In this document: positions 1 through 64,000 of the stretch, piece after piece
How positions within the stretch are numbered: position 1 is the first letter of the stretch
How the letters are laid out: each line of letters begins with the position of its first letter
DNA from: Sphaerochaeta sp. Phil3
GTDB taxonomy: Bacteria > Spirochaetota > Spirochaetia > Sphaerochaetales > Sphaerochaetaceae
DNA: 64,000 nucleotides
NCBI GenBank assembly: GCA_001940825.1
Contig: MSGT01000071.1
Location: forward strand, 1 to 64,000
Direction: 5' to 3'
Made by a program: the position numbers and the translations under genes
Notes under the pieces: model-generated
Seen by the model: only the letters and a program-made list of their open reading frames with translations
What the model was told of the DNA's origin: nothing
Database searches by the model: none

Positions 1-1402
1 TTTCTTTTTCATCATCTATAAGAGTATAGTCAAATAGATCAGCATAAGCCATATCATCTAGACTCACAGTATGAGAAGTTAATACTTTCTTTTTACGAAT
101 ATCTGATGTCTCCCTGAAACCATCCTTTGCATAAATAACTCCATCTACATGAAGCGTATATTTTGGCGATGCAGTGCCTATGCCGACCTGGCCTCCACCC
201 ATACAGCAAACTAAGTTATTAGATGAAGCATGCTGCAAACGCAGCTGATCGTTATAATTATTTATCTCACTACCTCTTCCGCTATCATTTCCGTTGTTAT
301 CTGTTTCAATGCAGATATTATTAAACTTAGCTCCTCCTGTTACATTGTTTGTACCGTCAAAAGGCTTACTGAATATTGTGCGAGGGGTTACAAGCCTAGT
401 TGCCGAAGCTACATTATCACTAATACAAGCTAATGTCTTTTGCCAATAATTATTCTAATTTGTACCAAAAATAATCGGGTTACCGCTTAACGGAAAGTAT
501 ACACCTGTTGAGAATCCTGGATATCCTTCTTCATTTATTCCACTATTACAATACACTTGTATCTGCATATTACCTAATGAATTAGGATGTCCGACTCCAA
601 TAAATAAAGAGTCATCAGCCCCAGTATTAACATTATTATAACACCAGCCTAATACCTTTCTTAAATAGACGTTAGTATCAGTAGAACCAAATTCATTGTA
701 ATCAGGGAAGCCAATTTGACGCATCACTCTATCTCCTACATTACCAAGATGTTTACCGTCCAACAAATCCGCATCCAGCCCTGAACCTGAACCATCGTTG
801 CCGGCATGCCAAACTTTATAATTATTAGACCCTAAAAGAATATTTACGTCTCCGCTTACCCAGTCTTGATTAATATCGGTTTTAGCTATTCTTAGGTTAC
901 CGTCTCCGTCTGTGAAGTTAATTCCAATTCTATTGGAACCTGCATTATTAAAACTGATAGCAGACTTGGTTCTTGGAATAGACGTAAGGTCAATGCCAGA
1001 ATCTGCGTTAAATAACAATTTTCCCGTCATCGTATCCCCGGCCTTGTTGACGTAACGGTTATCCAGTTCGCCTGTGTAATTGCTTGAATTTAGTATGAGA
1101 TTACCATCGGTATACCAATTATTTCCCAAATACCCTATGTATGATAAATCCTAAGAATTCTAGTCTTGCACTTTTATCATGCAGTAATTATCTGCATCTA
1201 GCGATTGTAATATAAGCTTAACATCTAATGCAGTTGATATAGTTGTAGTTGATTTAAAAGTCTTAATTCCGTATATCTCCTAAGCAGTGTCAATTGTTAC
1301 CGCATCAGTAATTCCATAGCCGCTTAGAGTATTTGGTTTATCCCATATCTTATCCCACGATGTGGTAATTATTTTGTCCCCTATAAATATACCTGTATCC
1401 AT
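1..1402 (-). CDS. Tail fibre with C-terminal S74-type chaperone, partial (TAG-recoded)
   Basis: The gene starts at ATG 1402-1400 and runs off the left edge. Four in-frame TAGs (1280, 1160, 1151, 455) are read as Gln. The N-terminal part has tail-fibre repeats of the type SGYGITDA, and the middle has ADLLDGKH, common in fibre shafts. The last visible part (KYTLHVDGVIYA, then FRETSDIRKKK) matches the start of the intramolecular chaperone domain (peptidase S74 family) that trimerises and cleaves itself off fibres and spikes. It should act in host-surface binding. The frame stays open upstream through a 9-base poly-G tract, but no ATG is found there, so 1402 is the preferred start. Confidence 0.85.
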
Positions 1403-1430
1403 TTTATTGATCAGTTGTGTGTGCTATTTA

Positions 1431-1439
1431 CCCCCCCCC
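1431..1439 (-). repeat. Poly-G tract (9 G on coding strand) before tail fibre gene
   Basis: Nine C on the plus strand lie between the stop of the 142-aa fibre-associated gene and the ATG of the tail fibre. It is one of four such tracts in 2.6 kb, all in or beside fibre genes. Such runs slip during replication, so this one may tune or switch expression of the fibre. Confidence 0.8.
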
Positions 1440-1486
1440 TCTAAGCAATAGCTTTATTAATTTAAATGTATTTCAAAGATTATTTT

Positions 1487-1915
1487 TTATGCAGCAGAAG
1501 TTATATAAGCAACTGTGGTTTCTTCAAAACTGCTATCTATTTCAAATAAATAAGATTGTTCTGTTGTAGAAGTGCCAGAATTTGTAGATCCAGATGATGA
1601 AAAGAATAACTATGAGAAGTTATAGTTACTATGTTCAGAAGTATTAGGATTTATATCACATAGAAACTATGAACCTTTAGATCTATCTACCCATAATGCA
1701 AAAGTAGAATTAGGAAGTAATGTTATCTCATGTTCATATGTACTATCTTCTGTTAGCATTATAATAATAGTATCATTAGTAAGATTTATTACTATACCGT
1801 TGGATCCTGGGAAACCTTCTCCTACTTTCTTTACTACATTACCCCCCCCCATTATGAGGTTAGTACCTAAGTAAGCTTTATTGACACTATTAGTGCCTTG
1901 TTTTATTCCATTCAT
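1487..1915 (-). CDS. Small fibre-associated protein with internal poly-G tract
   Basis: 142 aa with two in-frame TAGs (1667, 1610); it ends in TAA at 1487. Its N-terminus (GTNSVNKAYLGTNLIMGGG) shares the pattern GT-x4-K-x-YLG-x-N-x-(I/L) with the proteins at 4033-4458 and 3632-4020, so the three are paralogues interleaved with fibre genes. Nine G at 1842-1850 encode part of MGGGN and keep the frame open. One extra G would give a TAA stop right after the tract. Function is unknown; the position suggests a fibre attachment or decoration protein. Confidence 0.75.
1842..1850 (-). repeat. Poly-G tract inside coding sequence
   Basis: Nine consecutive G on the coding strand inside the 142-aa gene. 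With nine the frame is open (ATG GGG GGG GGT AAT). Gain of one G puts TAA directly after the tract, so the tract could act as an on/off switch. Confidence 0.85.
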
Positions 1916-1916
1916 A

Positions 1917-2528
1917 TTATCCTACAATTAAATAAAGAGTGTTAGATGATTTAGATGAAGCATCATATTGTGCCTAAGTGCAAGATACTATATGAAAGCC
2001 ATCTACTGTATCAGCATTATAACTAGTAGATCCTGCAGGTCCTTGTGGCCCCTGATCTCCTTTGTCACCTTGTGGTCCTTGTGATCCAGTTGCGCCAGTG
2101 TCTCCCTTATCCCCCTTATCTCCTTTCAGATTAGCAGAAGATGTACCTGAAGCAGATGTAACAGTAAGAGTAGTACCATTCCATGAATGTGTACAAGATA
2201 CTCCATCTGTACCTCTATCACCCTTATCACCTTTACTTCCAGTATCACCTTTTTCTCCTTTAACTCCTTGAATTCCTTGTGCACCTTGTACTCCTTTAAG
2301 ATTCTTAAAGTTAAAAGTAAATGTTCTAGCTTGTGCAGTCCCCCCCATAGTTACAGTAACTGCTGGAGTACCTACATTAGAATCTATAGTAGCTGTTACA
2401 TCTGTAATAGAAGCACTTGCCCCATCAGTACCACGTTCTCCCTAAGGGCCTTGAGGACCTTCTTGACTAGAAATCAAAGAACTACCTACGAATAAACCTG
2501 CATCTACATTCTATGCTAACGTTGTCAT
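1917..2528 (-). CDS. Collagen-like tail protein (TAG-recoded)
   Basis: 203 aa from ATG 2528 to TAA 1917, with three in-frame TAGs (1974, 2442, 2511). It holds long Gly-X-Y runs such as [16 protein letters not shown] and [16 protein letters not shown], typical of trimeric phage fibre shafts. The TAG at 2442 falls in GPQGP-TAG-GERG, a position filled by Gln elsewhere in the repeat, which supports TAG as Gln. A seven-G run follows an internal ATG at 2348. The stop overlaps the region just before the next gene start (TAATATG). Confidence 0.85.
2340..2346 (-). repeat. Poly-G tract (7 G) in collagen-like gene
   Basis: Seven G after ATG codon 2348-2346 inside the collagen-like gene. The frame is open with seven. 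It is shorter than the other three tracts but in the same gene set, so it may also slip. Confidence 0.7.
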
Positions 2529-2540
2529 AATTAATTAAAT

Positions 2541-3002
2541 TTATACAGTTGGAACTTCAGGTGTTTCAAGTGCTGCTACTCTATCAGTCAAAGCATTAAT
2601 TAAATCCATTAACTGTTTACCTTGAGCTGCAGATAAAGCCTCTACTATAGAGTCAGAAGTAAGAGTATTGTTTACAGTTACCTTAGCAGCATTTACAATA
2701 TCTGTAGTTTCTTGTTTAGTGTATACTGCCTCACCATCTGCTTTAGTAGCTAATGTAGTTGCTAAGTTCTATTCAGCTTGTGTAGCTCTACTAATCTCAG
2801 CATTAAGGTTACTCTTGATCTGATTAATCTATTCAGTCTAATCAGCGTTGTCACTATTGTTAATAGGTATCCACATGCCATCAGTATTACTCTTTATGAC
2901 ATTGCCTGAACTATCTGCAGATAAATCAATCCAATATGCTACTTCAGTTGGATTAGGAGCATACTTAGATGCTACAAAATTAATATTTTCTTGTCTTATC
3001 AT
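2541..3002 (-). CDS. Small tail or baseplate-associated protein
   Basis: 153 aa, ATG 3002 to TAA 2541, with three in-frame TAGs (2769, 2829, 2838). The central part (about residues 55-100) is rich in A, E, Q and N with a heptad-like pattern, suggesting a coiled coil. The C-terminus reads ALSAAQGKQLMDLINAL then RVAALE, typical of coiled-coil segments in phage fibre-associated proteins. Assignment rests on its position between an M15 peptidase and collagen-like fibre genes. Confidence 0.65.
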
Positions 3003-3012
3003 AATATTTTAA

Positions 3013-3411
3013 TTATAAAGCTAATACTTGTTTACGTAATCTCCCTTCTCTATATGATACATGAATCCAAGAGAAATCAGATTCATTAATTAACTGATCA
3101 AATGGAAGATTATCTTTAATATACTCAAATAACTTCTTGTTCTCTTCTTTACTGCCTGCAGTAATATCAGCTGCTTCTCCATATAAGTGCTAACTGTTAT
3201 TAGCTTTACTGCCTACGGCTTTATTTAAGGCCTCACAACGATATCCTGAGTTAACTCTGATAGGTTTACCATACCATTCCCTTAAAGGGTCTAGAATAGC
3301 CTCTATTAGCTTCTACAGTTTAGCTAAGATCTCCTATGAAGGAGTATTATCTATATCTTTTGCTTTTGCAGTAGAAGACTCGGTCATCTCTTCAATTGTA
3401 AAGTGTTTCAT
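3013..3411 (-). CDS. M15A-type peptidase (endolysin or tail-associated)
   Basis: 132 aa, ATG 3411 to TAA 3013, with three in-frame TAGs (3313, 3334, 3190). It has the D-Ala-D-Ala carboxypeptidase M15A layout: SGYR at 55-58, SQHLYGEAADI with His75 and Asp82, and WIHVSY with His117, the three zinc ligands. It probably cuts peptidoglycan peptide cross-links in lysis or entry. One TAG is the Gln before the first zinc His (S-Q-H), the usual residue there. The ATG overlaps the TGA of the upstream gene. Confidence 0.9.
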
Positions 3412-3602
3412 TCTTTTTGTTGTTTTCTATTATTATTAGATAAATCGTCCATCATATTACCTAATAAATCCGCAGCTAAGTTCATACCGAATTGTTTAGA
3501 GTCATTATCAATCTCACTGACTTTAACATTAATCTAGAGTAATAACATATATATCTACTCTAGTAATTCTCTATCTGACATATGAACTAAGTACGGATTC
3601 AT
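3408..3602 (-). CDS. Small hypothetical late protein
   Basis: 64 aa, ATG 3602 to TGA 3408, with TAGs at 3534 and 3555 read as Gln. The sequence is helical and charged (SDRELLEQIYMLLLQINVK) and ends in a polar NNNRKQQKE tail. The stop overlaps the start of the M15 peptidase (ATGA), so translation is probably coupled. Function unknown; a lysis accessory role is possible from its position only. Confidence 0.65.
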
Positions 3603-3631
3603 CTTTATTTAAAAGTATAATTGTAATTATA

Positions 3632-4020
3632 TTATTGTGCAGAAATTAGTACTATTATTCCATTATAACCAGCTAAGTCTATTGGAATATACTCTCCCGC
3701 TACTAAATAAGATAAGGGCTATACATCACCTCTATCTGTACATCCACATACCCAAACATCTTCTGTAACTCTCATATTCTACCATTTTTCTTGATAGAGG
3801 GTTATGAATGATACTCCATTTGGTAAAACAGTATAGTGAGCATCTTCATCATCCATTTTGAGAGTTACTTCATCACCACTAGTGTTAACGTACAGTATTA
3901 ACTATGAGTGATTTTCCATGTCCTATACTGTATTCCTATACAGCGTTAACCCCCCCCCAGTTGCTAGCTACCAAGGAATATTTTACCTATGTTCTGTGAA
4001 CCTAATTTAGCTTCTTCCAT
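3632..4020 (-). CDS. Fibre-associated paralogue, frame broken at poly-G tract
   Basis: From ATG 4020 the protein starts EEAKLGSQNIGKIFLGSQQ, matching the paralogues at 4033-4458 and 1487-1915. After the nine G at 3950-3958 this frame meets TAA at once, while the matching C-terminal part (LTLYRNTVQDMENHSQLILY to LISAQ, TAA 3632) continues in another frame. Ten G (or seven) would join them into about 130 aa. The sequenced state is therefore OFF, or the product depends on slippage or frameshifting. TAGs occur on both sides (for example 3964, 3902, 3779). Confidence 0.7.
3950..3958 (-). repeat. Poly-G tract at frame break
   Basis: Nine G on the coding strand exactly where the N-terminal and C-terminal halves of the gene change frame. 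A length change of one or two G, which such tracts acquire easily, would restore the fusion. Confidence 0.85.
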
Positions 4021-4032
4021 ATTGTTCAATAT

Positions 4033-4458
4033 TTAAGCTGTTATGTAATAGATGGCACAATTTTTATAAGAGCCGGCATTTATAATCTAATTTTTACTGA
4101 TCACTTGATTTGAACGACAAATCATTTCTCCAAAATCTCCACCTTCATGTCCAACAGAAAATATAGATATAGTCATATCCACGTAAGCCTTAAGAGTAAT
4201 AGATGAACTTCCATCACTATTCTAAGCATCATAAACTTTAACTGATTTTTTTGGTATAACTATTGCTTCAGAAAAGCTATTATCGTATATGTATACAGTT
4301 TTGTCTTCATCCGAAACATTTATAAAACAATATCCACTTGCATTATTACGAAATAGTGTTTCATCTACATTATAATTAAGACCGGTTAAATCAGCTAATA
4401 TATTATTTCCAAGATATACTTTACTAGCGTTTTGTGTACCAACTTTGAGTTTACTCAT
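4033..4458 (-). CDS. Small fibre-associated protein (paralogue)
   Basis: 141 aa, ATG 4458 to TAA 4033, with TAGs at 4222 and 4087. It begins KLKVGTQNASKVYLGNNI, the same module as in the genes at 1487 and 3632, but without a poly-G tract. The middle (FINVSDEDKTVYIYDNSF) looks like a beta-rich domain. It probably decorates or anchors a fibre; this is inferred from the repeated gene arrangement. Confidence 0.75.
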
Positions 4459-4476
4459 AAGATTTTATAATTATAT

Positions 4477-6231
4477 TTATTCAGTTACTGCATACATTGT
4501 ATTAGCATCCTTAGGATCTAGTGCTGCATAATCTGTAGCAGATATTTTAGTTGCGGTAGTAAGATTATTAGATTGCATTATGTCATTAATTTTAACGTGA
4601 TAAGAATCACTAGTTTGTATAATGCTTATTCTTTTCGTAATTTGAGTATCCGCAATATAATATGTTATTATAAAATGAAGTTCATAAATAGTACTATTCT
4701 ATGACTTATACGCATTAACTGAACTCATTTCAATTACATTAGCATTTACTCCTGTAACGTTAAACCAATATCTAGTGCGATTACTAATTATATCACTGAC
4801 AACATTCCTAAAACTCTATTCATTACCAAATATACTAATTATCCAATTCGATGCGGTAGTATCTGAAAGATGTGCATTAGTCGTTAAGAGTGAAGCATCT
4901 GATATTTCTATTGTAGATCCAGAAGATAAATCATCTACGTATTTTTTAGTAGCAGGATTATACTTATTAGTTGGAGTATATTCATCAGTATTATTTTTTA
5001 ATAATACCTAATCTTCATTAGCAATTCTGGTACTATCAGCACTAATAAGTAAATCGCTCTATATACCTATGAAATACTTAAATATATCAATATTATAGGA
5101 AATAATAATATTACTATTATCATACCAAGCCATTGCCGGAATGTAATAGCCAGTACTTTGCAATTCTCCTAAACCGTAATCGATCATTATTATCTTATGA
5201 TCATTAATTGCGGCTAATAGATTATCAAAGTCAGATTGTTTAACTTTTCCATCACTAATAGTAGGAATGAAAGTATAAACATCCTATTTAATTACACTCT
5301 TAGTAACAGTTATATCCCTAGTAGAGCCGTTAATACGTATATATACCCATAGAGGATAAGCAGAATCTTGATCTATTACAAAGTTAAGACTAATCTCATT
5401 ATCTATAGCATAAGCGGCTACAGGTATTCTTGACCCAGTAGTTGTTAGATCGGCGATACCTACAGGAACAGTTATAATCTTTCCATCAGTAATAGCTTGC
5501 TATAGTTTGGTGTAATCATCTTGTGTAACTTTGTTAGATTGAATAGTTGGGCTAAAATAGTATACTTCAGGAGTTGTCTATAAACCTTTTATAACTTTTG
5601 TAAAACTAGCTTGTCCGTTTTCATATCTTATTAGAATAGAGTTAAGATCACTACCTACCTAACTATACAGGTTTAATGTTCTATTAAGTGAGCTTGAATT
5701 AGTAGAACACATAGCAAATATGAAAACTATAGACTAAGAGGTACCAGCATAGTTAGCGGCTAAAATTAACGGCTTATTATTAGAAGCAATTTCATTAGTT
5801 AATTCTATAAACTAGTCTAATCCGCCAAATGCATCTAATATCTCATCTGAAGTGCTAGTATTCTCAAGAAACATGATACCCTCAGGTATCATTATATAAT
5901 CATTTATTTCAGACCAAGTTGCATTCTATCTACCATACAACTTACCATCTTCAGGAGCTTCTGCGATACCGCCTCCAGTACCTCCACCACCAATCTCTAC
6001 CCAATTACTTGTTTTAGTATAATCGGTAGAGGTAAGCTGATACAGCTTACCTGGTCTATCCTCACATGTAACATTCTTTCCTTTATATACCCATACACTA
6101 CCTTCTTCATCAGTCCAAGTCTCAGCTTTGGTTAGATCCGCATAGGTAGGAACTATACTACCTGCTTCAAGTGGTGCATCTTTCTTTACTTCTAAGTTAC
6201 CACTAAAATTAAATGTTCCTTTATTTCTCAT
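4477..6231 (-). CDS. Tail fibre or tail structural protein (11 in-frame TAG)
   Basis: 584 aa, ATG 6231 to TAA 4477, with no TAA or TGA inside and 11 TAGs, so it is unreadable in the standard code. The N-terminus has a carbohydrate-binding-like segment (AETWTDEEGSVWVYKGKNV, then KLYQLTSTDYTKTSNWVEIG) followed by a Gly-rich hinge GGGGTGGGI. The rest is beta-rich with repeated units ending in SPTIQSNKVTQDDYTKL and IPTISDGKVKQSDFDNL. This layout fits a trimeric tail fibre. Confidence is high for the gene and moderate for the role. Confidence 0.8.
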
Positions 6232-6233
6232 AA

Positions 6234-9200
6234 TTATGCAAATGTAATTTTAAATGATGAAGATCCATTAATACCATCATTACGTGTATATGTTTTATAT
6301 TCTACTTGACTTCCTTGTACTTCTATATTCTCTGTAGTCACTGTGAAACGATCTATACTATAATCTTCGTACTTATCATTTAATGTATTTAATAGAGTTA
6401 TAGAACTTACTGTGAATTTAGAAGGTAATTTGAAAGCATGTTTATTATCTGCTGTTTCAGCTACATAAGTAATATCCAATAACTTACTAGTAGATAATGG
6501 CAATTTAGCAAATGTAGTAATATTATCCTTATTAGTAAAGTAAGGATATACGCCTGTAACAGTTAAAGTCTTAGTATTACCAGGAACAATACTGTTAAGT
6601 GTAGCATTCTCTTTAGCTACAGTCTTATGTTCATCACTAGTCTTACCAAGATTAGAACAAGCGTAATATATAGGCATAGATGCAAATGTAGCAGTTGCTT
6701 TTGGGCCTGTAATATCTACCTTCACTGTATTACTTCCTTCAATTGCATTAAATACTTTACTTTCTAAAGTAACAGCAGAATGATCTGTATTAGGAGTAGC
6801 ACTTTCTGATTCTCCATTTACTAATCTAGTCATAGTATAATTTTCTTCTAACAGATTTACATTAGAACCATTTATAGTAATAGTATTATTATCTGAGTCT
6901 TTACTGTTATCATTGGCAGCACTATAACCATAAGTAAATCCAGAATACTTTCTAGGAGTACTAGATGCTACAGCTGCAGATAATGTAGTATCACTAATAG
7001 TAATAGGGGTACCTACTTCTACTAATCCAGTAGAACTCAATGTGAATGAAGGAACTGAAATAGTAGCTTTAGATGTACCTTCTGTAAATGTAAGACTACC
7101 AGGCCACAATTCCTTAGTAAACAATGTCATAAATAAATCCTACAGATTAGTATCAGAACTAATACTAGTAATACCAGCACTGTTAAGTAAACTAGCTAAA
7201 GGGCCACCAGCTACAGGTATCTCATTAGTAGTCTTTACAGCTTCGGTATTTACTTCGGTTTCTACCGTTATATAAGTTCCATTATCTGCTAAGAATTTAG
7301 TACCATCGCCATTAGTAAGTATCTTATTAAGTTTAATACTTTCTTGACTAGTAATGATACCAGCTGATGTTGAACTAGCTTTCGGTAATGTTACATTCTT
7401 CTCACTAGTAGTAATACCGTTAGCTAAATCTACAGTCATTATAGCGTCATCAGCAGTACTATTAGCAAAGTCAATATCAGTAATAGCAGAGTTAGTCTTC
7501 TTGTCTAATTCAGTCTGTACTGCGGTAGAAACTGGTTTATCAGCATCACTAGTATTATCTACATTACCTAATCCTACTTGAGCCTTAGTTACAGAATGTG
7601 GATTCTGCTTATTAGTGATATGAGTAGTAAGATTACTCTAAACAGCACTGATATCAGCAGTAATACCTTCCTGAGTCTTTAGATCGTTTAGTTTAGTCTT
7701 ATCTGCTGCTGACATTACACCAGCTTTAGTAGTAGTAGCTGATTGAATGTCTAAGCTTACAATTCTACGATTAAACCTACTGTCTAGGTCATCTCTTTCT
7801 ATACCCATAGAATTAATTTGTACTGCTGTATCACTGGGAACAATAGTTGTCAAGCCAACTCTAGTTCCTATAGATGTAACAATATCAGTAGTAACTTTAC
7901 CTTTATCACCAGCATAAGCTGTACTAGATGTTTCACCTAATGCTAATGATTGAGATATCTCTATGTATCTAGTACCTGACCATCTATAAGTAAGATTAGT
8001 ATCTAATGTAACATATATCTTACCAGCTTCCCCTACTTCAGGTAGCTCATCAAATATAGCTACTTCTATTACGTCATCTACATATGCAGGCAATTGTGAT
8101 GAAGGAATAAGACCTTTGCCATCTAATGATGCGAATCCATTAGGTTGACCTTTAGTAGCTATAAATCCATTTAACTAGTTGCTTACTTCAGTGATTTTAG
8201 TGTTGTTGTCCTGATCACCTTTCTGTCTTTCAGTAGTTTCATTAGAAATAGCTGTAGATAATTCTGCCTCTTTACCAGTAGCTCTAGTAGTCTCTGCAGA
8301 TATAGCCTATTGTAATTCAGTATCTGCTTGCTTCCTATCTGTTATCTCTGTAGAAATACGAGTATTAATAGCAGAATCAGCCGATTGATAATTAGCAGTT
8401 ATGTTATTCTCTGCATTCTTAGCGCGAGTGACCTCTGCATTTAAATCAGTACGTAATGCTTCATCAGCTTGAGTACGAGCAGTTTCCTCTGCAGTTATAG
8501 CTGCTTTTCTATCAGCTATCTCAGTATTAATCTTATCAGTAACTGCATCTATAGCATCACCTCTATCCGCAATCTCCTTATCTATTCTGCCACCTAATGC
8601 AGTATCTGCCGCCTCTCTGTCACTAGATTCTGTTGTAATGCGATTACCTAATGCAGTATCAGCCTGTGAACGAGTAGATGCTTCTGCATCGATATTACTT
8701 TGTAATTGTCTATCTGCAGCTTCTCTAGCTTCTCTTTCAGCCTATATATCTTCAGCGACTCCAGTATCTAGCCTTACTTTATCTGCAGCAGTCATTATAC
8801 CTGCGGTAGTAGTAGTAGCGGCTGGGATGTCTCTATATAGATTACCAGAATCCGCATAAACGCCATCTATTACTCTAGAAATAGGCTGTACTACTGTTAC
8901 TTTATCTGCAGCGGTAGTAATAGTTGTCTTTTCAGTTAGCCACATCTTTGGCATTGAATCAAACAACTTCTTATCTGCAGCAGCCATAAGACCTGCTTCA
9001 GTACTAGTAGATGAGTCGAGTACTACAGAACTATCTGTATTATTCACATACAGTTCATCACTGCCTCTTTTCTTATTGTTTACATTTATCTTATTAGTAG
9101 TACTTGTTTTCTCAACTGTACTACTTACATTAGACAGTACCGTATCAGGCAAGCTGTCTATAATATCTTTACTATGTTTACCCTTACCACCATCGTAAGC

Positions 9201-9845
9201 AGTACCAGTAATCTCACCTATGATTAATGGACCACCGTCATTTACTGAAACCCATATTGACCCAGACCATCTAAACGAATATGCAGGCTGACCTTCTTCA
9301 ATATTTATATATATCTTACCTACTTCTCCTATTACAGCTTGAGTATGTTTAGCATCTTTATACAGTTTAATGTTGTTTAACTAGCCAATAGGAGATACAT
9401 CATACGTAGCGTATACTTCTATTATATCGTCAACATACGAAGGCACAATAAATTGTTTGCTGTTTTCATCCCATCTATATATAGCATCAGACTTTTCACT
9501 ATCTAGAGGGGTAAGAAATACATACAACTGGGTTTTAGACGGATCACTAATTGTATACGTTCCATCCTCTTGGTACATATACAACTTCTTGTCTCCTGTA
9601 TTAAAGTATACATCACCTACATTAGAAGCATAGAACTCTAATTCTGAGGCACTCTGTATACACTATTTAATATTTACTAAACTCTGCAAACTAATGTTCT
9701 AATCGGTAACTTTCTGAAAGTAATCTATTACACCTTCCAGATTTAGTTTACCATTAGAAAACGAATCCTGGAAAGGGATATTCTCCTTTCCAGTTAGTTC
9801 GTTTCTTAGTTCGAGTTCACTTATTTTAACTCCTTTTACTATCAT
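6234..9845 (-). CDS. Giant tail fibre protein (TAG-recoded)
   Basis: 1203 aa, ATG 9845 to TAA 6234, with eight in-frame TAGs (9699, 9663, 9381, 8742, 8307, 8175, 7638, 7140). It carries many copies of the fibre motif T-x-AG-(V/I/L)-M-x-AADK-x-(K/R/L)-L (for example TTKAGVMSAADKTKLNDL and TTTAGIMTAADKVRLD) and a long low-complexity rod of AEISRATQAE-like heptads around 8.2-8.8 kb. Two segments of type EVGKIYINIEEG and EAGKIYVTLDTN precede SWSG-like strands, as in carbohydrate-binding fibre domains. The TGA of the upstream gene overlaps its ATG. Confidence 0.85.
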
Positions 9846-10135
9846 TTCGATTCGTCGTCTTTAAGTTCTTCTACTTCCTTAGTTGCTTCGAGAAAAGCTT
9901 GGATAAAGGCAGGTTTGCAGTATTGACTTACATACTTATTCAGTACTTCTACTTCTTCAGATGTAAGTTCTACTTCATTATCTGAATTGTAGATCTTGAA
10001 TGCTAAAGCATGGTCTTTAATACCACTACCTACTTCATATATCATTTCACCTATTTGTTCTCTAACATCAATACAGACTTTGTTAGTTTTCTTAATATCT
10101 GTATATACTTCCAGTTGTGCAAAATTTATTTTCAT
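9842..10135 (-). CDS. Hypothetical late protein, possible fibre assembly factor
   Basis: 97 aa, ATG 10135 to TGA 9842, with no TAG. Beta strands at the N-terminus (MKINFAQLEVYTDIKKTNK) are followed by an acidic helical C-terminus (TSEEVEVLNKYVSQYCKP ... VEELKDDESK). It sits between two giant tail genes with ATGA overlap to the next one, which often marks small assembly proteins. No family was recognised. Confidence 0.7.
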   Translation of the reverse strand: MKINFAQLEVYTDIKKTNKVCIDVREQIGEMIYEVGSGIKDHALAFKIYNSDNEVELTSEEVEVLNKYVSQYCKPAFIQAFLEATKEVEELKDDESK

Positions 10136-10150
10136 AATTATTTATGTAAA

Positions 10151-12958
10151 TTATAAACTAACATCATATAATATACCACCTCTAAAGCGTAAATATATAT
10201 CTTTAGTATTAATAGCATCTCTCCTTAATGCTCTTACCTCACCAGTGTATCCTTCATACCGCTTATAATTACTGTCCATAAAAACAATTTTACTAGTTGT
10301 TAAATTTAACTAATTATTATAAGCGCTATCCCTAAGTACAATACTGTTGCCGTCAATGTATGTTCTATTCGCTATATTATCTGTTCCGTCTTGTATAACA
10401 ATACTACTATTATTCATAGATAGGGTAGTAGCACTACTGCTACTATTGATATTTAATCTTGCTCCTGTACCTGCATAATCAGATTTTACTTCAAAAACAG
10501 TAGTATTATTTCTAATCATACTCATACTTCTATCCTAAGAAGATATCAATATACGTGTACCTTCTTTATTACTAGAAATAGTACCATTAAATTCGCCATC
10601 AGTAGCGTAAATAGTACCAGTAAAAGATCCACTTGTAGCATAGACAGTACCTTCAATGTATGCATCTCTAGCGTATAACTTACCATCCTGAGTGACTCTA
10701 AACGGAGCATCGCCTCTCTTTTCTTCAGTAGCACCAGCCCATATTCTAATTGCAGATCCATTGTTACCTCCTGCTCCAGTAATACCAGCTACTACTGTAA
10801 AGTTATTAGTACCAGATTCATATCCTACTCTGACTGCATTACCACTTACAAAGTCTAATTTAGCATCTTTAGCGATAATTAAATCTGTATAGATACTTTC
10901 TACATTAGTAGTAAATTCTTCCCAATAAGCAGCTCCACCAGAAGTACCAGGAGCATTACTATCACTAGATATATGTGGAGCGACAGTATATATACATTTG
11001 TATACTTTATAACCAGTAGCTGCACCAAAGTCTCTTACAAGTACAATGTCTAAATAACGTATCTTAGATACTGATTGAGGAACGTCTTGATCATTACGAT
11101 ATTCTCTGTTAGGTTTCCATTCTGATCTACGAATAATTAAACCATCAGCTCCATCAGATCCATTAGAACCAGGAATACCCTAATCCCCTTGTTCTCCTTT
11201 AGTCTTACTCCATTTATAGTCAGCCGGATTAGTACTATCGTTAACATTTAAGTCAGTAAGTAGGCCTAACCAATCACCAGGATCCTCACCATTATTACCT
11301 GTAAATGTACGACCACCGTCATTAGAATATTTTATATGTAAATAATAAGTCTTACCGTCTATACCTATACCTGGTATACCTTGCTCTCCTTTTTCACCCT
11401 GTACACCTTGGAATCTAGCCCAAGTATAATCTGCAGGATTATTACTATCTGCATAGTTAAAGTCTACATAAGTACCAATGTATACATCCGGAGTTTCAGT
11501 CATTTGACTAGCTGTAGGATTTTCTACGGGTGAGTACTTGATATGGAAATATGATACTTCACCCTTATCTCCTTTAGATACCTATTCCAACCAGTTAGGA
11601 CTTGAACTACTAGGTTTGTCATCTGCTCCATTAGGATTGATACATAACCACAAGTAACCCTCTACACTTACTCTATCATAATAATCATAATGAGTATTAG
11701 GTTCCCACGCACCACAATCATTTGCTACTCTTACTTCATCTCCATTTGGCTTTACTTGAGTAATAGTACCAGTGAAATATACTGAGTTAAGATATGCTGA
11801 ATAACCAGTCATTTCATAACCAAATATATTCAAATTACTAAGATCACCAAACTACATAGCTATATTCTTAGCCTTGTGATCCCATGTATTTTGTTTTACT
11901 AAGTAACGTGTATAAGTACGAGTTGAATAACAAGATGTCTGACGATCTACATTAGTTTTATTACCGTATGCTACGAAGTTCATCTGAGCACAAGGATGGA
12001 ACGTCATATTCCAGTATTCGTCTACAGGTCTAAGTCTATAACCAAATTTCTTATTCTAACTATCAAGTATATTTGTAACTTCAAAGTATACAGTATAGAA
12101 ACCGGCAAACTTTCTATTACCTTTACCATCGTCTTCATCCTATTCAGCATTCTCTTGAGTTCTTTCAGAATGGAATATACCCATACAAAGGTCTCCTACA
12201 GATACTGCTCCATATTCACCTTCTTCCAGCTTTAAAGTAATAAGACCAGTATATTGATCTAATTCTTCAACACTTTCAATTACACCTGCACCAGGGGCAT
12301 TCCATTTATCTCCTAATTGAATCTCTACACGATTGTAACGTAACTCTGGCACCTCCAGGAATCTACGTAAAGTAAGACTATCAAATTCAGCATGACCAAA
12401 CTTATCAATCTTACCACCAAAACCAGTAAGACCTGAAGCAAATCCTTCTTGACCAAAGATAGCAGAGTCTTTAAACCATACTTCATAAGGAGTAGAATCA
12501 GGTTTAATTTTACTTATATATATGTCATCATACAGTTCAGTATTCAGATTCTTGTTTGTCCATTTCTATAGTTCGCTATCCCATGCAAGAGCATTATCAT
12601 TACGTAAGTTCTTTATCTCTACGTCTTGCAAGTCTGTTAATCTACCAAGTAAGCCTGTTACTACTTTGCTAGCAGCTATATTAGACCATCTATCTCCATC
12701 ATACTGCAATAAGTCCAGCTTAGTAGGATCTACTATATTGGTATCTTTCATTAACTCAATTCTATTCTACAAGTTAATCTATGTTTGTATAGAATTGAGA
12801 TCATTCTTCAGTTTGTCTATATCTGAAGTATTAGCTGCTGTAACCTTATTAGTACTAGTTAACTACTAATTTTGCACATAGTTTACAAGGCTATCTGACA
12901 CAGTCTTAATAGCTATAGTATTCTTCCTTACCTATCTTTCTAATTCTTCTGTAGTCAT
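10151..12958 (-). CDS. Large tail protein with collagen-like segments (13 in-frame TAG)
   Basis: 935 aa, ATG 12958 to TAA 10151. There are 13 TAGs, including two in a row (12866 and 12863), which rules out simple sequencing error or occasional readthrough. The N-terminus is a coiled coil (TTEELERQVRKNTIAIKTV). Residues about 200-300 have a domain around VPELRYNRVEIQLGDKWNAP. Two Gly-X-Y stretches (QGVQGEKGEQGIPG and KGEQGDQGIPGSNG) flank repeats on DVYIGTYVDFNYADSNNP and LTDLNVNDSTNPADYKW. The C-terminus is a beta-helix-like tip. It is likely a tail spike or baseplate fibre. Confidence 0.8.
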
Positions 12959-13269
12959 TATTCACAAATTATAAGTTCGTCATTAATAGTGGCAATGCCA
13001 AAATTAGTAATTAATTCTCTTTCTAGCAATAGGGGATGTATTATTTCTTGATCGTTACCATCCCAATATCTACTAGGTTGTACTAGACAATTGATAATCT
13101 ACTTTAGTTTGTCTACTTGCACTTGAGTTAATGGGTAATCTCCATCTATCAAATTAGCTATATAGGTAGCACATATTATACTTTTAATGTCGCACTTATC
13201 GTACTCTATGTTATACTTAGTAAGTAGATTCTTGCTAGCTTCTATCTTGTATATCTCTTTAGTTAGCAT
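12958..13269 (-). CDS. Hypothetical tail-region protein
   Basis: 103 aa, ATG 13269 to TAA 12958, one TAG (13099). The stop overlaps the next start (TAATG). Mostly helical, with LTKYNIEYDKCDIKSIICATYIAN in the middle (shown only in part: residues about 17-40). No recognisable family; the tight overlap with the large tail gene suggests coupled expression. Confidence 0.7.
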
Positions 13270-13880
13270 AGTGAACAAACTCCATTTTTACAATTACAAC
13301 AACTAGTACAAAAAGTTTTATTTCCACTCTTACAACATTTACTACAGTCATAATGACCGTCATTAAATACAGAATAGTTAGTATTTATATTCAACATTCT
13401 AGCTATATCTTTATAGTACTAAACTTGATCATCAATTATATCATGTTCTACTGCATACTGTAATAAGCTATATTTAAGCATAAATAACATAATACGATCT
13501 TTCTATTGATCATCCAAACAAGTACTACAATGATTACACAATAGGTCTATTTGCTTATAATACAGTTCTTCTGTATCATAATAAAAAGCTACACTATCTT
13601 CTATAGTAACAGTAAATGCGCTAAGCACCATTTTTGGATCAAAGCTATCTATATCTAAATAGATAATACTTCTTCCTTCTGTTAATTCTACCTGATCACC
13701 TTCTTCATTCATTAGTAAAACAGAGTAAGAATGATCGCTAGGTATAGCTGAATTGCGATTAGAATAGTTATCCAGTGTGTCTATATACAGATACAAATCC
13801 TCCTATACTGTCTCAGGTAATTTAGTATCTAGGTTTATTGATAGAATACCATTCTCTATATTTATTCCGATTATTTTCAT
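13263..13880 (-). CDS. Cys-rich virion-associated protein
   Basis: 205 aa, ATG 13880 to TAA 13263, TAGs at 13803, 13503 and 13419. The first 100 residues form a beta-rich domain. A CNHCSTC motif follows, and the C-terminus holds a dense cluster DCSKCCKSGNKTFCTSCCNC then CSLC, with spacing suited to metal binding or disulphides. Position after the structural terminator and before tail genes suggests a tail or connector component. No family assigned. Confidence 0.75.
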
Positions 13881-13887
13881 GATATTA

Positions 13888-13932
13888 TTTTAAATAAAAA
13901 AGGCTACAAGGCTATTTAGCCCCATAGCCCTT
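13888..13932 (-). terminator. Terminator hairpin between 324-aa structural gene and tail operon
   Basis: On the minus strand GGGCTATGGGGC pairs around GGCTAAATAGCC and GTAGCC, followed by a run of T (TTTTTTATTT). It lies just downstream of the TAG-free 324-aa gene and would cut transcription of the tail genes relative to it. Confidence 0.7.
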
Positions 13933-13957
13933 TATCAGCACACTGAAATAATATTTA

Positions 13958-14932
13958 TTATTTTACTTCTGCACCAGAAATAAATGATTGGATACCCTTG
14001 TCTACGATAGAGCCAACCAAGCTAGGACAATAAACTTCCGTAGTCAACGGAGTAGTCTTAATATACTGGTTGTCATTGCTCAAATACAGGTTATCATTTT
14101 CAATGATAGCGTAGTCATATTCAGCACCTTCAACTACCTTACGAGTTTGTTCTACGCTAGGATAAGCACCAGTAAATACGTGGCCTTTGTAACCCATATT
14201 ACGTACTTCTGCATCACGTACTTGTTTCCAGTAGCCCTTACCAGGATTACCTACAGTCTTAGCGATAGTAGCACCAGCAACAGCTTTAGGCTGATTAGCA
14301 AGCAGAGCACCCGGAATAGTTTCATACAATGAAGCTTCCATAGTTACAACGCTATATTCGTTCAAAGAATCAACACCTTCGTTGTCATCTTTCGGCATAG
14401 CAGTCAATGTGATAACTGCAGAAGATACAGTAGCCTGTACACGACGATTTTTGTGAGCATTAATCTTCTTTACGATAGCAGCAGCTAAGTCAGCAGCAGT
14501 TGCAGATTCAGCATATACTTCATAAGTATGAGTAAACTGCCAAGCAGCTTCGTACATATCTTTGTAAACAATACGTAATACGTAACGATTACCTGCAGCG
14601 ATAGTAGCATCAGTCAAAGTAATAACGATCTTCTCTTCTACAGGAGCTACATATTCACCAATTACTGCAGACGGTTTAGAGTTTTTCTTGATCTCATTAG
14701 AGAAGTCAATATTTGCCTTCTGAGCTACAGAACCATCAGGCATAGTAACATTGATTTTAGAACCAGCTACACCTACGTAAAGAGAACTAGCAGTAGCAGC
14801 TTCAGCAGCAGTTTTAATCAAAGCTTTATTTTCGTTAAATAAAGCTACGTCACCTGCAGCAAGAGCATCAGCTGTAGTATAAGATGCAGGACAAGTTTTT
14901 CCGATCAATACGGAATGTACACTTTGTAACAT
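13958..14932 (-). CDS. Abundant virion structural protein (TAG-free)
   Basis: 324 aa, ATG 14932 to TAA 13958, without any in-frame TAG, unlike its neighbours. It begins LQSVHSVLIGKTCPASYTTA and ends in FISGAEVK. The sequence is rich in A, V and T with alternating strands and has KGYWKQVRDAEVRNMGYKGH (about 230-250), as in tail-tube or decoration proteins of myo- and podophages. Isolation by a hairpin on each side, GC-richer codons and lack of TAG suggest high expression. Whether it is the tail tube, a head decoration or a connector cannot be told from sequence alone. Confidence 0.7.
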   Translation of the reverse strand: MLQSVHSVLIGKTCPASYTTADALAAGDVALFNENKALIKTAAEAATASSLYVGVAGSKINVTMPDGSVAQKANIDFSNEIKKNSKPSAVIGEYVAPVEEKIVITLTDATIAAGNRYVLRIVYKDMYEAAWQFTHTYEVYAESATAADLAAAIVKKINAHKNRRVQATVSSAVITLTAMPKDDNEGVDSLNEYSVVTMEASLYETIPGALLANQPKAVAGATIAKTVGNPGKGYWKQVRDAEVRNMGYKGHVFTGAYPSVEQTRKVVEGAEYDYAIIENDNLYLSNDNQYIKTTPLTTEVYCPSLVGSIVDKGIQSFISGAEVK

Positions 14933-14960
14933 ATTAGTTTTTTATTTTAAATTAGACATA

Positions 14961-15026
14961 TTAAGCGCTTAGTCTAAGACGCTTAGTTCTACTCCCTTAT
15001 TGCAGGTTTCCACGTTCTAAGCGCTA
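14961..15026 (-). promoter_or_regulatory. Competing hairpins in leader of 324-aa structural gene
   Basis: Three related elements (minus strand TAGCGCTTAG at 15026-15017, CTAAGCGTCTTAG at 14986-14974, CTAAGCGCTTAA at 14972-14961) can pair in alternative ways: first with second, or first with third, while the third is also self-complementary. This lies in the 100-base gap before the ATG and resembles an attenuator or an RNA-processing site. Confidence 0.5.
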
Positions 15027-15032
15027 TTTGGT

Positions 15033-15752
15033 TTACTCCATATTAGGAACTACTTCCTAAGTATAGGAGTTATAACGAGGATTTGCTTGATTTTCAATAT
15101 ACAACTGAGCTGCTAACTTAACAATCTCTAGATGTGTATGTTCAGGCATATCCGTATATTCTTTAAAGGGTTCAGTGTGTATATCTATATAATGTGGTTT
15201 TCTTAAGTAATGCAATATATACTTACTTACTTTATATTTTCCATCAGTATATAGTTTAATTTCGTTTCCCGATAATAGACGAATTGGTTTTGCTTTAGTA
15301 TATCTTAAATGATACTCTGATAAAGAATTTTCCTTGATTCTGTCAATAGTTTCTATACTACCTTCTAATACATCTGAGTAATGAATTACATAGTTTCCAT
15401 CACTGTCTAATTCCCAGCAGGGATCTGTATATCCATCAGCTGGAGATATTCCGGCAGTGTCACCTAAAAGTATTACATAATCTTCTGGTATAGTTACTGT
15501 ATATAAATCCTTAGAAGTAGTATCTGGAACTAAAGTAACTTCAGCAACCAAAGTACGTAGGTCATCAATTCTTTTCTGAATCTATTCAAATCCTTTAACC
15601 TTAGGGTTATTCTAAGAATATCTTGTCTTCCAGAATTTATCTAAACCTGCATTCAAGAAATACTCAGTTGTATTTGTAGTAGGCTTAGTAAAGTTATCAT
15701 CTAACTTATTAAGCTCTAATTCAAAAGACTCAAGTAATTCAATATTCTTCAT
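15033..15752 (-). CDS. Ring-type head-tail connector protein
   Basis: 239 aa, ATG 15752 to TAA 15033, with three TAGs (15612, 15582, 15057). It shares layout with the next two genes: a beta region with VTIPEDYVILL, a YTKAKPIRLL strand, then YLRKPHYIDI and the C-terminal helix PEHTHLEIVKLAAQLYIENQ. The neighbour has YYRKPKKFDV and PENVHMEIVEGAVEMFI at the same place. Tandem paralogues of this size after the capsid gene match the stacked ring proteins of crAss-like phage tails; the family name is inferred from order and mutual similarity. Confidence 0.75.
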
Positions 15753-15754
15753 AA

Positions 15755-16492
15755 TTATTTATTATCTTCAGGTTTCATATTTAACCTATACTTAGCTTCA
15801 GTGATAAACATCTCTACTGCTCCTTCTACGATCTCCATATGCACATTTTCAGGAAGTTCGCAGTGATCTAATACGTTTACTCCATCTACTCCAATTACGT
15901 CAAATTTCTTAGGCTTACGATAATATACTAAATCTACTTTCTTTATAGTAGTATACTCATCATGAATGACATTTAGATAAAGTTTCTTTTCCTCATCTGC
16001 ATTATTACCCGCATTCAATACTACGTATGGATTTAATACAATAGCTTTGTTATAGTATGTAGATATTACTTTTTCAACGTCATCTTCTCTAATAGTTTTA
16101 TTAGAAGTTACTACATAATCTTGTTCGTTCTAGATCTCTTCCTCTATCTTATAGTTCTTAGATATTAAACTATTAGAACGTATATATAAGAAGTAATCAG
16201 AAGGTAAAGATACTCTATCGCTAGTCTTATCTGTATTATTTTCATCTTTAGCTTCAACTGCATACAGACCTCTAGTAATAAGACCTTTTAAAGCATCTGC
16301 ATTCTTCTTTTGAGCTCTAGTACCATCCTGTACTGCATCTTCTTGCAAATAGTTCAGACGTACATAACGTTCTGTATATGCATTCAGAAAAGAGAAAATT
16401 GTATCAGATGTTAGTTTTTCTGCCAATTCAAAATTCGGATTCATAAGTGTAATCCGTCTTTCAAACTCAATTTGCATTGCTCTGCTATTCAT
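15755..16492 (-). CDS. Ring-type head-tail connector protein
   Basis: 245 aa, ATG 16492 to TAA 15755, one TAG (16130). The N-terminal helix (SRAMQIEFERRITLMNPNFE) is followed by RVSLPSDYFLYIRSN, YYRKPKKFDV and PENVHMEIVEGAVEMFITEA, paralogous to the proteins on either side. The three are adjacent and nearly equal in length, as expected for rings stacked below the portal. Confidence 0.75.
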
Positions 16493-16511
16493 ATCTTATT
16501 CTTATATTTTA

Positions 16512-17207
16512 TTATTCTTCTAAACTGTTTATCTGTAATTTAGTCTAAGCTCGATTAGATTCAATATTCTCTAAAGCTATTACTACTGCTCTATTAACTA
16601 CTTCATTAAGAATATAATCTGGCACTTCTGTAATATTTCTATTATAATCTGTATGTTGTATCAATTCAGGGTACTTAACATAAGTAATATCAGCAGTATA
16701 TTCTTCTGCCTCCATTCTAATAGGATCTATATATATCTTTAAAGTATTATCTTCTAATACAGCTACAGGAGTATCTATCCAAGGTAGATTATTATACGTC
16801 TATAAGAACTTGCCAGCTTTGTCGTGATCTATTAGTATACAAGTTGATACTTCATTATCATAATGGAGTACACAATCTACATAGAACATTCTCTTAAGCT
16901 CTTCTCCGTCTTTAAAGAAATTAGATAAAGTAAGCACATTAGAACTAGCATACGGATATACTAAATTCTAAGCAGAATCTGTCTTAATCAGTTTCTATAG
17001 ATCAGCAATACGTTTTACAGCACCTTCAAATCCAACTTGCATTGTATTATTTCCAGTATATTTATTACATATTACTTCTATATATGCCTAATTAAGAAAC
17101 AGATCAATTTCTTCTGGAAGAAATGCAGGACAGCCGCCGAAAGCGACTGCCTCTGAATTCTTATCCATTAGAACTTTGAATGCCTTATGTAAATCAGATA
17201 TTTTCAT
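16512..17207 (-). CDS. Ring-type head-tail connector protein
   Basis: 231 aa, ATG 17207 to TAA 16512, five TAGs (17088, 16995, 16968, 16800, 16545). It begins KISDLHKAFKVLMDKN, has EEIDLFLNQAYIEVICNKYT, and ends with a strand VKYPELI and helix VPDYILNEVVNRAVVIALEN equivalent to the C-terminal helix in the two paralogues. High TAG density makes it unreadable in the standard code. Confidence 0.75.
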
Positions 17208-17210
17208 TAT

Positions 17211-18068
17211 TTAGATTTGATTTTTATAGCTATCATATAGCATCCATATGTAGCCAGCTTTTTTGGTACCCTTAATTCTAGTGAACTTTTGATTTATATC
17301 GAACTATAATCTACTACATTTACCAGTCAACTCATGTATACGTATATTAGCAGTAGTATAATCATAGTATTTCTAAATTATGTTATAGTTATTGTCTAGT
17401 TGAACTATTAAAGGCTCTCCTAATTGTAACTAATCATAATCACTCAAATACATCCATATAAATCCGCAAGATATAACAGTTTTTCGATCTTTTCTTAAGT
17501 TATATATCTGACTATTATAGTTATCACAGATATCTTTCTTATACTGCCATATTTTCACTAATTCGTACCCGTAAGTAAGCTATACTATCTGTTTTGATCT
17601 TCTTTTGTGTGATTCTATTCTAGATAAACGCTGCTGTTCTCGATATTCAGTATTACTCCACTTTAGTTTATTTGCTTCCGATATTTTGTTTCTAGTAGAT
17701 ATTTTTACCTCTCTAGCAACACTATTACCGTCTCCGCCTTTAGTACAGTTGTACCCTTTATCAGGATTTGTTGAATTATAATAAGAAATCCAGAAAATTT
17801 CTCGATCATTCAATTGATTCTGCTAACATACTTCTAGAATAGTTACATCAAAGTTATCATAGCCGTACTTCTATATAGCAAACTACAGATGATGCTTTTT
17901 AGATTTAGTGTTTGTTCTAGCTTGTGTGAGATGAGAAATGATACGTTTTCTTAGTGAATTTTTTGTTTGTCCTATATAGACTTTCTGATTTACTAAATTT
18001 GTAAGTTTGTATATCAGGCAACAATCGTGAAGTCCGCTGCCTGTATTTATAAACTCAGTCATTGTCAT
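17211..18068 (-). CDS. GIY-YIG homing endonuclease (TAG-recoded)
   Basis: 285 aa, ATG 18068 to TAA 17211, read through several TAGs (first at 17883, next 17580). Residues 18-46 carry the GIY-YIG pattern (LIYKLTN ... KVYIGQTKNSLRKR). A linker with a KGGDGNS segment and a basic helix (ISEANKLKWSNTEYREQQRL) follows, then two C-terminal repeats with GFIWMYL and GYIWMLYD, like DNA-binding NUMOD/IENR modules. It is a free-standing mobile endonuclease inserted between capsid and connector genes, overlapping the upstream stop (ATGA). Having TAG as sense shows it is adapted to the late code. Confidence 0.9.
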
Positions 18069-18817
18069 TTGCTCTTTATCTCTTGTTGTATTGCTAAACG
18101 AATATCTTGGTTCTTCTTATCATTCAGATAAGCTATTACATCTTCCAAGCCATTACCAATCATATCTGTACCAAAATAGTATTGACTTCTATTTCTACGT
18201 ATGATATTCTTAGAGATAGCTGTTTCAATTATGAAGTTCATTTCTCTATTTGGGTTTTCTACCCATCTTGTTATAAACTTATCCGGAGCACTTTCAATCT
18301 GTTCAGAAAGCTTAGCTTCAACCATTTCATTAGACAATGTATCAGATTTGATACCATAAAGTCTAAGACACTTACGCATATCCTCAATAGACATCTTATC
18401 CATTTCTCTATATGCTTCACGTTTAATCTTGTTGATCTTATTAGCTTCTTTAGCTTCACTATCCTTGTTAATAATAACATAATCAGTAGAAGGTGTTACA
18501 TTATTTAATCCATCAGCTACTCTCTTATGTTTTTTCAAGAATAAATACTTAAGTTCATCTTCTGGTTTATCTGTATTTAGAATAAGATCATTCTTTCCCA
18601 ATTTAACAGCAAACGTATCCCAGAATGAACTTGCGGGTGAAAGATGCCCACTAGGATAACCAATTTCTTTCTCTAATCTTTCTGCATCCTAAGCAGTAAG
18701 ACCTGTATATAAGTTACCAGATCTAGTCCAGTAAGAAGCAATATAGTCATAGCAAGTAGACCATTTTGTAATCCCGCTCCAAGGATTTATTTTTAAGATT
18801 CTAACGATTACTTCCAT
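18065..18817 (-). CDS. Capsid-adjacent structural protein
   Basis: 250 aa, ATG 18817 to TGA 18065, TAG at 18689. The start MEVIVRILKINPWSGITKW and middle (EMDKMSIEDMRKCLRLYGIK) are followed by a C-terminal helical domain with RNRSQYYFGTDMIGNG. It lies directly after the capsid gene behind a terminator hairpin. It could be a head completion or auxiliary capsid protein; no family motif was recognised. Confidence 0.7.
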
Positions 18818-18851
18818 AATAATAATATTAGATTTATCAAGTTAGTAGGAA

Positions 18852-18869
18852 AGGGGGCCTAAGCCCCCT
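18852..18869 (-). terminator. Hairpin terminator after major capsid gene
   Basis: AGGGGGC and GCCCCCT pair perfectly around a four-base loop, followed on the minus strand by TTTCC. The T run is short, so it may attenuate rather than stop transcription, keeping capsid mRNA above downstream genes. Confidence 0.7.
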
Positions 18870-18887
18870 AAATTATGAAAACATTAA

Positions 18888-20360
18888 TTAGTCTTCAGCT
18901 TCCATGATCAGCTCACCGCAAGCACGAGGATCACGCAACATAATACCCATTTCACCAAGGAAGAATACGGTATAACCGTCCTTACCATTAGATCTCAGAG
19001 TATTCTTAGAGTTAGCGTAACCAGACGGAGCTACAGCACCACCAGTGTACCAAGTAACGAATTCACGATCCTTACGTACTACCTTAACGATGTTAGCTTC
19101 ACCATCACGTCTACCCAGATCAAGGAATGTCATACGATATGATTCCAGCGGTTTCAGAGTTACAGGATGTAACTGACGATTATAAACAGGATCATCGTAC
19201 AACGGGAAATATTTCAAAGTAAGCTCAATACCATTGGTCATTTGGTAAGTCTTGAACTGACCACCGAACTTCAGGCTATCACCAGAACCAGTTACAAATA
19301 CTGTATCCATTAAGTTCATAGTAGCTACCTTTTCCTTCAAGATACGGTCAAATTCACGCATACCCATTTCACCAGTCAAAGCAACGAATTTACGTTCGTT
19401 AGTACCAAGTACATTATAAGACAGGTCAAACAAGAAGTCTTCCAACAGTTCAGCACTTAAATGAGTATAGTAACGCTTGTTAGACGGAGCAATCTGTTCC
19501 AACAGACCAGCACCAATGAATACAGGACGACCATTAGTACCCTTCAGATTACAAGAACCATCTTTGTTTACATTAGATTTCATGTAAACCAACATACGTT
19601 CACATCTCTTATACCATTCACGAAGAGCAACCCATTCCTGATAGTCAGCCCACAAATAAGATTTCTTACCAGTTTTAGGATCTTGCAGAGCAATAGCCAT
19701 TACTGTAGAATACGCAGAACCTGTAATATCGTAGTTGATACGAATAGTAGTAAGGTAGTTACGCATCTTAAAGTGAGTACTATAGTTCAGGATATCACCT
19801 TCTTCACTGTACTCTTCAACAGCAGAAGCAAGACGATTAACTTGGCTACCAGCTTTCAGATATTGTGCAGGAACATAAGAAGTAGGATTACCATCAGCAA
19901 TGAAGCAAGTATATACCCAAAGATTACCATCTTGATAAGGTGCACCAGCAACACGCAGTTGATATTCCTTATTGTCCAATTCCAATACAGCAGTAGGACC
20001 GAACCAATTTTCTTCCAACCACAGATAGATAGGAGTATTACCCAAACCTGCAGTAGTAGTATCAGTGATAGCAGCACCATTCCATTTAGCATCTCTAATG
20101 GTAATAGCTCTATCTGCATCAATCATTACATTCCACTCCCAGCTCGGTTGATCAATAGTCATTACATTACCAAGACCGCCAGTCAGCATGTCGAGGGAAG
20201 TATTGTAACCATTATCTTTAGTTCCGAATACATAAGACAACACTGTAGCAACTTGATACGGATTCTACTGAGAAGCAGCAGAGATTTTATTGGTATCAAT
20301 CAAGTCTGAGAAACGTTTGCCTTTGTACAAAACCAAATTATTCAGAATATTATTATCCAT
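18888..20360 (-). CDS. Major capsid protein
   Basis: 490 aa, ATG 20360 to TAA 18888, a single TAG (20268, Gln in ASQQNPYQVA). The sequence around LSYVFGTKDNGYNTSLDML, the length and the position after an acidic scaffold gene match crAss-like HK97-fold capsid proteins as I recall them. Other features are YLWADYQEWVALREWYKRC (E-loop or spine region) and a C-terminal GKDGYTVFFLGEMGIMLRDP. GC-richer codons than the neighbours and near absence of TAG fit very high expression. Confidence 0.85.
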
Positions 20361-20392
20361 AAAATATTAGTAAATTATAATTTATTTGTTAT

Positions 20393-21556
20393 TTAATCTA
20401 CACGTAATTGTCGTGCAAAAGAATCCCACATAGACTCAGTGCTAGTGTTATCCTGTCTTTTAGTCTTTCTACTTACTCCAGTTCTATTCAAACTATTCTT
20501 GAACTTATTAATAGCTGCATTAGAGCCTTCACTCTTAGCTGCTTTTAATAGGGTGTCACCCTTCATAGTAAAGTAGGCGGACTCAAGTAAGTTCTTCACG
20601 CTTTTGGAATAGTCTTTCTGATACTGAGTCTTTCCATCAGCTGTGGGTTTGAATATATATTCCAATAATGCCTATTTATCTTTCTGAGGTATTTTAATTC
20701 CACGAATATTATCCATGCCCTTCAATTCACTGACAACGGTATTAAATTGCTCCTGTTGACGCTTTTTAAGCTCCTTAGCGCGCTTTTCTTGCGCTTCTAA
20801 TAGCTCTTGTTTCTTTTGCTCCTTAATGTCTCTAAGGGCTTCTAATGCGTCTGTAGCCTCATCCTCGAGTAAACCAGCTTCTTCGTATTTAGTCAATTTC
20901 TTTTCAATTTGTTTAGCATTGAAGCCTTTTTCTTTCAAGAATTCTTTGATAACCAGTTTTTGATTTACCTCACTATCTTCTATATTAATCTCTTCTAAGT
21001 CTAAGTCTCCATCAATCTGGAAATAATCTCTGAGGTTACCACCATTCTTTACAAAGTTATCCAATGCTTCTACTTCTTCACTAGCATACTGAGGTACTGA
21101 ATTTTCCTCAATAACATCTTTGAAATATTCAACTAGTTCTTCTGGAGTTTGAGGGATTTCTTCATCTTCATCTAATTCCCAACCCATTTTATCTGATAAT
21201 GCTTCAAAGAAACTAGTTACTGCATTACTTTCAATATCTTCTCCTTGATTATTATCAATGTCATTATCTGGGTCATCATTAGGTTCGTTATCTTCCTCTT
21301 CTTCCTCCTCCTCTTCTTCGTTATCCTCTGGTTTACTTTTCTTAGAAGGTTTGTTCTTTGGATCATCTACGTCTTCCTCTTCTTCTTTATTGCCTTTATT
21401 ACCTTTACGTAGTTCTTCCAATTCCTCATCAGTCAATTCTTCCGATGCCCCCTCAAATTCATTTTCATTACCAGGCATACGATTACTATTTACATTACTA
21501 CCTGGCATCATGAAGTCTTCAAATACTTCAAAACCGTTCAATGTATTACTATCCAT
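20393..21556 (-). CDS. Scaffolding protein, acidic
   Basis: 387 aa, ATG 21556 to TAA 20393, one TAG (20672). Residues about 40-105 are a highly acidic low-complexity stretch of E and D. Then come a helical middle (MGWELDEDEEIPQTPEELVE), a long charged coiled coil (about 230-275), and a basic C-terminus (KNSLNRTGVSRKTKRQ). Acidic rod plus basic capsid-binding tail directly upstream of the capsid gene is the usual scaffold layout. Confidence 0.75.
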
Positions 21557-21579
21557 AATTATATATAATTAGATTATTG

Positions 21580-21813
21580 TTATTTCTTTTTTCTACCTTT
21601 GTGTTTCCATTTCTTAGCATTCTAAGCAAATATAGCACGCTTACGCGTCAAAGGATTTTTACTATGCGTAAGTTCTTCAGTTGATTTACCAGTTCTACGT
21701 TTCAACTCATTGAACTTACCTCTATTCTTTTTCTTAATATGAATACCACCATACTTGTATGTAGGTATAGGGTAGACCGGCATGATACCTGTGTAGTCTA
21801 TTAAATCACTCAT
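21580..21813 (-). CDS. Small basic late protein
   Basis: 77 aa, ATG 21813 to TAA 21580, one TAG (21622). It starts SDLIDYTGIMPVYPIPTYKY and ends in a strongly basic AKKWKHKGRKKK tail. It may bind DNA or the scaffold in the head; inferred only from charge and position. Confidence 0.65.
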
Positions 21814-22129
21814 TTAGATATTTATTAGGTCCTAAACTAGAACAATCAAATGGTTGATTGTCTACCAAACACTCTATTAAATAATTGATAATAAAGTTCT
21901 TTTCATTATCTGTAAAATATGTATTCTTATCGAAACGTTTTAAAATACGGTATTGTCTACTTGTAGGCCATTTAGATGTATCTGGATAAGCGTCGCCATA
22001 TGTCGTTGATGCTGATCCATATTTCTTACAAAAAGATAACTCTCTATTGCGGCTTTCTAAAGAATCGTTTAGTTCTAATATTTTATTTTTGATTCTTTCC
22101 GCAAGCTTACTTTTCTTGTTTATCTTCAT
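21806..22129 (-). CDS. Hypothetical head-region protein
   Basis: 107 aa, ATG 22129 to TGA 21806, no TAG. Basic helical N-terminus (KINKKSKLAERIKNKILELN), then YGDAYPDTSKWPTSRQYRIL and a helical C-terminus with FIINYLIECLVDNQ. It overlaps both neighbours. Function unknown. Confidence 0.65.
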   Translation of the reverse strand: MKINKKSKLAERIKNKILELNDSLESRNRELSFCKKYGSASTTYGDAYPDTSKWPTSRQYRILKRFDKNTYFTDNEKNFIINYLIECLVDNQPFDCSSLGPNKYLNE

Positions 22130-25019
22130 CAGTAAAATATTTATTTACACCAAGTAATCCAGCTCCTATTAACGGTACAGAATTGAACCATTTGGTGAAG
22201 GTTTTATTACTCTTAAACTGCTAAGCTGCTCTTTGCACACCTTTCATTCCCTCTACATTATTTAACTATTTCATGATCTTAGACATATATTCAGGAGTAA
22301 CTTTCTAATCTCTACGATTAATATAACCGTTTTGAAACATCCATTCTCTAAGCTAATTCATGTGAGCTTTCTATTCAGTAGGTAGTAGAAAATAATCATC
22401 GTGTTTGTCTCCTACTCTCTTTGTCAGATCTTTTGTCATCTAGTAGAATACATTATTACCAGCATGTGCATCAGGTCTACCAGATTTTAATAAATCTGTA
22501 AAATGACTTAATTCATGTTCAGCTGTATTTGGAATGTAATCATTATCTGGATTCCTTTTGTATATAAATTTACCGTCTGCAGTTCTCCGCATTGAACCGG
22601 CTTTCTTTAGTTCGTCCATTAGCTAAACATTAGGTAGTACATCAGGATCGACATTATATGCTATAAACATATCAGCATATGGTATAGAATAGTCATCTCC
22701 AAACTTCTATTTTACTTCTCTGGCTCTATTCATATAACTAGGATCTTCCATGACTCTTTCCATAATACGGTATTGTTCGTTTCCGTAATCTGCCTTACGT
22801 TGAGCTAATTTATCTAACTCTTGAAATTTAGCATCCAATAATTGTTGTGTATCTTTATGTACACTAGGTATCTGTTTAAATTTCTTATTAATTTTACGCA
22901 TACCACTAGGAACGAAAGGAATCATTGATGCAGCAGCTAAACCTAAACCTGTCCAATCTTTATCCATAGCAGCATTGTACATATCTTTTGCAGCAATAGC
23001 ATCACCCACAGGAGTTAAATTAGCTGCATCCTCCAAATCAAACACAGGCTTAAGTCCTTGTTGCAATGGTCTACCATCTGGAGTTCTACCTAACTTAGTA
23101 TTAATAGCTTTAGTAAATTCATCATCTGGATCACCTATCTCACCACCATTAGCCATAAAGTATATAGGATCCTAAGATAGATTATATGCAAATGTATTAG
23201 TGAGTTCTGATATATCTGCATCTTCTAATGACTCCCATTGTTCGGGTATCTTAGCCCCTTTACTACGCATATTACTTATATCTTCAGGAGTAAGTTGTCT
23301 ATTAGGATCTATATAGTAATTACCTTGATCATCTTTCAGATTTGAATTATTACCTCTAAAGTCCCAAGTCTGTGCATGTTTCTCATTAGCCTAATTGACA
23401 TAATCTTCATATGAACTATCAGGATTACTAATGCGTACATTAGGGGTAGCATTAAGTATAGCTGGAGTATTGTCTCCTACCATATGACCAACACCTTCAT
23501 GCCAAGTATTAGCAGGTCTTAATGAAGTATAACTGTGAGCCTTTGGATTAGCAAAACCTTTAGTACCTTTTTCCTTAAGTATATTAAGCTATTGATTAAT
23601 CTGAGCATCTGTAGGATTATAACCCTATCCTACCATATTATCTCTCATAGCTTCAGTGGGAGTTTTCCATGTAGCTTTGTCTATATTGGATAATACACTG
23701 TTTAGTTTATCTCCTCCTATCTAATCTGAATATTTTGGATTCTTAGCTCTCTCAGTATACCAATAGTTTGCAAAGTCTTTTTGATATTCATTTTGATTCT
23801 AGAACATCTTATTGTAATCAGGTCTCCCATCTACTAAAGACTCTTGCATTATATCTCTTCTGGTCTTACGTTGAAATTCATCTACTTCTCCACCATATTC
23901 GTATGAATTTCTAAGCCTACGCCATTCACTTACTTTCTTTCTTGCAGACTCAGGTAACTAGTTGTAATATTTTTCTTCATCGAAAGGTACAAAACCAGTT
24001 CTTTGAACAAAAGGAGTACCTGCTTTGTCTAACTGTCTTGACAACCACCTTACTGGCCCAATATACATACTAGAAGCCCCTTTGTCTTTGGTATCAGTAG
24101 GACCATAATCATTCAAATCATATGCTCTCTGATAAAGTTTATCATTGCCGGCATTGTAATATAATACAGAATTATAGCTACCAGCATGAGGTAATTTCGG
24201 AGTATAATCACCTATAGGTAATGTTCCTACTGGCATTAAATTACTTCTTTTAATAGTTGTATCGGAATCAGCTATATAATCATACACAGGTACTTCCCCG
24301 TGAATCTCCTTATGATAGTTAGCAGCTCTTCTTACAATTCCGTAAGGATCTTCTTCACTGTTAGTATCTACTACTCTATAATTAGGATTCTTTGTTATCT
24401 GCTTCTTTTGATTTTCAGGAGATAATAAAAATACTTCTCCTGGATCATATGGAGTTTCGTCCACACTCTTTACTGCATCTACTATAGGTTCTATAAGTGG
24501 TGCTTCAACTGGAGCTAATGCTAGATCATTCTAGGTTTGATGTATAGTATGATATGCAGCAGCTGCTATAGCTGGAGTTCTTCTTTCCTTATTAAATAAC
24601 ATATCAGCAAGTGAGGCAAACACCTAACCAACACCTAAAGCATGTCTACCACCATTCTAATAAGCCTATATAGGAACATCATACTTAGAAGCAGTATAAG
24701 TACTTCCATCAGGTAACCAATAAGTGTGATAGCCCAATTTCTCATCCTCTGCTAAACCTTTCCAATAAGTAGGATGTATTGAAGACTTCAGTACTTTACC
24801 AGTACTAGGAACTCTGGTAGGTAAATGATATGAGCCATCATCCTCTAATGTAGGCTATGCTCCAGAGTTATAGGCACCTACCATATCATACTCGGTATCA
24901 TCTGTATACTTAAGATTATCTGGTAAGCTATTTCTCCAATCCCAATAGCCTTTACCGGGATTATTCTCCCGGTAAGACTTTAGGTTCTGCATTCTCTATT
25001 TAAATGCCTATTTATCCAT
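22107..25019 (-). CDS. Large virion protein with HExxH motif, likely packaged cargo
   Basis: 970 aa, ATG 25019 to TAA 22107, with about 25 in-frame TAGs and no TAA or TGA. It has two His-Glu sites: TWHEGVGH near residue 510 and EHELSHFTDLL with His835-Glu836-x-x-His839, a zinc-protease signature. The segment FMANGGEIGDPDDE resembles the (A/N)GGEI stretches seen in proteins packaged in crAss-like heads. A hydrophobic region (WTGLGLAAASMIPFVPSGM) may insert in membrane. It may be ejected and open the envelope; this is inference. Confidence 0.7.
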
Positions 25020-25278
25020 ATACAAAATCTGTAAAGTTTCTCTTACCTAAGAATTGATTTTTATCCATATATACTTCTGCTTCTTGAGTAGATTCAGAGA
25101 TAAGTATGTAGATGACATCTTTACTAAACATTCGTGTATCTAACGGAGTACCTACATAGAACATTATATATGAATCTACTTCTTCCTTATCACATTCAAC
25201 AAATCCGTTGTCTAACAGTTTCTATATGAAGATATCAATTCTTTCTTTAACTGTTACATATTCTTCAGTTACAGTCAT
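25012..25278 (-). CDS. Hypothetical late protein
   Basis: 88 aa, ATG 25278 to TAA 25012, one TAG (25222). Alpha-beta pattern (VKERIDIFIQKLLDNGFVE, then IMFYVGTPLDTR) and C-terminal KRNFTDFVYG. Overlaps both neighbours by a few bases. No family recognised. Confidence 0.65.
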
Positions 25279-25580
25279 AACTTTAACATATTAAATATCT
25301 AATCATAAGTATTGTCCATAAATAGTCTATCTATATCCTCATCTTTAGTAATATTATCAGGTCTAGGATATATTAAGACAGGATGATGCTCGTACTAATG
25401 AAGACCGTAAATTACTTCTTTATTATCCTTTATTAGTCTAATATCAGTATAACCACCAACTGCAGATGAAAAATAACATATATTATCATCTTCAATATAA
25501 TCGAATTCTTTAGTACTGCGATTATATATCTTCCTATATGGTTTGTAACCCTTATTAATTAGATATTCTATAAAGCTCAT
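25275..25580 (-). CDS. Hypothetical late protein
   Basis: 101 aa, ATG 25580 to TGA 25275, TAGs at 25395 and 25299. N-terminal SFIEYLINKGYKPYRKIYN suggests a small alpha-beta fold. The end (after HQYEHHPVLIYPRPDNI) is acidic. Its TGA overlaps the next ATG. Function unknown. Confidence 0.65.
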
Positions 25581-25588
25581 AATAATAT

Positions 25589-25645
25589 TTATTTACTACC
25601 TTTTCCGCCTTTTCCTTTAGTTTTCTTTCCACCTTTGCAAGCCAT
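25589..25645 (-). CDS. Tiny Lys/Gly-rich protein
   Basis: 18 aa (MACKGGKKTKGKGGKGSK) between two tightly packed genes, ATG 25645 to TAA 25589. The frame fits the gap exactly and the preceding bases (AATAATT) match other starts here. A basic peptide like this could bind nucleic acid; very short, so uncertain. Confidence 0.45.
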   Translation of the reverse strand: MACKGGKKTKGKGGKGSK

Positions 25646-25647
25646 AA

Positions 25648-26010
25648 TTATTTCTCCTTTTTACTTTTATAACTACCTATTTCTAAATACTTAAACCACG
25701 CATAGTGCTTACGCTCTTTACAATAGTTTAGGTTTTTATCATTGTTGTGTGCTTCTTCTTCGAAGCTAACGTCGTGATATCTATCACTCTGTTTATTCCA
25801 TTTACAGGACAGCATTATACAAAGATATTCTATAGCATACCATAAGTAAAAACCAATCCACAACATCTCTTGCATCTACTTCAAATGGATTTTCTCATGG
25901 TTATACTCTGTCATTGTAACTACAGCGTCATTTCTTTGGAATATAACACCAAACAGATTTATCAATTTATAGCCCTTAAAAGGTATAAACTTATTCTTAA
26001 TTATCTTCAT
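25648..26010 (-). CDS. Small HExxH metallopeptidase-like protein
   Basis: 120 aa, ATG 26010 to TAA 25648, one TAG (25876). The motif NHEKIHLKQMQE (His38-Glu39-x-x-His42) is followed by a hydrophobic aromatic helix WIGFYLWYAIEYLCIMLSC and a charged tail with EEEAHNNDKN, which could supply the third zinc ligand. This resembles small Bacteroidetes-phage proteins with an HExxH and one membrane helix. The role could be envelope processing at entry or lysis. Confidence 0.7.
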
Positions 26011-26011
26011 A

Positions 26012-28516
26012 TTACTTCTCTCCTGTTACTTTATTCTTCAGAGCTGTACGTGCTTTAAGCTGTTCTCTCTTGTATGCTTCTGCATCTTTTTGTTTCTGTA
26101 ATTCCATTTCCTGCTTCATCTTCTTTTCTTCAAGTTGAATTTTCTTATTCTCAATTTCACGTTTCATTTCAATTTCACGCTTCTTATTATTCAACTCAAA
26201 CTGTTTAGATGCTGCATCAGAATTTACTTTCTGTTGTTCAATTGCCTATTTACCTATTTCTATAGGATCAGGTATACCATTCATATCTTGATCCATGTTT
26301 TCAGAACCTCTATACGCATTGATCTGGGCAACAGTAATCTTAGTAGAAGCATCTGTATCAATCTTATATTTTTCAAGATCTAATTCAGCTTCTTTAAGCA
26401 TAAGTTCTTCTTCCTTAACCTCATTCTGTATTTGAACTAATTGCTGTTCTCTTTCTGCTTGTGCTTGTTCCATTTGTTGTTGTTGTTCCATTCTTTTCTG
26501 TTCTATTTCTTCAAGTTTATTCTTGATCATAGTAACATTATCCATGGTGATGATTTCAGCAATATCAAGCAAACTAGCGCCATTCTGCATAGCAGGTTGC
26601 ATAAGATTTCTAAGAGCCTCAATCTATTGTTGATTCTTAGTAGTATCTTCTACAAATATATCATAATCTTCATAGAAGAAATCATCAGATAAAGTTAAGA
26701 ATGTTCTGGTTGCATCATCTAATACATATTGTATACAAGTCTTATTATCTTTCCAAGCATATTTAGCTGTATCTAATAACATGGTGATACACTCTTTCTT
26801 TACCTAATTGTGTGTCCAGAACCAAGGTTCAGTAATATGAGCAGATTGTACTACAGAACGTTCTACATTACCTACTAACTCATTAGATGCAATAGAACCT
26901 TCACGTTGTTTACTTACTCCAGATATCTCAGATAACATACTTTCGATCTTGTCCATTAAATTAATGTATTGATCAATAGTATTAGCCATAGTAAGATCTA
27001 AAGCAGATATCTGATTGAATTGGGATGGTTTACCACCCTCACGACCTGGTATATCCCATCCTTCTTCATATGGATTAACAAAGTTAACTCCAAGTGCTGA
27101 TAAGTAATGCATCCATTTAGCTACATCTATATTCATAGACTTAGGTATCTAAGTAATATCCATAGTAACTACTTTACCTTTGTCTCTAGCCATAGCTAAT
27201 TCAAGACGATACCAAAGTACGATATACATGTATTGTAATGGCTTCATCATACTAACAAGACTACGCGGTCTACTGTTAGTATTATTGTATATTACTCCGG
27301 TATATGGTAGTCTTTGTGAATTAGGATTATCTGCGGATACATGTTGATATTCAAGTGGTTCTATACCGACGTATAGATCCTCACCTATTCTATATCCTTC
27401 CCAAACTTCAATAATCCATCTCCATTCTACATTGATTTCGTTGCCTGTTACCTTATAAGTTTCATCAACTTGATAGTCTTCTGGCATACCTGTTTCTGGA
27501 TTGATTATTGTTACAAAGCCAATTTTCTTAAGTGATTTCCAACAACAATGCCATACGTGCACATTATTAGATTCTTCGAATGGATTAGCAGCAAACCCAT
27601 TAATACTATGAGTTTTGATGTGAGGATAGTCTAAAGATGTCTTTCTTACTTCGGGGGTTATACCACCTTTAGAACTATCATCCATCATGTCCAGCAGGTC
27701 ATTCAATTGCTTTTCTGACATCTTATCATATAGTCTGTCATATACTTCAGTAACAGACATAATCATCTCATAACAACACCATTGTGCTTCATGTATGAAT
27801 TCAAGATCAGATGTATCAGTATCATAGTCAAAGTAAATGGGATTTATTCTCTCTAAATGAGGTTCTCCATTTACTATTCCTACATAATATATTTCTTCAC
27901 CACCAACTAGCGCATCTTTCCAACCCTTATAGAATTCATGAGTAATATTCAACTTGTTCTTTAAATAGTTTAGACTATGATATGCTGTTATCTCGGCTAT
28001 ATCTTTATAGTCTTTACTCATGTACTTTTGTATCTATTCTGGTGGCATTACTTCACCTGATTGTAATGCTTCTTGGTACCTGGCCTATTCTTCAGGGCCT
28101 AGTCTACTCATGATAGTAGCTTGTATGTAGTCTATAAGCATTTGTTTAGCTTTATCCTACATTTCACTAGTAGCTATATCACTTGTACGTACTACTCTAA
28201 AATTGAATGGTCTTTTAGTTTCTTCACCTAATAATAGGTCTATTTTAGGCTTAATTATATTATAATCCTAAGCCATTGCAGGGAAACCATCTTGCTGTTT
28301 AAAGGGGTTAGTAACATACTTAAGATCCTTCTCATTATATATACTATTGTAAAGGTCATAGTATGTCTACATTTCCTCTTTACGAGTTCTAGTATTACCA
28401 TTTCTAGAACCACCTTGACTATGTCCTATAATATAGTCAACACAAGACTCTTTCCAGTCCTATGTTTTCTTAGACATAGGTAATCTCTACAAAGGAAATT
28501 GATTAATATTCTTCAT
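26012..28516 (-). CDS. Portal protein
   Basis: 834 aa, ATG 28516 to TAA 26012, 11 in-frame TAGs and no other stop. It lies directly after terminase. The core (PIYFDYDTDTSDLEFIHEAQ, VTEVYDRLYDKMSEKQL) has the layout of crAss-like portals, and the C-terminal 200 residues form a Q/E/K-rich coiled coil (QQQQMEQAQAEREQQLVQIQ), as expected for the long portal barrel. A nearby GPEEQARYQEALQSGEVMPP stretch is the usual mobile arm. Confidence 0.85.
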
Positions 28517-28518
28517 AA

Positions 28519-30600
28519 TTAAAACATATATGCTTCGATATTATCAGTAGATTCATCGTCATGAAACCACTGTTGAGTAAAGATAGGGCCTTCAAATAAT
28601 ACCCTATTTCTATTCTCCTTTTTTATTTCTTTTACTTTGACATTATAGAGCTGTTCTCTATAAATCATTACTTGTGTCAACGCCATTACTCTATCCACGT
28701 TCACCACATCATTTGCAGCTATGAGCTCTTCCAATAGCGGTTCTGACATTATGTTGTATAGATTCTTCTTACCATCTGCATTAATCTCATTAAGCCAATC
28801 TTTGATAAGACCCCAGCCCCATTGTTTGATTTGTTTATTCATATGGCAACCCTTCTTTCTGTTTACTTTAGAGTTGCCAACAATATCGTTTATAATATCA
28901 GGCTAATCAGCTAGTAAGTAGTCACAATGCTTATTAGTAAAGTAAACAAAGATACCTTTGTTTTGATTCTCATACATTGCTCTAGCATTGTAATACAGCA
29001 ATAATTTTCTTACATTCTCATAGAACTCTTCTGCTGATTTAGGTCTACCTGTATATTCAGCAACTATAATATCAGAATATTGTTCTATAGATTGTATACG
29101 CTTATATATAAAACAAGAACCAAGAGATGTGGTACTTGATTCATCATAATCATATGAGTCAATACCAGCTATATAAAGACCTGCACTAGCATCTTTATTA
29201 GGGTGTTCCCATATTACTATAGAACCAGTAGGATCATCCCCTACTAAAGCCCCTGTAACTTCATCTCTTTTGGTTCTTAATGGATAATGAGTTATATCTC
29301 CAGTCTTCTTAATTACCCATTTAATAGTTCCATCTGGTTGTTGAATTAAGTCTCCTACTTGTTTATGGTTCTATAATTTCTTATTAGTCCTAAGTAATGA
29401 TAACTATTCCTGTAATTCCTTTTTGGGAAATATGTTACCATTAAATTCTAGCATGGCTTCAGCTGGAGTAATAGGACGTTCTGCCACATAACGGTCTACA
29501 GCTGCATTACTAGTAGCATTAGTTATTACTACTTGTCTTTCAGCTAATATATGTTCTAATGATTTCTTTTTAAACGTATTACCATCATCATCCATGTATA
29601 TACGCTTACCGTCTTTATCGCGTATATCTAGGTTAGTATACTGAGGTACAAAGAAACCACATTTATTAGTAGTTGCTGTTTCATCCCATATATTATCAAA
29701 ACCTAAACAGTTATAACCGTCTGGGTTATAAAACATGTCTTTCATGGTCTCGAATGCAGAGCCTTCATCACCACCAGTACCCCATACAATCATTGTACCA
29801 AAGGCTATACCATCTACTTCTACAGAAGGTCTTGCAATTTGCCATGCTGCTCCTAATTCTGAGAAAGAACCACCCTCTTCAAACATAATAAGGTTGGCTT
29901 TCTTACCACGAACTACGTCAGGATTATCTTTCAAAGTAACGCCAATAATCTCTGACTTGTAACCCATTTCTATTACATTACCATAATCGTCTTTAGTATA
30001 GAAACCAGCTCGTCTACGCATCTGGGTATTAACACTACGCTTCTTACCCCAAGCTGTATTCTTATCTATGAAGTCCATGTAATCCCATGCTTTAGTAAGA
30101 ATACCATCATCTGTTAAGTATTGCTTATTAGATGCGTATATGAATGTTTTACTATTGGGTATCAAATAGAAATTACGGCATGCCATAGAACCACCTTTGT
30201 AAGAGAAACCCTTACGTCTTGATTTAAGTAGACATAGATGTTTGCCCACTGTTTCTGCTTCTTGAACAGCATTAAAATAGTAATAATCATAGTCCCAGAA
30301 GTCTGGAAAACTAACTTCATTTATACGCTTTACTACAGTATTGCCATCTTTATCAGTAGTAATATGATTGACAATACGAGATATAGGACAGTAGTTTAAA
30401 TAAAAATAGTTATAGCCACTGATGAAATCACCATCATCAGCAGTATAACCATTAATACATCTATCTTGTTCTTCGTCCCAGAACTTATAAAATTCCGAGG
30501 TACCTTCAGGATACTAACAATAATGCCCTGTAGCTAGAAACTACAAGGCAGGTTGTCGAAATTTATCTGAATTGATTATTTTTTTGTTAAAGTCAACCAT
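28519..30600 (-). CDS. Large terminase subunit
   Basis: 693 aa, ATG 30600 to TAA 28519, five TAGs (30541, 30514, 29404, 29371, 28903). It has a phage-type Walker A (KSRRKGFSYKGG at about 126), Walker B NLIMFEEGG (about 236-244), and an RNase H-like nuclease domain with AGIDSYDYDES (Asp481) and a late acidic region. It packages DNA into the prohead together with the portal encoded next. The C-terminal part from MNKQIKQWGWGLIKDW completes the nuclease domain. Confidence 0.93.
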
Positions 30601-30725
30601 CTTTTTGGAAATTCAAGTTCTCTCTTTTTTACCCATTCTTTCATCTTGTCGTAGGCTTCTTTATCAAGCCAGTAACTCTTACCTTGTACTTCAATAAGTA
30701 CGTTTTTATCTCTTAACTTTTCCAT
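30576..30725 (-). CDS. Small protein before terminase
   Basis: 49 aa from ATG 30725 (EKLRDKNVLIEVQGKSYWLD) to TAA 30576, overlapping the terminase start by 25 bases. A longer frame reaches back to 30782 but runs through a tRNA-like element, so the shorter start is preferred; its ATG is formed by the CCA end of that element. It may be a small terminase helper; not proven. Confidence 0.55.
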   Translation of the reverse strand: MEKLRDKNVLIEVQGKSYWLDKEAYDKMKEWVKKRELEFPKRWLTLTKK

Positions 30726-30816
30726 GGTTGTGAGGGCTAGAATCGAACTAGCGATATTAACACATTTAATAGACATCCTCATTCTTTAATTGTACTAATA
30801 TGTCCAAATCCTCACA
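30725..30816 (-). tRNA. tRNA-like element without a normal anticodon arm
   Basis: 92 bases with a perfect 7-bp acceptor stem (TGTGAGG with CCTCACA), encoded CCA, and a perfect T arm (GCTAG, loop TTCGATT, CTAGC). A 6-bp arm TATTAA/TTAATA could be a class II variable arm. I could not find a five-pair anticodon stem with a seven-base loop, so it is a decayed, atypical or intron-bearing tRNA. Its CCA overlaps the next ATG. Confidence 0.5.
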
Positions 30817-30946
30817 GTGCACGTAGTTTGTAGGAGATACTACGTCAAACTCCCCGACTTACGATTCGGACCTGCGTGTTGACTACATCTAGAATTAGAC
30901 AGGGACTCAGGTGGTTACGTTGTATGCGCGCCATACTTCACTTAGT
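30817..30946 (-). other. Structured non-coding gap between tRNA-like element and small gene
   Basis: About 130 bases without a supportable gene. It has a strong hairpin (AGTTTG..CAAACT with inner GTAG/CTAC near 30,830-30,857) and an ACGTAGT/ACTACGT pair. A GGTCCGAATC stretch resembles a T loop but has no matching stem. It may be a decayed tRNA or processed leader. Confidence 0.4.
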
Positions 30947-31087
30947 TTATTTCTTAAGTTCTTCTACCGCTTTTAGTAAACCCTTTAAATCAGTTTCCCT
31001 GTATATGAAGAAAACCTTACCACCAGCGATAGTATGACCAGCTAAGTATTTAAATCTATCTGGTCCTAATTGATATACACCTTGCAT
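30947..31087 (-). CDS. Small hypothetical late protein
   Basis: 46 aa (starts QGVYQLGPDRFKYLAGHTIA, ends AVEELKK), ATG 31087 to TAA 30947. It sits just downstream of the suppressor tRNA. Compact alpha-beta pattern, function unknown. Confidence 0.6.
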   Translation of the reverse strand: MQGVYQLGPDRFKYLAGHTIAGGKVFFIYRETDLKGLLKAVEELKK

Positions 31088-31098
31088 ATTTCACTTTT

Positions 31099-31173
31099 TG
31101 GTAGCCCCACTAGGATTCGAACCCAGACTAAGAGGGTTAGAGCCTCCTGTGCTAGCCATTACACCATAGGGCA
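31099..31173 (-). tRNA. Suppressor tRNA, anticodon CTA (reads TAG)
   Basis: Folds as a full cloverleaf with encoded CCA. The D stem is GTGT/GCAC, the anticodon stem GGAGG/CCTCT has loop CTCTAAC, so the anticodon is CTA, and the T arm is CTGGG, TTCGAAT, CCTAG. Pair 1-72 is T.T, so the helix end is weak as in tRNA-Gln, and the discriminator is A. It is on the late strand just upstream of terminase. It can decode the in-frame TAGs of all genes to its left. Gln as the inserted residue is inferred from TAG positions in collagen-like and M15 motifs. Confidence 0.92.
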
Positions 31174-31178
31174 ATATC

Positions 31179-31200
31179 ACGTGGGTATAAGCCCCCACGT
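31179..31200 (-). promoter_or_regulatory. Hairpin next to suppressor tRNA
   Basis: ACGTGGG and CCCACGT form a perfect 7-bp stem between the 45-aa gene and the tRNA 5' end. No T run follows, so an RNA-processing or stabilising hairpin is more likely than a terminator. Confidence 0.5.
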
Positions 31201-31213
31201 TAGGCCATTAAAA

Positions 31214-31351
31214 TTATCGTTTGAACCAAGCTTTGATTCTACTCCATAAACCCTTTTTAGGCTTCAGAATATTGTCTATTTCATCAATCTGTCTCCAGAA
31301 TTCTTCTTGACCTTTAGTCAAATCAATTGTAATATCATATTGTGCTTTCAT
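31214..31351 (-). CDS. Small hypothetical late protein
   Basis: 45 aa, ATG 31351 to TAA 31214 (KAQYDITIDLTKGQEEFWRQ, basic end SRIKAWFKR). The gene is the last before the suppressor tRNA. The helical basic end could bind membrane or nucleic acid; unknown. Confidence 0.6.
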   Translation of the reverse strand: MKAQYDITIDLTKGQEEFWRQIDEIDNILKPKKGLWSRIKAWFKR

Positions 31352-31408
31352 AATTTCTCTTTATATTGTTCTAAACGTGTTGTTTAATTTAGGTTGCATT
31401 TTGCTGTA

Positions 31409-31939
31409 TTATCTCGCCAACTCATAAGGATTAATCTTGGCATCACCTTTGACTTTACCTATGGCTACTTCTTCAGCTTTAACCATATTCTCTAAAGTAT
31501 CTATACTCTTGAGTACGTTACCTACTGATGTCATACCAGCTAATAGGTCTTTAATTTTCTTTTCATCAAGAGTATCGTCAAGGGATTCTTTATAATACTT
31601 ACTGATACTATCTAGCTTTAGCCTCATGTTATCAAGCATCTCCAGCGTACGAGTATGACAGAATGCTTTATAGTCATTTTCACAGCTAATTTCTTCAGCA
31701 GTAAGTTGGTAGTTTTCATCACCAAATATTTCCTTTTTGAGTTTGGGCTCTCTAGTTTCAGCTTCCATACTTTGAACATATGGGCTATTCCATTTGTTCA
31801 TTAGTACTATATAACTGATTACTTTAGTAGCATATTCTTTATCTGCTTTATCAGCATCCCATACTTTTTTAAAGCATGGGATACCTAAAGCATCTGAATG
31901 AATAATTACTCTACCTCCTTGAATATCAAATAGTTTCAT
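31409..31939 (-). CDS. Conserved-looking head-operon protein
   Basis: 176 aa, ATG 31939 to TAA 31409, no TAG. N-terminus KLFDIQGGRVIIHSDALGIP, then helical with KVISYIVLMNKWNSPYVQSM and a C-terminal coiled coil (GNVLKSIDTLENMVKAEEVA). This type of gene lies upstream of terminase in crAss-like genomes, but I cannot name its role. Confidence 0.7.
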   Translation of the reverse strand: MKLFDIQGGRVIIHSDALGIPCFKKVWDADKADKEYATKVISYIVLMNKWNSPYVQSMEAETREPKLKKEIFGDENYQLTAEEISCENDYKAFCHTRTLEMLDNMRLKLDSISKYYKESLDDTLDEKKIKDLLAGMTSVGNVLKSIDTLENMVKAEEVAIGKVKGDAKINPYELAR

Positions 31940-32234
31940 TAGATTCGATCTTCTTAGTCAGACTTCTGAACCATCTGCTGATGTCATCCTTAGCGACTAT
32001 GTCAGTACATATTACCGCTTTAGTGTCATAATCAACACCGTTCCAATGTACAAAGTACAGTATTAAGTCACCTGCATTATAGTCTATTACTTCGGTTTCA
32101 GTAATTATTTGTCCATCCTATTCAGCAAAGAATGCGCATCTAACATCAAAGTCTGAGGGTGTAGTTTTAATGGAATTAGTCTCTGTATTATACAGAGTCT
32201 TATTACCATACTAATCAATTAATAATTTATCCAT
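31926..32234 (-). CDS. Hypothetical late protein, paralogue of next gene
   Basis: 102 aa, ATG 32234 to TGA 31926, TAGs at 32209 and 32118. The start DKLLIDQYGNKTLYNTETNS lines up with NKYILTEQRALIKLNTETLK in the neighbour at 32237, so these are tandem paralogues. Mostly beta strands. The stop overlaps the next gene start. Confidence 0.7.
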
Positions 32235-32236
32235 AA

Positions 32237-32581
32237 TTAGCAACTTTGAGATACACATTCACAGTCACAGCAACAATCTTTAGCTTTCTCTCTGCCCTTT
32301 TGCTCTTCGTAGTACTTCTTTCTACGTTCGTAGTGATTAGTAAGATCTTTGTTATCAATTACGATGATGTCACTGTGTTCCTCATCCCCAATTCGATACA
32401 TCAACATCACTACATTACCTGCTTTTACTTCGTATTCTTTATCAAAGTAAGTAATAACTCCGTCTTCTTCGATAAGCCATATATAATCTACATTATATGA
32501 AGCACCAATACTATTGACCTTTAGTGTTTCTGTATTAAGCTTTATAAGTGCACGTTGTTCAGTTAAAATATATTTATTCAT
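32237..32581 (-). CDS. Hypothetical late protein with Cys-rich tail
   Basis: 114 aa, ATG 32581 to TAA 32237, no TAG. Beta-rich domain like the neighbour (FDKEYEVKAGNVVMLMYRIG), then a basic helix and a C-terminal cluster CCCDCECVSQSC that could bind metal. The gene pair likely arose by duplication. Confidence 0.7.
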   Translation of the reverse strand: MNKYILTEQRALIKLNTETLKVNSIGASYNVDYIWLIEEDGVITYFDKEYEVKAGNVVMLMYRIGDEEHSDIIVIDNKDLTNHYERRKKYYEEQKGREKAKDCCCDCECVSQSC

Positions 32582-32625
32582 AATGTCTAATTTTTTAATC
32601 TATTCTGTAACCTAAATAATATTCT

Positions 32626-33027
32626 TTACTCAATTTCTGTAGTATGCTCTACGCTAGAGCTAGAGGTATCTTCGGATGTACATACTCCGGATTCATCTGA
32701 TACTTCTGTATTATCTGCTAGAACTCCATTATCTCCTTCTCCAGACTCTGAGTTGTTATGTTGCTTCGTATATTTTTCATATAATCTCTCACATATAAGA
32801 TCAATCTGTGCAGCTCTATCCAAATTAGTTTCATTCTTACCATTTTCTATAATAGTAGTAGTTACTTCATCTAGCATATCACCACTAAACTGATCATACA
32901 TAAGATCTCCATTCATAATCAACTCTTCTACTAAATCAAAGAGTTTATTCATTTTCTTCGTAAGTAGATTTTTGTCTGTATGAGCTTTCTCTACTTTCCA
33001 CATTGCAATGCTTTCTTCTTTAGTCAT
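32626..33027 (-). CDS. Hypothetical late protein
   Basis: 133 aa, ATG 33027 to TAA 32626. The N-terminal 90 residues are helical (KMNKLFDLVEELIMNGDLMY); the rest is a disordered acidic Ser/Thr/Glu tail. Function unknown. ATG overlaps the TGA of the upstream gene. Confidence 0.65.
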   Translation of the reverse strand: MTKEESIAMWKVEKAHTDKNLLTKKMNKLFDLVEELIMNGDLMYDQFSGDMLDEVTTTIIENGKNETNLDRAAQIDLICERLYEKYTKQHNNSESGEGDNGVLADNTEVSDESGVCTSEDTSSSSVEHTTEIE

Positions 33028-33451
33028 TTTCTTCTTTAAATTTAATTAAACTACTACTTATAGAGCCCGCAGCCCATCCAAGTAAATATGCATAGTTTTC
33101 ATTTCTATGAAAACACTCTGCTGACAAACCTAATGAATCATACATATAATCTGTAACATGTGTAGCTTCGTGAGCAATAGTATTTATTGCATCCTCAAGA
33201 TTATCCGGATTGAAAATAACTACTAATACACCTACCTCTCCTGTAGCTTTATAGTGTACTGGTATTGTAACTGCCGCAGTATACTCTTCATAGAACTCTT
33301 CTACTAAGCTCTTATAGGTATCTTCATTAACTATGTTAAAGTCTTCTATATTACAAAATACGAACTTCTTATCTAAACCTTCAGCATAGTTAGCTACCCA
33401 TAGCTTTCTAGGATAAATTACAGGATCGTATGTATTAAGTATTTTCTTCAT
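33020..33451 (-). CDS. HExxH zinc metallopeptidase-like protein
   Basis: 143 aa, ATG 33451 to TGA 33020. INTIAHEATHVTDYM has His94-Glu95-x-x-His98, and the helix NENYAYLLGWAAGSISSSL supplies a Glu (118) at a distance used for the third zinc ligand in gluzincins. The core is complete for a small protease. It could process head proteins or attack peptidoglycan; substrate unknown. Confidence 0.75.
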   Translation of the reverse strand: MKKILNTYDPVIYPRKLWVANYAEGLDKKFVFCNIEDFNIVNEDTYKSLVEEFYEEYTAAVTIPVHYKATGEVGVLVVIFNPDNLEDAINTIAHEATHVTDYMYDSLGLSAECFHRNENYAYLLGWAAGSISSSLIKFKEEND

Positions 33452-33626
33452 ATCTTTTCTTTAATTTAATTTTACCCAAGTAAGTAAATCTGATAGGTTT
33501 ATTATCCTAATTAGTTATAGCTTCATTAGTAAACCTAAAAGGACTATTACATATTACTTCGATGATCTAATAAGGTAAGTTGTACTTATTACTTAGTTTA
33601 GTATATATACTGGGTTGATCTTTCAT
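33435..33626 (-). CDS. Small late protein visible only with TAG as Gln
   Basis: 63 aa, ATG 33626 to TAA 33435, TAGs at 33568 and 33508. In the standard code only short pieces remain. The sequence KYNLPYQIIEVICNSPFRFT then DNKPIRFTYLGKIKLKKRYE looks like a small beta-containing protein. It overlaps both neighbours by about 17-29 bases. Function unknown. Confidence 0.65.
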
Positions 33627-33990
33627 TGAACTTTACTCTTTTATAGTATCTACATTCATTTAGAGTAATAGGTCCACTGATAGTATTTGGTCTAATTACG
33701 TTGATAACATCTGCTATATCTAACCAATTACTAGAGTAATGTAAGTCATTAGCTATTATAGCTAGTTTATTAGCTTCTAATTTACTATACTTACGTATAG
33801 GTTCATATATTGCTGTTTCGTTATCAAAGTTTCCATTAATACTTAGTAACTCCGTTTTCTGAGTAATAAGAGTAAACCTATTGTAAGGCAAATGCTTATT
33901 CCATAGACCATACCAAGCTTTCTTAAGGAAATTATAATCTTTCCAAACTATAATGGAACCTGGTTCAAGCATTGTTGATTGTACTTTCAT
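33598..33990 (-). CDS. Hypothetical late protein, possible papain-like or lipid-binding fold
   Basis: 130 aa, ATG 33990 to TAA 33598. Starts KVQSTMLEPGSIIVWKDYNF, and has KAWYGLWNKHLPYNRFTLIT, LEANKLAIIANDLHYSSNWL and ECRYYKRVKFNE. The pattern of a 'G-(S/D)-I-I-x-W' strand near the N-terminus resembles NlpC/P60-like hydrolases but I see no clear Cys-His pair, so function stays open. Confidence 0.6.
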   Translation of the reverse strand: MKVQSTMLEPGSIIVWKDYNFLKKAWYGLWNKHLPYNRFTLITQKTELLSINGNFDNETAIYEPIRKYSKLEANKLAIIANDLHYSSNWLDIADVINVIRPNTISGPITLNECRYYKRVKFNERSTQYIY

Positions 33991-34357
33991 CTTTATTTAA
34001 TCTTAACACTATTGTTATTTGTACTCTATCACCGATTACTTCTGGTATTAAAGCTTTATTTACCATTACTTCATCTTCTACTCTGCCTTTGACAAGTATA
34101 CCTTGATTCTTAAACTTAGTTATATATCTACTTAAGTTATCAGGAGTAATACCTAATGTTTTTCTGATATACTTTCTATTTTCAGTACTTATTACATTCT
34201 TACTGATATTAGGGAGTTTTGGTGTATTTATATCTAACTATATAAATGTAGATAGTAATTGTAACTCCCTGTCAGTAAGATCTAATATACCGTTTAGGCT
34301 TTTCAAGAATTCGTTGTATAAATCAGTTTTAGAGACACCTTTAACTAATTTATTCAT
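33965..34357 (-). CDS. Winged-helix-like DNA-binding protein
   Basis: 130 aa, ATG 34357 to TGA 33965, one TAG (34239). NKLVKGVSKTDLYNEFLKSL is followed by LTDRELQLLSTFIQLDINTP, a helix-turn-helix region TLGITPDNLSRYITKFKNQG and a beta wing GILVKGRVEDEVMVNKAL. It could regulate late transcription. The call rests on pattern only. Confidence 0.65.
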
Positions 34358-34733
34358 TCTCTAATTTACCTTTAATACTATTAGCCAACTTAATCAAATT
34401 GTACAGTACTGTTTCGGATTCTACTTTGACACAAGGTTGTACTTCACCTTTTTCAAATTTATTCTGTACTTCTAGTAAATCACTCTTGTACTGTTCAATT
34501 AAATTATCAATGAAATCAACAGTATCTTTAACAATTGACTTATCAGTAGCAATTGTAGTAAAATAACCGTCGTTATACAGTTCCTCTGCAAGTTTATCAT
34601 TGATCATAATGGAACGCTCACAACCATCCTTAGACTCATCTAAAGTATATGCTTCTTCCATTCCGTTCCAAAACAATAGGTCACCCTTCTTAAGTAACCC
34701 ACAATCTTTAATTACTTTATAATCTGACATCAT
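34350..34733 (-). CDS. Hypothetical late protein
   Basis: 127 aa, ATG 34733 to TAA 34350. N-terminal beta domain (KDCGLLKKGDLLFWNGMEEA, like an SH3-type barrel), then a helical C-terminus (DFIDNLIEQYKSDLLEVQNK). No family recognised. Confidence 0.65.
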   Translation of the reverse strand: MMSDYKVIKDCGLLKKGDLLFWNGMEEAYTLDESKDGCERSIMINDKLAEELYNDGYFTTIATDKSIVKDTVDFIDNLIEQYKSDLLEVQNKFEKGEVQPCVKVESETVLYNLIKLANSIKGKLENE

Positions 34734-34807
34734 TTTTCTAACTTTTTACAGGCCCACATTACTAATACTCCGATCAGTATTGCTAATAGCCAACATTTAT
34801 CTTCCAT
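34730..34807 (-). CDS. Small single-span membrane protein
   Basis: 25 aa: short acidic N-end, hydrophobic CWLLAILIGVLVMWAC, basic KKLEK end; ATG 34807 to TGA 34730, overlapping the next ATG. Could be holin-like or an anchor, too short to assign. Confidence 0.5.
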   Translation of the reverse strand: MEDKCWLLAILIGVLVMWACKKLEK

Positions 34808-35004
34808 GACACTAAAACGCCTTTGTTAACAGACTGTTAATACTTTTTAACATTTGTTAACATTTCATTAACAGATAATAGAAAACCCCAGCGTGAGACT
34901 GGGGTTAACTATCTATCAATTTAATATTCATAATAAAAACATGTTTATGAAAAATCTAAATTCAAGTAGATTGGGCGTTTATGCTTGAAATTAAATCTTT
35001 TTTC
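34808..35004. promoter_or_regulatory. Intergenic control region with TTAACA repeats
   Basis: The 197-base gap has several TTAACA or TTTAACA units (34,822-34,873) and a terminator hairpin at 34,884-34,906. The same TTAACA-rich sequence occurs in the divergent region at 37,380-37,445. Likely a secondary promoter for leftward late genes behind a terminator; no -33/-7 boxes are clear. Confidence 0.45.
34884..34906 (-). terminator. Intrinsic terminator
   Basis: AACCCCAG and CTGGGGTT pair (8 bp) around TCTCACG on the minus strand and are followed by TTTTCT. It sits after the GroES-like gene and would end the promoter-proximal late transcript. Confidence 0.8.
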
Positions 35005-35373
35005 TTATTCGCAAACAGCAATTACATCAAATGGTTTGACTAACTGACTATCTTTGAATAAATCAAAGTCCTTAGAGAACTTTTTATTGTAAACTACTTT
35101 GTCCCCTACTCTAAATTCAGGTTCTGCTACACAAGTGGGAAGGGCTAATACAATACCAGTACCATATTCAGATTCTACTTCTTTAGTCTCTGTCTTTGTC
35201 TCGTACTTATTAAAGCCTTCTTCATCTACTTCCCCCGTAGGAACTTGTTCTGTAAATTCCTTAGTAACCATTACAGGTTCTAATGGTTTTACTAGAACAT
35301 CTTTAAGGAACTTGTAGTTCAGTCTGTTTAAGACTGTTTCTAATATCTTATCTTCGTCACTCATATTCTTCAA
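35005..35373 (-). CDS. GroES-like co-chaperonin candidate
   Basis: 122 aa, ATG 35373 to TAA 35005 (a second ATG four codons on). The order DVLVKPLEPVMV, long mobile insert, GTGIVLALPTC, FRVGDKVVYNKKF and LVKPFDVIAV resembles the beta barrel of GroES and phage co-chaperonins, which pair with host GroEL to fold capsid protein. The insert (about 35-65) would be the mobile loop. Similarity is by eye only. Confidence 0.55.
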   Translation of the reverse strand: MKNMSDEDKILETVLNRLNYKFLKDVLVKPLEPVMVTKEFTEQVPTGEVDEEGFNKYETKTETKEVESEYGTGIVLALPTCVAEPEFRVGDKVVYNKKFSKDFDLFKDSQLVKPFDVIAVCE

Positions 35374-35421
35374 ACTTGGTTTATTACTATAACGTATAGT
35401 ATGCTAAATAGTTCTAAAAAA

Positions 35422-35622
35422 TTACTCTTTTATTTTAAGTATATTACCACCATTAGAGGTACAGTATGTAACAGCTCTTGTTGGACATCTCAATTGGTTT
35501 TGAAAGTAACAGCCATCACATCTACCACCCCTGGAAGGCTCTATTATAAACTATTTACTTTGTATCTCTACTGGAGTACCCTTCCTTATTATCTCAGCTA
35601 ATTCTGGATCATATAACGTCAT
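35422..35622 (-). CDS. Small zinc-ribbon-like protein
   Basis: 66 aa, ATG 35622 to TAA 35422, one TAG (35551). It has RCDGCYFQNQLRCPTRAVTYC (residues about 35-55), shared with the protein at 36862 (CEGCSLYNSSCPTRVTGYC). Four Cys in pattern C-x2-C-x6/7-C-x7-C suggest metal binding. The gene is one of the first late genes with an in-frame TAG. Function unknown. Confidence 0.7.
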
Positions 35623-35699
35623 AACTTTAAATTCTCCTTAACTTTATATATAGTATACATACTAAGTATGCCAACTATAACACCAAACCAAAAACTCAT
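35619..35699 (-). CDS. Small membrane protein
   Basis: 26 aa with one hydrophobic segment (SFWFGVIVGILSMYTIY) and a basic end; ATG 35699 to TGA 35619, overlapping the next gene start. Unknown role. Confidence 0.5.
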   Translation of the reverse strand: MSFWFGVIVGILSMYTIYKVKENLKL

Positions 35700-36028
35700 T
35701 CTTTTATCTCCTTTCCTTTTCCGTGTTTATCTAAGTAAAGCATAGCTATTGCATTCCAAGCTACTTGGGCTAAATGTTGACAACCTGTATCTTCATCAAC
35801 CTTATTACCTTTCTCATACTCAAGTAAGTGTCTTAACATAGCAGCTTTATATCTCTGATAACCATTGTCCAATAATTGCCAAGTATTCTCACCATACTTA
35901 TTAGCACCAGATGTATATACTTTAACTATATCTTCAATTTCTTCTAAAGGCAGTAAATCCCATCTTAGCTTACCGTCTTGGAAATCATTCTTTTTTCCTT
36001 CTTTCATAGTTTTACTTCCCATTGCCAT
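35696..36028 (-). CDS. dATP/dGTP pyrophosphohydrolase-like protein (DUF5664 type)
   Basis: 110 aa, ATG 36028 to TGA 35696. FQDGKLRWDLLPLEEIEDIV, VYTSGANKYGENTWQ, AAMLRHLLEYEKG and DEDTGCQHLAQVAWNAIAML match the N-terminal domain family of phage dATP/dGTP diphosphohydrolases, a MazG-like all-helical fold with acidic metal ligands. It would change the nucleotide pool during replication or protect modified DNA synthesis. Confidence 0.75.
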   Translation of the reverse strand: MAMGSKTMKEGKKNDFQDGKLRWDLLPLEEIEDIVKVYTSGANKYGENTWQLLDNGYQRYKAAMLRHLLEYEKGNKVDEDTGCQHLAQVAWNAIAMLYLDKHGKGKEIKE

Positions 36029-36180
36029 TCTTCTGGAATTATCTTTATAGTATCTGTTTTAGTAGTCAGTAACCTTTCTATCTGTTTATTCATTTCAGTA
36101 AGAAATTCTTCCTCTACTAGGGCAAATTCTTTATCATTAAACCAGATGGGTATTAAGTGTTTATTACTTATATTTTCCAT
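36004..36180 (-). CDS. Hypothetical late-strand protein
   Basis: 58 aa from ATG 36180 (ENISNKHLIPIWFNDKEFAL) to TGA 36004. An upstream non-ATG start exists, but ATG 36180 has better context. Unknown role; overlaps both neighbours. Confidence 0.6.
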   Translation of the reverse strand: MENISNKHLIPIWFNDKEFALVEEEFLTEMNKQIERLLTTKTDTIKIIPEEWQWEVKL

Positions 36181-36394
36181 AGATATATTCAAAGTAATCA
36201 ACTATAAATTGAGCCATCTCTTCATCTTCCCCGTCTTCTATATAAGAATTTATCACCTTTTTTCTTATATCGTTGGTATAAAGAAGAATTAAATTGTCGA
36301 GGTCTTCAATACTACCAAATTTTAGGAACTTGCTGTAAATGTTCTTTAAACCTTCATTTGAAGGGTAATATTCTACTATCTTTTTATTCTCCAT
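36164..36394 (-). CDS. Hypothetical late-strand protein
   Basis: 76 aa (ENKKIVEYYPSNEGLKNIYS ... VDYFEYIYGKYK), mostly helical and acidic. ATG 36394 to TAA 36164. Unknown. Confidence 0.6.
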   Translation of the reverse strand: MENKKIVEYYPSNEGLKNIYSKFLKFGSIEDLDNLILLYTNDIRKKVINSYIEDGEDEEMAQFIVDYFEYIYGKYK

Positions 36395-36650
36395 CTACAA
36401 AGTATATAAGGTTACCATTCATCAGATTACTATCAATACCTACAAATTCTATATCAGTATTATAAGTACTTCTATACTTAAAAATATAAGTGTCTGGATT
36501 GTTGTCTGTGTAAGTACCAGTTATAGATTTAAACAATTCAGGTATAATGTCTTTGTCTACATATACTCTCATATAAGGTTTTAATTCACCATCTTCGTAT
36601 AGACTGTCTATAGTCTCATATACTTTATCTATTATCTCTTTTACTTCCAT
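36384..36650 (-). CDS. Hypothetical late-strand protein
   Basis: 88 aa from ATG 36650 (EVKEIIDKVYETIDSLYEDG) to TAA 36384. A longer TTG start at 36680 would overlap the upstream gene more, so ATG is preferred. Beta-rich centre. Unknown role. Confidence 0.6.
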   Translation of the reverse strand: MEVKEIIDKVYETIDSLYEDGELKPYMRVYVDKDIIPELFKSITGTYTDNNPDTYIFKYRSTYNTDIEFVGIDSNLMNGNLIYFVDGE

Positions 36651-36865
36651 GATTTCTTTATATCTAAGTATATCTCCCAAAGTTGGTCTTCAGTTAAATC
36701 TTTAAAACTACATTTATCATTCCATCTCCAAGAGTCTACAAATCCACCTACATAATGACCTAGATTTAATCCTTTTTCATTATACTTATCCATTATAGTA
36801 TAATAAGGACCACTGCATCCTATGATAAGATTTACTAAGTCATCTCTATCTAACTCTACCGTCAT
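36641..36865 (-). CDS. Hypothetical late-strand protein
   Basis: 74 aa (TVELDRDDLVNLIIGCSGPY ... LWEIYLDIKKSWK), ATG 36865 to TAA 36641. The start overlaps the TGA before it. The LVNLIIGC-PYY pattern occurs in small phage proteins of unknown role. Confidence 0.6.
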   Translation of the reverse strand: MTVELDRDDLVNLIIGCSGPYYTIMDKYNEKGLNLGHYVGGFVDSWRWNDKCSFKDLTEDQLWEIYLDIKKSWK

Positions 36866-37053
36866 AATATAATCTTCTTAAGTATATAACCTTGAGTACA
36901 GTAACCGGTAACTCTAGTAGGGCAACTACTATTATACAAACTACAACCTTCACACATACCTTTCTTCAACTCTGGTACTAACTGATATGGTTTATTACCA
37001 TGATATACTATCTTACCAGAGTAAGCCTTATCTATCTTATTTACTTTATTCAT
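36862..37053 (-). CDS. Small zinc-ribbon-like protein (paralogue of 35422 gene)
   Basis: 63 aa, ATG 37053 to TGA 36862. Cys motif MCEGCSLYNSSCPTRVTGYC with the same spacing as the protein at 35422, and a matching GxILK end. No TAG. Probably metal binding; function unknown. Confidence 0.65.
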   Translation of the reverse strand: MNKVNKIDKAYSGKIVYHGNKPYQLVPELKKGMCEGCSLYNSSCPTRVTGYCTQGYILKKIIL

Positions 37054-37255
37054 TGTCTAAAATTTCAACTTTTTGTAAGTATATATTCCCCTCATATTCT
37101 GGTAGACCTTGTTCTAATTTGTAATACTCACTATCAATCAGAACTATCCATGCCCATCCATCATCTACTGATTCTATATATTTTACTTCCTTATCCTCAA
37201 ATATAACATTAGATTCTTTAAAGTCTAATAACTTATCTATAAGTCTATATTTCAT
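37046..37255 (-). CDS. First late-strand gene, hypothetical
   Basis: 69 aa, ATG 37255 to TAA 37046 (KYRLIDKLLDFKESNVIFED, then GWAWIVLIDSEYYKLEQ). It is the promoter-proximal gene of the leftward block. Small beta-rich protein, unknown role. Confidence 0.6.
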   Translation of the reverse strand: MKYRLIDKLLDFKESNVIFEDKEVKYIESVDDGWAWIVLIDSEYYKLEQGLPEYEGNIYLQKVEILDNE

Positions 37256-37571
37256 ATTACAGTGTTATCTAAAGTAAGAGTAATTATAATGGCTTACTTA
37301 TGATATAGAACTTATTAGTCTGTATTAGTAACCCCTCTTACTCCCCTATAAACGTCTCATACTATGTGTTAGTTACCATTTCTTTAACATTTATTAACAA
37401 CAATTATGGCTATTTAACTTCAATATTTTAACAATTTTTAACAAAAAAATTTTTATAGAGAAAGCCCGCGTGTGTGGAGTACCAAACTTCAGGGACCCCC
37501 TATACGTATTCGGGCGAAGACACCCCGATAGGAACATCAGAATTCAAATCTAAATTTAGGAGGACAAAATT
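37256..37571. promoter_or_regulatory. Divergent control region between late and early blocks
   Basis: 316 bases without a gene, separating leftward and rightward transcription. It has TTAACA-type units at 37,390-37,445, an A/T run, then a structured leader (GCCCG at 37,464 can pair with CGGGC at 37,522) that ends in AGGAGGACAAAATT before the ATG. The promoters for both blocks should lie here; standard Bacteroidetes TTTG / TAnnTTTG boxes are not evident, so a phage-specific polymerase may be used. Confidence 0.6.
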
Positions 37572-38033
37572 ATGAAGAAATTATTTGTTTACGGCGCTGA
37601 GGTCTTGAAGGACAAGGATGACAATGACTATGTATTGTTATCTTTATTAGCTGAAGAAGACGGTGTAATGGCGTCTGGTATGTACAGTAAGGCTATTTTT
37701 GAGAATGCCAAGACTCGTACAGGCTTCTTGTACAAACAAGTAGAGAAGAGGTTGAAGGACAATGACAAGTGGGAAGGCGACATTGACGACCCAAGCACTT
37801 GGATTACGACTGTAGGTGAAGTAGTGACTCTGGATATGAGACCTCACTACGTTACTTATGAGGAAGGTGGGAGGAAGAAGTATCGTAAGAGCCGTAATGG
37901 GGAAAAGGCGATATCTAACCGAGCTACCGTTGTGATGCTGCCTGGTGAGACTGTTGCCAGTCTTAGAGCCAGTCTTGAGAGCCGTATCGACGAGGACGAT
38001 TTCGTTGAAATGTCTGACGACTCTGACGAATAA
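37572..38033 (+). CDS. First early protein, acidic C-terminus, unknown
   Basis: 153 aa. It has a strong Shine-Dalgarno (AGGAGG, 7 bases before ATG), rare in Bacteroidales phages, a GC-richer body than neighbours and its own terminator, all signs of heavy early expression. The N-terminal part is beta-rich (KKLFVYGAEVLKDKDDNDYV), and the C-terminus is acidic (DEDDFVEMSDDSDE), as in some ssDNA-binding or host-takeover proteins. No family recognised. Confidence 0.75.
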   Translation: MKKLFVYGAEVLKDKDDNDYVLLSLLAEEDGVMASGMYSKAIFENAKTRTGFLYKQVEKRLKDNDKWEGDIDDPSTWITTVGEVVTLDMRPHYVTYEEGGRKKYRKSRNGEKAISNRATVVMLPGETVASLRASLESRIDEDDFVEMSDDSDE

Positions 38034-38061
38034 GAGTTAGGGCTAATGCCCTAATCTTATT
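38029..38061 (+). terminator. Intrinsic terminator after first early gene
   Basis: AATAAGA-g-TTAGGGC pairs with GCCCTAA-TCTTATT (14 bp, one bulge) around TAAT, followed by CTTTT. It overlaps the stop codon and makes the first early gene a separate unit. Confidence 0.85.
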
Positions 38062-38101
38062 CTTTTGCATTAATCTATAAACATCTCATAATCACTACAA
38101 T

Positions 38102-38197
38102 ATGGCAGAAGCAGTCGACTGGATTTACACAATCTTTTGGGTAGGAGTGTTGGTTTGGCTCATGTACTCCACTTATGACAATGAATTTCGTAAGTAG
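38102..38197 (+). CDS. Small membrane protein
   Basis: 31 aa (AEAVDWIYTIFWVGVLVWLM then YSTYDNEFRK) ending in TAG at 38195. One membrane span. If TAG were read as Gln here it would add about 13 residues; the TAG stop agrees with early use of the standard code. Confidence 0.5.
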   Translation: MAEAVDWIYTIFWVGVLVWLMYSTYDNEFRK

Positions 38198-38262
38198 ATT
38201 TTGTTATCCTTACAATATATAGCGAATTTAGTATTTTAATATCAATTTAAACTATCAAAGTC

Positions 38263-38346
38263 ATGTTAGGTGTAAAACGCAAAATCAATAGAATATGGAT
38301 ACTAAAAACAATTATCCAAGTGACAAAGAGTTTGAAATATGCTTAG
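38263..38346 (+). CDS. Tiny basic protein with TATCAA start motif
   Basis: 27 aa (LGVKRKINRIWILKTIIQVT ...), ATG 38263 preceded by TATCAA with a 4-base gap, the motif seen before five other early genes; ends in TAG. A second frame overlaps it (38295-38405). Confidence 0.4.
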   Translation: MLGVKRKINRIWILKTIIQVTKSLKYA

Positions 38347-38405
38347 TAATAGCAACATTCTTACTCATAGCAAGTATCGTATCCTACCATTTATTTGGAA
38401 TTTAA
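38295..38405 (+). CDS. Small membrane protein, overlapping frame
   Basis: 36 aa (DTKNNYPSDKEFEICLVIAT then FLLIASIVSYHLFGI), TAA stop. One C-terminal membrane span. It overlaps the 27-aa frame; one or both may be real. Confidence 0.45.
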   Translation: MDTKNNYPSDKEFEICLVIATFLLIASIVSYHLFGI

Positions 38406-39580
38406 CGTGGATGTAAGGTAGCCTATAGTCAGTGACAAGCCTGTATAAATACTGAGTCAAATAAGTAATATAGTGTACTATCTCGCTTCTAATGCACATA
38501 GGAGTATAAGCTAAGGTAGACAGATATGTTACTAATCCACGTGGTAGATGCACAGTTAGGTTCGCTGTGAGTGCACATCTTAGTAGCAACCAACTAAAGC
38601 AAACATAAGGAATATAGCTATACCTCGACAGGCTTAATGAGGTGTTTGACAGTATGATACTAACTGAACAATAAGTATCAGCTTTTTATTCTGAGTAGTG
38701 TAGTCGCATCTGAATCCGCTGTCGGTGCGAACACTTTCAACCATAAGACGGATGAGTATCTTCCCTGGACAAGAAGAATACAATAATTAAGTTCCAATAT
38801 AAATAGAGTAAGAGAAAATGAGGCGGTATATCTTACGTAGCTCTTAGCATAGCTTATGGTGGTGTTTTCCATAGCCATATTAATGCGCTTACTCTATTTC
38901 TACACTGTGTGAATCAGTGTCAACTTTGTGGGGCTTATATTCAGAGCGCACATATGAAAGTGCTTTTTATCAATAGAAGGTGAAATGATTGCAAGCGTTA
39001 GCCGGAAATTCTTTTAAAGTAACACATATGCTGATATTAGTGCAGAGAAATCAAAGACAAATTGTAATATATAGCTACAGATTACAATTAGTAAAAAAAC
39101 TCAGAGGTCAACTGCCTCAGATAGCAAAAGTGTTAGTGGTAGCAGAGTAATACTACCACGCTCCTTAAGGTGAGAATCCTTGACAAGCATGTGGGGCTTA
39201 TATCTATCTATAAACAAGGAGACGGACTAATTTTTATTAGTACAAGGAGTCGGTTATAGTAGTATTAGTGCAGACTTTAAAATCATGCAGTATAACAACC
39301 TTCCATATACTAATACAATAGTGAACTTCTGAATCATGTTATACTTATTAGTCCTAAGCGTAGGATAGTCCTCAACTTATTATGTTCCGTTAGCTTAATA
39401 TGGATTTGTAGAATACTAAGAGTAGTATTGCTAGTATATTTATATGTGAATATAGGTATACTAGTTGCACTCATAAGGCAGCCTTCACGTGGCAAGTGTG
39501 TTAAGTAATAGGTTAAATAAATCTTCCAGTTTGTACCTATGAAAACTAATGCCTTACTTTTTATTAACAATTTAATCAAT
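38405..39580 (+). ncRNA. Large structured non-coding RNA, about 1.2 kb
   Basis: No gene fits here in any frame on either strand, yet the tract is packed with perfect stems: 38405-12 with 38535-42; 38801-12 with 38888-99 (12 bp); 39062-68 with 39081-87; 39136-42 with 39153-59; and 39262-68 with 39310-16 crossed by 39289-96 with 39338-45, which makes a pseudoknot. A 14-base sequence TGTGGGGCTTATAT occurs twice (38927, 39190). It lies upstream of a tRNA gene. Size, density of helices and phage context resemble the GOLLD and ROOL classes of large ornate RNAs; membership is not shown. Confidence 0.7.
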
Positions 39581-39585
39581 AAATT

Positions 39586-39777
39586 ATGATAGAAACAATA
39601 GCAACACTAATTACTGTACTTTGTGGTATATTATCATTAATAATAGTAGCTTGTACTATACAAGCACCATATTCAAAAACAGTAAACAATATACTTAAAA
39701 CATTATTTATAATAAGTACTATTAGTGGAGGAATAGCAATTAGTTCAATAATAATAAGATTATTAATAATTTATTAA
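39586..39777 (+). CDS. Two-span membrane protein
   Basis: 63 aa with hydrophobic segments at about 5-27 (TIATLITVLCGILSLIIVAC) and 40-62 (LFIISTISGGIAISSIIIRL). TAA stop. Could be holin-like or part of superinfection control; no family evidence. Confidence 0.6.
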   Translation: MIETIATLITVLCGILSLIIVACTIQAPYSKTVNNILKTLFIISTISGGIAISSIIIRLLIIY

Positions 39778-39784
39778 CAGCAAT

Positions 39785-39869
39785 GCTCAGATGGCGAAAT
39801 TGGTAGACGCTTCAGACTTAAACTCTGATGATTATTACAATCATGCGGGTTCGATTCCCGCTCTGAGTA
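39785..39869 (+). tRNA. tRNA-Leu (anticodon TAA)
   Basis: Class II cloverleaf: acceptor GCTCAGA/TCTGAGT, anticodon arm TCAGA-CTTAAAC-TCTGA giving anticodon TAA, variable arm GATTATTACAATC, T arm GCGGG-TTCGATT-CCCGC. It decodes TTA, abundant in this AT-rich genome. No encoded CCA. Confidence 0.9.
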
Positions 39870-39895
39870 CATTCATTAACTTAAAAACAATAATT

Positions 39896-40099
39896 ATGAG
39901 AGCAAAGAAATCAATTCGAGCATGGGTAGCAAGAGAAAAAAATGGAGCGTTATTTTTGTTCTGTGAAAAACCAAAAAAGCGTAAATCTTACTGGATAAAT
40001 TTAAATACGTTCAATAGTCTAGTACTCCCAAAAGAAGCTTTCCCTAATGTAAAATGGGAAGATAACGAACCTACTAGAGTATATATCAGAATAGCATAG
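39896..40099 (+). CDS. Small basic hypothetical protein
   Basis: 67 aa from ATG 39896 (RAKKSIRAWVAREKNGALFL), TAG stop at 40097. The frame is open into the upstream tRNA, but that extension is a typical tRNA artefact. Beta-rich, like a single small SH3-type or DUF domain. Confidence 0.65.
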   Translation: MRAKKSIRAWVAREKNGALFLFCEKPKKRKSYWINLNTFNSLVLPKEAFPNVKWEDNEPTRVYIRIA

Positions 40100-40100
40100 T

Positions 40101-40403
40101 ATGACAATCAGAAGAAGTTATTCAAATAGTATACTCACAAGTATCAGTGAATTTTTAATTGCATTAATTATAATATTAATAGCAACAGTATCAATAAGTA
40201 AATATTGCGCAGACTATGATTATTATAATTATGTAGAACTTAAAGCACAATATAAAAACTATATTGTGACTAATAAGTACGTACGGAACTCAGACACTTA
40301 TGTGTTAGAACTCATGAACCCTTTTAGTAAAAAGACTAAAGAGGTATATGTTAGAGATTATCTATATTATAATACTTATTTTGTAGGAGATACTATAAAA
40401 TGA
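40101..40403 (+). CDS. Membrane-anchored early protein
   Basis: 100 aa. Hydrophobic span at about 14-32 (LTSISEFLIALIIILIATVS), then a beta-rich outer domain (YKNYIVTNKYVRNSDTYVLE). ATG follows the previous TAG by one base. Possibly a superinfection-exclusion-type protein; inference only. Confidence 0.6.
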   Translation: MTIRRSYSNSILTSISEFLIALIIILIATVSISKYCADYDYYNYVELKAQYKNYIVTNKYVRNSDTYVLELMNPFSKKTKEVYVRDYLYYNTYFVGDTIK

Positions 40404-40591
40404 AAAAAGTTAGAGCACACTATAAAGGTAGGTATTATTACTTAGGTAGAGCTAAGAACTTAGAAGAAGAACTCAATTTAAAAAGAGATTTTCTAAGACA
40501 AATAGCTAATATACCTAAAGAAGATATAGAATTATTTCGTAAAAGGTTTATAATCAAAAATAAAACAGTAAAATTCATAAGAAATGTTTGA
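40400..40591 (+). CDS. Small basic early protein
   Basis: 63 aa (KKVRAHYKGRYYYLGRAKNL ... TVKFIRNV). ATGA overlap with the gene before it. Unknown role. Confidence 0.6.
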   Translation: MKKVRAHYKGRYYYLGRAKNLEEELNLKRDFLRQIANIPKEDIELFRKRFIIKNKTVKFIRNV

Positions 40592-40982
40592 ACAAGTAAA
40601 AGACTACAAAAGTGCTTGCAAAGTATTAGGTATTAAACCTATTGACAAGCGTAGAAAGTTAGAAGAACATGTGCTAGTGTACATACAATTAAGTACTATT
40701 ACTCAAGCAATTAACTTTATTGCTAACGATAATAAACAATGGATACCAAAGTATGAACAAAATAAACCTATCAGAACATGGTACAGTTGGTGGTACATTG
40801 ATTGGAACAAAATTGAAAAAGGTTCTGCTGCGGGCTTATTCCGTCTGGCTTCTCACAGTGGTCTTGGTTATGTTGATGCTCATGTGGGTGCTCATCTACG
40901 ATTTATTAACGGAGATGCAGCAGAATATGCAGCTGAAACATTTAGACCACTATATATGAAACATATATTTGGTATAGATTAA
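40584..40982 (+). CDS. Hypothetical early protein
   Basis: 132 aa. EQVKDYKSACKVLGIKPIDK and EHVLVYIQLSTITQAINFIA precede an aromatic stretch IRTWYSWWYIDWNKIEKGSA and a His-rich GYVDAHVGAHLRFING. This combination occurs in conserved Bacteroides phage proteins that have no assigned function. Confidence 0.65.
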   Translation: MFEQVKDYKSACKVLGIKPIDKRRKLEEHVLVYIQLSTITQAINFIANDNKQWIPKYEQNKPIRTWYSWWYIDWNKIEKGSAAGLFRLASHSGLGYVDAHVGAHLRFINGDAAEYAAETFRPLYMKHIFGID

Positions 40983-41021
40983 GTTCTCATATTTATTAAC
41001 TATTAAAACATTTATCAAGAA

Positions 41022-41504
41022 ATGGAAAATGAATTACAAGATTCTCCAAGAGGAAGAGGCTCAGCAGTAGCCTGGAGTTTAGCAGCAGTATTAATCCTAT
41101 TAGGAATGCTTGTTGCAAGTGCACTAACTTTTATCTGTCACGATAAAGTTGACAATCTCATCAATCCTGAAAAGGATAATGTAGAACAAGTTTGTGTTGA
41201 CACAATTTATACTGAAGCTGTACCTACAATACAGGAAGTTCTTCAGTTTCGAGAAGACACAAAACGTTACATGCACATAGACAGTGTATTTCTTACAATG
41301 CCAGACGTTGTCTTAATAGATATACTAAGGCAACATGGAACTTCATTGTCTAACAGTGACATTGTGACTATATATGAATCGAACAGAAGTACTTATAACA
41401 AGGTAATGAGCGGAGCTAGAAGTCAACACTATAAAGACTCATTAGATAAATTGTCTAACACTTATGACAATACTAAAGATACTACTTTCGTAAAGAGAGA
41501 ATAA
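41022..41504 (+). CDS. Membrane-anchored early protein
   Basis: 160 aa, ATG preceded by TATCAA. A hydrophobic span at about 17-38 (VAWSLAAVLILLGMLVASAL) is followed by an outer helical domain (VPTIQEVLQFREDTKRYMHI). TAA stop. Unknown role, likely in the inner membrane facing the periplasm. Confidence 0.65.
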   Translation: MENELQDSPRGRGSAVAWSLAAVLILLGMLVASALTFICHDKVDNLINPEKDNVEQVCVDTIYTEAVPTIQEVLQFREDTKRYMHIDSVFLTMPDVVLIDILRQHGTSLSNSDIVTIYESNRSTYNKVMSGARSQHYKDSLDKLSNTYDNTKDTTFVKRE

Positions 41505-41910
41505 AGTAATAAACATCTTGTTTTTTTAAGTTAAAGTATACTCAGTCTGTGAAGATAGAGTGTACGTCCTCAGAAGATGACAAACCTGTGGGGCGTAAGT
41601 AAATGCATATCGTATATTATTCCCTTGAATACGGCAATAGTGGGTAATATCCGAGATACTCGTATTTGTGTTTATAATCGTGCAGACGTTAAAATCAGGT
41701 ACTCCAATAAGATTAGTTTGACAGCTATTTCTGATTATGAGTTAAAACTATTTGAGAGTCAGTAGAAGTGTGTCTTTTTTATTAACAAATGATACTTTCA
41801 TAGGACAACAATGTATAGTATTTTTTAGTTGGTACTAACTTAAAACAAAATCCAGAGTACCCTGGTCGTCGTCAAAAAACAATTATTAACAATTTAAAAA
41901 TATTAGTATT
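41505..41910 (+). other. Gap of about 400 bases, probably structured RNA
   Basis: A 62-aa frame (41577-41765) exists but has no good start context and a composition unlike neighbours. Hairpins such as GTATACTC/GAGTGTAC (41,536-41,561) and ATACG..CGTAT, a CTGTGGGGC element like that in the 38.4-39.6 kb RNA, and a T run (41,774) argue for an RNA or terminator. Confidence 0.4.
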
Positions 41911-42141
41911 ATGAAAATTATCAAAGATTTTCTCTTTTGTAGTCAGAAATTTACTGATACAAAGGAAACAAAGCCAACTTGTATCAATGTGATGGCTATT
42001 AACAATATTCGTGTTACAAGAAATGCAGCTTTAGGTGGAGAGGAAGTTGTAACAGTAGACATGGAAGATGGTAGCGTCATATTGGCCGAAGATCCTAAAA
42101 CATTTTTCACTGAATTTGCAGATTTGTTAGATGAAGATTAA
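41911..42141 (+). CDS. Small acidic early protein
   Basis: 76 aa (KIIKDFLFCSQKFTDTKETK ... FFTEFADLLDED). Beta pattern INNIRVTRNAALGGEEVVTV then VDMEDGSVILAEDP. Stop overlaps the next ATG. Unknown. Confidence 0.65.
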   Translation: MKIIKDFLFCSQKFTDTKETKPTCINVMAINNIRVTRNAALGGEEVVTVDMEDGSVILAEDPKTFFTEFADLLDED

Positions 42142-42403
42142 AGTTGAAGAAAACCGAAAATTGACTGAAATCAAGTTCGGAACAGATCATTACTTAGCTA
42201 ATTTATTAGCTTGTACTAAGATATTAGGTATACCTTTGTCTAAAGCCAGAACATTGTGTAAAGCAACACCTAATACAAACAATCCTGTAGTTCCGCCAAT
42301 TCCTATCATTAGTAAGTATACTACTGATGAATTGTGTGATGAATTAGATAAGTATGAAATATCAGTATCTATAACTATCAATCAAAAAGTAGTAAAAGAA
42401 TGA
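42131..42403 (+). CDS. Small early protein with bL12-like pattern
   Basis: 90 aa. LACTKILGIPLSKARTLCKA then ISKYTTDELCDELDKYEISV resembles the helix-loop pattern of the ribosomal L7/L12 C-terminal domain (LGLxEAKxLVExAP ... LEEAGAKVELK). By-eye resemblance only. ATGA overlap with the next gene. Confidence 0.55.
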   Translation: MKIKVEENRKLTEIKFGTDHYLANLLACTKILGIPLSKARTLCKATPNTNNPVVPPIPIISKYTTDELCDELDKYEISVSITINQKVVKE

Positions 42404-42858
42404 AAGCAATTATTATTCGCTTCGAAGGCATTATCAGAAATGAAGAAGCCTTAATGGGAGCATTTGCTCATGCAATGAGTAACTATGTGACTGTAGAGGA
42501 TGACCCTAAAGTGGTTATACTAACAGATCAAGAAGTAGATAAAGCTATTATAAATAGCGTCATAGTTACAAAGGAACCGGTATCTAATTCTCATATAGAA
42601 GTAATTCGTGAATTCTGTAAGAGAATTATAAAAGAGATAGGTTCTCCTACTATGAAGACACAAGCTCTTCTTAATCAGGATATCTGTAAATTCCTTGTAA
42701 ATCAGAATCGTGAGACAATTGCTGCCGCAGTAAATATCATAGCAAATATTGATACTACTGCAAAGTATATTCGTCACCGCAAGCTGTTACAGGAATACGG
42801 CTTAGCTTGTTTACCAGGCTTATTAAGAGACATTAATCCACTCTTTAAACTCTTCTAA
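42400..42858 (+). CDS. Hypothetical early protein
   Basis: 152 aa, TAA stop. Helical (KAIIIRFEGIIRNEEALMGA, HIEVIREFCKRIIKEIGSPT, AAVNIIANIDTTAKYIRHRK). No family recognised. Confidence 0.65.
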   Translation: MKAIIIRFEGIIRNEEALMGAFAHAMSNYVTVEDDPKVVILTDQEVDKAIINSVIVTKEPVSNSHIEVIREFCKRIIKEIGSPTMKTQALLNQDICKFLVNQNRETIAAAVNIIANIDTTAKYIRHRKLLQEYGLACLPGLLRDINPLFKLF

Positions 42859-42859
42859 C

Positions 42860-42964
42860 ATGGCAAAGACAAATAGAGATTATGAGAAGCGACAGAAGGA
42901 TTCTAAAAAGAAACCTAAGCATAAGAAAATGGAGCCTTACAATCGTAAGAAGTCATGGAAGTAG
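42860..42964 (+). CDS. Very basic small protein
   Basis: 34 aa (AKTNRDYEKRQKDSKKKPKH ... RKKSWK), TAG stop at 42962. The next gene starts inside its end. It may bind RNA or DNA. Confidence 0.5.
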   Translation: MAKTNRDYEKRQKDSKKKPKHKKMEPYNRKKSWK

Positions 42965-43113
42965 AAGAAGTGATTAAAAACGAATGTCCTACACTTGATA
43001 ATAAAATCAACTGTAGTGTATGTACTCATGAGTGTAAACTCAGAATGCAACAATTTGAACAGTCCAAGGAGGATACTTCGCCAGAGTATCCGCCCGCTGT
43101 TATATATTACTAA
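42955..43113 (+). CDS. Small Cys-rich protein
   Basis: 52 aa with CPTLDNKINCSVCTHEC, four Cys spaced C-x8-C-x2-C-x3-C, a possible zinc site. TAA stop. Unknown role. Confidence 0.55.
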   Translation: MEVEEVIKNECPTLDNKINCSVCTHECKLRMQQFEQSKEDTSPEYPPAVIYY

Positions 43114-43150
43114 TTTAAATTGTTAGTAAAATGGTGGATTTCAGTCAACC

Positions 43151-43312
43151 AAGAACCATTTATGGCCAAACCCCTAAAGGGAGATCTCATAGGAGACACA
43201 AGTACCTACGGACTATACAACGGTCAACCAATTAACATTGGTCAGAAGAAGGATATGGGTCATCTACGAATAAGAAATACGAATAAGTAGAATGGTTCTT
43301 TTTTTTTAAACT
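43151..43312 (+). terminator. Long-range stem followed by T run
   Basis: AAGAACCATT at 43151 and AATGGTTCTT at 43293 are perfectly complementary, and the second arm is followed by eight T. It may terminate transcription or close a structured RNA around 43,160-43,292. Confidence 0.4.
43162..43290 (+). CDS. Small hypothetical protein
   Basis: 42 aa (AKPLKGDLIGDTSTYGLYNG, ends RIRNTNK), TAG stop. A second frame (43131-43235) overlaps it. A 10-bp pair AAGAACCATT (43151) with AATGGTTCTT (43293) and a T run encloses the stretch, so it could also be an RNA. Confidence 0.4.
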   Translation: MAKPLKGDLIGDTSTYGLYNGQPINIGQKKDMGHLRIRNTNK

Positions 43313-43321
43313 CTAAATGCA

Positions 43322-43552
43322 ATGGGTAAGATTATACGCCCTTTAGTTAGGATATACCCAACAGAAAACATCCAAGAAAGAATTAGAGCTGTATCATACT
43401 TTGGTAATTTTAGTATTGAATCTGCAAAACTACAATGCAAAAGTAATAATTATAGGTCTATAGATATCTATGTTCGTAATATATTCGTAGCAGTATTAGA
43501 AGCAAAAAGAAGATATTTCAAAGGATGTGATTTCATCGAAATTATTTCGTGA
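43322..43552 (+). CDS. Small basic early protein
   Basis: 76 aa (GKIIRPLVRIYPTENIQERI ... FKGCDFIEIIS). TGA stop. Unknown. Confidence 0.6.
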   Translation: MGKIIRPLVRIYPTENIQERIRAVSYFGNFSIESAKLQCKSNNYRSIDIYVRNIFVAVLEAKRRYFKGCDFIEIIS

Positions 43553-43592
43553 TTATTAACTATAGTATCAAACCATTAAAAAGTATCAAATT

Positions 43593-44060
43593 ATGGCAGA
43601 AGAAAACAAACTGAACATCTTTGATGTAAACAACGAGAGTGACGATATCCAAGAGTCAATCTCAAACGCAAACAAAGTAACCGATGACGTAGTAAAGAAA
43701 GCAGCTGAGAAGATCGCTGAGCGCCGCAAGGAGAAGCTCACAAACGAACTCATCGACGTGGTTCAAAAGTGTGAATACACTGAGAAATCCGCAGCATTGC
43801 AGTTACGCCGTAGTAACCGCGTAAACCAACGTATGAAGACTTATATGAAGGAATTGCACGCAATTGCCGAAGACGTGAAGAGCGGCAAGAAGCCCATTAC
43901 GGCATGGGACGATGAAGCTCTTGCACTGAAGAAGCAATTCGACAAGGACCTCATTGAGATCGACAAAGATATCGACAAGTCTCAAAGAGAATTGGACGAG
44001 ATCTTCCCAAACTCATGGTCTTATCGTTGGAATTCTCTGATTCCGCAGCGTAATCGCTAA
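43593..44060 (+). CDS. Coiled-coil early protein, probably abundant
   Basis: 155 aa, ATG preceded by TATCAA. Long charged helices (VVKKAAEKIAERRKEKLTNE, LALKKQFDKDLIEIDKDIDK) predict a coiled coil. Codons are GC-richer than neighbours, as in the other strongly expressed genes here. TAA stop. Function unknown. Confidence 0.65.
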   Translation: MAEENKLNIFDVNNESDDIQESISNANKVTDDVVKKAAEKIAERRKEKLTNELIDVVQKCEYTEKSAALQLRRSNRVNQRMKTYMKELHAIAEDVKSGKKPITAWDDEALALKKQFDKDLIEIDKDIDKSQRELDEIFPNSWSYRWNSLIPQRNR

Positions 44061-44098
44061 AGGCAGGGAAAATAAAAAAAGAGGTTCCAAAACCTGAG

Positions 44099-44106
44099 TA
44101 TCTTTG
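44099..44106 (+). promoter_or_regulatory. Bacteroidetes-type -7 box
   Basis: TATCTTTG fits TAnnTTTG, the -7 element of Bacteroidetes promoters. A small hairpin (GGTTCCAAAACC) precedes it. A clear -33 TTTG is lacking. Confidence 0.5.
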
Positions 44107-44210
44107 TATCCAAACAGGTTAGTGTTTATGGGGAAATTTGGGTGGAAACCGTTAGGTTTGCCAGGAGAAATTGGACGCCACAAAGACCTGAATTAACAGG
44201 TCTCATTTAG

Positions 44211-44218
44211 TATCTTTG
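44211..44218 (+). promoter_or_regulatory. Second Bacteroidetes-type -7 box before RNA genes
   Basis: TATCTTTG again, 112 bases after the first and preceded by a perfect hairpin AGACCTG/CAGGTCT (44,184-44,203). It could start the transcript that carries the intron and tmRNA-like gene, using host RNA polymerase. Confidence 0.55.
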
Positions 44219-44630
44219 TATCAGTAATGAGGAACTACTGTGTACTACTGATCATATGTCTGGGATCGCGACAATAAGATTGTCCCGCATTAGTAATAAT
44301 GCTGAACTGCCTTAGTCGAGATATCAAATCAGACTGAATAGGTGTATCTTGTATCATTTACGTTGCTAAGGATCGAACCACGTAAATCCTATTCATATAT
44401 TATCAAGATCAGTATAAGAGAACTAACCATTCTCAAGACCATAGGGTATATAGCTTTGGTCGGCTATATACCCACAAATTTTTTGATATTGATATTTCCT
44501 ATGTTAATATGGGAAAATCATATGTATGCACCTGATTGGTTCATAAAATGGATAGATAAAATGCATTAAAGAAATTGACTGTTAGGTCTATTAAATCGTC
44601 GTTTGGACACGGGTTCGACTCAGAGGGTCG
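44219..44630 (+). other. RNA leader / 5' exon region
   Basis: Contains hairpins ATCAGTA/TACTGAT (44,220-44,254) and GACAAT/ATTGTC (near 44,270-44,284). A 75-aa frame from GTG at 44,342 has one possible membrane segment but no usual start context; not called. A GGGTTCGACTC stretch at 44,612 resembles a T loop but has no matching stem. Probably the upstream exon of the intron below. Confidence 0.35.
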
Positions 44631-45376
44631 CTTATATAGAAATGTATATGACAAAATTGGGTGAATTCAAGGAAAGCTAAATAAAAAGCTCAAAATCAGC
44701 TTTTTACATGCCAATCTTGAGCTAAGCTTAGAGTACACTCTAAGAAAGTGCAGAGACTACTGGAGAACTATAGTGTTCTTAATTACCAGCTAGAGCGCCC
44801 AACATCTTAAGCAGCATTACTGCAAGATGAAGAAATAGTCCGTAGATAAACAAGTTCTTTTAACTTGTCCTCTGAAAGGAGGTTTCTGTGTGATAGTCGA
44901 TGACAATTAGGACAAAGAGTTATTAAATTATTCATCTCATTTTTACCACCTTTACATACTGGCAAAATGTGATGAATATCTCTTGGACCTAAATTCCATC
45001 CACAATTCGCACAGGGTAATTCTAATAATATATTTTGTAACTTTCTTGTGCCATTTTGCTCTGTGACAATTAGTTGTCTATAATGTTTACTTTTACATTT
45101 ATCAGAACAATATTTAGCTTTTGGATTAACTGATAAAAATTCATTGTTACATACAATACATTTACAGTGTTTCAAAGGTTTATTTGCATTACGACTTTTT
45201 GCAGCACAAGATAAACTACAAAACTTAGCGTTACCACGATTTAACTCTCTTGTATCTGCCATAAAAATTTTATGACAGAATTCACATTCTTTTTCTATTA
45301 ACATAATTAATAAATATTTATGTTATAAAAACGTATGTGGAGATAGAAAGTTCTAATTGTTGTAAAATATTTAGCC
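44631..45376 (+). other. Group IA-type self-splicing intron
   Basis: The conserved core elements appear in order: GGTGAATTCAAGGAAA (44,660), CAATCTTGAGC (44,712), R element GTGCAGAGACTA (44,748-44,759) and S element AAGAAATAGTCC (44,830-44,841), with P7 pairing GACTA/TAGTC, plus AAAAAGCT/AGCTTTTT (44,683-44,705). This is the core of phage group IA introns. Ends are approximate: the 5' splice site is near 44,630 (a TTAT/ATGTA P1) and the 3' end near TTTAG 45,373. An antisense HNH gene fills the P7-P9 part. The exons do not form a gene I could name. Confidence 0.75.
44807..45304 (-). CDS. HNH homing endonuclease with zinc ribbons, antisense to the intron
   Basis: 165 aa, ATG 45304 to TAA 44807. 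Two N-terminal Cys clusters (CEFCHKIFMADTRELNRGN with CSLSC, and CKCIVCNNEF with CSDKC) precede an HNH domain: CANCGWNLGPRDIHHILP and NLITLCPNCHRLSHR, with the His pair and two CxxC zinc knuckles. It is encoded opposite to the intron, and its C-terminal codons overlap the P7 S element, so intron core and protein share DNA. It should spread the intron by cutting intronless sites. Confidence 0.85.
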   Translation of the reverse strand: MLIEKECEFCHKIFMADTRELNRGNAKFCSLSCAAKSRNANKPLKHCKCIVCNNEFLSVNPKAKYCSDKCKSKHYRQLIVTEQNGTRKLQNILLELPCANCGWNLGPRDIHHILPVCKGGKNEMNNLITLCPNCHRLSHRNLLSEDKLKELVYLRTISSSCSNAA

Positions 45377-45480
45377 CGTATGCTCCACTATGTTCGTTCG
45401 ACTCGAACCAGTGGCAGCTCCTGTGATGGGTAACTCTTCCTCATGTGTGAAATAACACAAATGGCAACTGAGCTGCAATC

Positions 45481-45622
45481 GGGGCATTATGGTTTTGACA
45501 GCGACATAGAGGAAATAGAATAGGTCAATAAGCAGATAACTGGCAATACAAGTTATGTAATGGATTATACTCGCTTAGCAGCGTGAGATAATCTAAACGG
45601 CTAAGCTAATGTCGTAAAAAGC
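45481..45622 (+). ncRNA. ssrA-like: tmRNA-like RNA with putative tag GNTSYVMDYTRLAA
   Basis: The 5' end GGGGCATTATGGTTTTGAC matches the tmRNA start (GGGGC, D-like loop TTCGAC). GCGACAT at 45,501 can pair with ATGTCGT at 45,609 as helix 2. A short frame from a GGC resume codon at 45,542 gives a 14-residue peptide ending LAA then TGA, the signature of ssrA tags; Bacteroidales tags also start with G after AACTG. The tag end folds in a stem (GATTAT..ATAATC with CTCGC..GCGTGAG), like helix 5. No matching acceptor 3' strand for GGGGC was found, so the 3' domain is missing, permuted or replaced by the tRNA-like unit that follows. Confidence 0.6.
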
Positions 45623-45625
45623 TGG

Positions 45626-45748
45626 AGTAGAATAACTATAATTGGTTAGAGCGGGGGCGGCGGGAAAGGAGCTGATACCCAATCCCCTCAGGCACCACCA
45701 AGTTCAAGGCAGGAGTGCTATATGTAGGTTCGAGTCCTACTTCTACTA
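45626..45748 (+). tRNA. tRNA-like gene with enlarged central region (123 nt)
   Basis: Acceptor AGTAGAA/TTCTACT (7 bp), D loop AATTGGTTAGAGC and T arm GTAGG-TTCGAGT-CCTAC are canonical. The part between D and T arms is about 73 bases rather than 23, and folds as GGGG..CCCC with GGG..CCC inside, plus GGCAC/GTGCT. No single anticodon loop can be read. It may be a tRNA with a small intron, or the tRNA-like domain of the tmRNA just before it. Confidence 0.55.
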
Positions 45749-45787
45749 CAAGAAAATTAGGTTTAATCAATAAATTGTTAATTTGAA

Positions 45788-46087
45788 ATGGGATTAATTA
45801 ATTTTATCAGAGAGAAACTTCCTGAACCCTTAGATAAGGTAAGTAAGGAATTACGAATGAAAGAGAAATTGATACAGCGTATCAACTCTGTTGTGCCACA
45901 GTGTTACAAGAACAGGTATCACTATAAAGAAGGTATTTCCAAAGTAAGAAACATCTTCTTCTTCTGGGAAGAAAGAGGTACAGAAATCTTACATCTTATT
46001 GATGTAGATGGAATGACTTCTGAAGATGAGAGAAAATTTCGTGAACTTGAAATAAAAGCAAGAAACTACAAAGAGCAATGCGTATAA
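45788..46087 (+). CDS. Hypothetical early protein
   Basis: 99 aa (GLINFIREKLPEPLDKVSKE ... RNYKEQCV), helical. Its stop overlaps the next ATG (ATGCGTATAAG). Unknown. Confidence 0.65.
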   Translation: MGLINFIREKLPEPLDKVSKELRMKEKLIQRINSVVPQCYKNRYHYKEGISKVRNIFFFWEERGTEILHLIDVDGMTSEDERKFRELEIKARNYKEQCV

Positions 46088-46266
46088 GATATTTTGCCTG
46101 GTTTGACTCTAAGGCTGAACGTACTGAATTTATCAGTATACTTAATCAGTCTCGTTCAGAGTCTGAAGCGATTAGTAAACTCCTTGATAAATATCCAGAC
46201 TTATCTATGTCTGCAATATCAGGAGTAGTAAGTAACTTTGTAAAAGAAATCAATAAAAAGTCATGA
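46078..46266 (+). CDS. Small early protein, possible HTH
   Basis: 62 aa. RIRYFAWFDSKAERTEFISI then SEAISKLLDKYPDLSMSAIS and VSNFVKEINKK; the last 40 residues could be a helix-turn-helix. ATGA-type overlap with the next gene. Confidence 0.55.
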   Translation: MRIRYFAWFDSKAERTEFISILNQSRSESEAISKLLDKYPDLSMSAISGVVSNFVKEINKKS

Positions 46267-46718
46267 AATTAAATCATCCTGGAATCTATCGTGTTATTGG
46301 AGAGCAATTTGAATTGTTAGCTAATATAGTTGGAGAAGTTCCTTGTCTTAGGATTACTTCTGCACTGTTAATAAATGACCTTGTTCAAAAAGGAAAGTTT
46401 ACAGTACTCTCTGAAGAATCTATTGAGATACAAACTGTATGTCAAAAACCTGATTCTTTTTTGTTTTTAGAGTATGAATACTCAGAAATATGTACTCTAC
46501 CGCCTTATAGACAATCTATTCGCGGTACGAAGATGCCAAATATTAGTAATGAACAACTAAAGGCATTCACTAACAGATATCTTGAGGATATTAAAATTCC
46601 TGGTAGAGGAATTGAAGCTACAAAAGCATATATTCTCAGTGTAACTGATTTCAATTTAGCACAGATAAACGTGCTGATGCTGAAAATAATTAATAGCACT
46701 CGCTATGGTCGTAAATAG
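46263..46718 (+). CDS. Hypothetical early protein
   Basis: 151 aa, TAG stop at 46716, inside the start of the next gene (ATGGTCGTAAATAG). Beta-rich N-half, helical C-half (MPNISNEQLKAFTNRYLEDI). The TAG stop supports standard code use early. Confidence 0.65.
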   Translation: MKLNHPGIYRVIGEQFELLANIVGEVPCLRITSALLINDLVQKGKFTVLSEESIEIQTVCQKPDSFLFLEYEYSEICTLPPYRQSIRGTKMPNISNEQLKAFTNRYLEDIKIPGRGIEATKAYILSVTDFNLAQINVLMLKIINSTRYGRK

Positions 46719-47100
46719 TCTCACTGCATATCCATACTTAAGAGGATGTCCTATAAGATATTCTCAAGTAAATTGGAGACCATCTTGGTATGTATTCTTA
46801 AGAATACAGAATCGAGAAATTAAAAATACAGAATTCCACGAATTCTTTGATAAACAGAACTTAGCTAGGATAATATCATGGTTTGACATGAACATAATAC
46901 AACAGATTGGCATAGCTTCTAAGATTACTTTAAAAGTTAGAATTAGAATTGTCTGTGGTATGGTGAATAAATTACCAGTCGAAGTTCTTACTCGCGACTT
47001 AAAGATTGAATTTATGGAATGTATTTGGGACGCTTTTGATAAACTATATGACGAGTGGAATGAATGGCATTGCAGGTATATACTTGGATTACCATTCTAA
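46705..47100 (+). CDS. Hypothetical early protein
   Basis: 131 aa, TAA stop. VVNSLTAYPYLRGCPIRYSQ and aromatic-rich end (WDAFDKLYDEWNEWHCRYIL). Located just before the sigma factor gene. Unknown. Confidence 0.65.
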   Translation: MVVNSLTAYPYLRGCPIRYSQVNWRPSWYVFLRIQNREIKNTEFHEFFDKQNLARIISWFDMNIIQQIGIASKITLKVRIRIVCGMVNKLPVEVLTRDLKIEFMECIWDAFDKLYDEWNEWHCRYILGLPF

Positions 47101-47102
47101 GG

Positions 47103-47128
47103 GTATAGGGTCTTGATTGACCCTATAC
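47103..47128 (+). promoter_or_regulatory. 10-bp hairpin in front of sigma factor gene
   Basis: GTATAGGGTC-TTGATT-GACCCTATAC, a perfect stem starting 2 bases after the previous stop and 20 bases before the sigma ATG. No T run follows, so it is more likely an RNA-level control or stability element or a protein operator (inverted repeat) than a terminator. Confidence 0.6.
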
Positions 47129-47148
47129 TCACTAAAAAGCCCGTGATT

Positions 47149-47709
47149 ATGACAGATGAAGAAAGACAACAGCTTTTCGATCTGATCAAACAGGCGAAAG
47201 AAGGTAAACAAATTGCCTTCACAAAGCTTTATGAGAAGTATAATCGAATTATATATAATACGATATATCGTATTGTTAATAATAAAGATGCTGCAGATGA
47301 TTTATTATCTGTTACTTTTATTAAAGCTTTTTCAAAGCTAGAGAGTTATGTTAACAATATTTCATTTGAAATGTGGTTAAAAACTATAGCTATAAATAGT
47401 AGTATTGATTATATTAGACGTACTAAGAAAGAGAATGCAAATTATTGGCTAGACGATAGTACTAGCACTGTTCAATTGAGAAGTTCGGCCGACTACTCGC
47501 CTGAAGATAATTATATCTTCAATGAAACAGATGAGAGACTTTCAGATGCCTTTAGCAGACTCCGGTATAAGTATCGTCATATACTTGAACTACGAACAGT
47601 TCAGAATTTGTCTTACAAACAAATATCTGAAGAACTTGGCCTCACAGAGAGCCAGGTAAAATCTCAGCTTAACAAAGCTCGGGAAAAGTTAAAACAATTA
47701 TTAAACTAA
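47149..47709 (+). CDS. RNA polymerase sigma factor, ECF/sigma-70 type
   Basis: 186 aa from ATG 47149; a TTG 36 bases upstream is in the hairpin and less likely. Region 2 is clear (FTKLYEKYNRIIYNTIYRIV, AADDLLSVTFIKAFSKLESY, FEMWLKTIAINSSIDYIRR) and region 4 too (LSYKQISEELGLTESQVKSQ then LNKAREKLKQLLN). It should redirect host RNA polymerase to phage promoters, probably middle or late ones. It is an uncommon gene for crAss-like phages, which mostly carry their own polymerase. Confidence 0.88.
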   Translation: MTDEERQQLFDLIKQAKEGKQIAFTKLYEKYNRIIYNTIYRIVNNKDAADDLLSVTFIKAFSKLESYVNNISFEMWLKTIAINSSIDYIRRTKKENANYWLDDSTSTVQLRSSADYSPEDNYIFNETDERLSDAFSRLRYKYRHILELRTVQNLSYKQISEELGLTESQVKSQLNKAREKLKQLLN

Positions 47710-47721
47710 AATTTTACAAAC

Positions 47722-48099
47722 ATGTCAGCAATTTGGATTATTGTGCTATTAATAGTAGCATTTGTTCTTGCGAGAAACTTTCGCAGTGACAAGATGTGGT
47801 GGATTTATATCTCCTGCATCATAGCTGGCTTGTTAGTAGGTATGTTGAGTAAGGAAGTAATAGAAACCTCTAAGAAGGTCAATCATACTACTTCCATTAC
47901 TCAGCTAGTCAACACCGTTGATGACTTCAATTCTACATGCACACAAAGCTTAGTGTGTACAGTGACAGAAGGTACTACCGATTGCCTATCTGGGGTTGTG
48001 AGTAACATGACAGAATTGAAATTAAAGTTATCAGACGCATTGATTAGTAATATCTATACTAACGGGCGTGACTCACCAGCAATAGAGGATGATAGTTGA
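47722..48099 (+). CDS. Two-span membrane protein
   Basis: 125 aa: spans at 4-19 (IWIIVLLIVAFVLARN) and about 26-44 (WWIYISCIIAGLLVGMLSK), then an outer domain with two Cys (STCTQSLVCTVTEGTTDC). TGA stop. Could act at the envelope early; unknown. Confidence 0.65.
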   Translation: MSAIWIIVLLIVAFVLARNFRSDKMWWIYISCIIAGLLVGMLSKEVIETSKKVNHTTSITQLVNTVDDFNSTCTQSLVCTVTEGTTDCLSGVVSNMTELKLKLSDALISNIYTNGRDSPAIEDDS

Positions 48100-48161
48100 C
48101 CTCTCTAAATATTCTATCGACTGAACTAACGTATTATTAACCACCAAAAATTATCAAAATT

Positions 48162-49676
48162 ATGGCAGAAAAAGAAATGACTAAAGCTGAAAGAAAAGCA
48201 GCTTTGAAAGCAGCAAAAGCAGCAGCTAAAGAAGAAGCAAAGAATGCTACAAACAAGAAAGAAGGCAAGAAAGAAGACAAGCCTTCTGATGACAAGGGAA
48301 ACAAGAAAGAGAAGGAAAAACCTTCTCAAGTAGAAAAACCGGCAGCTGAGGCTCCTAAGGATAATAAGGAACAAGGTCAGACACCCAAAAAGAAAAAAGA
48401 CAAAATTCCTACTATCATCCCTGAGGATGTTTCTCACGAGAATAAACCTTCTCCAGAAGAGAAAGCGCTCAGACGTGCAACCTCTCTTGTAGGCGGTATC
48501 ACTGGTGCTGGTATTCCTGTAGGTTCTACAGCCTCTTCAGTAGATGGAAAGGCTATGTTGTCATTCGTAATGCAACAGCGTTACGCTAACAACGAAGAAC
48601 TTGCAAAGCGTTATCCTGAAGTATACGCTGACATCAACCGTACTATTGATGTCGTAAACCTGTTAGCCCTTGTTGACATACGTCAGGACTTATTCAACCG
48701 TGGTGAACGTGGTGAATTGCAACTTATGATTGATGCAAATCAACTCATGCCGTTGCAAGGTATGGCTGAAATGTTAGGCATTAAGCTCGCTCCAGCTAAA
48801 GCATTACCGGGAGGAGATGGTAGCCAGTTGTCTATTGACTTTAACAAGTCAGAAGTTCCTACAGAACTTGCAGAAGATGCTGGTAAGACTATCAAAGCAC
48901 CGGAGCTTGATCCGAATAAGATCACTACAGATGAGGAAATTGATGCAGCGTTGACTTACCTCATCAGCAAAGAAAGAAACGTTGCAACGAACATTGTTAA
49001 CACCGTAGAATGGTATCGTACACTGCGCGGCCTGAAAGAAACTAATGCCGACAAGAAGTTAGCATTAGACGAGATGACAGTGGGTGATTGGATGAATGAA
49101 ATCTTCAGCCGTATCAACCCTGTTAGCTTGCTGAAAGGCCTTGGAAGCTCAGTATACGTATATACTTCACAGACTGGTTCTCCGTGTATGGCACACTCCG
49201 TACTGCACAATCACTTGACTAAGGCAGGTTGGAGTGAAGAACAGGTTGCAGAAACAGTTCGCGCTCTTATCAATGAGAACTTCCGCTTGAAGCAGAAGGA
49301 CAACAAAGACCTCAAACCTGAGTCTGATAAGGCTATTACAGCTCTTATCTCTAACTTAGGTGAAGAGTATATTGATAAGTTGTTTGCAGATTGGTCGCTC
49401 GATTTGACCGGTGTAGAAGAATCTAAGAAAAACCAACTCGAGAATGATCGTAAGATTGCTCGAATGGTTATAGGTTCTATCAAGACTAACTTCTTCGGAA
49501 AGGATGAAAGTCCTAAACCTGATGAATTACGTCTGAAAGTCGGCCAGATTATCAATCTGTATCGTGATCCGGCTTCTCGTTTGGCAGCATATTGCCAGTC
49601 ATCCATCACAGCTCCTACAGAAAAGGAGTATCCTGAAAAAGGTGGAGACAAACCGGCAGACGAAAAAAAAAACTAA
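48162..49676 (+). CDS. Large abundant early protein with Lys/Ala/Glu-rich N-terminus
   Basis: 504 aa, ATG preceded by TATCAA. Residues 1-95 are a charged low-complexity region (KAERKAALKAAKAAAKEEAK). The folded part (about 105-480) contains VGGITGAGIPVGSTASSVDG, RYPEVYADINRTIDVVNLLA and DWMNEIFSRINPVSLLKGLG. Codons are GC-richer than neighbours, suggesting strong expression. Ends in GAA AAA AAA AAC TAA, see the slip site. No family recognised. Confidence 0.75.
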   Translation: MAEKEMTKAERKAALKAAKAAAKEEAKNATNKKEGKKEDKPSDDKGNKKEKEKPSQVEKPAAEAPKDNKEQGQTPKKKKDKIPTIIPEDVSHENKPSPEEKALRRATSLVGGITGAGIPVGSTASSVDGKAMLSFVMQQRYANNEELAKRYPEVYADINRTIDVVNLLALVDIRQDLFNRGERGELQLMIDANQLMPLQGMAEMLGIKLAPAKALPGGDGSQLSIDFNKSEVPTELAEDAGKTIKAPELDPNKITTDEEIDAALTYLISKERNVATNIVNTVEWYRTLRGLKETNADKKLALDEMTVGDWMNEIFSRINPVSLLKGLGSSVYVYTSQTGSPCMAHSVLHNHLTKAGWSEEQVAETVRALINENFRLKQKDNKDLKPESDKAITALISNLGEEYIDKLFADWSLDLTGVEESKKNQLENDRKIARMVIGSIKTNFFGKDESPKPDELRLKVGQIINLYRDPASRLAAYCQSSITAPTEKEYPEKGGDKPADEKKN

Positions 49677-49723
49677 GCGCTTGGCGTAGGTTTTTAAAGT
49701 TTGTAGGTTTCGTAGAAGAATAA
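49664..49723 (+). other. A10 slip site with open -1 extension
   Basis: Ten A directly before the TAA stop of the 504-aa gene. A -1 slip gives KLSAWRRFLKFVGFVEE then TAA at 49,721, a basic amphipathic tail. Polymerase or ribosome slippage at A10 is well known; that it happens here is only inferred. Confidence 0.35.
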
Positions 49724-49749
49724 CCATTCTCTAAAACATCATAATCAAT

Positions 49750-50151
49750 ATGAATTTTAGAATAATTACGGCTGTCGGCATGTTCATCGCCAGTTGCATA
49801 ATTGGCTTTGGACTGCGACAGACAGTCACAGTAGTACAGGCAGCCCCTGTAATTCCTTCACCTATAGAGATGCCAAAATTCCCTATAGCAAGTAGTGAAG
49901 TGAAAAAGTCTGTCGAGAAGATAGATGTCGAAGTAGACCTATCTACATTAGAAGTATCCGTGAAAGGAACAACAGACGCAATTGTGAATGTAAAGACTAC
50001 AGGTGAACCTAAACCCGTAGTTAAGTGGAGAACAAAGGTAGTAGAGAAACTGACTTCAACAGGATATCCAAAAGTACGCAGTGTTAGTAGGGTATCTGAT
50101 GACGAATCACCAGTAACTCCATTATCTAAAGTAGACTCCTATGGTAAGTAA
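49750..50151 (+). CDS. Secreted or membrane-anchored protein
   Basis: 133 aa with an N-terminal signal or anchor (IITAVGMFIASCIIGFGLRQ), a Pro-rich linker and a beta-rich domain (KIDVEVDLSTLEVSVKGTTD). ATG context is AATCAAT. Its end overlaps the next start. Unknown role at the envelope. Confidence 0.65.
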   Translation: MNFRIITAVGMFIASCIIGFGLRQTVTVVQAAPVIPSPIEMPKFPIASSEVKKSVEKIDVEVDLSTLEVSVKGTTDAIVNVKTTGEPKPVVKWRTKVVEKLTSTGYPKVRSVSRVSDDESPVTPLSKVDSYGK

Positions 50152-50563
50152 TTTAGTTATACTAAAACAAATGATACACTTATCACGTATCATTAAGGAC
50201 ATGAAAGAAGCTCGGTGCAAACTGAGCTCCATCATGGCCCAATCTGCCTACTTTATAGTAGATGGAGCTCAGTCTGATATCATTAGAAATCAGACTAAGG
50301 ACAGTATAGCTAATTGCTTATACACTGAGAAGTACCTACGCTTGTCTGTAGGTAATGCTTGTAAATGTTTGGATGGATTTAACGCAAGTATCATGGAACC
50401 AATTGACTATATCAGTAGTAGTGATGTACGAAATAAGTTCGTAGATATTTGTAAAGGTAAAAAGGTTGTTGCAACAATCAACCTGACTACAGGTAAAATT
50501 ACCATGTTAGAACCAGAACATGAAAATATGGCCGAAGATAAACGCCCAGTGGAAAATAGTTAA
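50141..50563 (+). CDS. Hypothetical early protein
   Basis: 140 aa, TAA stop. Helical (LVILKQMIHLSRIIKDMKEA) with a beta end (GKKVVATINLTTGKITMLEP). Last gene before the 2-kb RNA tract. Unknown. Confidence 0.65.
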   Translation: MVSNLVILKQMIHLSRIIKDMKEARCKLSSIMAQSAYFIVDGAQSDIIRNQTKDSIANCLYTEKYLRLSVGNACKCLDGFNASIMEPIDYISSSDVRNKFVDICKGKKVVATINLTTGKITMLEPEHENMAEDKRPVENS

Positions 50564-50579
50564 TGACATTAACCACTAT

Positions 50580-52440
50580 AAAAACCTACAATTATGTCAT
50601 AGTTCGAGAGGAGCAAAACTATAGCGTAAATCACTCCAGGGAAGTCATGCGGTAAAGCGTATAATAATGCTGGTCGCGCCCGTTAGGGAGCTTAGAGTCA
50701 TTTCTCTATGGCCCGAAAAGATACAGGATCCGAGAATATGTTAGCAGCTAACACTGTGAGATTACTCAAAAGGTAGGATGATAGGCCTAAACGTCTGAAA
50801 AACGGAAGGTAAAAGGGGGATAGAGTGCATAACCCTCTATAAGTAACGATATGATGAGAACCGTATTGGCGATTACTGTTACTAAAGACTCGTAGTTTAA
50901 GAGAAGACACACTGAACTACAAAGCAAGCAAGGAGAACGAAATCTTCTATATTACTCGTATGTATTATCAAGATATGAATCAAAAAGGAGTATAAACACG
51001 ATGATGAAACAGGAGCAATAGGGTTCCTGACTTATCCCTTTGGAAAGGATAGGTAAAGCTGAGAGGCAAAGGTTAGTTTCACCTTAAGAAGCAGCCAACT
51101 CATGGAAAAAAAGAGATAGCAGAAACGCGACCACCGGTCTCCAAAATCGGTCAACAAAAGCGTAACTATACGCCCAGAAAGGAAAAATAGATTGCTAACT
51201 ATAGTGTTCAGCACACATCAGCTGTGATGCAGTATGCAATTGTGGATACTGGAACTTGTGCTTATGAAGGTAGTAAATTACTGATACTAATGTAAGGGTA
51301 ACCGTGTTATGGTACACACTATGTAAACTTGACTGATTATCGTGGAGCAGGAGCCAATCCTGTGCCTTATGGTAAATAGGGTCCTCGTGAAGGTGGATAC
51401 GCAATGTTCCAAGGATGAAGTAGGAGTGATGTATATGAGATTGATACAGCCTTTCAAGACTGAAGTGACTCACGTGCTTAGTCGTTCGTGTGAGTATAAT
51501 TGAATGAGGAATGACTAGTCCCAGATGGACTAAGCGGTTTGAGGGCGCGATAACCCTGATTCTAGATGCAGTGACCTTTAGCAAGTCATATTATGCAGCA
51601 AAAATACACTAAGGTGACGCAGAGAAAACACCTATTAAAAAACGGCAGAGCTTATAAGTTTCAAGATATGTAAACTTCGTCTTAATATAATGCAGTTCAA
51701 TCCAGAATTGTTGTTATTAATAGATGTACTTAGATTAAGGAGATACAGAAGACTATGTCATTAGGTTAGGAGTATAAGATGTTATACTATATTTACTAAT
51801 GTATCTACGCTGAATAAAGCCAGCTATGAGTAAATGTGCTTTAATGTTTAACCTTTAAAAAACTGGGAAGTTCAATGATAGGTCAGAAGTATAAACGTAC
51901 GTTGTAAGTATGGAATATGGAGTCCGAGTCACCCCGACTGCCAACCGTTATGCCGACTGTTAAGACACTCGTAAAGTATATAGCAGCAACTATATATGTA
52001 AGAGAACGCTGAATCATTAGCAACCTGTTGCTACTTCTTATACTGTCTCTATAAGGGTAGTAGTACACTTATGTGAAGTATCCATAAGCAAGACAAGGGA
52101 ATGATGAAGGGTGGAAATCCCAATATTCGTGCAGTATAAACAAACAAATCCTGGAAATGGTACAAGTGGGTCATGCTATAAGCAATGAGCTTGTGATTTT
52201 AGTAACGTTAGATTAAACGACCCTCATTCGCATAGAATGTTGTAATTCCTATATGCCTGTAGACATACCAGTTGTTGATGATAGGCTCTGTATATTATAC
52301 TAGTACAATACTTATGCTAGATTATATGATATATAGTACGGACGTTTTCGTATTGAAAATTCAGCGCAACGTAAAAACGGTCTGAATGAATACGCAAGAG
52401 TTGATAGACTTTTTGTAAACAAATAATTCTATCTACAAAC
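50580..52440 (+). ncRNA. Very large structured non-coding RNA tract, about 1.9 kb
   Basis: No supportable gene on either strand for 2.1 kb between coding genes, but stems occur every 20-60 bases: 50820-25/50835-40, GTTAG/CTAAC near 50,740, GTAGTT/AACTAC near 50,892-50,919, 51031-37/51047-53, CAGGA/TCCTG near 51,346, ACTCAC/GTGAGT near 51,467-51,495, 51516-21/51527-32, 51977-83/51990-96. Purine-rich linkers (GAAAA, GGAAA, AGAAG) suit tetraloop and A-minor contacts. One very large RNA or two in tandem are possible (break near 51,600). It resembles large ornate phage RNAs in style; class unknown. Confidence 0.65.
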
Positions 52441-52690
52441 ATACAAAGTATTTTCATATCTTTTTATCAGAAGTAACTCTCAGAGTATTTCTCATAGATT
52501 TTTCAAATTTATTTTCAAAGTAAACTGAGTAGATTATGTGATTGAATTCACGCTAATATTTCAAAGCTTTTTAAAGCGGTACTATATAAGACGAGTACAT
52601 TAGTAAATAAATAATCGAAAGGTGGAGAGCATTAACAAAGTATTAACTAAAAATTAAGAAGAGTTTCGTATTGGTGAAATCAAGCACGGA
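52441..52690 (+). other. AT-rich gap with no gene
   Basis: About 250 bases of low-complexity AT-rich sequence (repeated TTTTC, ATTTTCAAAG) between the large RNA and the next gene. It may carry the promoter of the 52,711 gene; I see no clear boxes. Confidence 0.4.
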
Positions 52691-52710
52691 CTCAGAAAGG
52701 AAACATTCTT

Positions 52711-53358
52711 ATGGATAATAAAGTATCTGCACCAGTAGTGAGTGCATTAGTAGGTAACCAGAGCGTTGCCTCTCAAGTTTTAGCTCGTTACCGGGCAACA
52801 GCAAAAGAGTATGGTCGCTATTTTGGCGAACAAATCTATACCGTAGTAGCAACCAATCCTGACCTGAAGTGGAAGGAAGATGTGCTCAACGATAAGAATA
52901 CTTTACGGAAAGAAGTCAATATCTTTGTAGTGAAGGCTATTGACATCTTAGACGTTAAGTTCATTGCCAAAGACTTGGACGGTGAGCCGAAAATTATGTT
53001 GAATCCTGACGATAACGACCCGAACCTTGTGTTCCAGTTAGTTAAGCCAGAATTTAGCAAGGCAGACCGGAAAAGTGTAGCAGAATGTATTGAACGTATC
53101 GGCAAGAAAGGCAGCCGCCCGATGTTCTTCGCAGCAGAGGAGTTGTCTATGCTGAACGAAATGCTGGCTATTCACAATCGTGGTGTCCTCAACTTCTATG
53201 AGGAATTGTCTCGTAAGTATCTTAAGCTTAGTGAGACTGTACGAGATATGATGGACCAGTCAGCACGCATGGAACTGGAATACCAACGGCAGTGTGGCGT
53301 AGTTTCTGATGAATCTGAAGTTACACTCCAGGTAAACTTGGAAGAATCTGCAGAGTAA
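52711..53358 (+). CDS. Abundant early protein, unknown
   Basis: 215 aa, GC-richer codons than neighbours. DNKVSAPVVSALVGNQSVAS opens; the middle (NIFVVKAIDILDVKFIAKDL, PNLVFQLVKPEFSKADRKSV) is alpha-beta; a helical end has YLKLSETVRDMMDQSARMEL. TAA stop. No family recognised. Confidence 0.7.
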   Translation: MDNKVSAPVVSALVGNQSVASQVLARYRATAKEYGRYFGEQIYTVVATNPDLKWKEDVLNDKNTLRKEVNIFVVKAIDILDVKFIAKDLDGEPKIMLNPDDNDPNLVFQLVKPEFSKADRKSVAECIERIGKKGSRPMFFAAEELSMLNEMLAIHNRGVLNFYEELSRKYLKLSETVRDMMDQSARMELEYQRQCGVVSDESEVTLQVNLEESAE

Positions 53359-53365
53359 GTAAGCT

Positions 53366-53917
53366 ATGAGCAGAATATCTAAATCTAGGGTTGATCTTCT
53401 GCAAATACTTATTAACACTGAGCCTACCATATTAGCTAAAGTTCAGAGTTGGGACGGAAGCTCTAAGATAACTCCTAATGCTACTTCTGTAAGAGAGGAT
53501 GGTCAGGTCTTCTTTTACTATGGCAAGGGACCTTTATGGTGGCAACGGCTATTGAATACTTATGAATCGGTGAGTATTCTTGATGTAGCAATTCGTATTG
53601 CAGATGCAATAACTGGTTCTGGTGGAACCAGAAATGAAATAGCTTTCAATGGTATTACACAAGCATTACTTGAGGAAGCAGTAAAAAATCGTGATCTCGA
53701 TTGTGTTATAGATATCTTATTTGATAACTTGAGAACAGCTTCGACTGGAGAGCTGCGCTCTAAATATATCAATAAGGAAGCTATTGAAAAATTCGCAAAA
53801 GAGAAGGGCCTAACTGGCAAAGTAGTCATTAGTGATAACACTTTTGGCTTTGCTGGTATTGAAATTAGACCAGGCGTAGTTATACCTGTAAAACTAGGCA
53901 AGGTTAAAACTTTATAA
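53366..53917 (+). CDS. Hypothetical early protein
   Basis: 183 aa. LLQILINTEPTILAKVQSWD, then WWQRLLNTYESVSILDVAIR and a C-terminal KVVISDNTFGFAGIEIRPGV. Seven bases after the previous gene, so likely one operon. Unknown. Confidence 0.65.
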   Translation: MSRISKSRVDLLQILINTEPTILAKVQSWDGSSKITPNATSVREDGQVFFYYGKGPLWWQRLLNTYESVSILDVAIRIADAITGSGGTRNEIAFNGITQALLEEAVKNRDLDCVIDILFDNLRTASTGELRSKYINKEAIEKFAKEKGLTGKVVISDNTFGFAGIEIRPGVVIPVKLGKVKTL

Positions 53918-53956
53918 TATTTGAATTGGAATATTATCTAGAAACTATATATTTTC

Positions 53957-53979
53957 ACGGGGTGAATTGGCCCCGTTTA
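53957..53979 (+). terminator. Hairpin terminator before tRNA-Arg
   Basis: ACGGGG and CCCCGT pair around TGAATTGG and are followed by TTTAA. It closes the 52,711-53,917 unit. Confidence 0.65.
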
Positions 53980-53984
53980 AATAC

Positions 53985-54058
53985 AGTACTGTAGCTCAAT
54001 TGAATAGAGCATCAACCTTCTAAGTTGACGGTTATGGGTTTGAGCCCCATCAGTACTA
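53985..54058 (+). tRNA. tRNA-Arg (anticodon TCT)
   Basis: Regular cloverleaf: acceptor AGTACTG/CAGTACT, D arm GCTC..GAGC, anticodon arm TCAAC-CTTCTAA-GTTGA, T arm ATGGG-TTTGAGC-CCCAT. Reads AGA, the main Arg codon of this phage. Confidence 0.92.
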
Positions 54059-54110
54059 CACTAGTAGACGTAATTTGGTCAAGTATTAACTTAAAAAAAT
54101 CAACTTGAAC

Positions 54111-54614
54111 ATGAAATCAATTACATCTAAATATATTATTACACGTCGTAAAGAACTCAGTAACGAGATTACTAAATACTGGAATATTATCAAGAATGAA
54201 AATGTTATCCCTACGGGAGCTAAGCGTAACTTTGATTTGAAGGCGCTGATTCTTGACATCCAAGCAAAAGCAGAAGAACGTATCCTATTGAAATTGTACT
54301 TACAGTGCATCAATATGGGTTATAAGAAGTTCTCTGAGTTACCAATAACTAACAACTATCTTGATATCTTTACTTTGTCAGAGAAGCAAGAACAGTTGTT
54401 TCACTTAAGTAAGATTAAGACTCTTGATCCTAAACTTAAGCGTGCTAAAGGCAAGAAAAACTTAGATAAGACAGAAGAATTAACTTCTGCCTATATTAGT
54501 AGTTTGAAGGCTAAATTACAGCTGGAAATAAATGCCTTGAACAAGAAGATTGAAGACTTCAATAATGGTGCAGAACTCAGTATTGAAGAAGCACCGTTAT
54601 CATTAGCAGCATAA
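54111..54614 (+). CDS. Hypothetical early protein, coiled coil
   Basis: 167 aa from ATG 54111 (KSITSKYIITRRKELSNEIT). Helical and basic with LKAKLQLEINALNKKIEDFN near the end. Unknown. Confidence 0.65.
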   Translation: MKSITSKYIITRRKELSNEITKYWNIIKNENVIPTGAKRNFDLKALILDIQAKAEERILLKLYLQCINMGYKKFSELPITNNYLDIFTLSEKQEQLFHLSKIKTLDPKLKRAKGKKNLDKTEELTSAYISSLKAKLQLEINALNKKIEDFNNGAELSIEEAPLSLAA

Positions 54615-54618
54615 AAAA

Positions 54619-54810
54619 ATGAAAAAAGTATATTACATACGTAAAAGTTTTTTTGAAAGCAGCAGTAAATTTGAGAATAGAGTAAATTCTATTCTCAAAG
54701 ATATTGCTGATAACAATACCATAGATTCAGTAAGTTGGAATAACAAAGCTATCATAGTATATTATGAGATAGAGAAAAAGAAGCCAGCAATAAAAGGCTT
54801 TAGTAAATAA
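54619..54810 (+). CDS. Small early protein
   Basis: 63 aa (KKVYYIRKSFFESSSKFENR, ends KPAIKGFSK). Alpha-beta pattern with ten or so alternating strand residues at IDSVSWNNKAIIVYYEI. Unknown. Confidence 0.6.
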   Translation: MKKVYYIRKSFFESSSKFENRVNSILKDIADNNTIDSVSWNNKAIIVYYEIEKKKPAIKGFSK

Positions 54811-54830
54811 CCATTAAAATTATCAAGATT

Positions 54831-55679
54831 ATGAAAAAGAATAAGAACTTTAAGATAAAGAGACAAACTTTAAGAAATCAGAAACGATCAGTTAAAGCTA
54901 AAAAGCGTAATTATCCTAGAATTGTAGTAGGCGGCAAGTTCGTCAAGAAACACTGTCCGGTAGAGACTACAAGGGATTTCGAGATCGGTCCGTCTTTAGT
55001 AACTGTAGTTAAAGATGGGAAAACAGTAGAATGGAACTCCTGGAGTTCTAAACAGAAACAACAGCCTACTAAAGTAGCTATTGAAGCTATGAAGGAAAAT
55101 AAGGCTATAGTACAGTCTAAGAAAGAACGTATCAAACAAATTCTTATGAAAGCAGGCTATGATCCAACTGTGAACTATACTCGTAAAGAGAAGAAGAAAT
55201 TTACTCGTATAGTTAAAGACAACTTATTTGTCAAAGCTAAACCTACTACGCTTACTACAAAGCAGATAAAGGATAAGTTGAAAGCTAATCGAGCAGCCAA
55301 AAAAGCTGAATTAGCAAGTAGGAAGGCTAAACTTGCAGAAATGCAGGCTAAATTTGAAGAAGAAGCTCGTAAGCCTTTACCCAGTAAGGAAGGCAAACAA
55401 AAAGGCTTTACAGCAGCTGAATTAGCTGTCAAAGAGAAGCCTAACAAGCGTAAGTTCAAGTATACTGTACAAAGAAGGCGTAGTGACGATGAGAAACGTG
55501 TCTATGACTTCAAGACAGACTACTTTGTTGCACTTACAAGAGACGATGCCAAAAAGAAAGCAGCAATAGAAGCAAAGAAGTTTAAGAAAGATACTTCATT
55601 TGCCGGTATTACTGTACAAGACATAGAAGGTGATAATAATATCATCTACTATGACGGTAAATCATTATTAGCAGCTTAA
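54831..55679 (+). CDS. Very basic early protein
   Basis: 282 aa, ATG preceded by TATCAA. Rich in K, R and A; domain with RIVVGGKFVKKHCPVETTRD, a coiled coil (about 150-190, AELASRKAKLAEMQAKFEEE), and a C-terminal YDFKTDYFVALTRDDAKKKA. TAA stop. Probably binds nucleic acid; not assigned. Confidence 0.65.
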   Translation: MKKNKNFKIKRQTLRNQKRSVKAKKRNYPRIVVGGKFVKKHCPVETTRDFEIGPSLVTVVKDGKTVEWNSWSSKQKQQPTKVAIEAMKENKAIVQSKKERIKQILMKAGYDPTVNYTRKEKKKFTRIVKDNLFVKAKPTTLTTKQIKDKLKANRAAKKAELASRKAKLAEMQAKFEEEARKPLPSKEGKQKGFTAAELAVKEKPNKRKFKYTVQRRRSDDEKRVYDFKTDYFVALTRDDAKKKAAIEAKKFKKDTSFAGITVQDIEGDNNIIYYDGKSLLAA

Positions 55680-55704
55680 TTATTAACCAAAAATTATCAA
55701 GATT

Positions 55705-56112
55705 ATGGGAAAGCAGAATTATACAGAGTGGAAATTAGCAGAAGCTAAAAGAATCAGACATAAAGCATGGAAAGATGAGCGTGATAAACGCTTAGCACAA
55801 AGTGTAGCCGATAAAGAAAAGAATAAGGATAAAAAGCCAGAAGACTGGTTAAGTCCGAGATTGAAAGAGCTTCGTGCAAAGAAAAAAGCACAAGCTAAAG
55901 AACAGAAAGCTAAACAATTAGCAAAACAAAAAGAAGCAAGGCTTCGTTTAGAGAAACCTAAATGTCCCTTGAAATTCTTATCATTCTATGAAGGTAGAAA
56001 TAAGAACAGAAAGCAGCATGTTGGAGGCTGTAAAGGAAAAGAAAAACCAGCTGATACATCTAGTCGTAGCTATTATCGCAAGATAATTAAGCCTATGCTT
56101 AGAGCAGCTTAA
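55705..56112 (+). CDS. Very basic early protein
   Basis: 135 aa, ATG preceded by TATCAA in the same leader as the gene before. Lys/Arg/Ala-rich helix (ELRAKKKAQAKEQKAKQLAK) and an end with CPLKFLSFYEGRNKNRKQHV and GGCKGK. Possibly RNA- or DNA-binding. Confidence 0.65.
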   Translation: MGKQNYTEWKLAEAKRIRHKAWKDERDKRLAQSVADKEKNKDKKPEDWLSPRLKELRAKKKAQAKEQKAKQLAKQKEARLRLEKPKCPLKFLSFYEGRNKNRKQHVGGCKGKEKPADTSSRSYYRKIIKPMLRAA

Positions 56113-56164
56113 TTCTTCGTTTTTTTTCATGAAGTTCTTGTACCAGAACTGAAATGGTACTGTT

Positions 56165-56247
56165 TTCCGTGTAGCTTAAAAAGAGGTTAGAGCCGCAGCA
56201 AAATGTAAGTCTGTGTGATTGTGTCAGTTCGAGTCTGACCACGGAAT
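56165..56247 (+). tRNA. tRNA-like gene with 12-base anticodon loop
   Basis: 83 nt. Acceptor TTCCGTG/CACGGAA and T arm GTCAG-TTCGAGT-CTGAC are perfect; the D loop (AAAAAGAGGTTAG) is long. The best anticodon stem CGCAG/CTGTG has a 12-base loop CAAAATGTAAGT, so the anticodon cannot be named (GTA is inside the loop). Confidence 0.6.
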
Positions 56248-56265
56248 CTAACTAATATTTTTGAT

Positions 56266-58209
56266 ATGATTATACGCGACAAGAAGGTCTATGTATATGA
56301 TATTGAAGTATTTCAAAATATCTTTCACTGTTCTGTTAAAAATACAGAAACAGGAGAAATATATAAATTTGAAATCTCTGAAAGAAGGAACCAGCTAAGA
56401 GAATTAGTAAAGTTCTTTAAACAAGTAGACTCTTACATAAAATGGGGTGATTTTTATACTACAGATTTAGAAATAAAATCTGAGGTTATCTTCTGTGGAT
56501 ATAATAATCTGCATTATGATAACCCTATAGTAAATTATATTATAGAGTATGAAGATAAACTCATGAGTTATAATGTAGCTACAATATGTAGTTCTATATT
56601 TAACTTAAGTAGGACTATTACTACTTCTACAGAAGATAATATAGAAGCTTGGAAACATTGGAAGTATCAGATTTGGTTTGATACTTTTGATTTACTTACT
56701 ATGCTTTACTCTAATAAACTTAGAGTAGGTTTGAAAGAAATTCAAGTAACTATGCAATATCCTAATGTACAAGAATTTGTATGTGATTGGGGTAAGCCTC
56801 TTCCTTTAGAAGATTTTGACAATATGATTGATTATAATATCAATGATATAGAGTCAACTTCAGAGCTTTTAAATAGATGTAAGAAAGATATTGATTTACG
56901 TATAGCTATTGAAGATGAATATGGAGTACGAGTCCTTAGTAAGGATGGTGTGAATATTGGAATGAAGATCTTAACTCAAAAGTATCTTGAGAAAACAGGT
57001 TTAACCTGGTGGGATATTGAAGGATTAAGATCACCAATGGATTATATACCACTAAAGGATGTAATACTACCGTTCATTAAGTATGATAGTCCTATTCTAC
57101 AAAGAGTATTAGATGATATGAAAAGTCAGATAGTATCTCCTGGTAGGAAAGGTTATGAAAACAACTTCATATTTAATGGTTTGCGCTATACTGTGGGAGT
57201 AGGAGGGATTCATTCTAAAAATGATCCTGAAATCATTATTCCTAAAGAAGACGAAATGCTAATAGACATTGATGTTGCTTCACTATATCCAAGTATGCTA
57301 ATAGAATATAAGTTCTATCCTAAGCATCTTGGTCCAGAATTCTTAGAGATATATTCTCAAATTAAGGATGAAAGAATAGAAGCTAAGCATAATGGAGATA
57401 AAGTGAAAAATGAGACATTAAAGTTAGCATTGAATGGTTTGTCAGGTAATCTACAAAATCAACATAACTTCTGTTATAGTCCTTTTGCAGTAATGCAAAT
57501 TAGGATAAATGCACAGTTATTATTGCTAATGTTAGCTGAAAAGCTAACACAAATAGGATGCCGAATCGTCCAGGCAAATACTGACGGCTTGTTTATATTA
57601 CTCAAGAAAAGTATATATGAACAGGCTAACAAGATTTGTCGAGAATGGGAACAACTTACAAGACTTACTCTTGAGGAAGAGCGTTTTGAAGCTATGTACC
57701 AATATGCAATTAACGACTACATTGCAGTTAAAGAAGGATATAAGGAAACTAAAAATTCTGATTTAATTAAAACAAAAGGTATGTTTATTACTAAAGTACT
57801 ATTAGGTAAAGGATTATCTGCAAAGATAATACCTGAAGCTATTATAAAGTACTTTGTAGATGGTATACCAGTAGAAGACACTATAAAAGGATGTACGGAT
57901 ATACGTAAATTCTTGATGTCTGAGAAAACTGGTAAACAATGGCATGTTGAATACATGAACCAAGAACAACAGCGAACTAATCGTTTCTATGCATCTACTA
58001 ATGGTGGATACTTATGGAAATGGAAATATTCAGATAACACTGATGCTAAATCATATCAGAATATGCTTACTGCATCTGGTGTTACTCTTTTAAATAAGTT
58101 CGATGACAAACCAATTGAAGAGAGAAAGATTAACTATAGGTATTATATTTATGAAGCCTATAAGATAATCCGAGACTTAAAACCGTTACAACTGAGCCTA
58201 TGGGATTAA
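56266..58209 (+). CDS. DNA polymerase, family B
   Basis: 647 aa, TAA stop. The 3'-5' exonuclease has YDIEVF (11-16), GYNNLHYDNP (78-87) and DYNINDIEST (near 190). The polymerase has motif A DIDVASLYPSM (332-342), motif B LALNGLSGNLQN (near 388) and motif C ANTDG (near 437; TDG in place of the usual DTD). It is the replicative polymerase. It is compact, of the phi29/protein-primed size, but no terminal-protein insert is evident. Next to primase and helicase genes. Confidence 0.93.
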   Translation: MIIRDKKVYVYDIEVFQNIFHCSVKNTETGEIYKFEISERRNQLRELVKFFKQVDSYIKWGDFYTTDLEIKSEVIFCGYNNLHYDNPIVNYIIEYEDKLMSYNVATICSSIFNLSRTITTSTEDNIEAWKHWKYQIWFDTFDLLTMLYSNKLRVGLKEIQVTMQYPNVQEFVCDWGKPLPLEDFDNMIDYNINDIESTSELLNRCKKDIDLRIAIEDEYGVRVLSKDGVNIGMKILTQKYLEKTGLTWWDIEGLRSPMDYIPLKDVILPFIKYDSPILQRVLDDMKSQIVSPGRKGYENNFIFNGLRYTVGVGGIHSKNDPEIIIPKEDEMLIDIDVASLYPSMLIEYKFYPKHLGPEFLEIYSQIKDERIEAKHNGDKVKNETLKLALNGLSGNLQNQHNFCYSPFAVMQIRINAQLLLLMLAEKLTQIGCRIVQANTDGLFILLKKSIYEQANKICREWEQLTRLTLEEERFEAMYQYAINDYIAVKEGYKETKNSDLIKTKGMFITKVLLGKGLSAKIIPEAIIKYFVDGIPVEDTIKGCTDIRKFLMSEKTGKQWHVEYMNQEQQRTNRFYASTNGGYLWKWKYSDNTDAKSYQNMLTASGVTLLNKFDDKPIEERKINYRYYIYEAYKIIRDLKPLQLSLWD

Positions 58210-58266
58210 CAAAGGCTTTACCAAAATATTTCAAAGAACTATAAGCTCATATTTAAATATGAGAAT

Positions 58267-58839
58267 ATGATTTTAGAAATAGATACTTCTATCTTAGATA
58301 GAATACCCAACCTAACTATTAATCAATTAGTATTCCTAACTATCGTATTGAGTGATATCAAAACAATCAATCAAGACATTCAGAGACTTCTCAGCCTAGT
58401 TAATGAAGAAGAAATACGAGAGTTAGAGCATTTAGGTTTAATCTCTATCCAGTATGATGGAGATACCAAAGTCATAAATAAAACAAATAAATTAGCTGAA
58501 CTTCTAAAAGAAGATAAAACTATGTTTGATGAATTTTATGACCAATTTCCAGTTTACGTTATGAGACCTGATGGAACTAAAGGTTTCCTCAGAGCAAATG
58601 TAAACAAATGTAGAAAAGAATATAATCGCATAGTAGGCAAAAGTAAAGCTATGCATCAACATCTTATTAATTGTCTTAAATTTGAGATAGATAACAAGAT
58701 GATGACCGGTAAAATGGGTTATATGAAAACTATGTGGAAATGGCTTACTCAACACGAGTGGGAAACCTATGATGAACAAATGAAATTAGATAAACCTTCA
58801 ACCATAGATAACTATAATTATGGAACAGAACTTATCTAA
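58267..58839 (+). CDS. Replication-initiation or helicase-loader-like protein
   Basis: 190 aa. N-terminal winged-helix-like part (LTINQLVFLTIVLSDIKTIN, IRELEHLGLISIQYDGDTKV), then a conserved-looking FYDQFPVYVMRPDGTKGFLR, CRKEYNRIVGKSKAMHQHLI and GYMKTMWKWLTQHEWETY. It overlaps the helicase gene start by 20 bases, as loaders often do. Family not certain. Confidence 0.65.
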   Translation: MILEIDTSILDRIPNLTINQLVFLTIVLSDIKTINQDIQRLLSLVNEEEIRELEHLGLISIQYDGDTKVINKTNKLAELLKEDKTMFDEFYDQFPVYVMRPDGTKGFLRANVNKCRKEYNRIVGKSKAMHQHLINCLKFEIDNKMMTGKMGYMKTMWKWLTQHEWETYDEQMKLDKPSTIDNYNYGTELI

Positions 58840-59800
58840 AACACTACCATTCCGTCATATATCTTCAGCTACAAATGAAGCAGTAGAGTATATACGTAGA
58901 AGAAAAAATCATGAGATTATTTCACTACGTACAAGATGGAATAAGTTCAATAAATCCTGTATGGGTGGTATTGAACCTAATACGATATATACTATAGTAG
59001 GTATATCTGGTAGTGGTAAATCTTCATTTGTAAATACGCTTGAAACTGATTTAATAGATTTAAATTCTAAACAGGATGTTATAGTACTTAATTTCTCATT
59101 TGAGATGTTAAGTTCTAGGCAGGTAGGTAGAAAAATGAGCAGTAAGCTAAGGCAAACTACTGCAGAGCTATACAGTGCTAATAATGAATTAGATGATGAT
59201 TTATTAGCTAAAGTTGAACAAACTTCTCAACAAATAAAATCATATCCGATATATTATGTAGATACACCGGGTACTGTTGACGATATAGCATCTACTATAA
59301 ACTATTTCTACGAGAATAAGGCTAAAGGCAAGAAATTTGTGATTATACTTGATCATACTTTACTTGTTGAAGGTCAAGCTCGTGAAACAGCCCTGCAAGT
59401 GATTTCAGATTTACAGAAACTATTTATCAGAGTAAAGAAGTTACCTGATACTACTATAATTCAGTTATCACAGATGAATCGAAACATTGAGAGTCCTGAA
59501 AGAATTAATAACCCCTCTATGCATTATCCAATGCGTAGTGATATATCTTCCGCTGATACTATATTTCATGCATCTGATTATGTTATATGTATCCACAGAC
59601 CGGAACTACTCAATATACAACAGTATGGACCAAATCGTTTACTAGTGAAGAATAAAGTCTACTTGCATATACTTAAAAATAGGGATGCAGGAGAATGTGC
59701 GATATTAGAGTTTGATAACGATTTGAAATACAATAACTTAATTGAGACTATACGAGATGAGGAACCAGTGATGAAGATTTCGTTTAGTAATAACAATTAA
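58820..59800 (+). CDS. DnaB-like replicative helicase
   Basis: 326 aa. RecA-type core with Walker A GISGSGKSS (61-69), FSFEMLSSRQVGRKMSSKLR, Walker B VIILDHTLLVEG and TIIQLSQMNRNIE, motif order of DnaB/Gp4 C-terminal ATPases. It lacks the N-terminal DnaB domain. It unwinds DNA for the polymerase encoded upstream. Confidence 0.9.
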   Translation: MEQNLSKTLPFRHISSATNEAVEYIRRRKNHEIISLRTRWNKFNKSCMGGIEPNTIYTIVGISGSGKSSFVNTLETDLIDLNSKQDVIVLNFSFEMLSSRQVGRKMSSKLRQTTAELYSANNELDDDLLAKVEQTSQQIKSYPIYYVDTPGTVDDIASTINYFYENKAKGKKFVIILDHTLLVEGQARETALQVISDLQKLFIRVKKLPDTTIIQLSQMNRNIESPERINNPSMHYPMRSDISSADTIFHASDYVICIHRPELLNIQQYGPNRLLVKNKVYLHILKNRDAGECAILEFDNDLKYNNLIETIRDEEPVMKISFSNNN

Positions 59801-59814
59801 AAAGGCTGAAAATT

Positions 59815-60330
59815 ATGAAAACATATACATTTAAGTTACCGAAAAACAATAAAACTGCAGATATCTACAAAGAATCTTTGATGAAACGTGTTGTTAACGC
59901 TTATCCTTGGTTAACAGTAGAAAGTAATTATGACTATCCTAAGTGTACCTATGGCATTGAATATGCTGGTGCTGGTGATTATATTACTCTTGGCTTGAGT
60001 AAGACTCATAACATTGGATGGTTGCCTAAGGAATGTGCAGAATGTCCATTCAAGTGCTTTGCTGATGGTAGCATTAACTTTGACCTTGAAAAAGAATTCT
60101 TTAACGCATTGTCTGCACTTGATATTTATGCTAAGAAGAATTATCCTTTTAAGAAGGATTATGACTTTGAAGATGAATTCGGTACACCGATTAAGATTTT
60201 TGATAACTTCGTACAGATTGGTTACGATATCATCCCGATTGCAACTGGTTCATTGAACCATTTGAAACCGAAAACTAAAAAGACTATTATTGATATCACG
60301 ATTAAGATTAAAAATCGTGGTTTATTCTAA
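59815..60330 (+). CDS. Hypothetical replication-module protein
   Basis: 171 aa. KTYTFKLPKNNKTADIYKES opens. ECAECPFKCF at about 75-84 could be a metal site, followed by acidic DYDFEDEFGTPIKIFDN. TAA stop. Located between helicase and Sak4-like ATPase. Unknown. Confidence 0.65.
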   Translation: MKTYTFKLPKNNKTADIYKESLMKRVVNAYPWLTVESNYDYPKCTYGIEYAGAGDYITLGLSKTHNIGWLPKECAECPFKCFADGSINFDLEKEFFNALSALDIYAKKNYPFKKDYDFEDEFGTPIKIFDNFVQIGYDIIPIATGSLNHLKPKTKKTIIDITIKIKNRGLF

Positions 60331-60395
60331 ATAAATATCCAAACTATCAGAAACTACCAAAGCATTCTCAGAGGATACAATATAATTAAAGCTTT

Positions 60396-61136
60396 ATGAT
60401 TGTATTACCGAAAGAGAAAGTAAAAGCCAAAGTAGAGAATCCTCGATTCTTAATTATATTTGGCAAACCAAAAGCCGGTAAAACCACTCTAGCGTCTAGA
60501 TTAGATAACAATCTAATCGTAGACTTAGAAGGTGGTTCTGAGTTCCTCGAAGCTCTTGCTGTACAAGCTAGGTCTGTAAAAGACTTAGGAGATATTGCTA
60601 CAGCAATTAGAGAAGAAATTAAACAGACCGGTAAGAAACCATACAAATATATTACTCTAGACAATGCCTCAAGATTAGAGGAGATATGTCTTAGCTATGC
60701 AGCACAGTTGTATAGAGCAACCCCTATGGGTAAGAATTACTCTGGAAACGACGTAAGAACCTTGCCTAATGGTTCTGGTTATATGTATCTACAACAAGCT
60801 GTAAGAAAAGTTATAGATATGTTTAGAGATTTATGTGATAACTTTATACTTATTGGTCATACTCGAGATAAGTTGATTAATAAGGAAGGAGAAGAGTTGT
60901 CAGAAATGTCCCTTGACTTAGTAGGTAAACTTGCTAATATTATATGTGGCGAAGCAGATGCTGTTGGCTATGTATATAGAAAGAGAAATGAAACTCATAT
61001 CTCTTTTGAAGGTGGAGATAACTCCGTTAGAGAAGCAAGAGCGCCTCATTTAAGAGGTAAGAACATTGTTATTGCAGAAAGCGATGAAAACAATGATATT
61101 AAGGTATATTGGGATAAAATATATTTGCCTGAGTAA
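60396..61136 (+). CDS. Sak4-like single-strand annealing / recombination ATPase
   Basis: 246 aa. Walker A GKPKAGKTT (23-31), VDLEGGSEFL, Walker B YKYITLDNAS, then NGSGYMYLQQAVRKVIDMFR and FILIGHTRDKLI, the pattern of phage Sak4 / AAA_24 proteins. The SSB-like gene lies directly downstream, the usual partner. Confidence 0.85.
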   Translation: MIVLPKEKVKAKVENPRFLIIFGKPKAGKTTLASRLDNNLIVDLEGGSEFLEALAVQARSVKDLGDIATAIREEIKQTGKKPYKYITLDNASRLEEICLSYAAQLYRATPMGKNYSGNDVRTLPNGSGYMYLQQAVRKVIDMFRDLCDNFILIGHTRDKLINKEGEELSEMSLDLVGKLANIICGEADAVGYVYRKRNETHISFEGGDNSVREARAPHLRGKNIVIAESDENNDIKVYWDKIYLPE

Positions 61137-61175
61137 CTTTTAACAGTATTTTATATCAGTTTAAAAGATTAAGTT

Positions 61176-61781
61176 ATGATTTATAGTACAGAATTAGCAA
61201 ACCAGATACAAGAGAGTAAAAATAAGTACTTAGAAGCAGGTATTCACGATAATGTGAAATTTGTAAGTGCTAGAGTTGATAAGTCCATTAATGGTAATAT
61301 CTTTATTGAATTTAAGTTCGAGAAAGATGAACAGACTATGACACATACTGAATGGGAGTCTACTAAGAAACCTATGGAATCTGAAGAAGACTTTCAGAAC
61401 AGAGCAAATAGACAAGTAAAGCGTATATTGCAGATACTTAGCTGTTTCTATCCTAAAGAAGCTCTCGTCTTTGCAGGTTCATCATTTAATGAATTTGCTA
61501 ATTGGGTTGTTAATTTGCTGAATGCAGCAAATAAAGATATTTTACTTAGAGTAAAGATAGTTTATAACAATAAAGGTTATACTACATTACCTAACTATTG
61601 TAAATTTACTTTCATTGAACCGATGAATTTACCTGAGGGTCAAGTAAGTAAGATTACAGAATTGAATATTGATGTCTTTGTTCGTCCTATCACAGCAGAT
61701 AAGGAAACAACAGATGTTAATCCGTTAGATAAGGTAGATAAAGGAGTAGCAGATACTCAGAATGACGATTTGCCGTTCTAA
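61176..61781 (+). CDS. ssDNA-binding protein-like
   Basis: 201 aa. Beta-rich core (IEFKFEKDEQTMTHTEWEST, RVKIVYNNKGYTTLPNYCKF) and an acidic C-terminus ending NDDLPF, the classical SSB tip that binds partners. Placement after the Sak4-like ATPase agrees. The OB fold itself is inferred. Confidence 0.75.
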   Translation: MIYSTELANQIQESKNKYLEAGIHDNVKFVSARVDKSINGNIFIEFKFEKDEQTMTHTEWESTKKPMESEEDFQNRANRQVKRILQILSCFYPKEALVFAGSSFNEFANWVVNLLNAANKDILLRVKIVYNNKGYTTLPNYCKFTFIEPMNLPEGQVSKITELNIDVFVRPITADKETTDVNPLDKVDKGVADTQNDDLPF

Positions 61782-61794
61782 TATAATCTTTTAA

Positions 61795-61958
61795 CAGCTT
61801 GCCTACGCTAGGCATAATATAGCGATACGTGAGTAGCATGCCGCTATGTGAGTAATTCGTCGGTGGCATGACTCTTAGAGAAATCCGATGCAAGCCGTGA
61901 AAGGCGGTGGAGAATTACAAAATTCATAGATTTGTAATAGCATGCACTCACGTTTTTA
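61795..61958 (+). ncRNA. Compact structured RNA with alternative pairings
   Basis: A closing helix of 14 bp with one bulge (61827-61841 with 61940-61953) ends in CGTTTTT, terminator-like. Inside, GTAATTC (61852) pairs with GAATTAC (61912), CGTCGG with CCGATG, and GCC-GTGAAA-GGC. TTACAAA (61915) can instead pair with TTTGTAA (61931), sharing bases with GAATTAC, so two folds compete. A short GCCTA/TAGGC hairpin precedes it. This looks like a switch or a small RNA element before the primase gene; no known class recognised. Confidence 0.6.
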
Positions 61959-61961
61959 TAA

Positions 61962-62085
61962 GGGATACTAGTTTAATGGTAAAACAAGGTAGCTAGAAAT
62001 AGTTGAATATTATGAATAGAATAAAATAAGCAAGAACTATCTATTATAATACGCCTGATTTACGGTTCGATTCCGTAGTATTCCA
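61962..62085 (+). tRNA. tRNA-like gene with enlarged central region (124 nt)
   Basis: Acceptor GGGATAC/GTATTCC, D arm GTTTAATGGTAAAAC and T arm TACGG-TTCGATT-CCGTA are canonical. About 75 bases lie between D and T arms instead of 23, with an inner pair ATAGTT/AACTAT and AGGTAG/CTATCT. Total length matches the 45,626 element (123). An unspliced small intron in the anticodon arm is possible; anticodon not readable. Confidence 0.6.
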
Positions 62086-62100
62086 CTAAAGATATATCAT

Positions 62101-63069
62101 ATGTTATATGACACTACGAACATAAAAGATGAAGAGAATATTACTTTAGAGTATATACTATCTAAAGTAACAGAGTATGATATATATTCAGCGTATATAG
62201 GTAATTTTAAAGTTGGCATGATTTATAATAGTCCCTTTAGAAAAGATAAAAATCCATCATTTGGATGTTTCTATAGTAGGACTACTAAACAGTTAATGTT
62301 TAAGGATCATGGCACAGGTGATTGCGGTAATGTAATTAAGTTCGTTTCATTACTTACTGGTTTAACTAATTATTCAGATATACTGAATGATATAGTTAAT
62401 AAGCTTAAGATTACTAATAATACGCAACTCGTTAGCTCTAAGCAATACATACCGTCAACAGAGACAGTAATTGGTGTAGTAAGACAAGACTTTACTCTAA
62501 CAGACATCAATTACTGGTCTCAGTTCAATATTAGTACTACTACTTTGAAGAAATTCGGAGTAAGTAGTATTAAATATTATTTGTGTAATGGTATTGTAAA
62601 GGGTATTTACAAGGATACGAATCCTATGTATGCTTATAAGGTATATAATCATTTTAAGATATATAGACCTTTAGCAGATAAATATACAAAGTGGCGTAAT
62701 AACCTGACTGAAAACGATATTCAGGGATTTAAACAGTTACCTAAAACTGGTGATATACTCATTATAACAAAGAGTATGAAAGACGTCATGTGTTTATACG
62801 AAATGGGTATTCCTGCGATAAGCCCATCATCAGAATCAACTTTTGTACCTGACAAGGCATTAGAACAGCTTAAGAAGCGTTTTAAACGCATTATTATAAT
62901 GTTTGATAGAGATGAAGCTGGTGTAAAATATCTTCGCAAAATGAGCCTTAAAACAGGCTTAGAAGGCTTATTAGTCCATAAGAAGTTTAAGGCTAAAGAT
63001 ATATCAGATGCTATTAAAGCAAATGATTTTGAAACTATAAAAAATTGGCTTTATGAAGAAATTTATTAA
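62101..63069 (+). CDS. DnaG-like DNA primase with Toprim domain
   Basis: 322 aa. The N-terminal part has SPFRKDKNPSFGCFY and FKDHGTGDCGNVIKF, matching the zinc-binding/RNA-polymerase region of short phage primases though with few Cys. The Toprim domain has DILIITKSMKDVMCLYEMGI and IIIMFDRDEAG. It makes RNA primers for the polymerase and helicase encoded upstream. Confidence 0.9.
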   Translation: MLYDTTNIKDEENITLEYILSKVTEYDIYSAYIGNFKVGMIYNSPFRKDKNPSFGCFYSRTTKQLMFKDHGTGDCGNVIKFVSLLTGLTNYSDILNDIVNKLKITNNTQLVSSKQYIPSTETVIGVVRQDFTLTDINYWSQFNISTTTLKKFGVSSIKYYLCNGIVKGIYKDTNPMYAYKVYNHFKIYRPLADKYTKWRNNLTENDIQGFKQLPKTGDILIITKSMKDVMCLYEMGIPAISPSSESTFVPDKALEQLKKRFKRIIIMFDRDEAGVKYLRKMSLKTGLEGLLVHKKFKAKDISDAIKANDFETIKNWLYEEIY

Positions 63070-63331
63070 AAATATAGGTAAGATATTGTCTTACTCTGTC
63101 AAAATACTTTTCATTATGTACTGTATTCCTGCATTCTTAGTTGACTATATTGCTCAAGTACTTGCTGGAGAAGTAAAAGCTTGTCATGCAAAATGGAAGG
63201 CTGCATGGAGTATTATCAAATTTGTAATGGATAAAGCCATAAAAGGCGAACCTGTTACATTAAAAAGTACATTTGGAGCTTCTACTAAGAATGATTCTAT
63301 AACTTATTGTAAGAGTGTAGTCTTATCATGA
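63053..63331 (+). CDS. Small early protein, possible membrane segment
   Basis: 92 aa. KKFIKNIGKILSYSVKILFI then MYCIPAFLVDYIAQVLAGEV, amphipathic or one membrane span. Overlaps primase end and the next start. Unknown. Confidence 0.6.
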   Translation: MKKFIKNIGKILSYSVKILFIMYCIPAFLVDYIAQVLAGEVKACHAKWKAAWSIIKFVMDKAIKGEPVTLKSTFGASTKNDSITYCKSVVLS

Positions 63332-63729
63332 TGTTATTTGTAAGAAGAAAAAGTACAAAGAAGCAAGGAAAAGTAAAAAACGCTACTCCAAATGAATATG
63401 ACGGTATAAAGTTTAGAAGTAAACTTGAAACCTATACATATAAGAAGCTGAAAGAAGCAAAAATCAAGGCTGATTATGAAAAGCACAGATTTGAACTTCT
63501 TCCAGCTTTTACTTTTGGAGAAAAGAAATATCGTCCAATGACTTACCTACCTGATTTTGTAGGTGATGGATTTATTATCGAATGTAAAGGCTATCCTAAT
63601 GAGGCATGGCCTTTACGTGAGAAACTATTTAACTACTACTTGTATAGACGTGAAATTGATGTAAAATTTTACATAGTTCATAATCAAAAACAAGTAGATG
63701 AGTTAATAAAACATTTGAAAGGATGTTAA
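63328..63729 (+). CDS. DUF1064-type endonuclease / resolvase-like
   Basis: 133 aa. NEYDGIKFRSKLETYTYKKL, FELLPAFTFGEKKYRPMTYL and PDFVGDGFIIECKGYPNEAW follow the DUF1064 pattern: an early Glu, then PDF and E-x-K catalytic residues of the PD-(D/E)XK fold. Phage proteins of this family are thought to be Holliday-junction resolvases or replication nucleases. Confidence 0.8.
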   Translation: MMLFVRRKSTKKQGKVKNATPNEYDGIKFRSKLETYTYKKLKEAKIKADYEKHRFELLPAFTFGEKKYRPMTYLPDFVGDGFIIECKGYPNEAWPLREKLFNYYLYRREIDVKFYIVHNQKQVDELIKHLKGC

Positions 63730-63774
63730 TTTTCTATACATTATTAGTATATAAACTAACAAAAAATTTGCAAT

Positions 63775-64000
63775 ATGAAAATATGTGCAATTAGCGATTT
63801 ACATGGTAATCTACCTAGTATACCTGAGTGTGATGTACTATGTATAGCTGGTGATGTAGTAGAGTTAGTTGTTCAAAGAGACAGCGATGAATCAGATAAA
63901 TGGTGGAGTGTTACTTTTGTAAACTGGGTAGATAAACTTCCTTGTAAGAAAGTAATAGTAGTACCTGGTAATCATGATATCTATATCGAACGACTATATG
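63775..64000 (+). CDS. Metallophosphoesterase, partial
   Basis: 75 residues visible; the gene runs off the right edge. MKICAISDLHGN is motif I of calcineurin-like phosphoesterases, IAGDVV is motif II (GD), and VVPGNHD is motif III (GNH), all metal ligands. It could act on nucleotides or nucleic acid ends (SbcD or MPE-like). Confidence 0.88.
   Translation, partial: MKICAISDLHGNLPSIPECDVLCIAGDVVELVVQRDSDESDKWWSVTFVNWVDKLPCKKVIVVPGNHDIYIERLY

Follow-up and report, generated by a model that had tools for sequence, protein, structure and literature searches.

The suppressor tRNA gene of a probable two-code crAss-like phage as a likely exposed site for homing endonucleases and group I introns

Introduction

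The general idea that a phage suppressor tRNA recodes TAG to Gln in late genes has been set out by Yutin 2021 (PMC7886860) and Peters 2022 (PMC9523058), and the passages of the latter drawn on here report proteomics that placed Gln at TAG in two other crAss-like phages. Since late TAG-to-Gln recoding has been published and validated by proteomics in these passages, the core claim for the phage described below is already known in kind. The code-15 crAss-like phages of both papers resemble it in having in-frame TAG in late genes, a phage CTA tRNA and early genes in the standard code. In contrast, exchange of the suppressor, its linkage to homing endonucleases and its introns, all found here, are not described in the passages of PMC7886860 and PMC9523058 considered. 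Recoded genomes with no detectable suppressor were left unexplained in the portion of Yutin 2021 (PMC7886860) used here.

Lak megaphages are similar in their use of code 15, their CTA tRNA and the presence of introns in some of their tRNAs (Devoto 2019, PMC6784885; PMC8346664). The introns on record there interrupt tRNAs other than the suppressor (Tyr GTA, in baboon Lak), whereas here we find the CTA tRNA of Lak-B1 to be split. A TAG suppressor was reported to be absent in 13 of 51 Lak genomes (PMC8346664), and a phage-encoded release factor 2 was reported for Lak (PMC6784885). The present phage is unlike Lak in the latter respect, as RF-1 domain matches were found solely on other contigs of the MAG that holds it and none on the phage contig. 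Recoding of the crAss-like kind is not defined by a phage release factor 2.

Theta ribozymes occur beside the suppressor tRNAs of recoded gut phages and have been proposed to aid tRNA maturation (Kienbeck 2024, PMC10879173). Like the introns of the relatives described below, they are self-acting RNAs tied to a suppressor tRNA; however, they are HDV-like and lie 3' of the tRNA, whereas the relatives have a putative group I intron inside the anticodon. In T4, the homing endonuclease SegB has a role in inheritance of the tRNA region. T4 offers a likeness in its phage homing endonuclease beside phage tRNA genes (PMC2988022, PMC13096335), but here the linked tRNA is the one suppressor that would switch the code, and the late genes would depend on it. 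Group I introns are also found in the anticodon loops of bacterial tRNAs (reviewed in PMC3984707); unlike those, the introns described here fall inside the CUA of a phage amber suppressor and belong to two classes that share one point.

Results

A crAss-like phage with TAG-rich late genes

The window, by which we mean the whole 64-kb stretch of DNA analysed, is part of a 100.1 kb (100,100 bp) contig of a crAss-like phage. The window contains crAss-like TerL, portal and head protein families (PHROG matches), and the nearest records are cr4_1 and cr114_1, both Suoliviridae. The 49 late genes that reach 100 aa or more (21,589 codons) contain 245 in-frame TAG as compared to 662 CAA/CAG codons, and TAG is present in 36 of them. 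A late ORF outside the window (71,594-85,069; 4,491 codons, 37 TAG) follows the same pattern. The main recoded genes are as follows.

28519..30600, minus strand: terminase large subunit, 693 aa, 5 in-frame TAG (PHROG 6681, E 1.8e-156)
26012..28516, minus strand: portal protein, 834 aa, 11 in-frame TAG (PHROG 6547, E 6e-171)
22107..25157, minus strand: 1,016-aa protein without assigned function, 25 in-frame TAG
18888..20360, minus strand: major head protein, 490 aa, 1 in-frame TAG (PHROG 11589, E 1.4e-137)
10151..12958, minus strand: 935-aa tail/host-specificity protein, 13 in-frame TAG, including TAG-TAG at 12,863-12,868
6234..9845, minus strand: 1,203-aa tail-associated protein, 8 in-frame TAG
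4477..6231, minus strand: 584-aa tail-region protein, 11 in-frame TAG

A first-pass annotation of this DNA had counted 11 TAGs in the portal gene and 13 in that of the 935-aa protein, and both counts were right on recount; the TAG-TAG pair is in frame, as it had stated. Its “970-aa” protein with about 25 TAGs does contain 25 but is 1,016 aa long (22,107-25,157). The claim that all late genes rebuilt in the first pass end in TAA or TGA is true partly by construction once TAG is taken as sense, and the resulting frames mostly abut.

The tRNA and its surroundings comprise three features.

31099..31173, minus strand: suppressor tRNA, anticodon CUA (31,140-31,138), intact allele (ARAGORN; Rfam RF00005)
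31138..31139, minus strand: junction CU^A, vacant counterpart of the group I intron point of relatives (GGAGGCTCT^AACCCTC, as in L088)
31179..31200, minus strand: hairpin ACGTGGG..CCCACGT immediately 5' of the tRNA

The CTA tRNA noticed in the first pass was confirmed by both programs, with an Rfam RF00005 score of 54.8 bits against a cut-off of 29 bits. It has a U1.U72 mismatch and A73, and no second CTA tRNA was found on the 100,100-bp contig. It encodes CCA and is followed after 12 nt by an ORF, which may set it apart from theta-associated tRNAs; an Rfam search found no ribozyme 3' of it. An endonuclease gene beside it is absent.

Hairpins precede most of the suppressor tRNAs, and the one at 31179..31200 is the last sequence in common with cr4_1 before the tRNAs diverge. 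Compared with the hairpins of 29 other phage tRNAs, these were no more stable (mean z -1.50 vs -1.35, p 0.39), and the idea of a special leader was dropped.

Probable exchange of suppressor tRNAs between phages

The nearest relative, cr4_1, has a different CTA tRNA (67% identical) together with a GIY-YIG endonuclease, set between flanks that are 99.3 and 99.9% identical to those of the window. The divergence is sharply bounded at the tRNA 5' end. The three closest TerL pairs (99.7, 98.8 and 94.0% aa identity) have suppressor tRNAs that are 67, 63 and 63% identical, respectively, and suppressor tRNAs that are 93-97% identical occur between phages with a TerL identity of 68-76%. An endonuclease gene adjoins the tRNA in cr4_1, cr114_1, L040, L074 and L158 (Pfam GIY-YIG or HNH) and, by sequence only, in cr125_1, L038 and L145. 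One GIY-YIG cassette is common to four independent contigs (cr4_1, cr114_1, L040 and L158). These data indicate that the suppressor tRNA is exchanged as a whole cassette, apparently a new observation; neither this nor the split genes of relatives described below had figured in the first pass.

One alternative is that suppressor diversity reflects escape from tRNA-cutting host defences and not homing. Phage tRNA regions are known targets or tools (Septu, which cuts tRNA-Tyr, and SegB; PMC13096335), and near-random tRNA identity between near-identical phages would fit diversifying selection; however, whole cassettes with GIY-YIG or HNH genes are replaced, with a sharp bound at the tRNA 5' end, and the introns described below hit one exact point. 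We consider this alternative rather unlikely. Escape from defences and homing are compatible with each other.

The tRNA gene as boundary of the recoded block

Outside the recoded block, the following features were distinguished.

31409..37137, minus strand: TAG-poor late-strand genes 5' of the tRNA, 3 TAG vs 26 CAA/CAG (genes of at least 100 aa)
37572..64000 (on the contig to 66,033), plus strand: early/replication block, standard code, no TAG inside genes
40097..40099, plus strand: TAG as stop of early gene 39,791-40,099, where the cr4_1 homolog ends exactly
46716..46718, plus strand: TAG, probably the stop of the 46,263 gene, whose cr115_1 homolog is of about the same length

Recoding had been described as confined to the late strand. 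The early strand is indeed nearly free of it, but this description needs refining because TAG is scarce in the late-strand genes 5' of the tRNA as well. In five related genomes, the TAG share of late-strand Gln codons is 5-12% 5' of the tRNA vs 26-33% 3' of it. The p values for this difference range from 0.05 to 6e-5 across the five, which are related to each other, and the value for the window alone is 0.053. Judged by this codon distribution, the boundary of recoding is the tRNA gene rather than the strand; the 5'/3' difference may reflect gene class.

The position of the tRNA inside the late operon had been put forward as a peculiarity of this phage, but recoded relatives of the same clade also have their CTA tRNA there, just upstream of the TerL gene. 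Non-recoded relatives have no CTA tRNA at the position before TerL. In two distant recoded genomes it is found at another place on the late strand.

Early genes (29 genes, 6,249 codons) contain 5 TAG as compared to 199 CAA/CAG. Four of the five are in the last part of three genes and are candidate stops, while the remaining one is an artefact of a start called too early. Early genes end in TAA (30), TGA (10) or TAG (5). Four early TAG ends had been proposed in the first pass. Those at 40,097 and 46,716 agree with the ends or lengths of homologs, but the other two are not well supported: the one at 43,288 ends a weak ORF that overlaps a RAGATH-9 RNA, and the one at 42,962 would close a very short ORF, absent among ORFs of at least 45 aa. 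There is a further early TAG end at 66,031. Comparison with homologs supports a role of early TAG as a stop for two genes. The 46,263 gene is annotated as a sigma-W factor in cr4_1.

It could be speculated that the suppressor is made throughout infection and that TAG always means Gln, with host RF1 competing, in which case early genes would avoid TAG because read-through is harmful or because they were more recently acquired. In favour of this, only 5 of the 45 early genes stop at TAG, and an in-frame TAA or TGA follows these stops 5 to 34 codons beyond; timing in this phage is assigned from gene content and position. Against this, early genes are almost without internal TAG while the late block contains 245, and relatives likewise have the tRNA directly ahead of their recoded block, on the late strand; in the two distant recoded genomes it is a late-strand gene too. 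Constant production of the suppressor is therefore quite improbable. A timed switch is what we infer from the position of the tRNA and the gene content.

Putative group I introns in the anticodon of related suppressors

In about ten other phages, which are crAss-like, Lak or unclassified, an insertion at CU^A breaks the anticodon of the CTA tRNA. The interruptions form two group I classes, one of which encodes an HNH endonuclease, with the same insertion point, and splicing in silico resulted in a CTA tRNA in 8 of 8 cases. Rfam RF00028 matched one intron, L045, weakly (E 0.0044) and gave no match for the remaining introns; intron structure was therefore tested by covariation.

In the small class, P1 is formed by the exon CUCU with GGAG, with a U.G pair at the 5' splice site, and compensatory change was seen in 23 of 54 pairs. 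A guide sequence pairing with the 5' exon, a covarying core and a terminal G are all present. In the HNH class, P2, P3, P7 and P8 are paired in 175 of 175 cells, and in 13 pairs both partners have changed (0 of 500 shuffles). No internal guide sequence pairing with the 5' exon was found in this class; the terminal G is present in five of seven, and two end in A. These data suggest that the interruptions are group I introns, which would be self-splicing.

The intron HNH genes use no TAG, though their host phages are recoded, and the split genomes have kept many late TAGs. The CTA tRNA of Lak-B1 is split by a relative of the intron in cr115_1, a RefSeq genome in which the split-tRNA stretch is unannotated. 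Neither cr115_1 nor the examined Lak-B1 tRNAs yielded a CTA tRNA that was intact. Introns at CU^A can explain “missing” suppressors in recoded phages.

A split tRNA was also considered for every recoded locus that lacked a CTA call, and this was rejected. Intact CTA tRNAs whose unusual shape made ARAGORN overlook them are present in L038, L145 and L160 (L061 and L154 have tRNAs of the same kind but were called), and the tRNA of the two distant genomes lies elsewhere on the late strand.

All of these sequences are metagenomic and splicing is predicted from them, as would suit the view that chimeric assembly or decay into pseudogenes produced both the differing tRNAs and the split genes. However, one GIY-YIG cassette recurs in four independent contigs, the introns of eleven records carry compensatory changes, and split genomes keep their late TAGs with no intact CTA tRNA found in cr115_1 or the examined Lak-B1 tRNAs; artefact or decay is very improbable.

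Glutamine as the probable residue at TAG

At aligned TAG positions, non-recoded homologs have Gln in 144 of 270 cases (53%); the comparison value for CAA/CAG positions is 588 of 1,212 (49%). TAG columns therefore match Gln as often as CAA/CAG columns do, as expected from the first-pass reading, and this supports the view that TAG codes for Gln in late genes. Most suppressor alleles have U1 with a weak 1-72 pair, as in Gln tRNAs. The Gln tRNAs of the MAG have G73 and A72 while the window suppressor has A73 and U72; the two are 62-64% identical, a weak likeness to a MAG that need not be the host. At this identity, the Gln tRNAs of the MAG are no more than a possible source of the suppressor. Matches to glutaminyl-tRNA synthetase were found solely on other MAG contigs.

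A residue other than Gln would suit that weak likeness, but the homolog alignment, the U1 with its weak 1-72 pair and, in the passages drawn on from PMC9523058, the proteomics of two other crAss-like phages speak for Gln and leave another residue barely credible.

Discussion

The most likely explanation, in which we have considerable confidence, is that this is a two-code phage in which the suppressor gene is an exposed site for endonucleases and introns and is replaced while CUA is kept. It draws on the TAG distribution, the Gln alignment, the tRNA and its position, the incongruence of tRNA and TerL, the cassettes, the insertion point and the covarying helices, which are all seen directly in the sequences. 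Two codes would operate in one genome. TAG would act as a stop while early genes are translated; the suppressor at 31,099-31,173, presumably charged with Gln by the host, would then read TAG as Gln in the late-strand genes 3' of it, which serve packaging, virion structure and transcription.

The tRNA gene would be both the head of the recoded block and an exposed site. The predicted GIY-YIG or HNH homing endonucleases beside it, or within group I introns in relatives, would move and replace suppressor tRNAs between phages, by cutting and homing as we infer. The CUA reading would be kept through these replacements because its loss would leave the phage unable to form virions. In the split relatives, the code switch would be possible only once the intron is spliced out.

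A bolder and less likely possibility is that in some phages, whose sole UAG-reading tRNA would be made with a group I intron inside the anticodon, splicing of this intron gates the code switch and the start of the late programme. If this is true, the splicing rate or its dependence on the state of the cell (e.g. on GTP) would be the timer of the late programme. Homing endonucleases would likewise compete over the suppressor of co-infecting phages.

Recoded phages with no detectable suppressor have been a puzzle (the passages considered of PMC7886860; 13 of the 51 Lak genomes in PMC8346664). A suppressor split at CU^A would escape standard tRNA finders, which offers a concrete and testable answer for several genomes, cr115_1 included. 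Cassette exchange would mean that a phage can swap the key of its code switch and still keep the code, and would link selfish DNA to code change.

Genome layout and structured RNAs

The contig, whose first 64,000 of 100,100 bp make up the window, is binned in a 2.36-Mb bacterial MAG. It is a crAss-like phage: E-values of 1e-137 to 1e-171 link its terminase large subunit (TerL), portal and major head protein to crAss-like families. The closest public record is cr4_1 (Buorbuivirus hominis, Suoliviridae), followed by cr114_1 and cr125_1. The crAss-like contigs L153-L161 and G000:C71 sit in Bacilli, Mollicutes, Erysipelotrichaceae and other MAGs; MAG binning says little about the host. Several of the compared phage sequences L036, L037, L076, L162, L176 and L191 have tmRNA genes, some of them close to tRNAs.

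Gene blocks of the contig
37.3 kb down to 1, continuing 100.1 kb to 66.2 kb, minus strand: late strand
37.6-66.0 kb, plus strand: early block

A cluster of structured RNAs (38,464-44,860, plus strand) opens the early block; three self-cleaving ribozymes of one class within 3 kb are unusual.

Structured RNAs above the Rfam cut-off
38,464-38,680, plus strand: RAGATH-7
38,898-39,056, plus strand: Hatchet ribozyme, first
39,161-39,288, plus strand: Hatchet ribozyme, second
41,566-41,700, plus strand: Hatchet ribozyme, third
43,141-43,302, plus strand: RAGATH-9
44,609-44,860, plus strand: group I intron

A tRNA-like gene at 61,962-62,086 (plus strand; Rfam 38.6 bits; Thr AGT with an intron according to ARAGORN) has about 41 extra bases in its anticodon loop, an insert too short to be a group I intron.

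TAG is probably read as glutamine in late genes

The first-pass annotation had proposed that TAG stops early genes and encodes glutamine in late ones. The CTA tRNA, in-frame TAG counts and in-frame TAG-TAG on which this was based were all found in the sequence as described. Late genes of 100 aa or more contain 245 TAG and 662 CAA/CAG codons, early genes 5 and 199, and all five early TAGs are either stop-like or the product of a too-early start call. A giant late ORF beyond the window (4,491 codons) has 37 TAGs. That no late gene ends in TAG is partly circular because TAG was read as sense, although the fact that the resulting frames mostly abut supports it independently.

Alignment against 16 non-recoded relatives bore out the glutamine reading. 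Aligned TAG columns hold Gln as often as CAA/CAG columns do (144/270 cells, 53%, and 588/1,212 cells, 49%), and Lys, Glu, Tyr and Trp codon columns behave differently. At portal sites 10, 120, 456 and 571 and TerL site 566, every relative aligned there has Gln. These data indicate that late TAG codes for glutamine. The suppressor tRNA (31,099-31,173, minus strand) has U1 and a weak 1-72 pair, like most other alleles, which would fit a Gln tRNA; it has A73, where the Gln tRNAs of the MAG (not necessarily the host) have G73.

For early genes, TAG appears to work as a stop in the two to which the evidence is limited, at 39,791 and 46,263: the homolog of the first ends exactly at the window TAG, and a homolog of the second is roughly as long as the product that ends at TAG. 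An in-frame TAA or TGA follows shortly after every such early TAG stop.

The recoding boundary lies at the suppressor tRNA

Recoding had also been described as confined to the late strand. Late-strand genes 5' of the tRNA proved TAG-poor too, whereas those 3' of it are TAG-rich, which suggests that the tRNA rather than the strand marks the limit. Across five related genomes, TAG accounts for 5-12% of Gln codons on the 5' side and 26-33% on the 3' side (Fisher p = 0.053 for the window, 0.045 for cr4_1, 2.5e-4 for cr114_1, 8e-5 for cr125_1 and 6e-5 for cr115_1); the tests are not independent because the genomes are related, and gene class is confounded with position relative to the tRNA. The contrast would fit an order early, middle (the 5' block), tRNA, late.

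Recoded relatives of the clade have a CTA tRNA immediately before TerL, non-recoded ones have neither TAG nor this tRNA there, and in two distant recoded genomes it occupies another position on the late strand. In L157 (1811-2035), the CTA tRNA adjoins a Gln (CTG) tRNA ahead of TerL. Between suppressor tRNA and TerL the window has a conserved non-coding stretch (30,730-30,990, minus strand) with a tRNA-like end (GTGAGG..CTAGTTCGATTCTAGCCCTCAC) that ARAGORN does not recognise; many relatives have a tRNA-Met in its place.

The suppressor tRNA behaves as an exchangeable cassette

The sequences of the window and cr4_1 match at 99.3% as far as the tRNA and at 99.9% beyond it, while their suppressor tRNAs are 67% identical, with the break inside the tRNA's first bases. 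In cr4_1 a GIY-YIG endonuclease gene with a NUMOD1 domain lies behind the tRNA, and this pair also occurs in cr114_1, L040 and L158. In the three phage pairs with the most similar TerL (99.7, 98.8 and 94.0%), identity between the suppressor tRNAs is just 63-67%, whereas phages whose TerL identity is 68-76% have suppressor tRNAs that match the window tRNA at 93-97%. Over 136 pairs the two identities were uncorrelated (Spearman -0.22), and all the tRNAs retain the CUA anticodon. Comparison of these metagenomic sequences points to an exchangeable cassette, of which the window has the intact allele; introns and endonucleases are found in relatives.

L038, L061, L145, L154 and L160 have unusual CTA tRNAs whose T arm is atypical. 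Those of L038, L145 and L160 were missed by ARAGORN and Rfam, and a small HNH-like gene follows in L038 and L145.

Probable group I introns split the anticodon in relatives

No intact CTA tRNA was found at this locus in L039/L042/L043, L088/L089/L090 or cr115_1 (L045), where two tRNA halves surround an insert of 228-996 nt; with the insert taken out in silico, ARAGORN reads the tRNA as CTA. In cr115_1 this is the sole CTA tRNA, and the stretch is unannotated in RefSeq. The cr115_1 insert shares 74% identity with one in Prevotella megaphage Lak-B1, likewise inside a CTA tRNA; none of the 29 other called tRNAs of Lak-B1 is an intact CTA tRNA. HNH gene relatives in Bohxovirus PV686213 and contig MT835539 are also located within CTA tRNAs. 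Two pattern scans of IMG/VR on the intron cores, with tRNA terms limited to a few 3' bases, returned 5 and 9 stretches, each in a CTA tRNA at the same point (CU^A). Overall, 8/8 distinct cases read CTA when spliced in silico. MT835539 and L201 have apparently the same tRNA with introns of different classes at this point. In L193 and L197 (Lak-C1, Lak-B2), another tRNA (called Leu) contains group I-like inserts of ~640 nt, which are related to a portion of the cr115_1 intron and seem to consist of two tandem intron-like units.

The inserts appear to be group I introns, putatively self-splicing. The small class (219-245 nt) has no ORF, and every member ends in G. In the RNAalifold structure, exon CUCU is paired to intron GGAG and a U.G pair lies at the splice site; compensatory change is seen in 23/54 pairs. 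The HNH class (977-1,003 nt) has the P3/P7 pseudoknot topology of the group I core. P2, P3, P7 and P8 are paired in 175/175 cells and both sides have changed in 13/25 pairs; this pairing was reached by no shuffle and was lost on sliding. Since 2/7 have a terminal A and a search for a guide sequence in this class was negative, some of its members may be compromised in function, or their splice site may have been misplaced.

Six intron HNH genes have 0 TAG and 8-13 CAA/CAG codons each, in recoded phages; the free GIY-YIG genes of cr4_1, cr114_1, L158 and L074, also in recoded phages, have 0 TAG too. One explanation is that a protein encoded inside an unspliced suppressor cannot depend on that suppressor. 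Alternatively, endonuclease genes without TAG could be recent arrivals from standard-code genomes. HNH genes adjoining the tRNA in cr125_1 and L155 have 5 TAGs each.

Relation to previous work

Late TAG-to-Gln recoding with suppressor tRNAs in crAss-like phages is already described (PMC7886860), with proteomic proof in two phages (PMC9523058). Theta ribozymes adjoining such tRNAs have been published (PMC10879173), and so have Lak tRNA introns, by the text not in a suppressor tRNA (PMC6784885). A full-text literature search, with most subscription papers outside its reach, turned up neither a published intron in a phage suppressor tRNA nor a published case of homing-mediated exchange of suppressors. 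Both may be new. In the small class, what the guide sequence reads is CUCU, corresponding to loop positions 32-35 and so including the first two bases of the anticodon, and this pairing would explain the preference for amber suppressors.

Follow-up and report, generated by a model that had tools for sequence, protein, structure and literature searches.

The gene at 3632-4020 and its surroundings

The window, that is, the whole stretch of DNA analysed here, comprises the first 64 kb of a contig of 100,100 bases that was placed in a 2.36 Mb bacterial bin. A gene of its tail region, designated gene A (3632-4020, reverse strand), consists of three successive parts: a head that runs from the ATG at 4020 to the tract (3959-4020) and reads MEEAKLGSQNIGKIFLGSQQ, with one TAG read as glutamine; a run of nine G, designated tract A (3950-3958); and a tail of 105 codons (3632-3949), which is out of frame with the head and OFF in the assembly. 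With TAG as glutamine, the frame opened by the ATG gives MEEAKLGSQNIGKIFLGSQQLGGG and then meets a TAA at 3948-3946 directly behind the tract; as assembled with nine G, translation of gene A ends after 24 residues. An earlier note on this DNA had reported nine G followed by TAA, which is accurate for both the run and the stop codon, with the amendment that it holds only if TAG encodes glutamine; read by the standard code, the frame from this ATG would already stop at a TAG before the tract. For head and tail to be joined, the number of G has to leave a remainder of 1 when divided by three (7 or 10). An internal ATG at 3919 in the tail could yield a headless product of 95 aa.

Gene A begins with a head (K.G..N..K.YLG, about 20 residues) that is also present in a second gene, designated gene C, and in the neighbour of gene A at 4033-4458 (reverse strand). 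This neighbour is unbroken and lacks a tract; its head, of the same type, reads MSKLKVGTQNASKVYLGNNIL. When the joined gene A protein is compared with this neighbour, the alignment spans the join (69 residues, 28%, E 2e-6), which supports the reading with 7 or 10 G as the true protein. The C-terminal part of gene A alone reaches only E 1.7 against the same neighbour, and homology was not demonstrable among the C-terminal domains of gene A, gene C, the neighbour and cr4_1, a related phage described below. Thus, where the earlier note had described a paralogous C-terminal half in another frame, the open frame is confirmed, while paralogy is clear for the head only.

Gene A, gene C and the neighbour are surrounded by structural genes (tail fibre, VOG7718), an M15 peptidase endolysin, a collagen-like gene, a fibre-like gene and lysis genes; the collagen-like gene carries a phage tail tip motif. 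The products of the three genes belong to no recognised family in Pfam or PHROGs, and an AlphaFold2 model of the joined gene A protein, built from three sequences, had a pLDDT of 41 and was discarded as unusable. Judging solely by position, the products are probably tail parts or adhesins.

Origin and genetic code of the contig

We assign the contig to a crAss-like gut phage (Crassvirales), because 18888-20360 encodes a Crassvirus major capsid protein (PF23898, E 1.8e-223) and because most of the tail region matches, at 96-98% identity, those of cr114_1 (NC_055897), cr125_1 (NC_055900) and cr4_1 (NC_055893), three Irish faecal phages. The records of these near-identical phages are independent and come from a separate study, and all of the compared sequences are metagenomic assemblies. 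Given that the capsid gene of the window phage has no match in 137 other genomes of the bin's family, the phage contig is likely to have strayed into the bacterial bin. It should also be noted that related crAss-like contigs were found in three bins that are not evidently Bacteroidota, namely the window's own bin, one labelled Bacilli and one labelled Mollicutes.

Three observations, all drawn from the sequences, indicate that TAG is glutamine in the genetic code of this phage: (I) a tRNA with a CTA anticodon, likely a TAG-reading (suppressor) tRNA, is encoded at 31099-31173 on the reverse strand; (II) long ORFs appear only with TAG as glutamine, most of the late genes being open only under TAG read-through; (III) the relatives carry CAA or CAG in place of a window TAG at 8 of the 10 positions that differ. 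The stop codons of all 19 genes examined are TAA or TGA.

G tracts in the window and in related phages

G/C runs of at least eight bases occur only three times in the 64 kb (3950-3958, 1842-1850 and 1431-1439); all three lie within 2.5 kb of one another and have G on the coding strand. Dinucleotide shuffles gave a mean of 0.06 matches, compared with 6 observed, and none of the 100 shuffles reached the observed number. Furthermore, GGG makes up 3.9% of the glycine codons in the phage genes, and other glycine runs use GGT, GGA and GGC. Evidently, the tracts are attributable neither to codon usage nor to ordinary glycine linker coding.

The run at 1842-1850, tract C, belongs to gene C (1487-1915), in which the head MNGIKQGTNSVNKAYLGTNLIM is followed by the tract in frame. 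Gene C is ON in both the window and cr114_1, each with nine G, and OFF in cr4_1, which has 8 G. In cr4_1, unrelated sequence with an open frame of its own begins right behind tract C, and the homology between it and the window stops at the last G of the tract. The run at 1431-1439, tract D, also of nine G, lies outside any ATG-started frame, in the interval between gene C and the fibre-like gene; the ATG of the latter follows about 29 bases further downstream. The fibre-like gene (1-1402) is truncated in the window by the end of the contig, and its counterpart in cr114_1 encodes 647 aa. Tract D comprises 9 G in the window, 10 G in cr114_1 and 12 G in cr125_1, and may affect how the fibre-like gene is transcribed or translated; no Rfam elements were found within 1-12000, and promoter-like matches were no more frequent than expected by chance. 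A shorter run of seven G, tract B (2340-2346), is in frame inside the collagen-like tail gene at 1917-2528 and has the same length in the window, cr114_1 and cr4_1. All of these genes and tracts lie on the reverse strand.

Tract A has nine G in the window, 7 G in cr114_1 and 11 G in cr4_1, so that three genomes present three lengths and three phases, each length being the consensus of one assembly. With 7 G, gene A of cr114_1 forms one uninterrupted frame of 128 residues (ON); with 11 G, that of cr4_1 is OFF in the third frame. The head (62 bases) and the tail (315 bases) are of equal length in the window, cr114_1 and cr4_1 and contain no indels, the heads differ by a few bases only, and gene A shows no length change other than that of the tract. 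The change in run length therefore toggles the gene between a full-length frame at 7 G and one cut short at 9 and 11 G. The intact copy in cr114_1 (NC_055897.1 59116-59499, 7 G) is unannotated in its RefSeq record.

The earlier note had suggested looking for differences in G number in related genomes, and tract A provides them. Its statements that ten or seven G would join the frames and that the break lies exactly at the tract are borne out by the read-through in cr114_1 and by the otherwise colinear heads and tails of the three genomes. Its proposal of slipped-strand phase variation likewise gains support, both from the ON and OFF lengths in near-identical phages and from the variation of the neighbouring tracts. 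As a background for these differences, the window and cr114_1 were aligned over about 12.6 kb of flanking tail and structural genes, where they are 97.5-97.8% identical. This alignment contains at most 3 single-base gaps, none of which falls in a G run; they consist of a clean gap of one base in an A run and two gaps that compensate each other.

In cr114_1 and cr4_1, the slot at 4033-4458 is filled by a gene unrelated to that of the window; cr125_1 has a truncated one there. Given that the flanks are more than 90% identical, the sequences indicate gene exchange in the tail region at this slot.

The arrangement of head, tract and tail was also found in a crAss-like contig of the Mollicutes Phil14 bin (a MAG), a distant relative with 52% identity at a neighbouring protein. 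This contig has three tracts (9, 8 and 8 G) in three different tail-region genes, and each separates an ATG-started head from an open frame (256, 350 and 179 codons); all three genes are OFF as assembled. Two of the heads are alike (MSHF...TITITPT...ETVT.QT) and all are unlike those in the window, which suggests that it is the arrangement that recurs and not merely one gene. The trait is not shared by the order at large, since a nine-G run is absent from 25 other relatives in IMG/VR, many of them near full length. IMG/VR yielded no close relative for the flanks of gene A, the neighbouring gene or a 97 aa protein at 9842-10135, and a scan of the genome collection for the gene A flanks gave no match. 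A general head-plus-G-run pattern had 11 IMG/VR matches, none with a comparable head and tail, and the Phil14 head pattern had no match there.

Interpretation and comparison with known systems

Given the enrichment of tracts, the length differences between near-identical genomes, the read-through in cr114_1 and the recurrence in the Phil14 contig, we consider it quite probable that gene A is an accessory virion-associated gene, probably for an adhesin, that is switched when slipped-strand events lengthen or shorten a poly-G run behind a short conserved head. Replication slippage, as the presumed cause, would change the number of G in tract A: 7 or 10 G would bring head and C-terminal domain into one frame (ON), 9 G would leave the gene OFF, and 11 G would leave it OFF in the third frame. 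Gene C would be switched like gene A and be ON in the window, and a change in the length of tract D would alter the leader of the fibre-like gene. The switch would presumably be reversible and serve to vary the receptor-binding surface of the phage. A further idea, that the G runs are both on/off switches and joints where C-terminal adhesin domains are exchanged between phages, is tentative and on balance doubtful; homology ends at a tract in one clear case (gene C of cr4_1), too few for us to claim domain exchange.

It is unlikely that a G-run indel instead killed gene A in this lineage and that the gene is now being lost. Such decay would agree with the tail of gene A, in which 9 of the 10 differences between the window and cr114_1 are nonsynonymous; such a pattern shows no trace of purifying selection and is compatible with relaxed constraint too, although the changes are too few for dN/dS to separate constraint from decay. 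The lack of a recognised family and the absence of gene A from cr125_1 point the same way. Nevertheless, the tail frame contains neither a stop codon nor an indel in either of the OFF genomes, the length changes are confined to the tract and take three different values, and both gene C and the Phil14 phage show the same architecture, with long intact tail frames.

Still less probable is programmed frameshifting of the ribosome at the G run, or slippage of the transcript there, by which a fixed fraction of full-length product would be made and gene A would not be OFF at all. G runs can be slippery, and the join falls at the run itself; however, the lengths of 7, 9 and 11 G cover every one of the three phases, and at 7 G head and tail are joined without any shift. 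Programmed frameshift sites keep their length and phase. Gene A was thus not classed as a programmed frameshift gene, since tract lengths and phases differ between genomes in place of a conserved slippery site and phase. An assembly or sequencing error at the homopolymer is the least credible explanation: all sequences are metagenomic assemblies and G runs are error-prone, but the differences are of two bases and are found in independent records of another study, tract B keeps its 7 G across three genomes, and indels are almost absent from other coding sequence.

If switching of tail-region genes by slippage is true, it would give a phage population a cheap way to hold several surface types simultaneously, and it is directly testable from existing metagenome reads. 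Such genes are also lost by gene callers, as gene A is in cr114_1 despite being intact there.

Poly-G contingency loci are known from bacteria, in ORFs in Campylobacter and in promoters and ORFs in Treponema. The logic of slippage is the same, but those loci are chromosomal surface genes, whereas the tracts described here lie in a phage genome. The bacterial bin itself contains eight promoter-like sites of the form TTGACAAT.TGC-(mostly G run)-TAGACT, on contigs C4, C27, C46, C60, C61, C68 and C70, that is, TTGACA-G run-TAGACT with the G run in the spacer; it also has G runs inside ORFs. From these sites, the bin bacterium looks like one with poly-G phase variation of its own. No matches to LpxC or SusC were found in the bin.

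A different system is suggested by a related crAss-like phage, cr52_1 (NC_055888.1 25117-27648), in whose annotation a reverse transcriptase and a tail protein named 'major tropism determinant' stand side by side between the endolysin and the lysis genes. A diversity-generating retroelement would thus occupy the same tail-region slot, but there variation arises from a template repeat that is reverse-transcribed, unlike at the G tracts. The genes annotated in the matching interval of cr114_1, cr125_1 and cr4_1 include no reverse transcriptase. Given the content of the slot in cr52_1, different crAss-like genera may vary it by different mechanisms.

The closest likeness is to the Campylobacter phages (Fletchervirus), which have polyG phase-variable receptor-binding proteins (Sorensen et al. 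2021 Cell Rep 35:109214, cited in PMC10579305 and PMC10877375). According to these accounts, poly-G runs lie in host-recognition genes and their length makes the expression of receptor-binding proteins phase-variable. In contrast, the phage described here belongs to an unrelated order, the Crassvirales, and has a TAG-recoded genome; its tracts stand behind a short conserved head, with one tract outside coding sequence, and one tract marks the exact point at which homology between genomes stops. We found no description of polyG phase variation in crAss-like phages in the open literature. Taken together, the sequence comparisons suggest that a phenomenon already known from Campylobacter phages extends to the crAss-like phages, which would be a new and abundant phage order for it.

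Follow-up and report, generated by a model that had tools for sequence, protein, structure and literature searches.

A gene-free tract on the forward strand of a crAss-like phage genome (positions 38405-39580 of the 64,000-nucleotide stretch of DNA analyzed here, hereafter the window) is a row of separate RNA modules and not a single giant RNA. The tract probably acts as a processing and RNA-module array within a rightward operon, the polycistronic transcript of which would cleave itself and leave upstream pieces that end in hairpins. The identity, order and strand of the modules, their covariation and the hairpins in front of the predicted cuts were all computed directly. The ribozyme classes involved are already known; new are their arrangement and their home, together with several unnamed RNAs.

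Judged by its sequence, the window derives from a crAss-like phage of the Suoliviridae, near Buorbuivirus. The nearest named record, uncultured phage cr4_1 (NC_055893; Crassvirales; Suoliviridae; Loutivirinae; Buorbuivirus hominis), matched window positions 30-54 kb with 98.3% identity across 94% and positions 38200-40000 with a lower 87.7% across 86%, the two values coming from different BLAST modes. The drop at 38200-40000 is explained in part by a missing ORF (39586-39777) and a diverged part after the second hatchet ribozyme. As the original prediction held, no convincing gene lies between a 36-aa ORF, with its stop at 38405, and the ORF at 39586-39777; table 11 ORFs inside the tract are short and largely antisense. 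A tRNA-Leu(TAA) identified by ARAGORN (39785-39870, +) is a downstream neighbor but no constant partner of the array. Outside the tract, cmscan placed a group I intron at 44609-44860, and a weak RAGATH-20 match (44185-44267, 29.7 bits) lies immediately 5' of it; RAGATH-20 was strong in two of the sequences used for comparison (L024 and L026). The leftward genes of the window (1-31200, minus strand) are long only with TAG read-through (1203, 1016 and 935 aa), and beside them lies a tRNA with a CTA anticodon (31099-31173; tRNA-Pyl according to ARAGORN), observations that point to stop-codon recoding in this half of the window.

Positions 37500-40500 were searched with cmscan against all 4227 Rfam families, using permissive filters and E<=10. 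The tract holds four matches to small RNA families, all on the + strand, while the models for GOLLD, ROOL, OLE and HEARO gave no match in this search. RAGATH-7 RNA (RF03159; 38464-38680, +) scored 159.8 bits (E 1e-36) against a gathering threshold of 111.8, the match spanning the whole model (positions 1-208 of 208). Beyond the bin itself, RAGATH-7 was found in none of 139 genomes of the bin's order. Farther along the same operon lies a RAGATH-9 RNA (RF03146; 43141-43302, +; 134.4 bits). Both RAGATH RNAs and three hatchets score well over gathering and share the + strand with the downstream genes.

Hatchet 1 (38898-39056, +; 75.5 bits; predicted cut between C38900 and U38901) and hatchet 2 (39161-39288, +; 95.6 bits; predicted cut between C39163 and C39164) lie in the tract, and hatchet 3 (41566-41700, +; 89.3 bits; predicted cut between C41568 and C41569) sits between two genes of the array's own operon. 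All three are members of the family by score, exceeding the curated gathering threshold of 51 bits. The 14-base element TGTGGGGCTTATAT, originally noticed as being used twice, indeed occurs at 38927 and 39190 and is the conserved hatchet core (a motif also given as TGTGGGGC). Hatchet 1 has orthologues in L004, L006 and L010; it lacks four nucleotides of the 3' consensus, and the L006 and L010 copies are also shortened. Of 16 related virus records, 13 carried at least one hatchet, versus none of 14 control genomes. Every one of the 23 hatchets examined has TC at model positions 2-3 and hence C at position -1 of the predicted cut, matching the published cleavage of a C-U step at the base of P1 (PMC6154101, PMC4604424). 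A near-perfect inverted repeat with 18 nt per arm and no spacer (39057-39092) was also seen between the two hatchets of the tract.

All 23 hatchets possess a 7-14 bp stem, counting G-U pairs, that ends 1-4 nt 5' of the predicted cut. Such a P0 hairpin has been described for about 90% of hatchets, without an apparent role (PMC4604424, PMC6154101). The pre-cut stems differ in sequence at orthologous sites: for hatchet 2, whose P0 hairpin occupies 39136-39159 (+, GTGGTAG/CTACCAC), stem sequences differ among the window, L005, L006, L007, L008 and L010. The P0 of hatchet 1 is module B, which is described below. Taken singly, P0 stems gave shuffle p values of 0.005-0.57, often not small. The elements share with the hatchet ribozyme (RF02678; PMC4604424) the sequence core, the P1-P4 fold, the C before the predicted cut and a P0 just upstream, but differ in forming a tandem pair with a third copy 2.4 kb on, an arrangement found likewise in crAss-like genomes that are complete and named; the class was described in 2015 from metagenome fragments only, without any completely sequenced genome (PMC4604424).

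A divergent type-P1 twister-like ribozyme is located at 38391-38464 (+; Rfam match 38410-38462; predicted cut between U38414 and A38415). It is labeled twister-like, and not a twister member, because its score of 33.9 bits (E 7e-5) is half of the gathering threshold of 67.2. Features shared with the type-P1 twister (RF03160) are the UAA, CAAG and GAG core, P4, and a pseudoknot of the CCC/GGG type, which is UGAC/GUCA here and UGGC/GCCA in L027. Among eight copies, P4 covaries (CAG/CTG, ATCG/CGAT, GCCG/CGGT, ATACG/CGTAT), as does the T1 pseudoknot in two forms (TGAC/GTCA, TGGC/GCCA), and in six relatives, too, a copy stands directly 5' of RAGATH-7. In addition to its score, the element departs from the type-P1 twister in P1, which in the Rfam register is weak, with two non-standard pairs; by inspection, a 7-bp TTATTTG/CAAATAA stem outside the core could serve instead, with about 16 nt inserted. 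Since P1 is interrupted in the window, the activity of the element is uncertain.

Many long-range stems had been predicted for the tract, and such stems exist, but its folding energy is not better than that of dinucleotide shuffles (mean z of 0.0, versus -0.73 for the rest of the window, n=105); stems alone are therefore no evidence, and comparative data are needed. The predicted 12-bp stem was found at about 38799-38812/38888-38899 with a 75-nt loop (shuffle p 0.015) and is the stem of module B. For the pseudoknot proposed at 39.26-39.35 kb, two crossing 8-bp stems exist (39262-39269/39309-39316 and 39289-39296/39338-39345), of which relatives support one arm but not the other. The second belongs to a variable stem-loop immediately 3' of hatchet 2 (AGTATAAC/GTTATACT; 39289-39345, +), and its support comes from the different perfect stems of 9-11 bp that replace it in L007, L009, L008 and L010. 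The first requires ACTAATAC, a sequence shared only by the near-identical L005 and missing from L004 and L007-L010; because the conserved 3' strand of hatchet 2 supplies the 5' half of this stem, the pairing is probably due to chance. As a whole this pseudoknot was rejected, the first stem being unconserved and such that it would disrupt hatchet 2. A pseudoknot supported by comparison lies instead in module C.

Three conserved modules without an Rfam match, B, C and D, bear out in part the suggestion of a new RNA class; the structures of all three modules were derived from the sequences that also served to test them. Module D (about 38740-38795, +) is a conserved stem-loop with the loop CCTGGACAA and a TGGA/TCCA pairing between the loop and downstream sequence. 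It recurs in L010, where the pairing becomes TGGG/CCCA, and in L023 (Steigviridae, another family), the evidence being weak because it comes from three distinct sequences only. Module B (38802-38899, +) is a conserved hairpin RNA with the stem AATAGAGTAAG/CTTACTCTATT and the core AAGAGAA ... TAGCATA ... TAATGCGCTT, found in L004, L005, L006, L008, L010, L011 and the isolated Kolpuevirus L028; an isolated Bacteroides cellulosilyticus phage (OQ198718) carries it. AAGAGAA and TAATGCGCTT are invariant, and the closing stem is altered on both sides between relatives. A pattern search of IMG/VR for module B returned 9 stretches, and since the AAGAGAA part is confined to one of them (L013, a cr115 genome) the others are probably chance matches.

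Module C (39410-39556, +) consists of two hairpins and a crossing-helix domain. Its helices pair 39412-39418/39423-39429, 39431-39445/39450-39464, 39467-39472/39494-39499 and 39508-39513/39535-39540, and the crossing helix, 39475-39480/39550-39555, runs across 39467-39472/39494-39499. Among only eight related sequences, from which the structure itself was derived, 10 of 38 pairs were changed on both sides and 96.7% of cells were paired, with at least one such pair in all five helices, the crossing one included. The covariation score was 0.258, compared with 0.140 +/- 0.015 for shuffled and at most 0.071 for slid controls, and sliding the partners by 1-3 columns reduced the paired cells to 18-53%. 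The crossing helix is misaligned in L007 and L009, where GAAGAT can be paired with ATCTTC by eye. Model R1, built from eight copies, matches module C in 11 loci, always in the same slot, and adds the distant L024, L011 and L012 (E 1.6e-7 to 4.1e-5). Pattern searches for module C gave a cr115-like genome only in IMG/VR and a single isolated match, in an archaeal bin, among GTDB contigs.

Ten related loci (L004-L012, L024) from several Suoliviridae genera have the same kind of slot, 3' of a conserved ORF and 5' of a run of small genes, filled with differing sets of modules: RAGATH-6, RAGATH-14, RAGATH-7, type III hammerhead-like and twister-like elements and 0-2 hatchets. L005 has the order RAGATH-6, twister-like, RAGATH-7, B, hatchet, C and tRNA-Leu; L010 holds B, D and RAGATH-14, an element resembling hammerhead III whose 42.2 bits fall short of 48.5, a pair of hatchets, C and tRNA-Leu; and L007 holds a twister-like element, RAGATH-7, a hatchet and C. 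BLAST segments between relatives end at or near module borders. Modules are thus gained, lost and reordered while strand and slot stay constant, and this reshuffling, with a ribozyme class that can be exchanged, suggests that cleavage is the kept trait. By analogy, the varying class in a constant slot is in line with a view put forward for other loci, in which a self-cleaving RNA may be needed whatever its class (PMC10085705). Covariation, the absence of which would have refuted the original proposal, was found in the relatives (comparison set of eight to eleven sequences). The RAGATH RNAs (RF03159 RAGATH-7 and RF03146 RAGATH-9; relatives RF02686 RAGATH-6 and RF03145 RAGATH-14) resemble the known families in their full-length, above-gathering matches but differ in being interchangeable parts of one genomic slot alongside ribozymes.

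Through this array the phage transcript is probably cut by itself into defined pieces. In the mechanism we propose, the twister-like element and the hatchets would cleave the nascent polycistronic transcript at 38414/38415, 38900/38901, 39163/39164 and 41568/41569, giving downstream 5'-OH and upstream 2',3'-cyclic-phosphate ends, as described for hatchet cleavage (PMC4604424, PMC6154101). Each hatchet cut would fall directly behind a P0 hairpin, so that the upstream piece would end in a stem, which should slow 3'-5' exonucleases. A 486-nt piece would carry RAGATH-7 along with D and B, hatchet 1 would lie on one of 263 nt, and a third would open with hatchet 2 and module C before continuing into the next small gene and the tRNA-Leu. 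We infer that these cuts take place during phage growth and that they would serve to fix where the RNAs end, and thereby how stable the pieces are and how strongly they are expressed. A bolder proposal, which we offer tentatively and consider doubtful, is that at least one unnamed module, be it B, whose core is invariant and whose closing stem covaries, or C with its pseudoknot, may represent a self-cleaving ribozyme or functional phage RNA of a new class, and that crAss-like phages in general may use such an array to cut early transcripts with interchangeable ribozymes.

The modules might instead be mainly 5'-UTR regulators of the adjoining small genes, acting in cis on translation, with the ribozymes secondary. 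In the window, L005, L006, L007, L009 and L010, the 3' end of module C is followed 29-47 nt later by an ATG-started ORF of at least 40 aa, and in L012 this distance is 38 nt. However, in L004 module C stops 3 nt short of the start of tRNA-Leu, with no start of such an ORF within 120 nt, in L008 there is none within 160 nt, and RAGATH-7, the hatchets and module B of the window do not adjoin start codons, so we hold this to be unlikely. The gain and loss of module blocks between relatives, the nearby group I intron and endonuclease-annotated genes in relatives would also suit mobile or neutral insertions that are tolerated between genes and bring the phage no benefit. We judge this improbable: neither a protein nor an end repeat was found to link the modules with a mobile element, covariation indicates that structure is kept, and the same strand and slot are held.

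Poorer still are the prospects of the array serving tRNA-Leu maturation, in the manner of the theta ribozymes that have been reported for gut-phage tRNAs (PMC10879173). The tRNA-Leu(TAA), originally noted for its nearness, lies downstream of the array in the window, L004, L005, L008 and L010, but ARAGORN found no tRNA in the examined stretches of L006, L007, L011, L012 and L024, which have arrays of the same kind with shared modules; this frequent absence weakens a tRNA-linked model, and in the window an ORF intervenes and the last hatchet cut lies about 620 nt 5' of the tRNA. The theta (HDV-like) ribozymes are similar in being self-cleaving ribozymes of gut phages near tRNAs but belong to another class, and the present array is without a fixed tRNA partner. 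Least probable of all, in our view scarcely credible, is a single large ornate RNA resembling GOLLD or ROOL and assembling as one unit, one of the two identities suggested originally. Like those RNAs, the tract is a sizeable non-coding stretch of a phage (about 1.2 kb without genes), is structured and has a tRNA nearby, and the call of ornate non-coding RNA was right. Yet the absence of a GOLLD or ROOL match at E<=10 on 37500-40500 speaks against that identity, and four small-family matches lie inside. The row of small modules is lost, gained and reordered among relatives, unlike one fixed fold, and the predicted self-cleavage would split the RNA.

The self-processing array that we favor bears on a wider question, as the reason for the gene associations of bacterial and phage self-cleaving ribozymes has been described as still unknown (PMC10085705). 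Complete crAss-like genomes in which hatchets, RAGATH RNAs and twisters occupy one syntenic slot offer a defined system for asking what such ribozymes are for; the hairpin-before-cut pattern offers a testable role, and the unnamed modules form a short list for ribozyme assays. A search of a limited set of papers found none joining crAssphage with self-cleaving, or hatchet with RAGATH, although an earlier notice of the crAss-like home is possible.

A further element, 43 bases that are near-identical between phages (AACTCAATAACTTCCCAAGACATTGAGGGCACCAGTTTCTTAT), is followed by a variable hairpin and then ATAAGTTTTAGGTGTAAAATGC (L010, 1378-1485). It occurs also in L005, L006, L008, L009, L011 and L022-L027, that is, in Suoliviridae and one Steigviridae phage; its front half is altered in L005 and L006, and in L023 and L027 TCC/GGA takes the place of its CCC/GGG pairing. 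It had no Rfam match worth mention at E<=10, and its CCCAAG and GAGGG motifs may hint at a permuted twister. Only the tail of the element, TTAGGTGTAAAACGCA, is present in the window (38262-38281), where it lacks the front half; it may be a relic or a separate signal. tmRNA genes were observed in L008 (7911-8272), L033 (6023-6300), L034 (4233-4467) and L035 (2556-2785), on contigs that are crAss-like or hatchet-bearing viral, and several of them match the permuted-tmRNA model.
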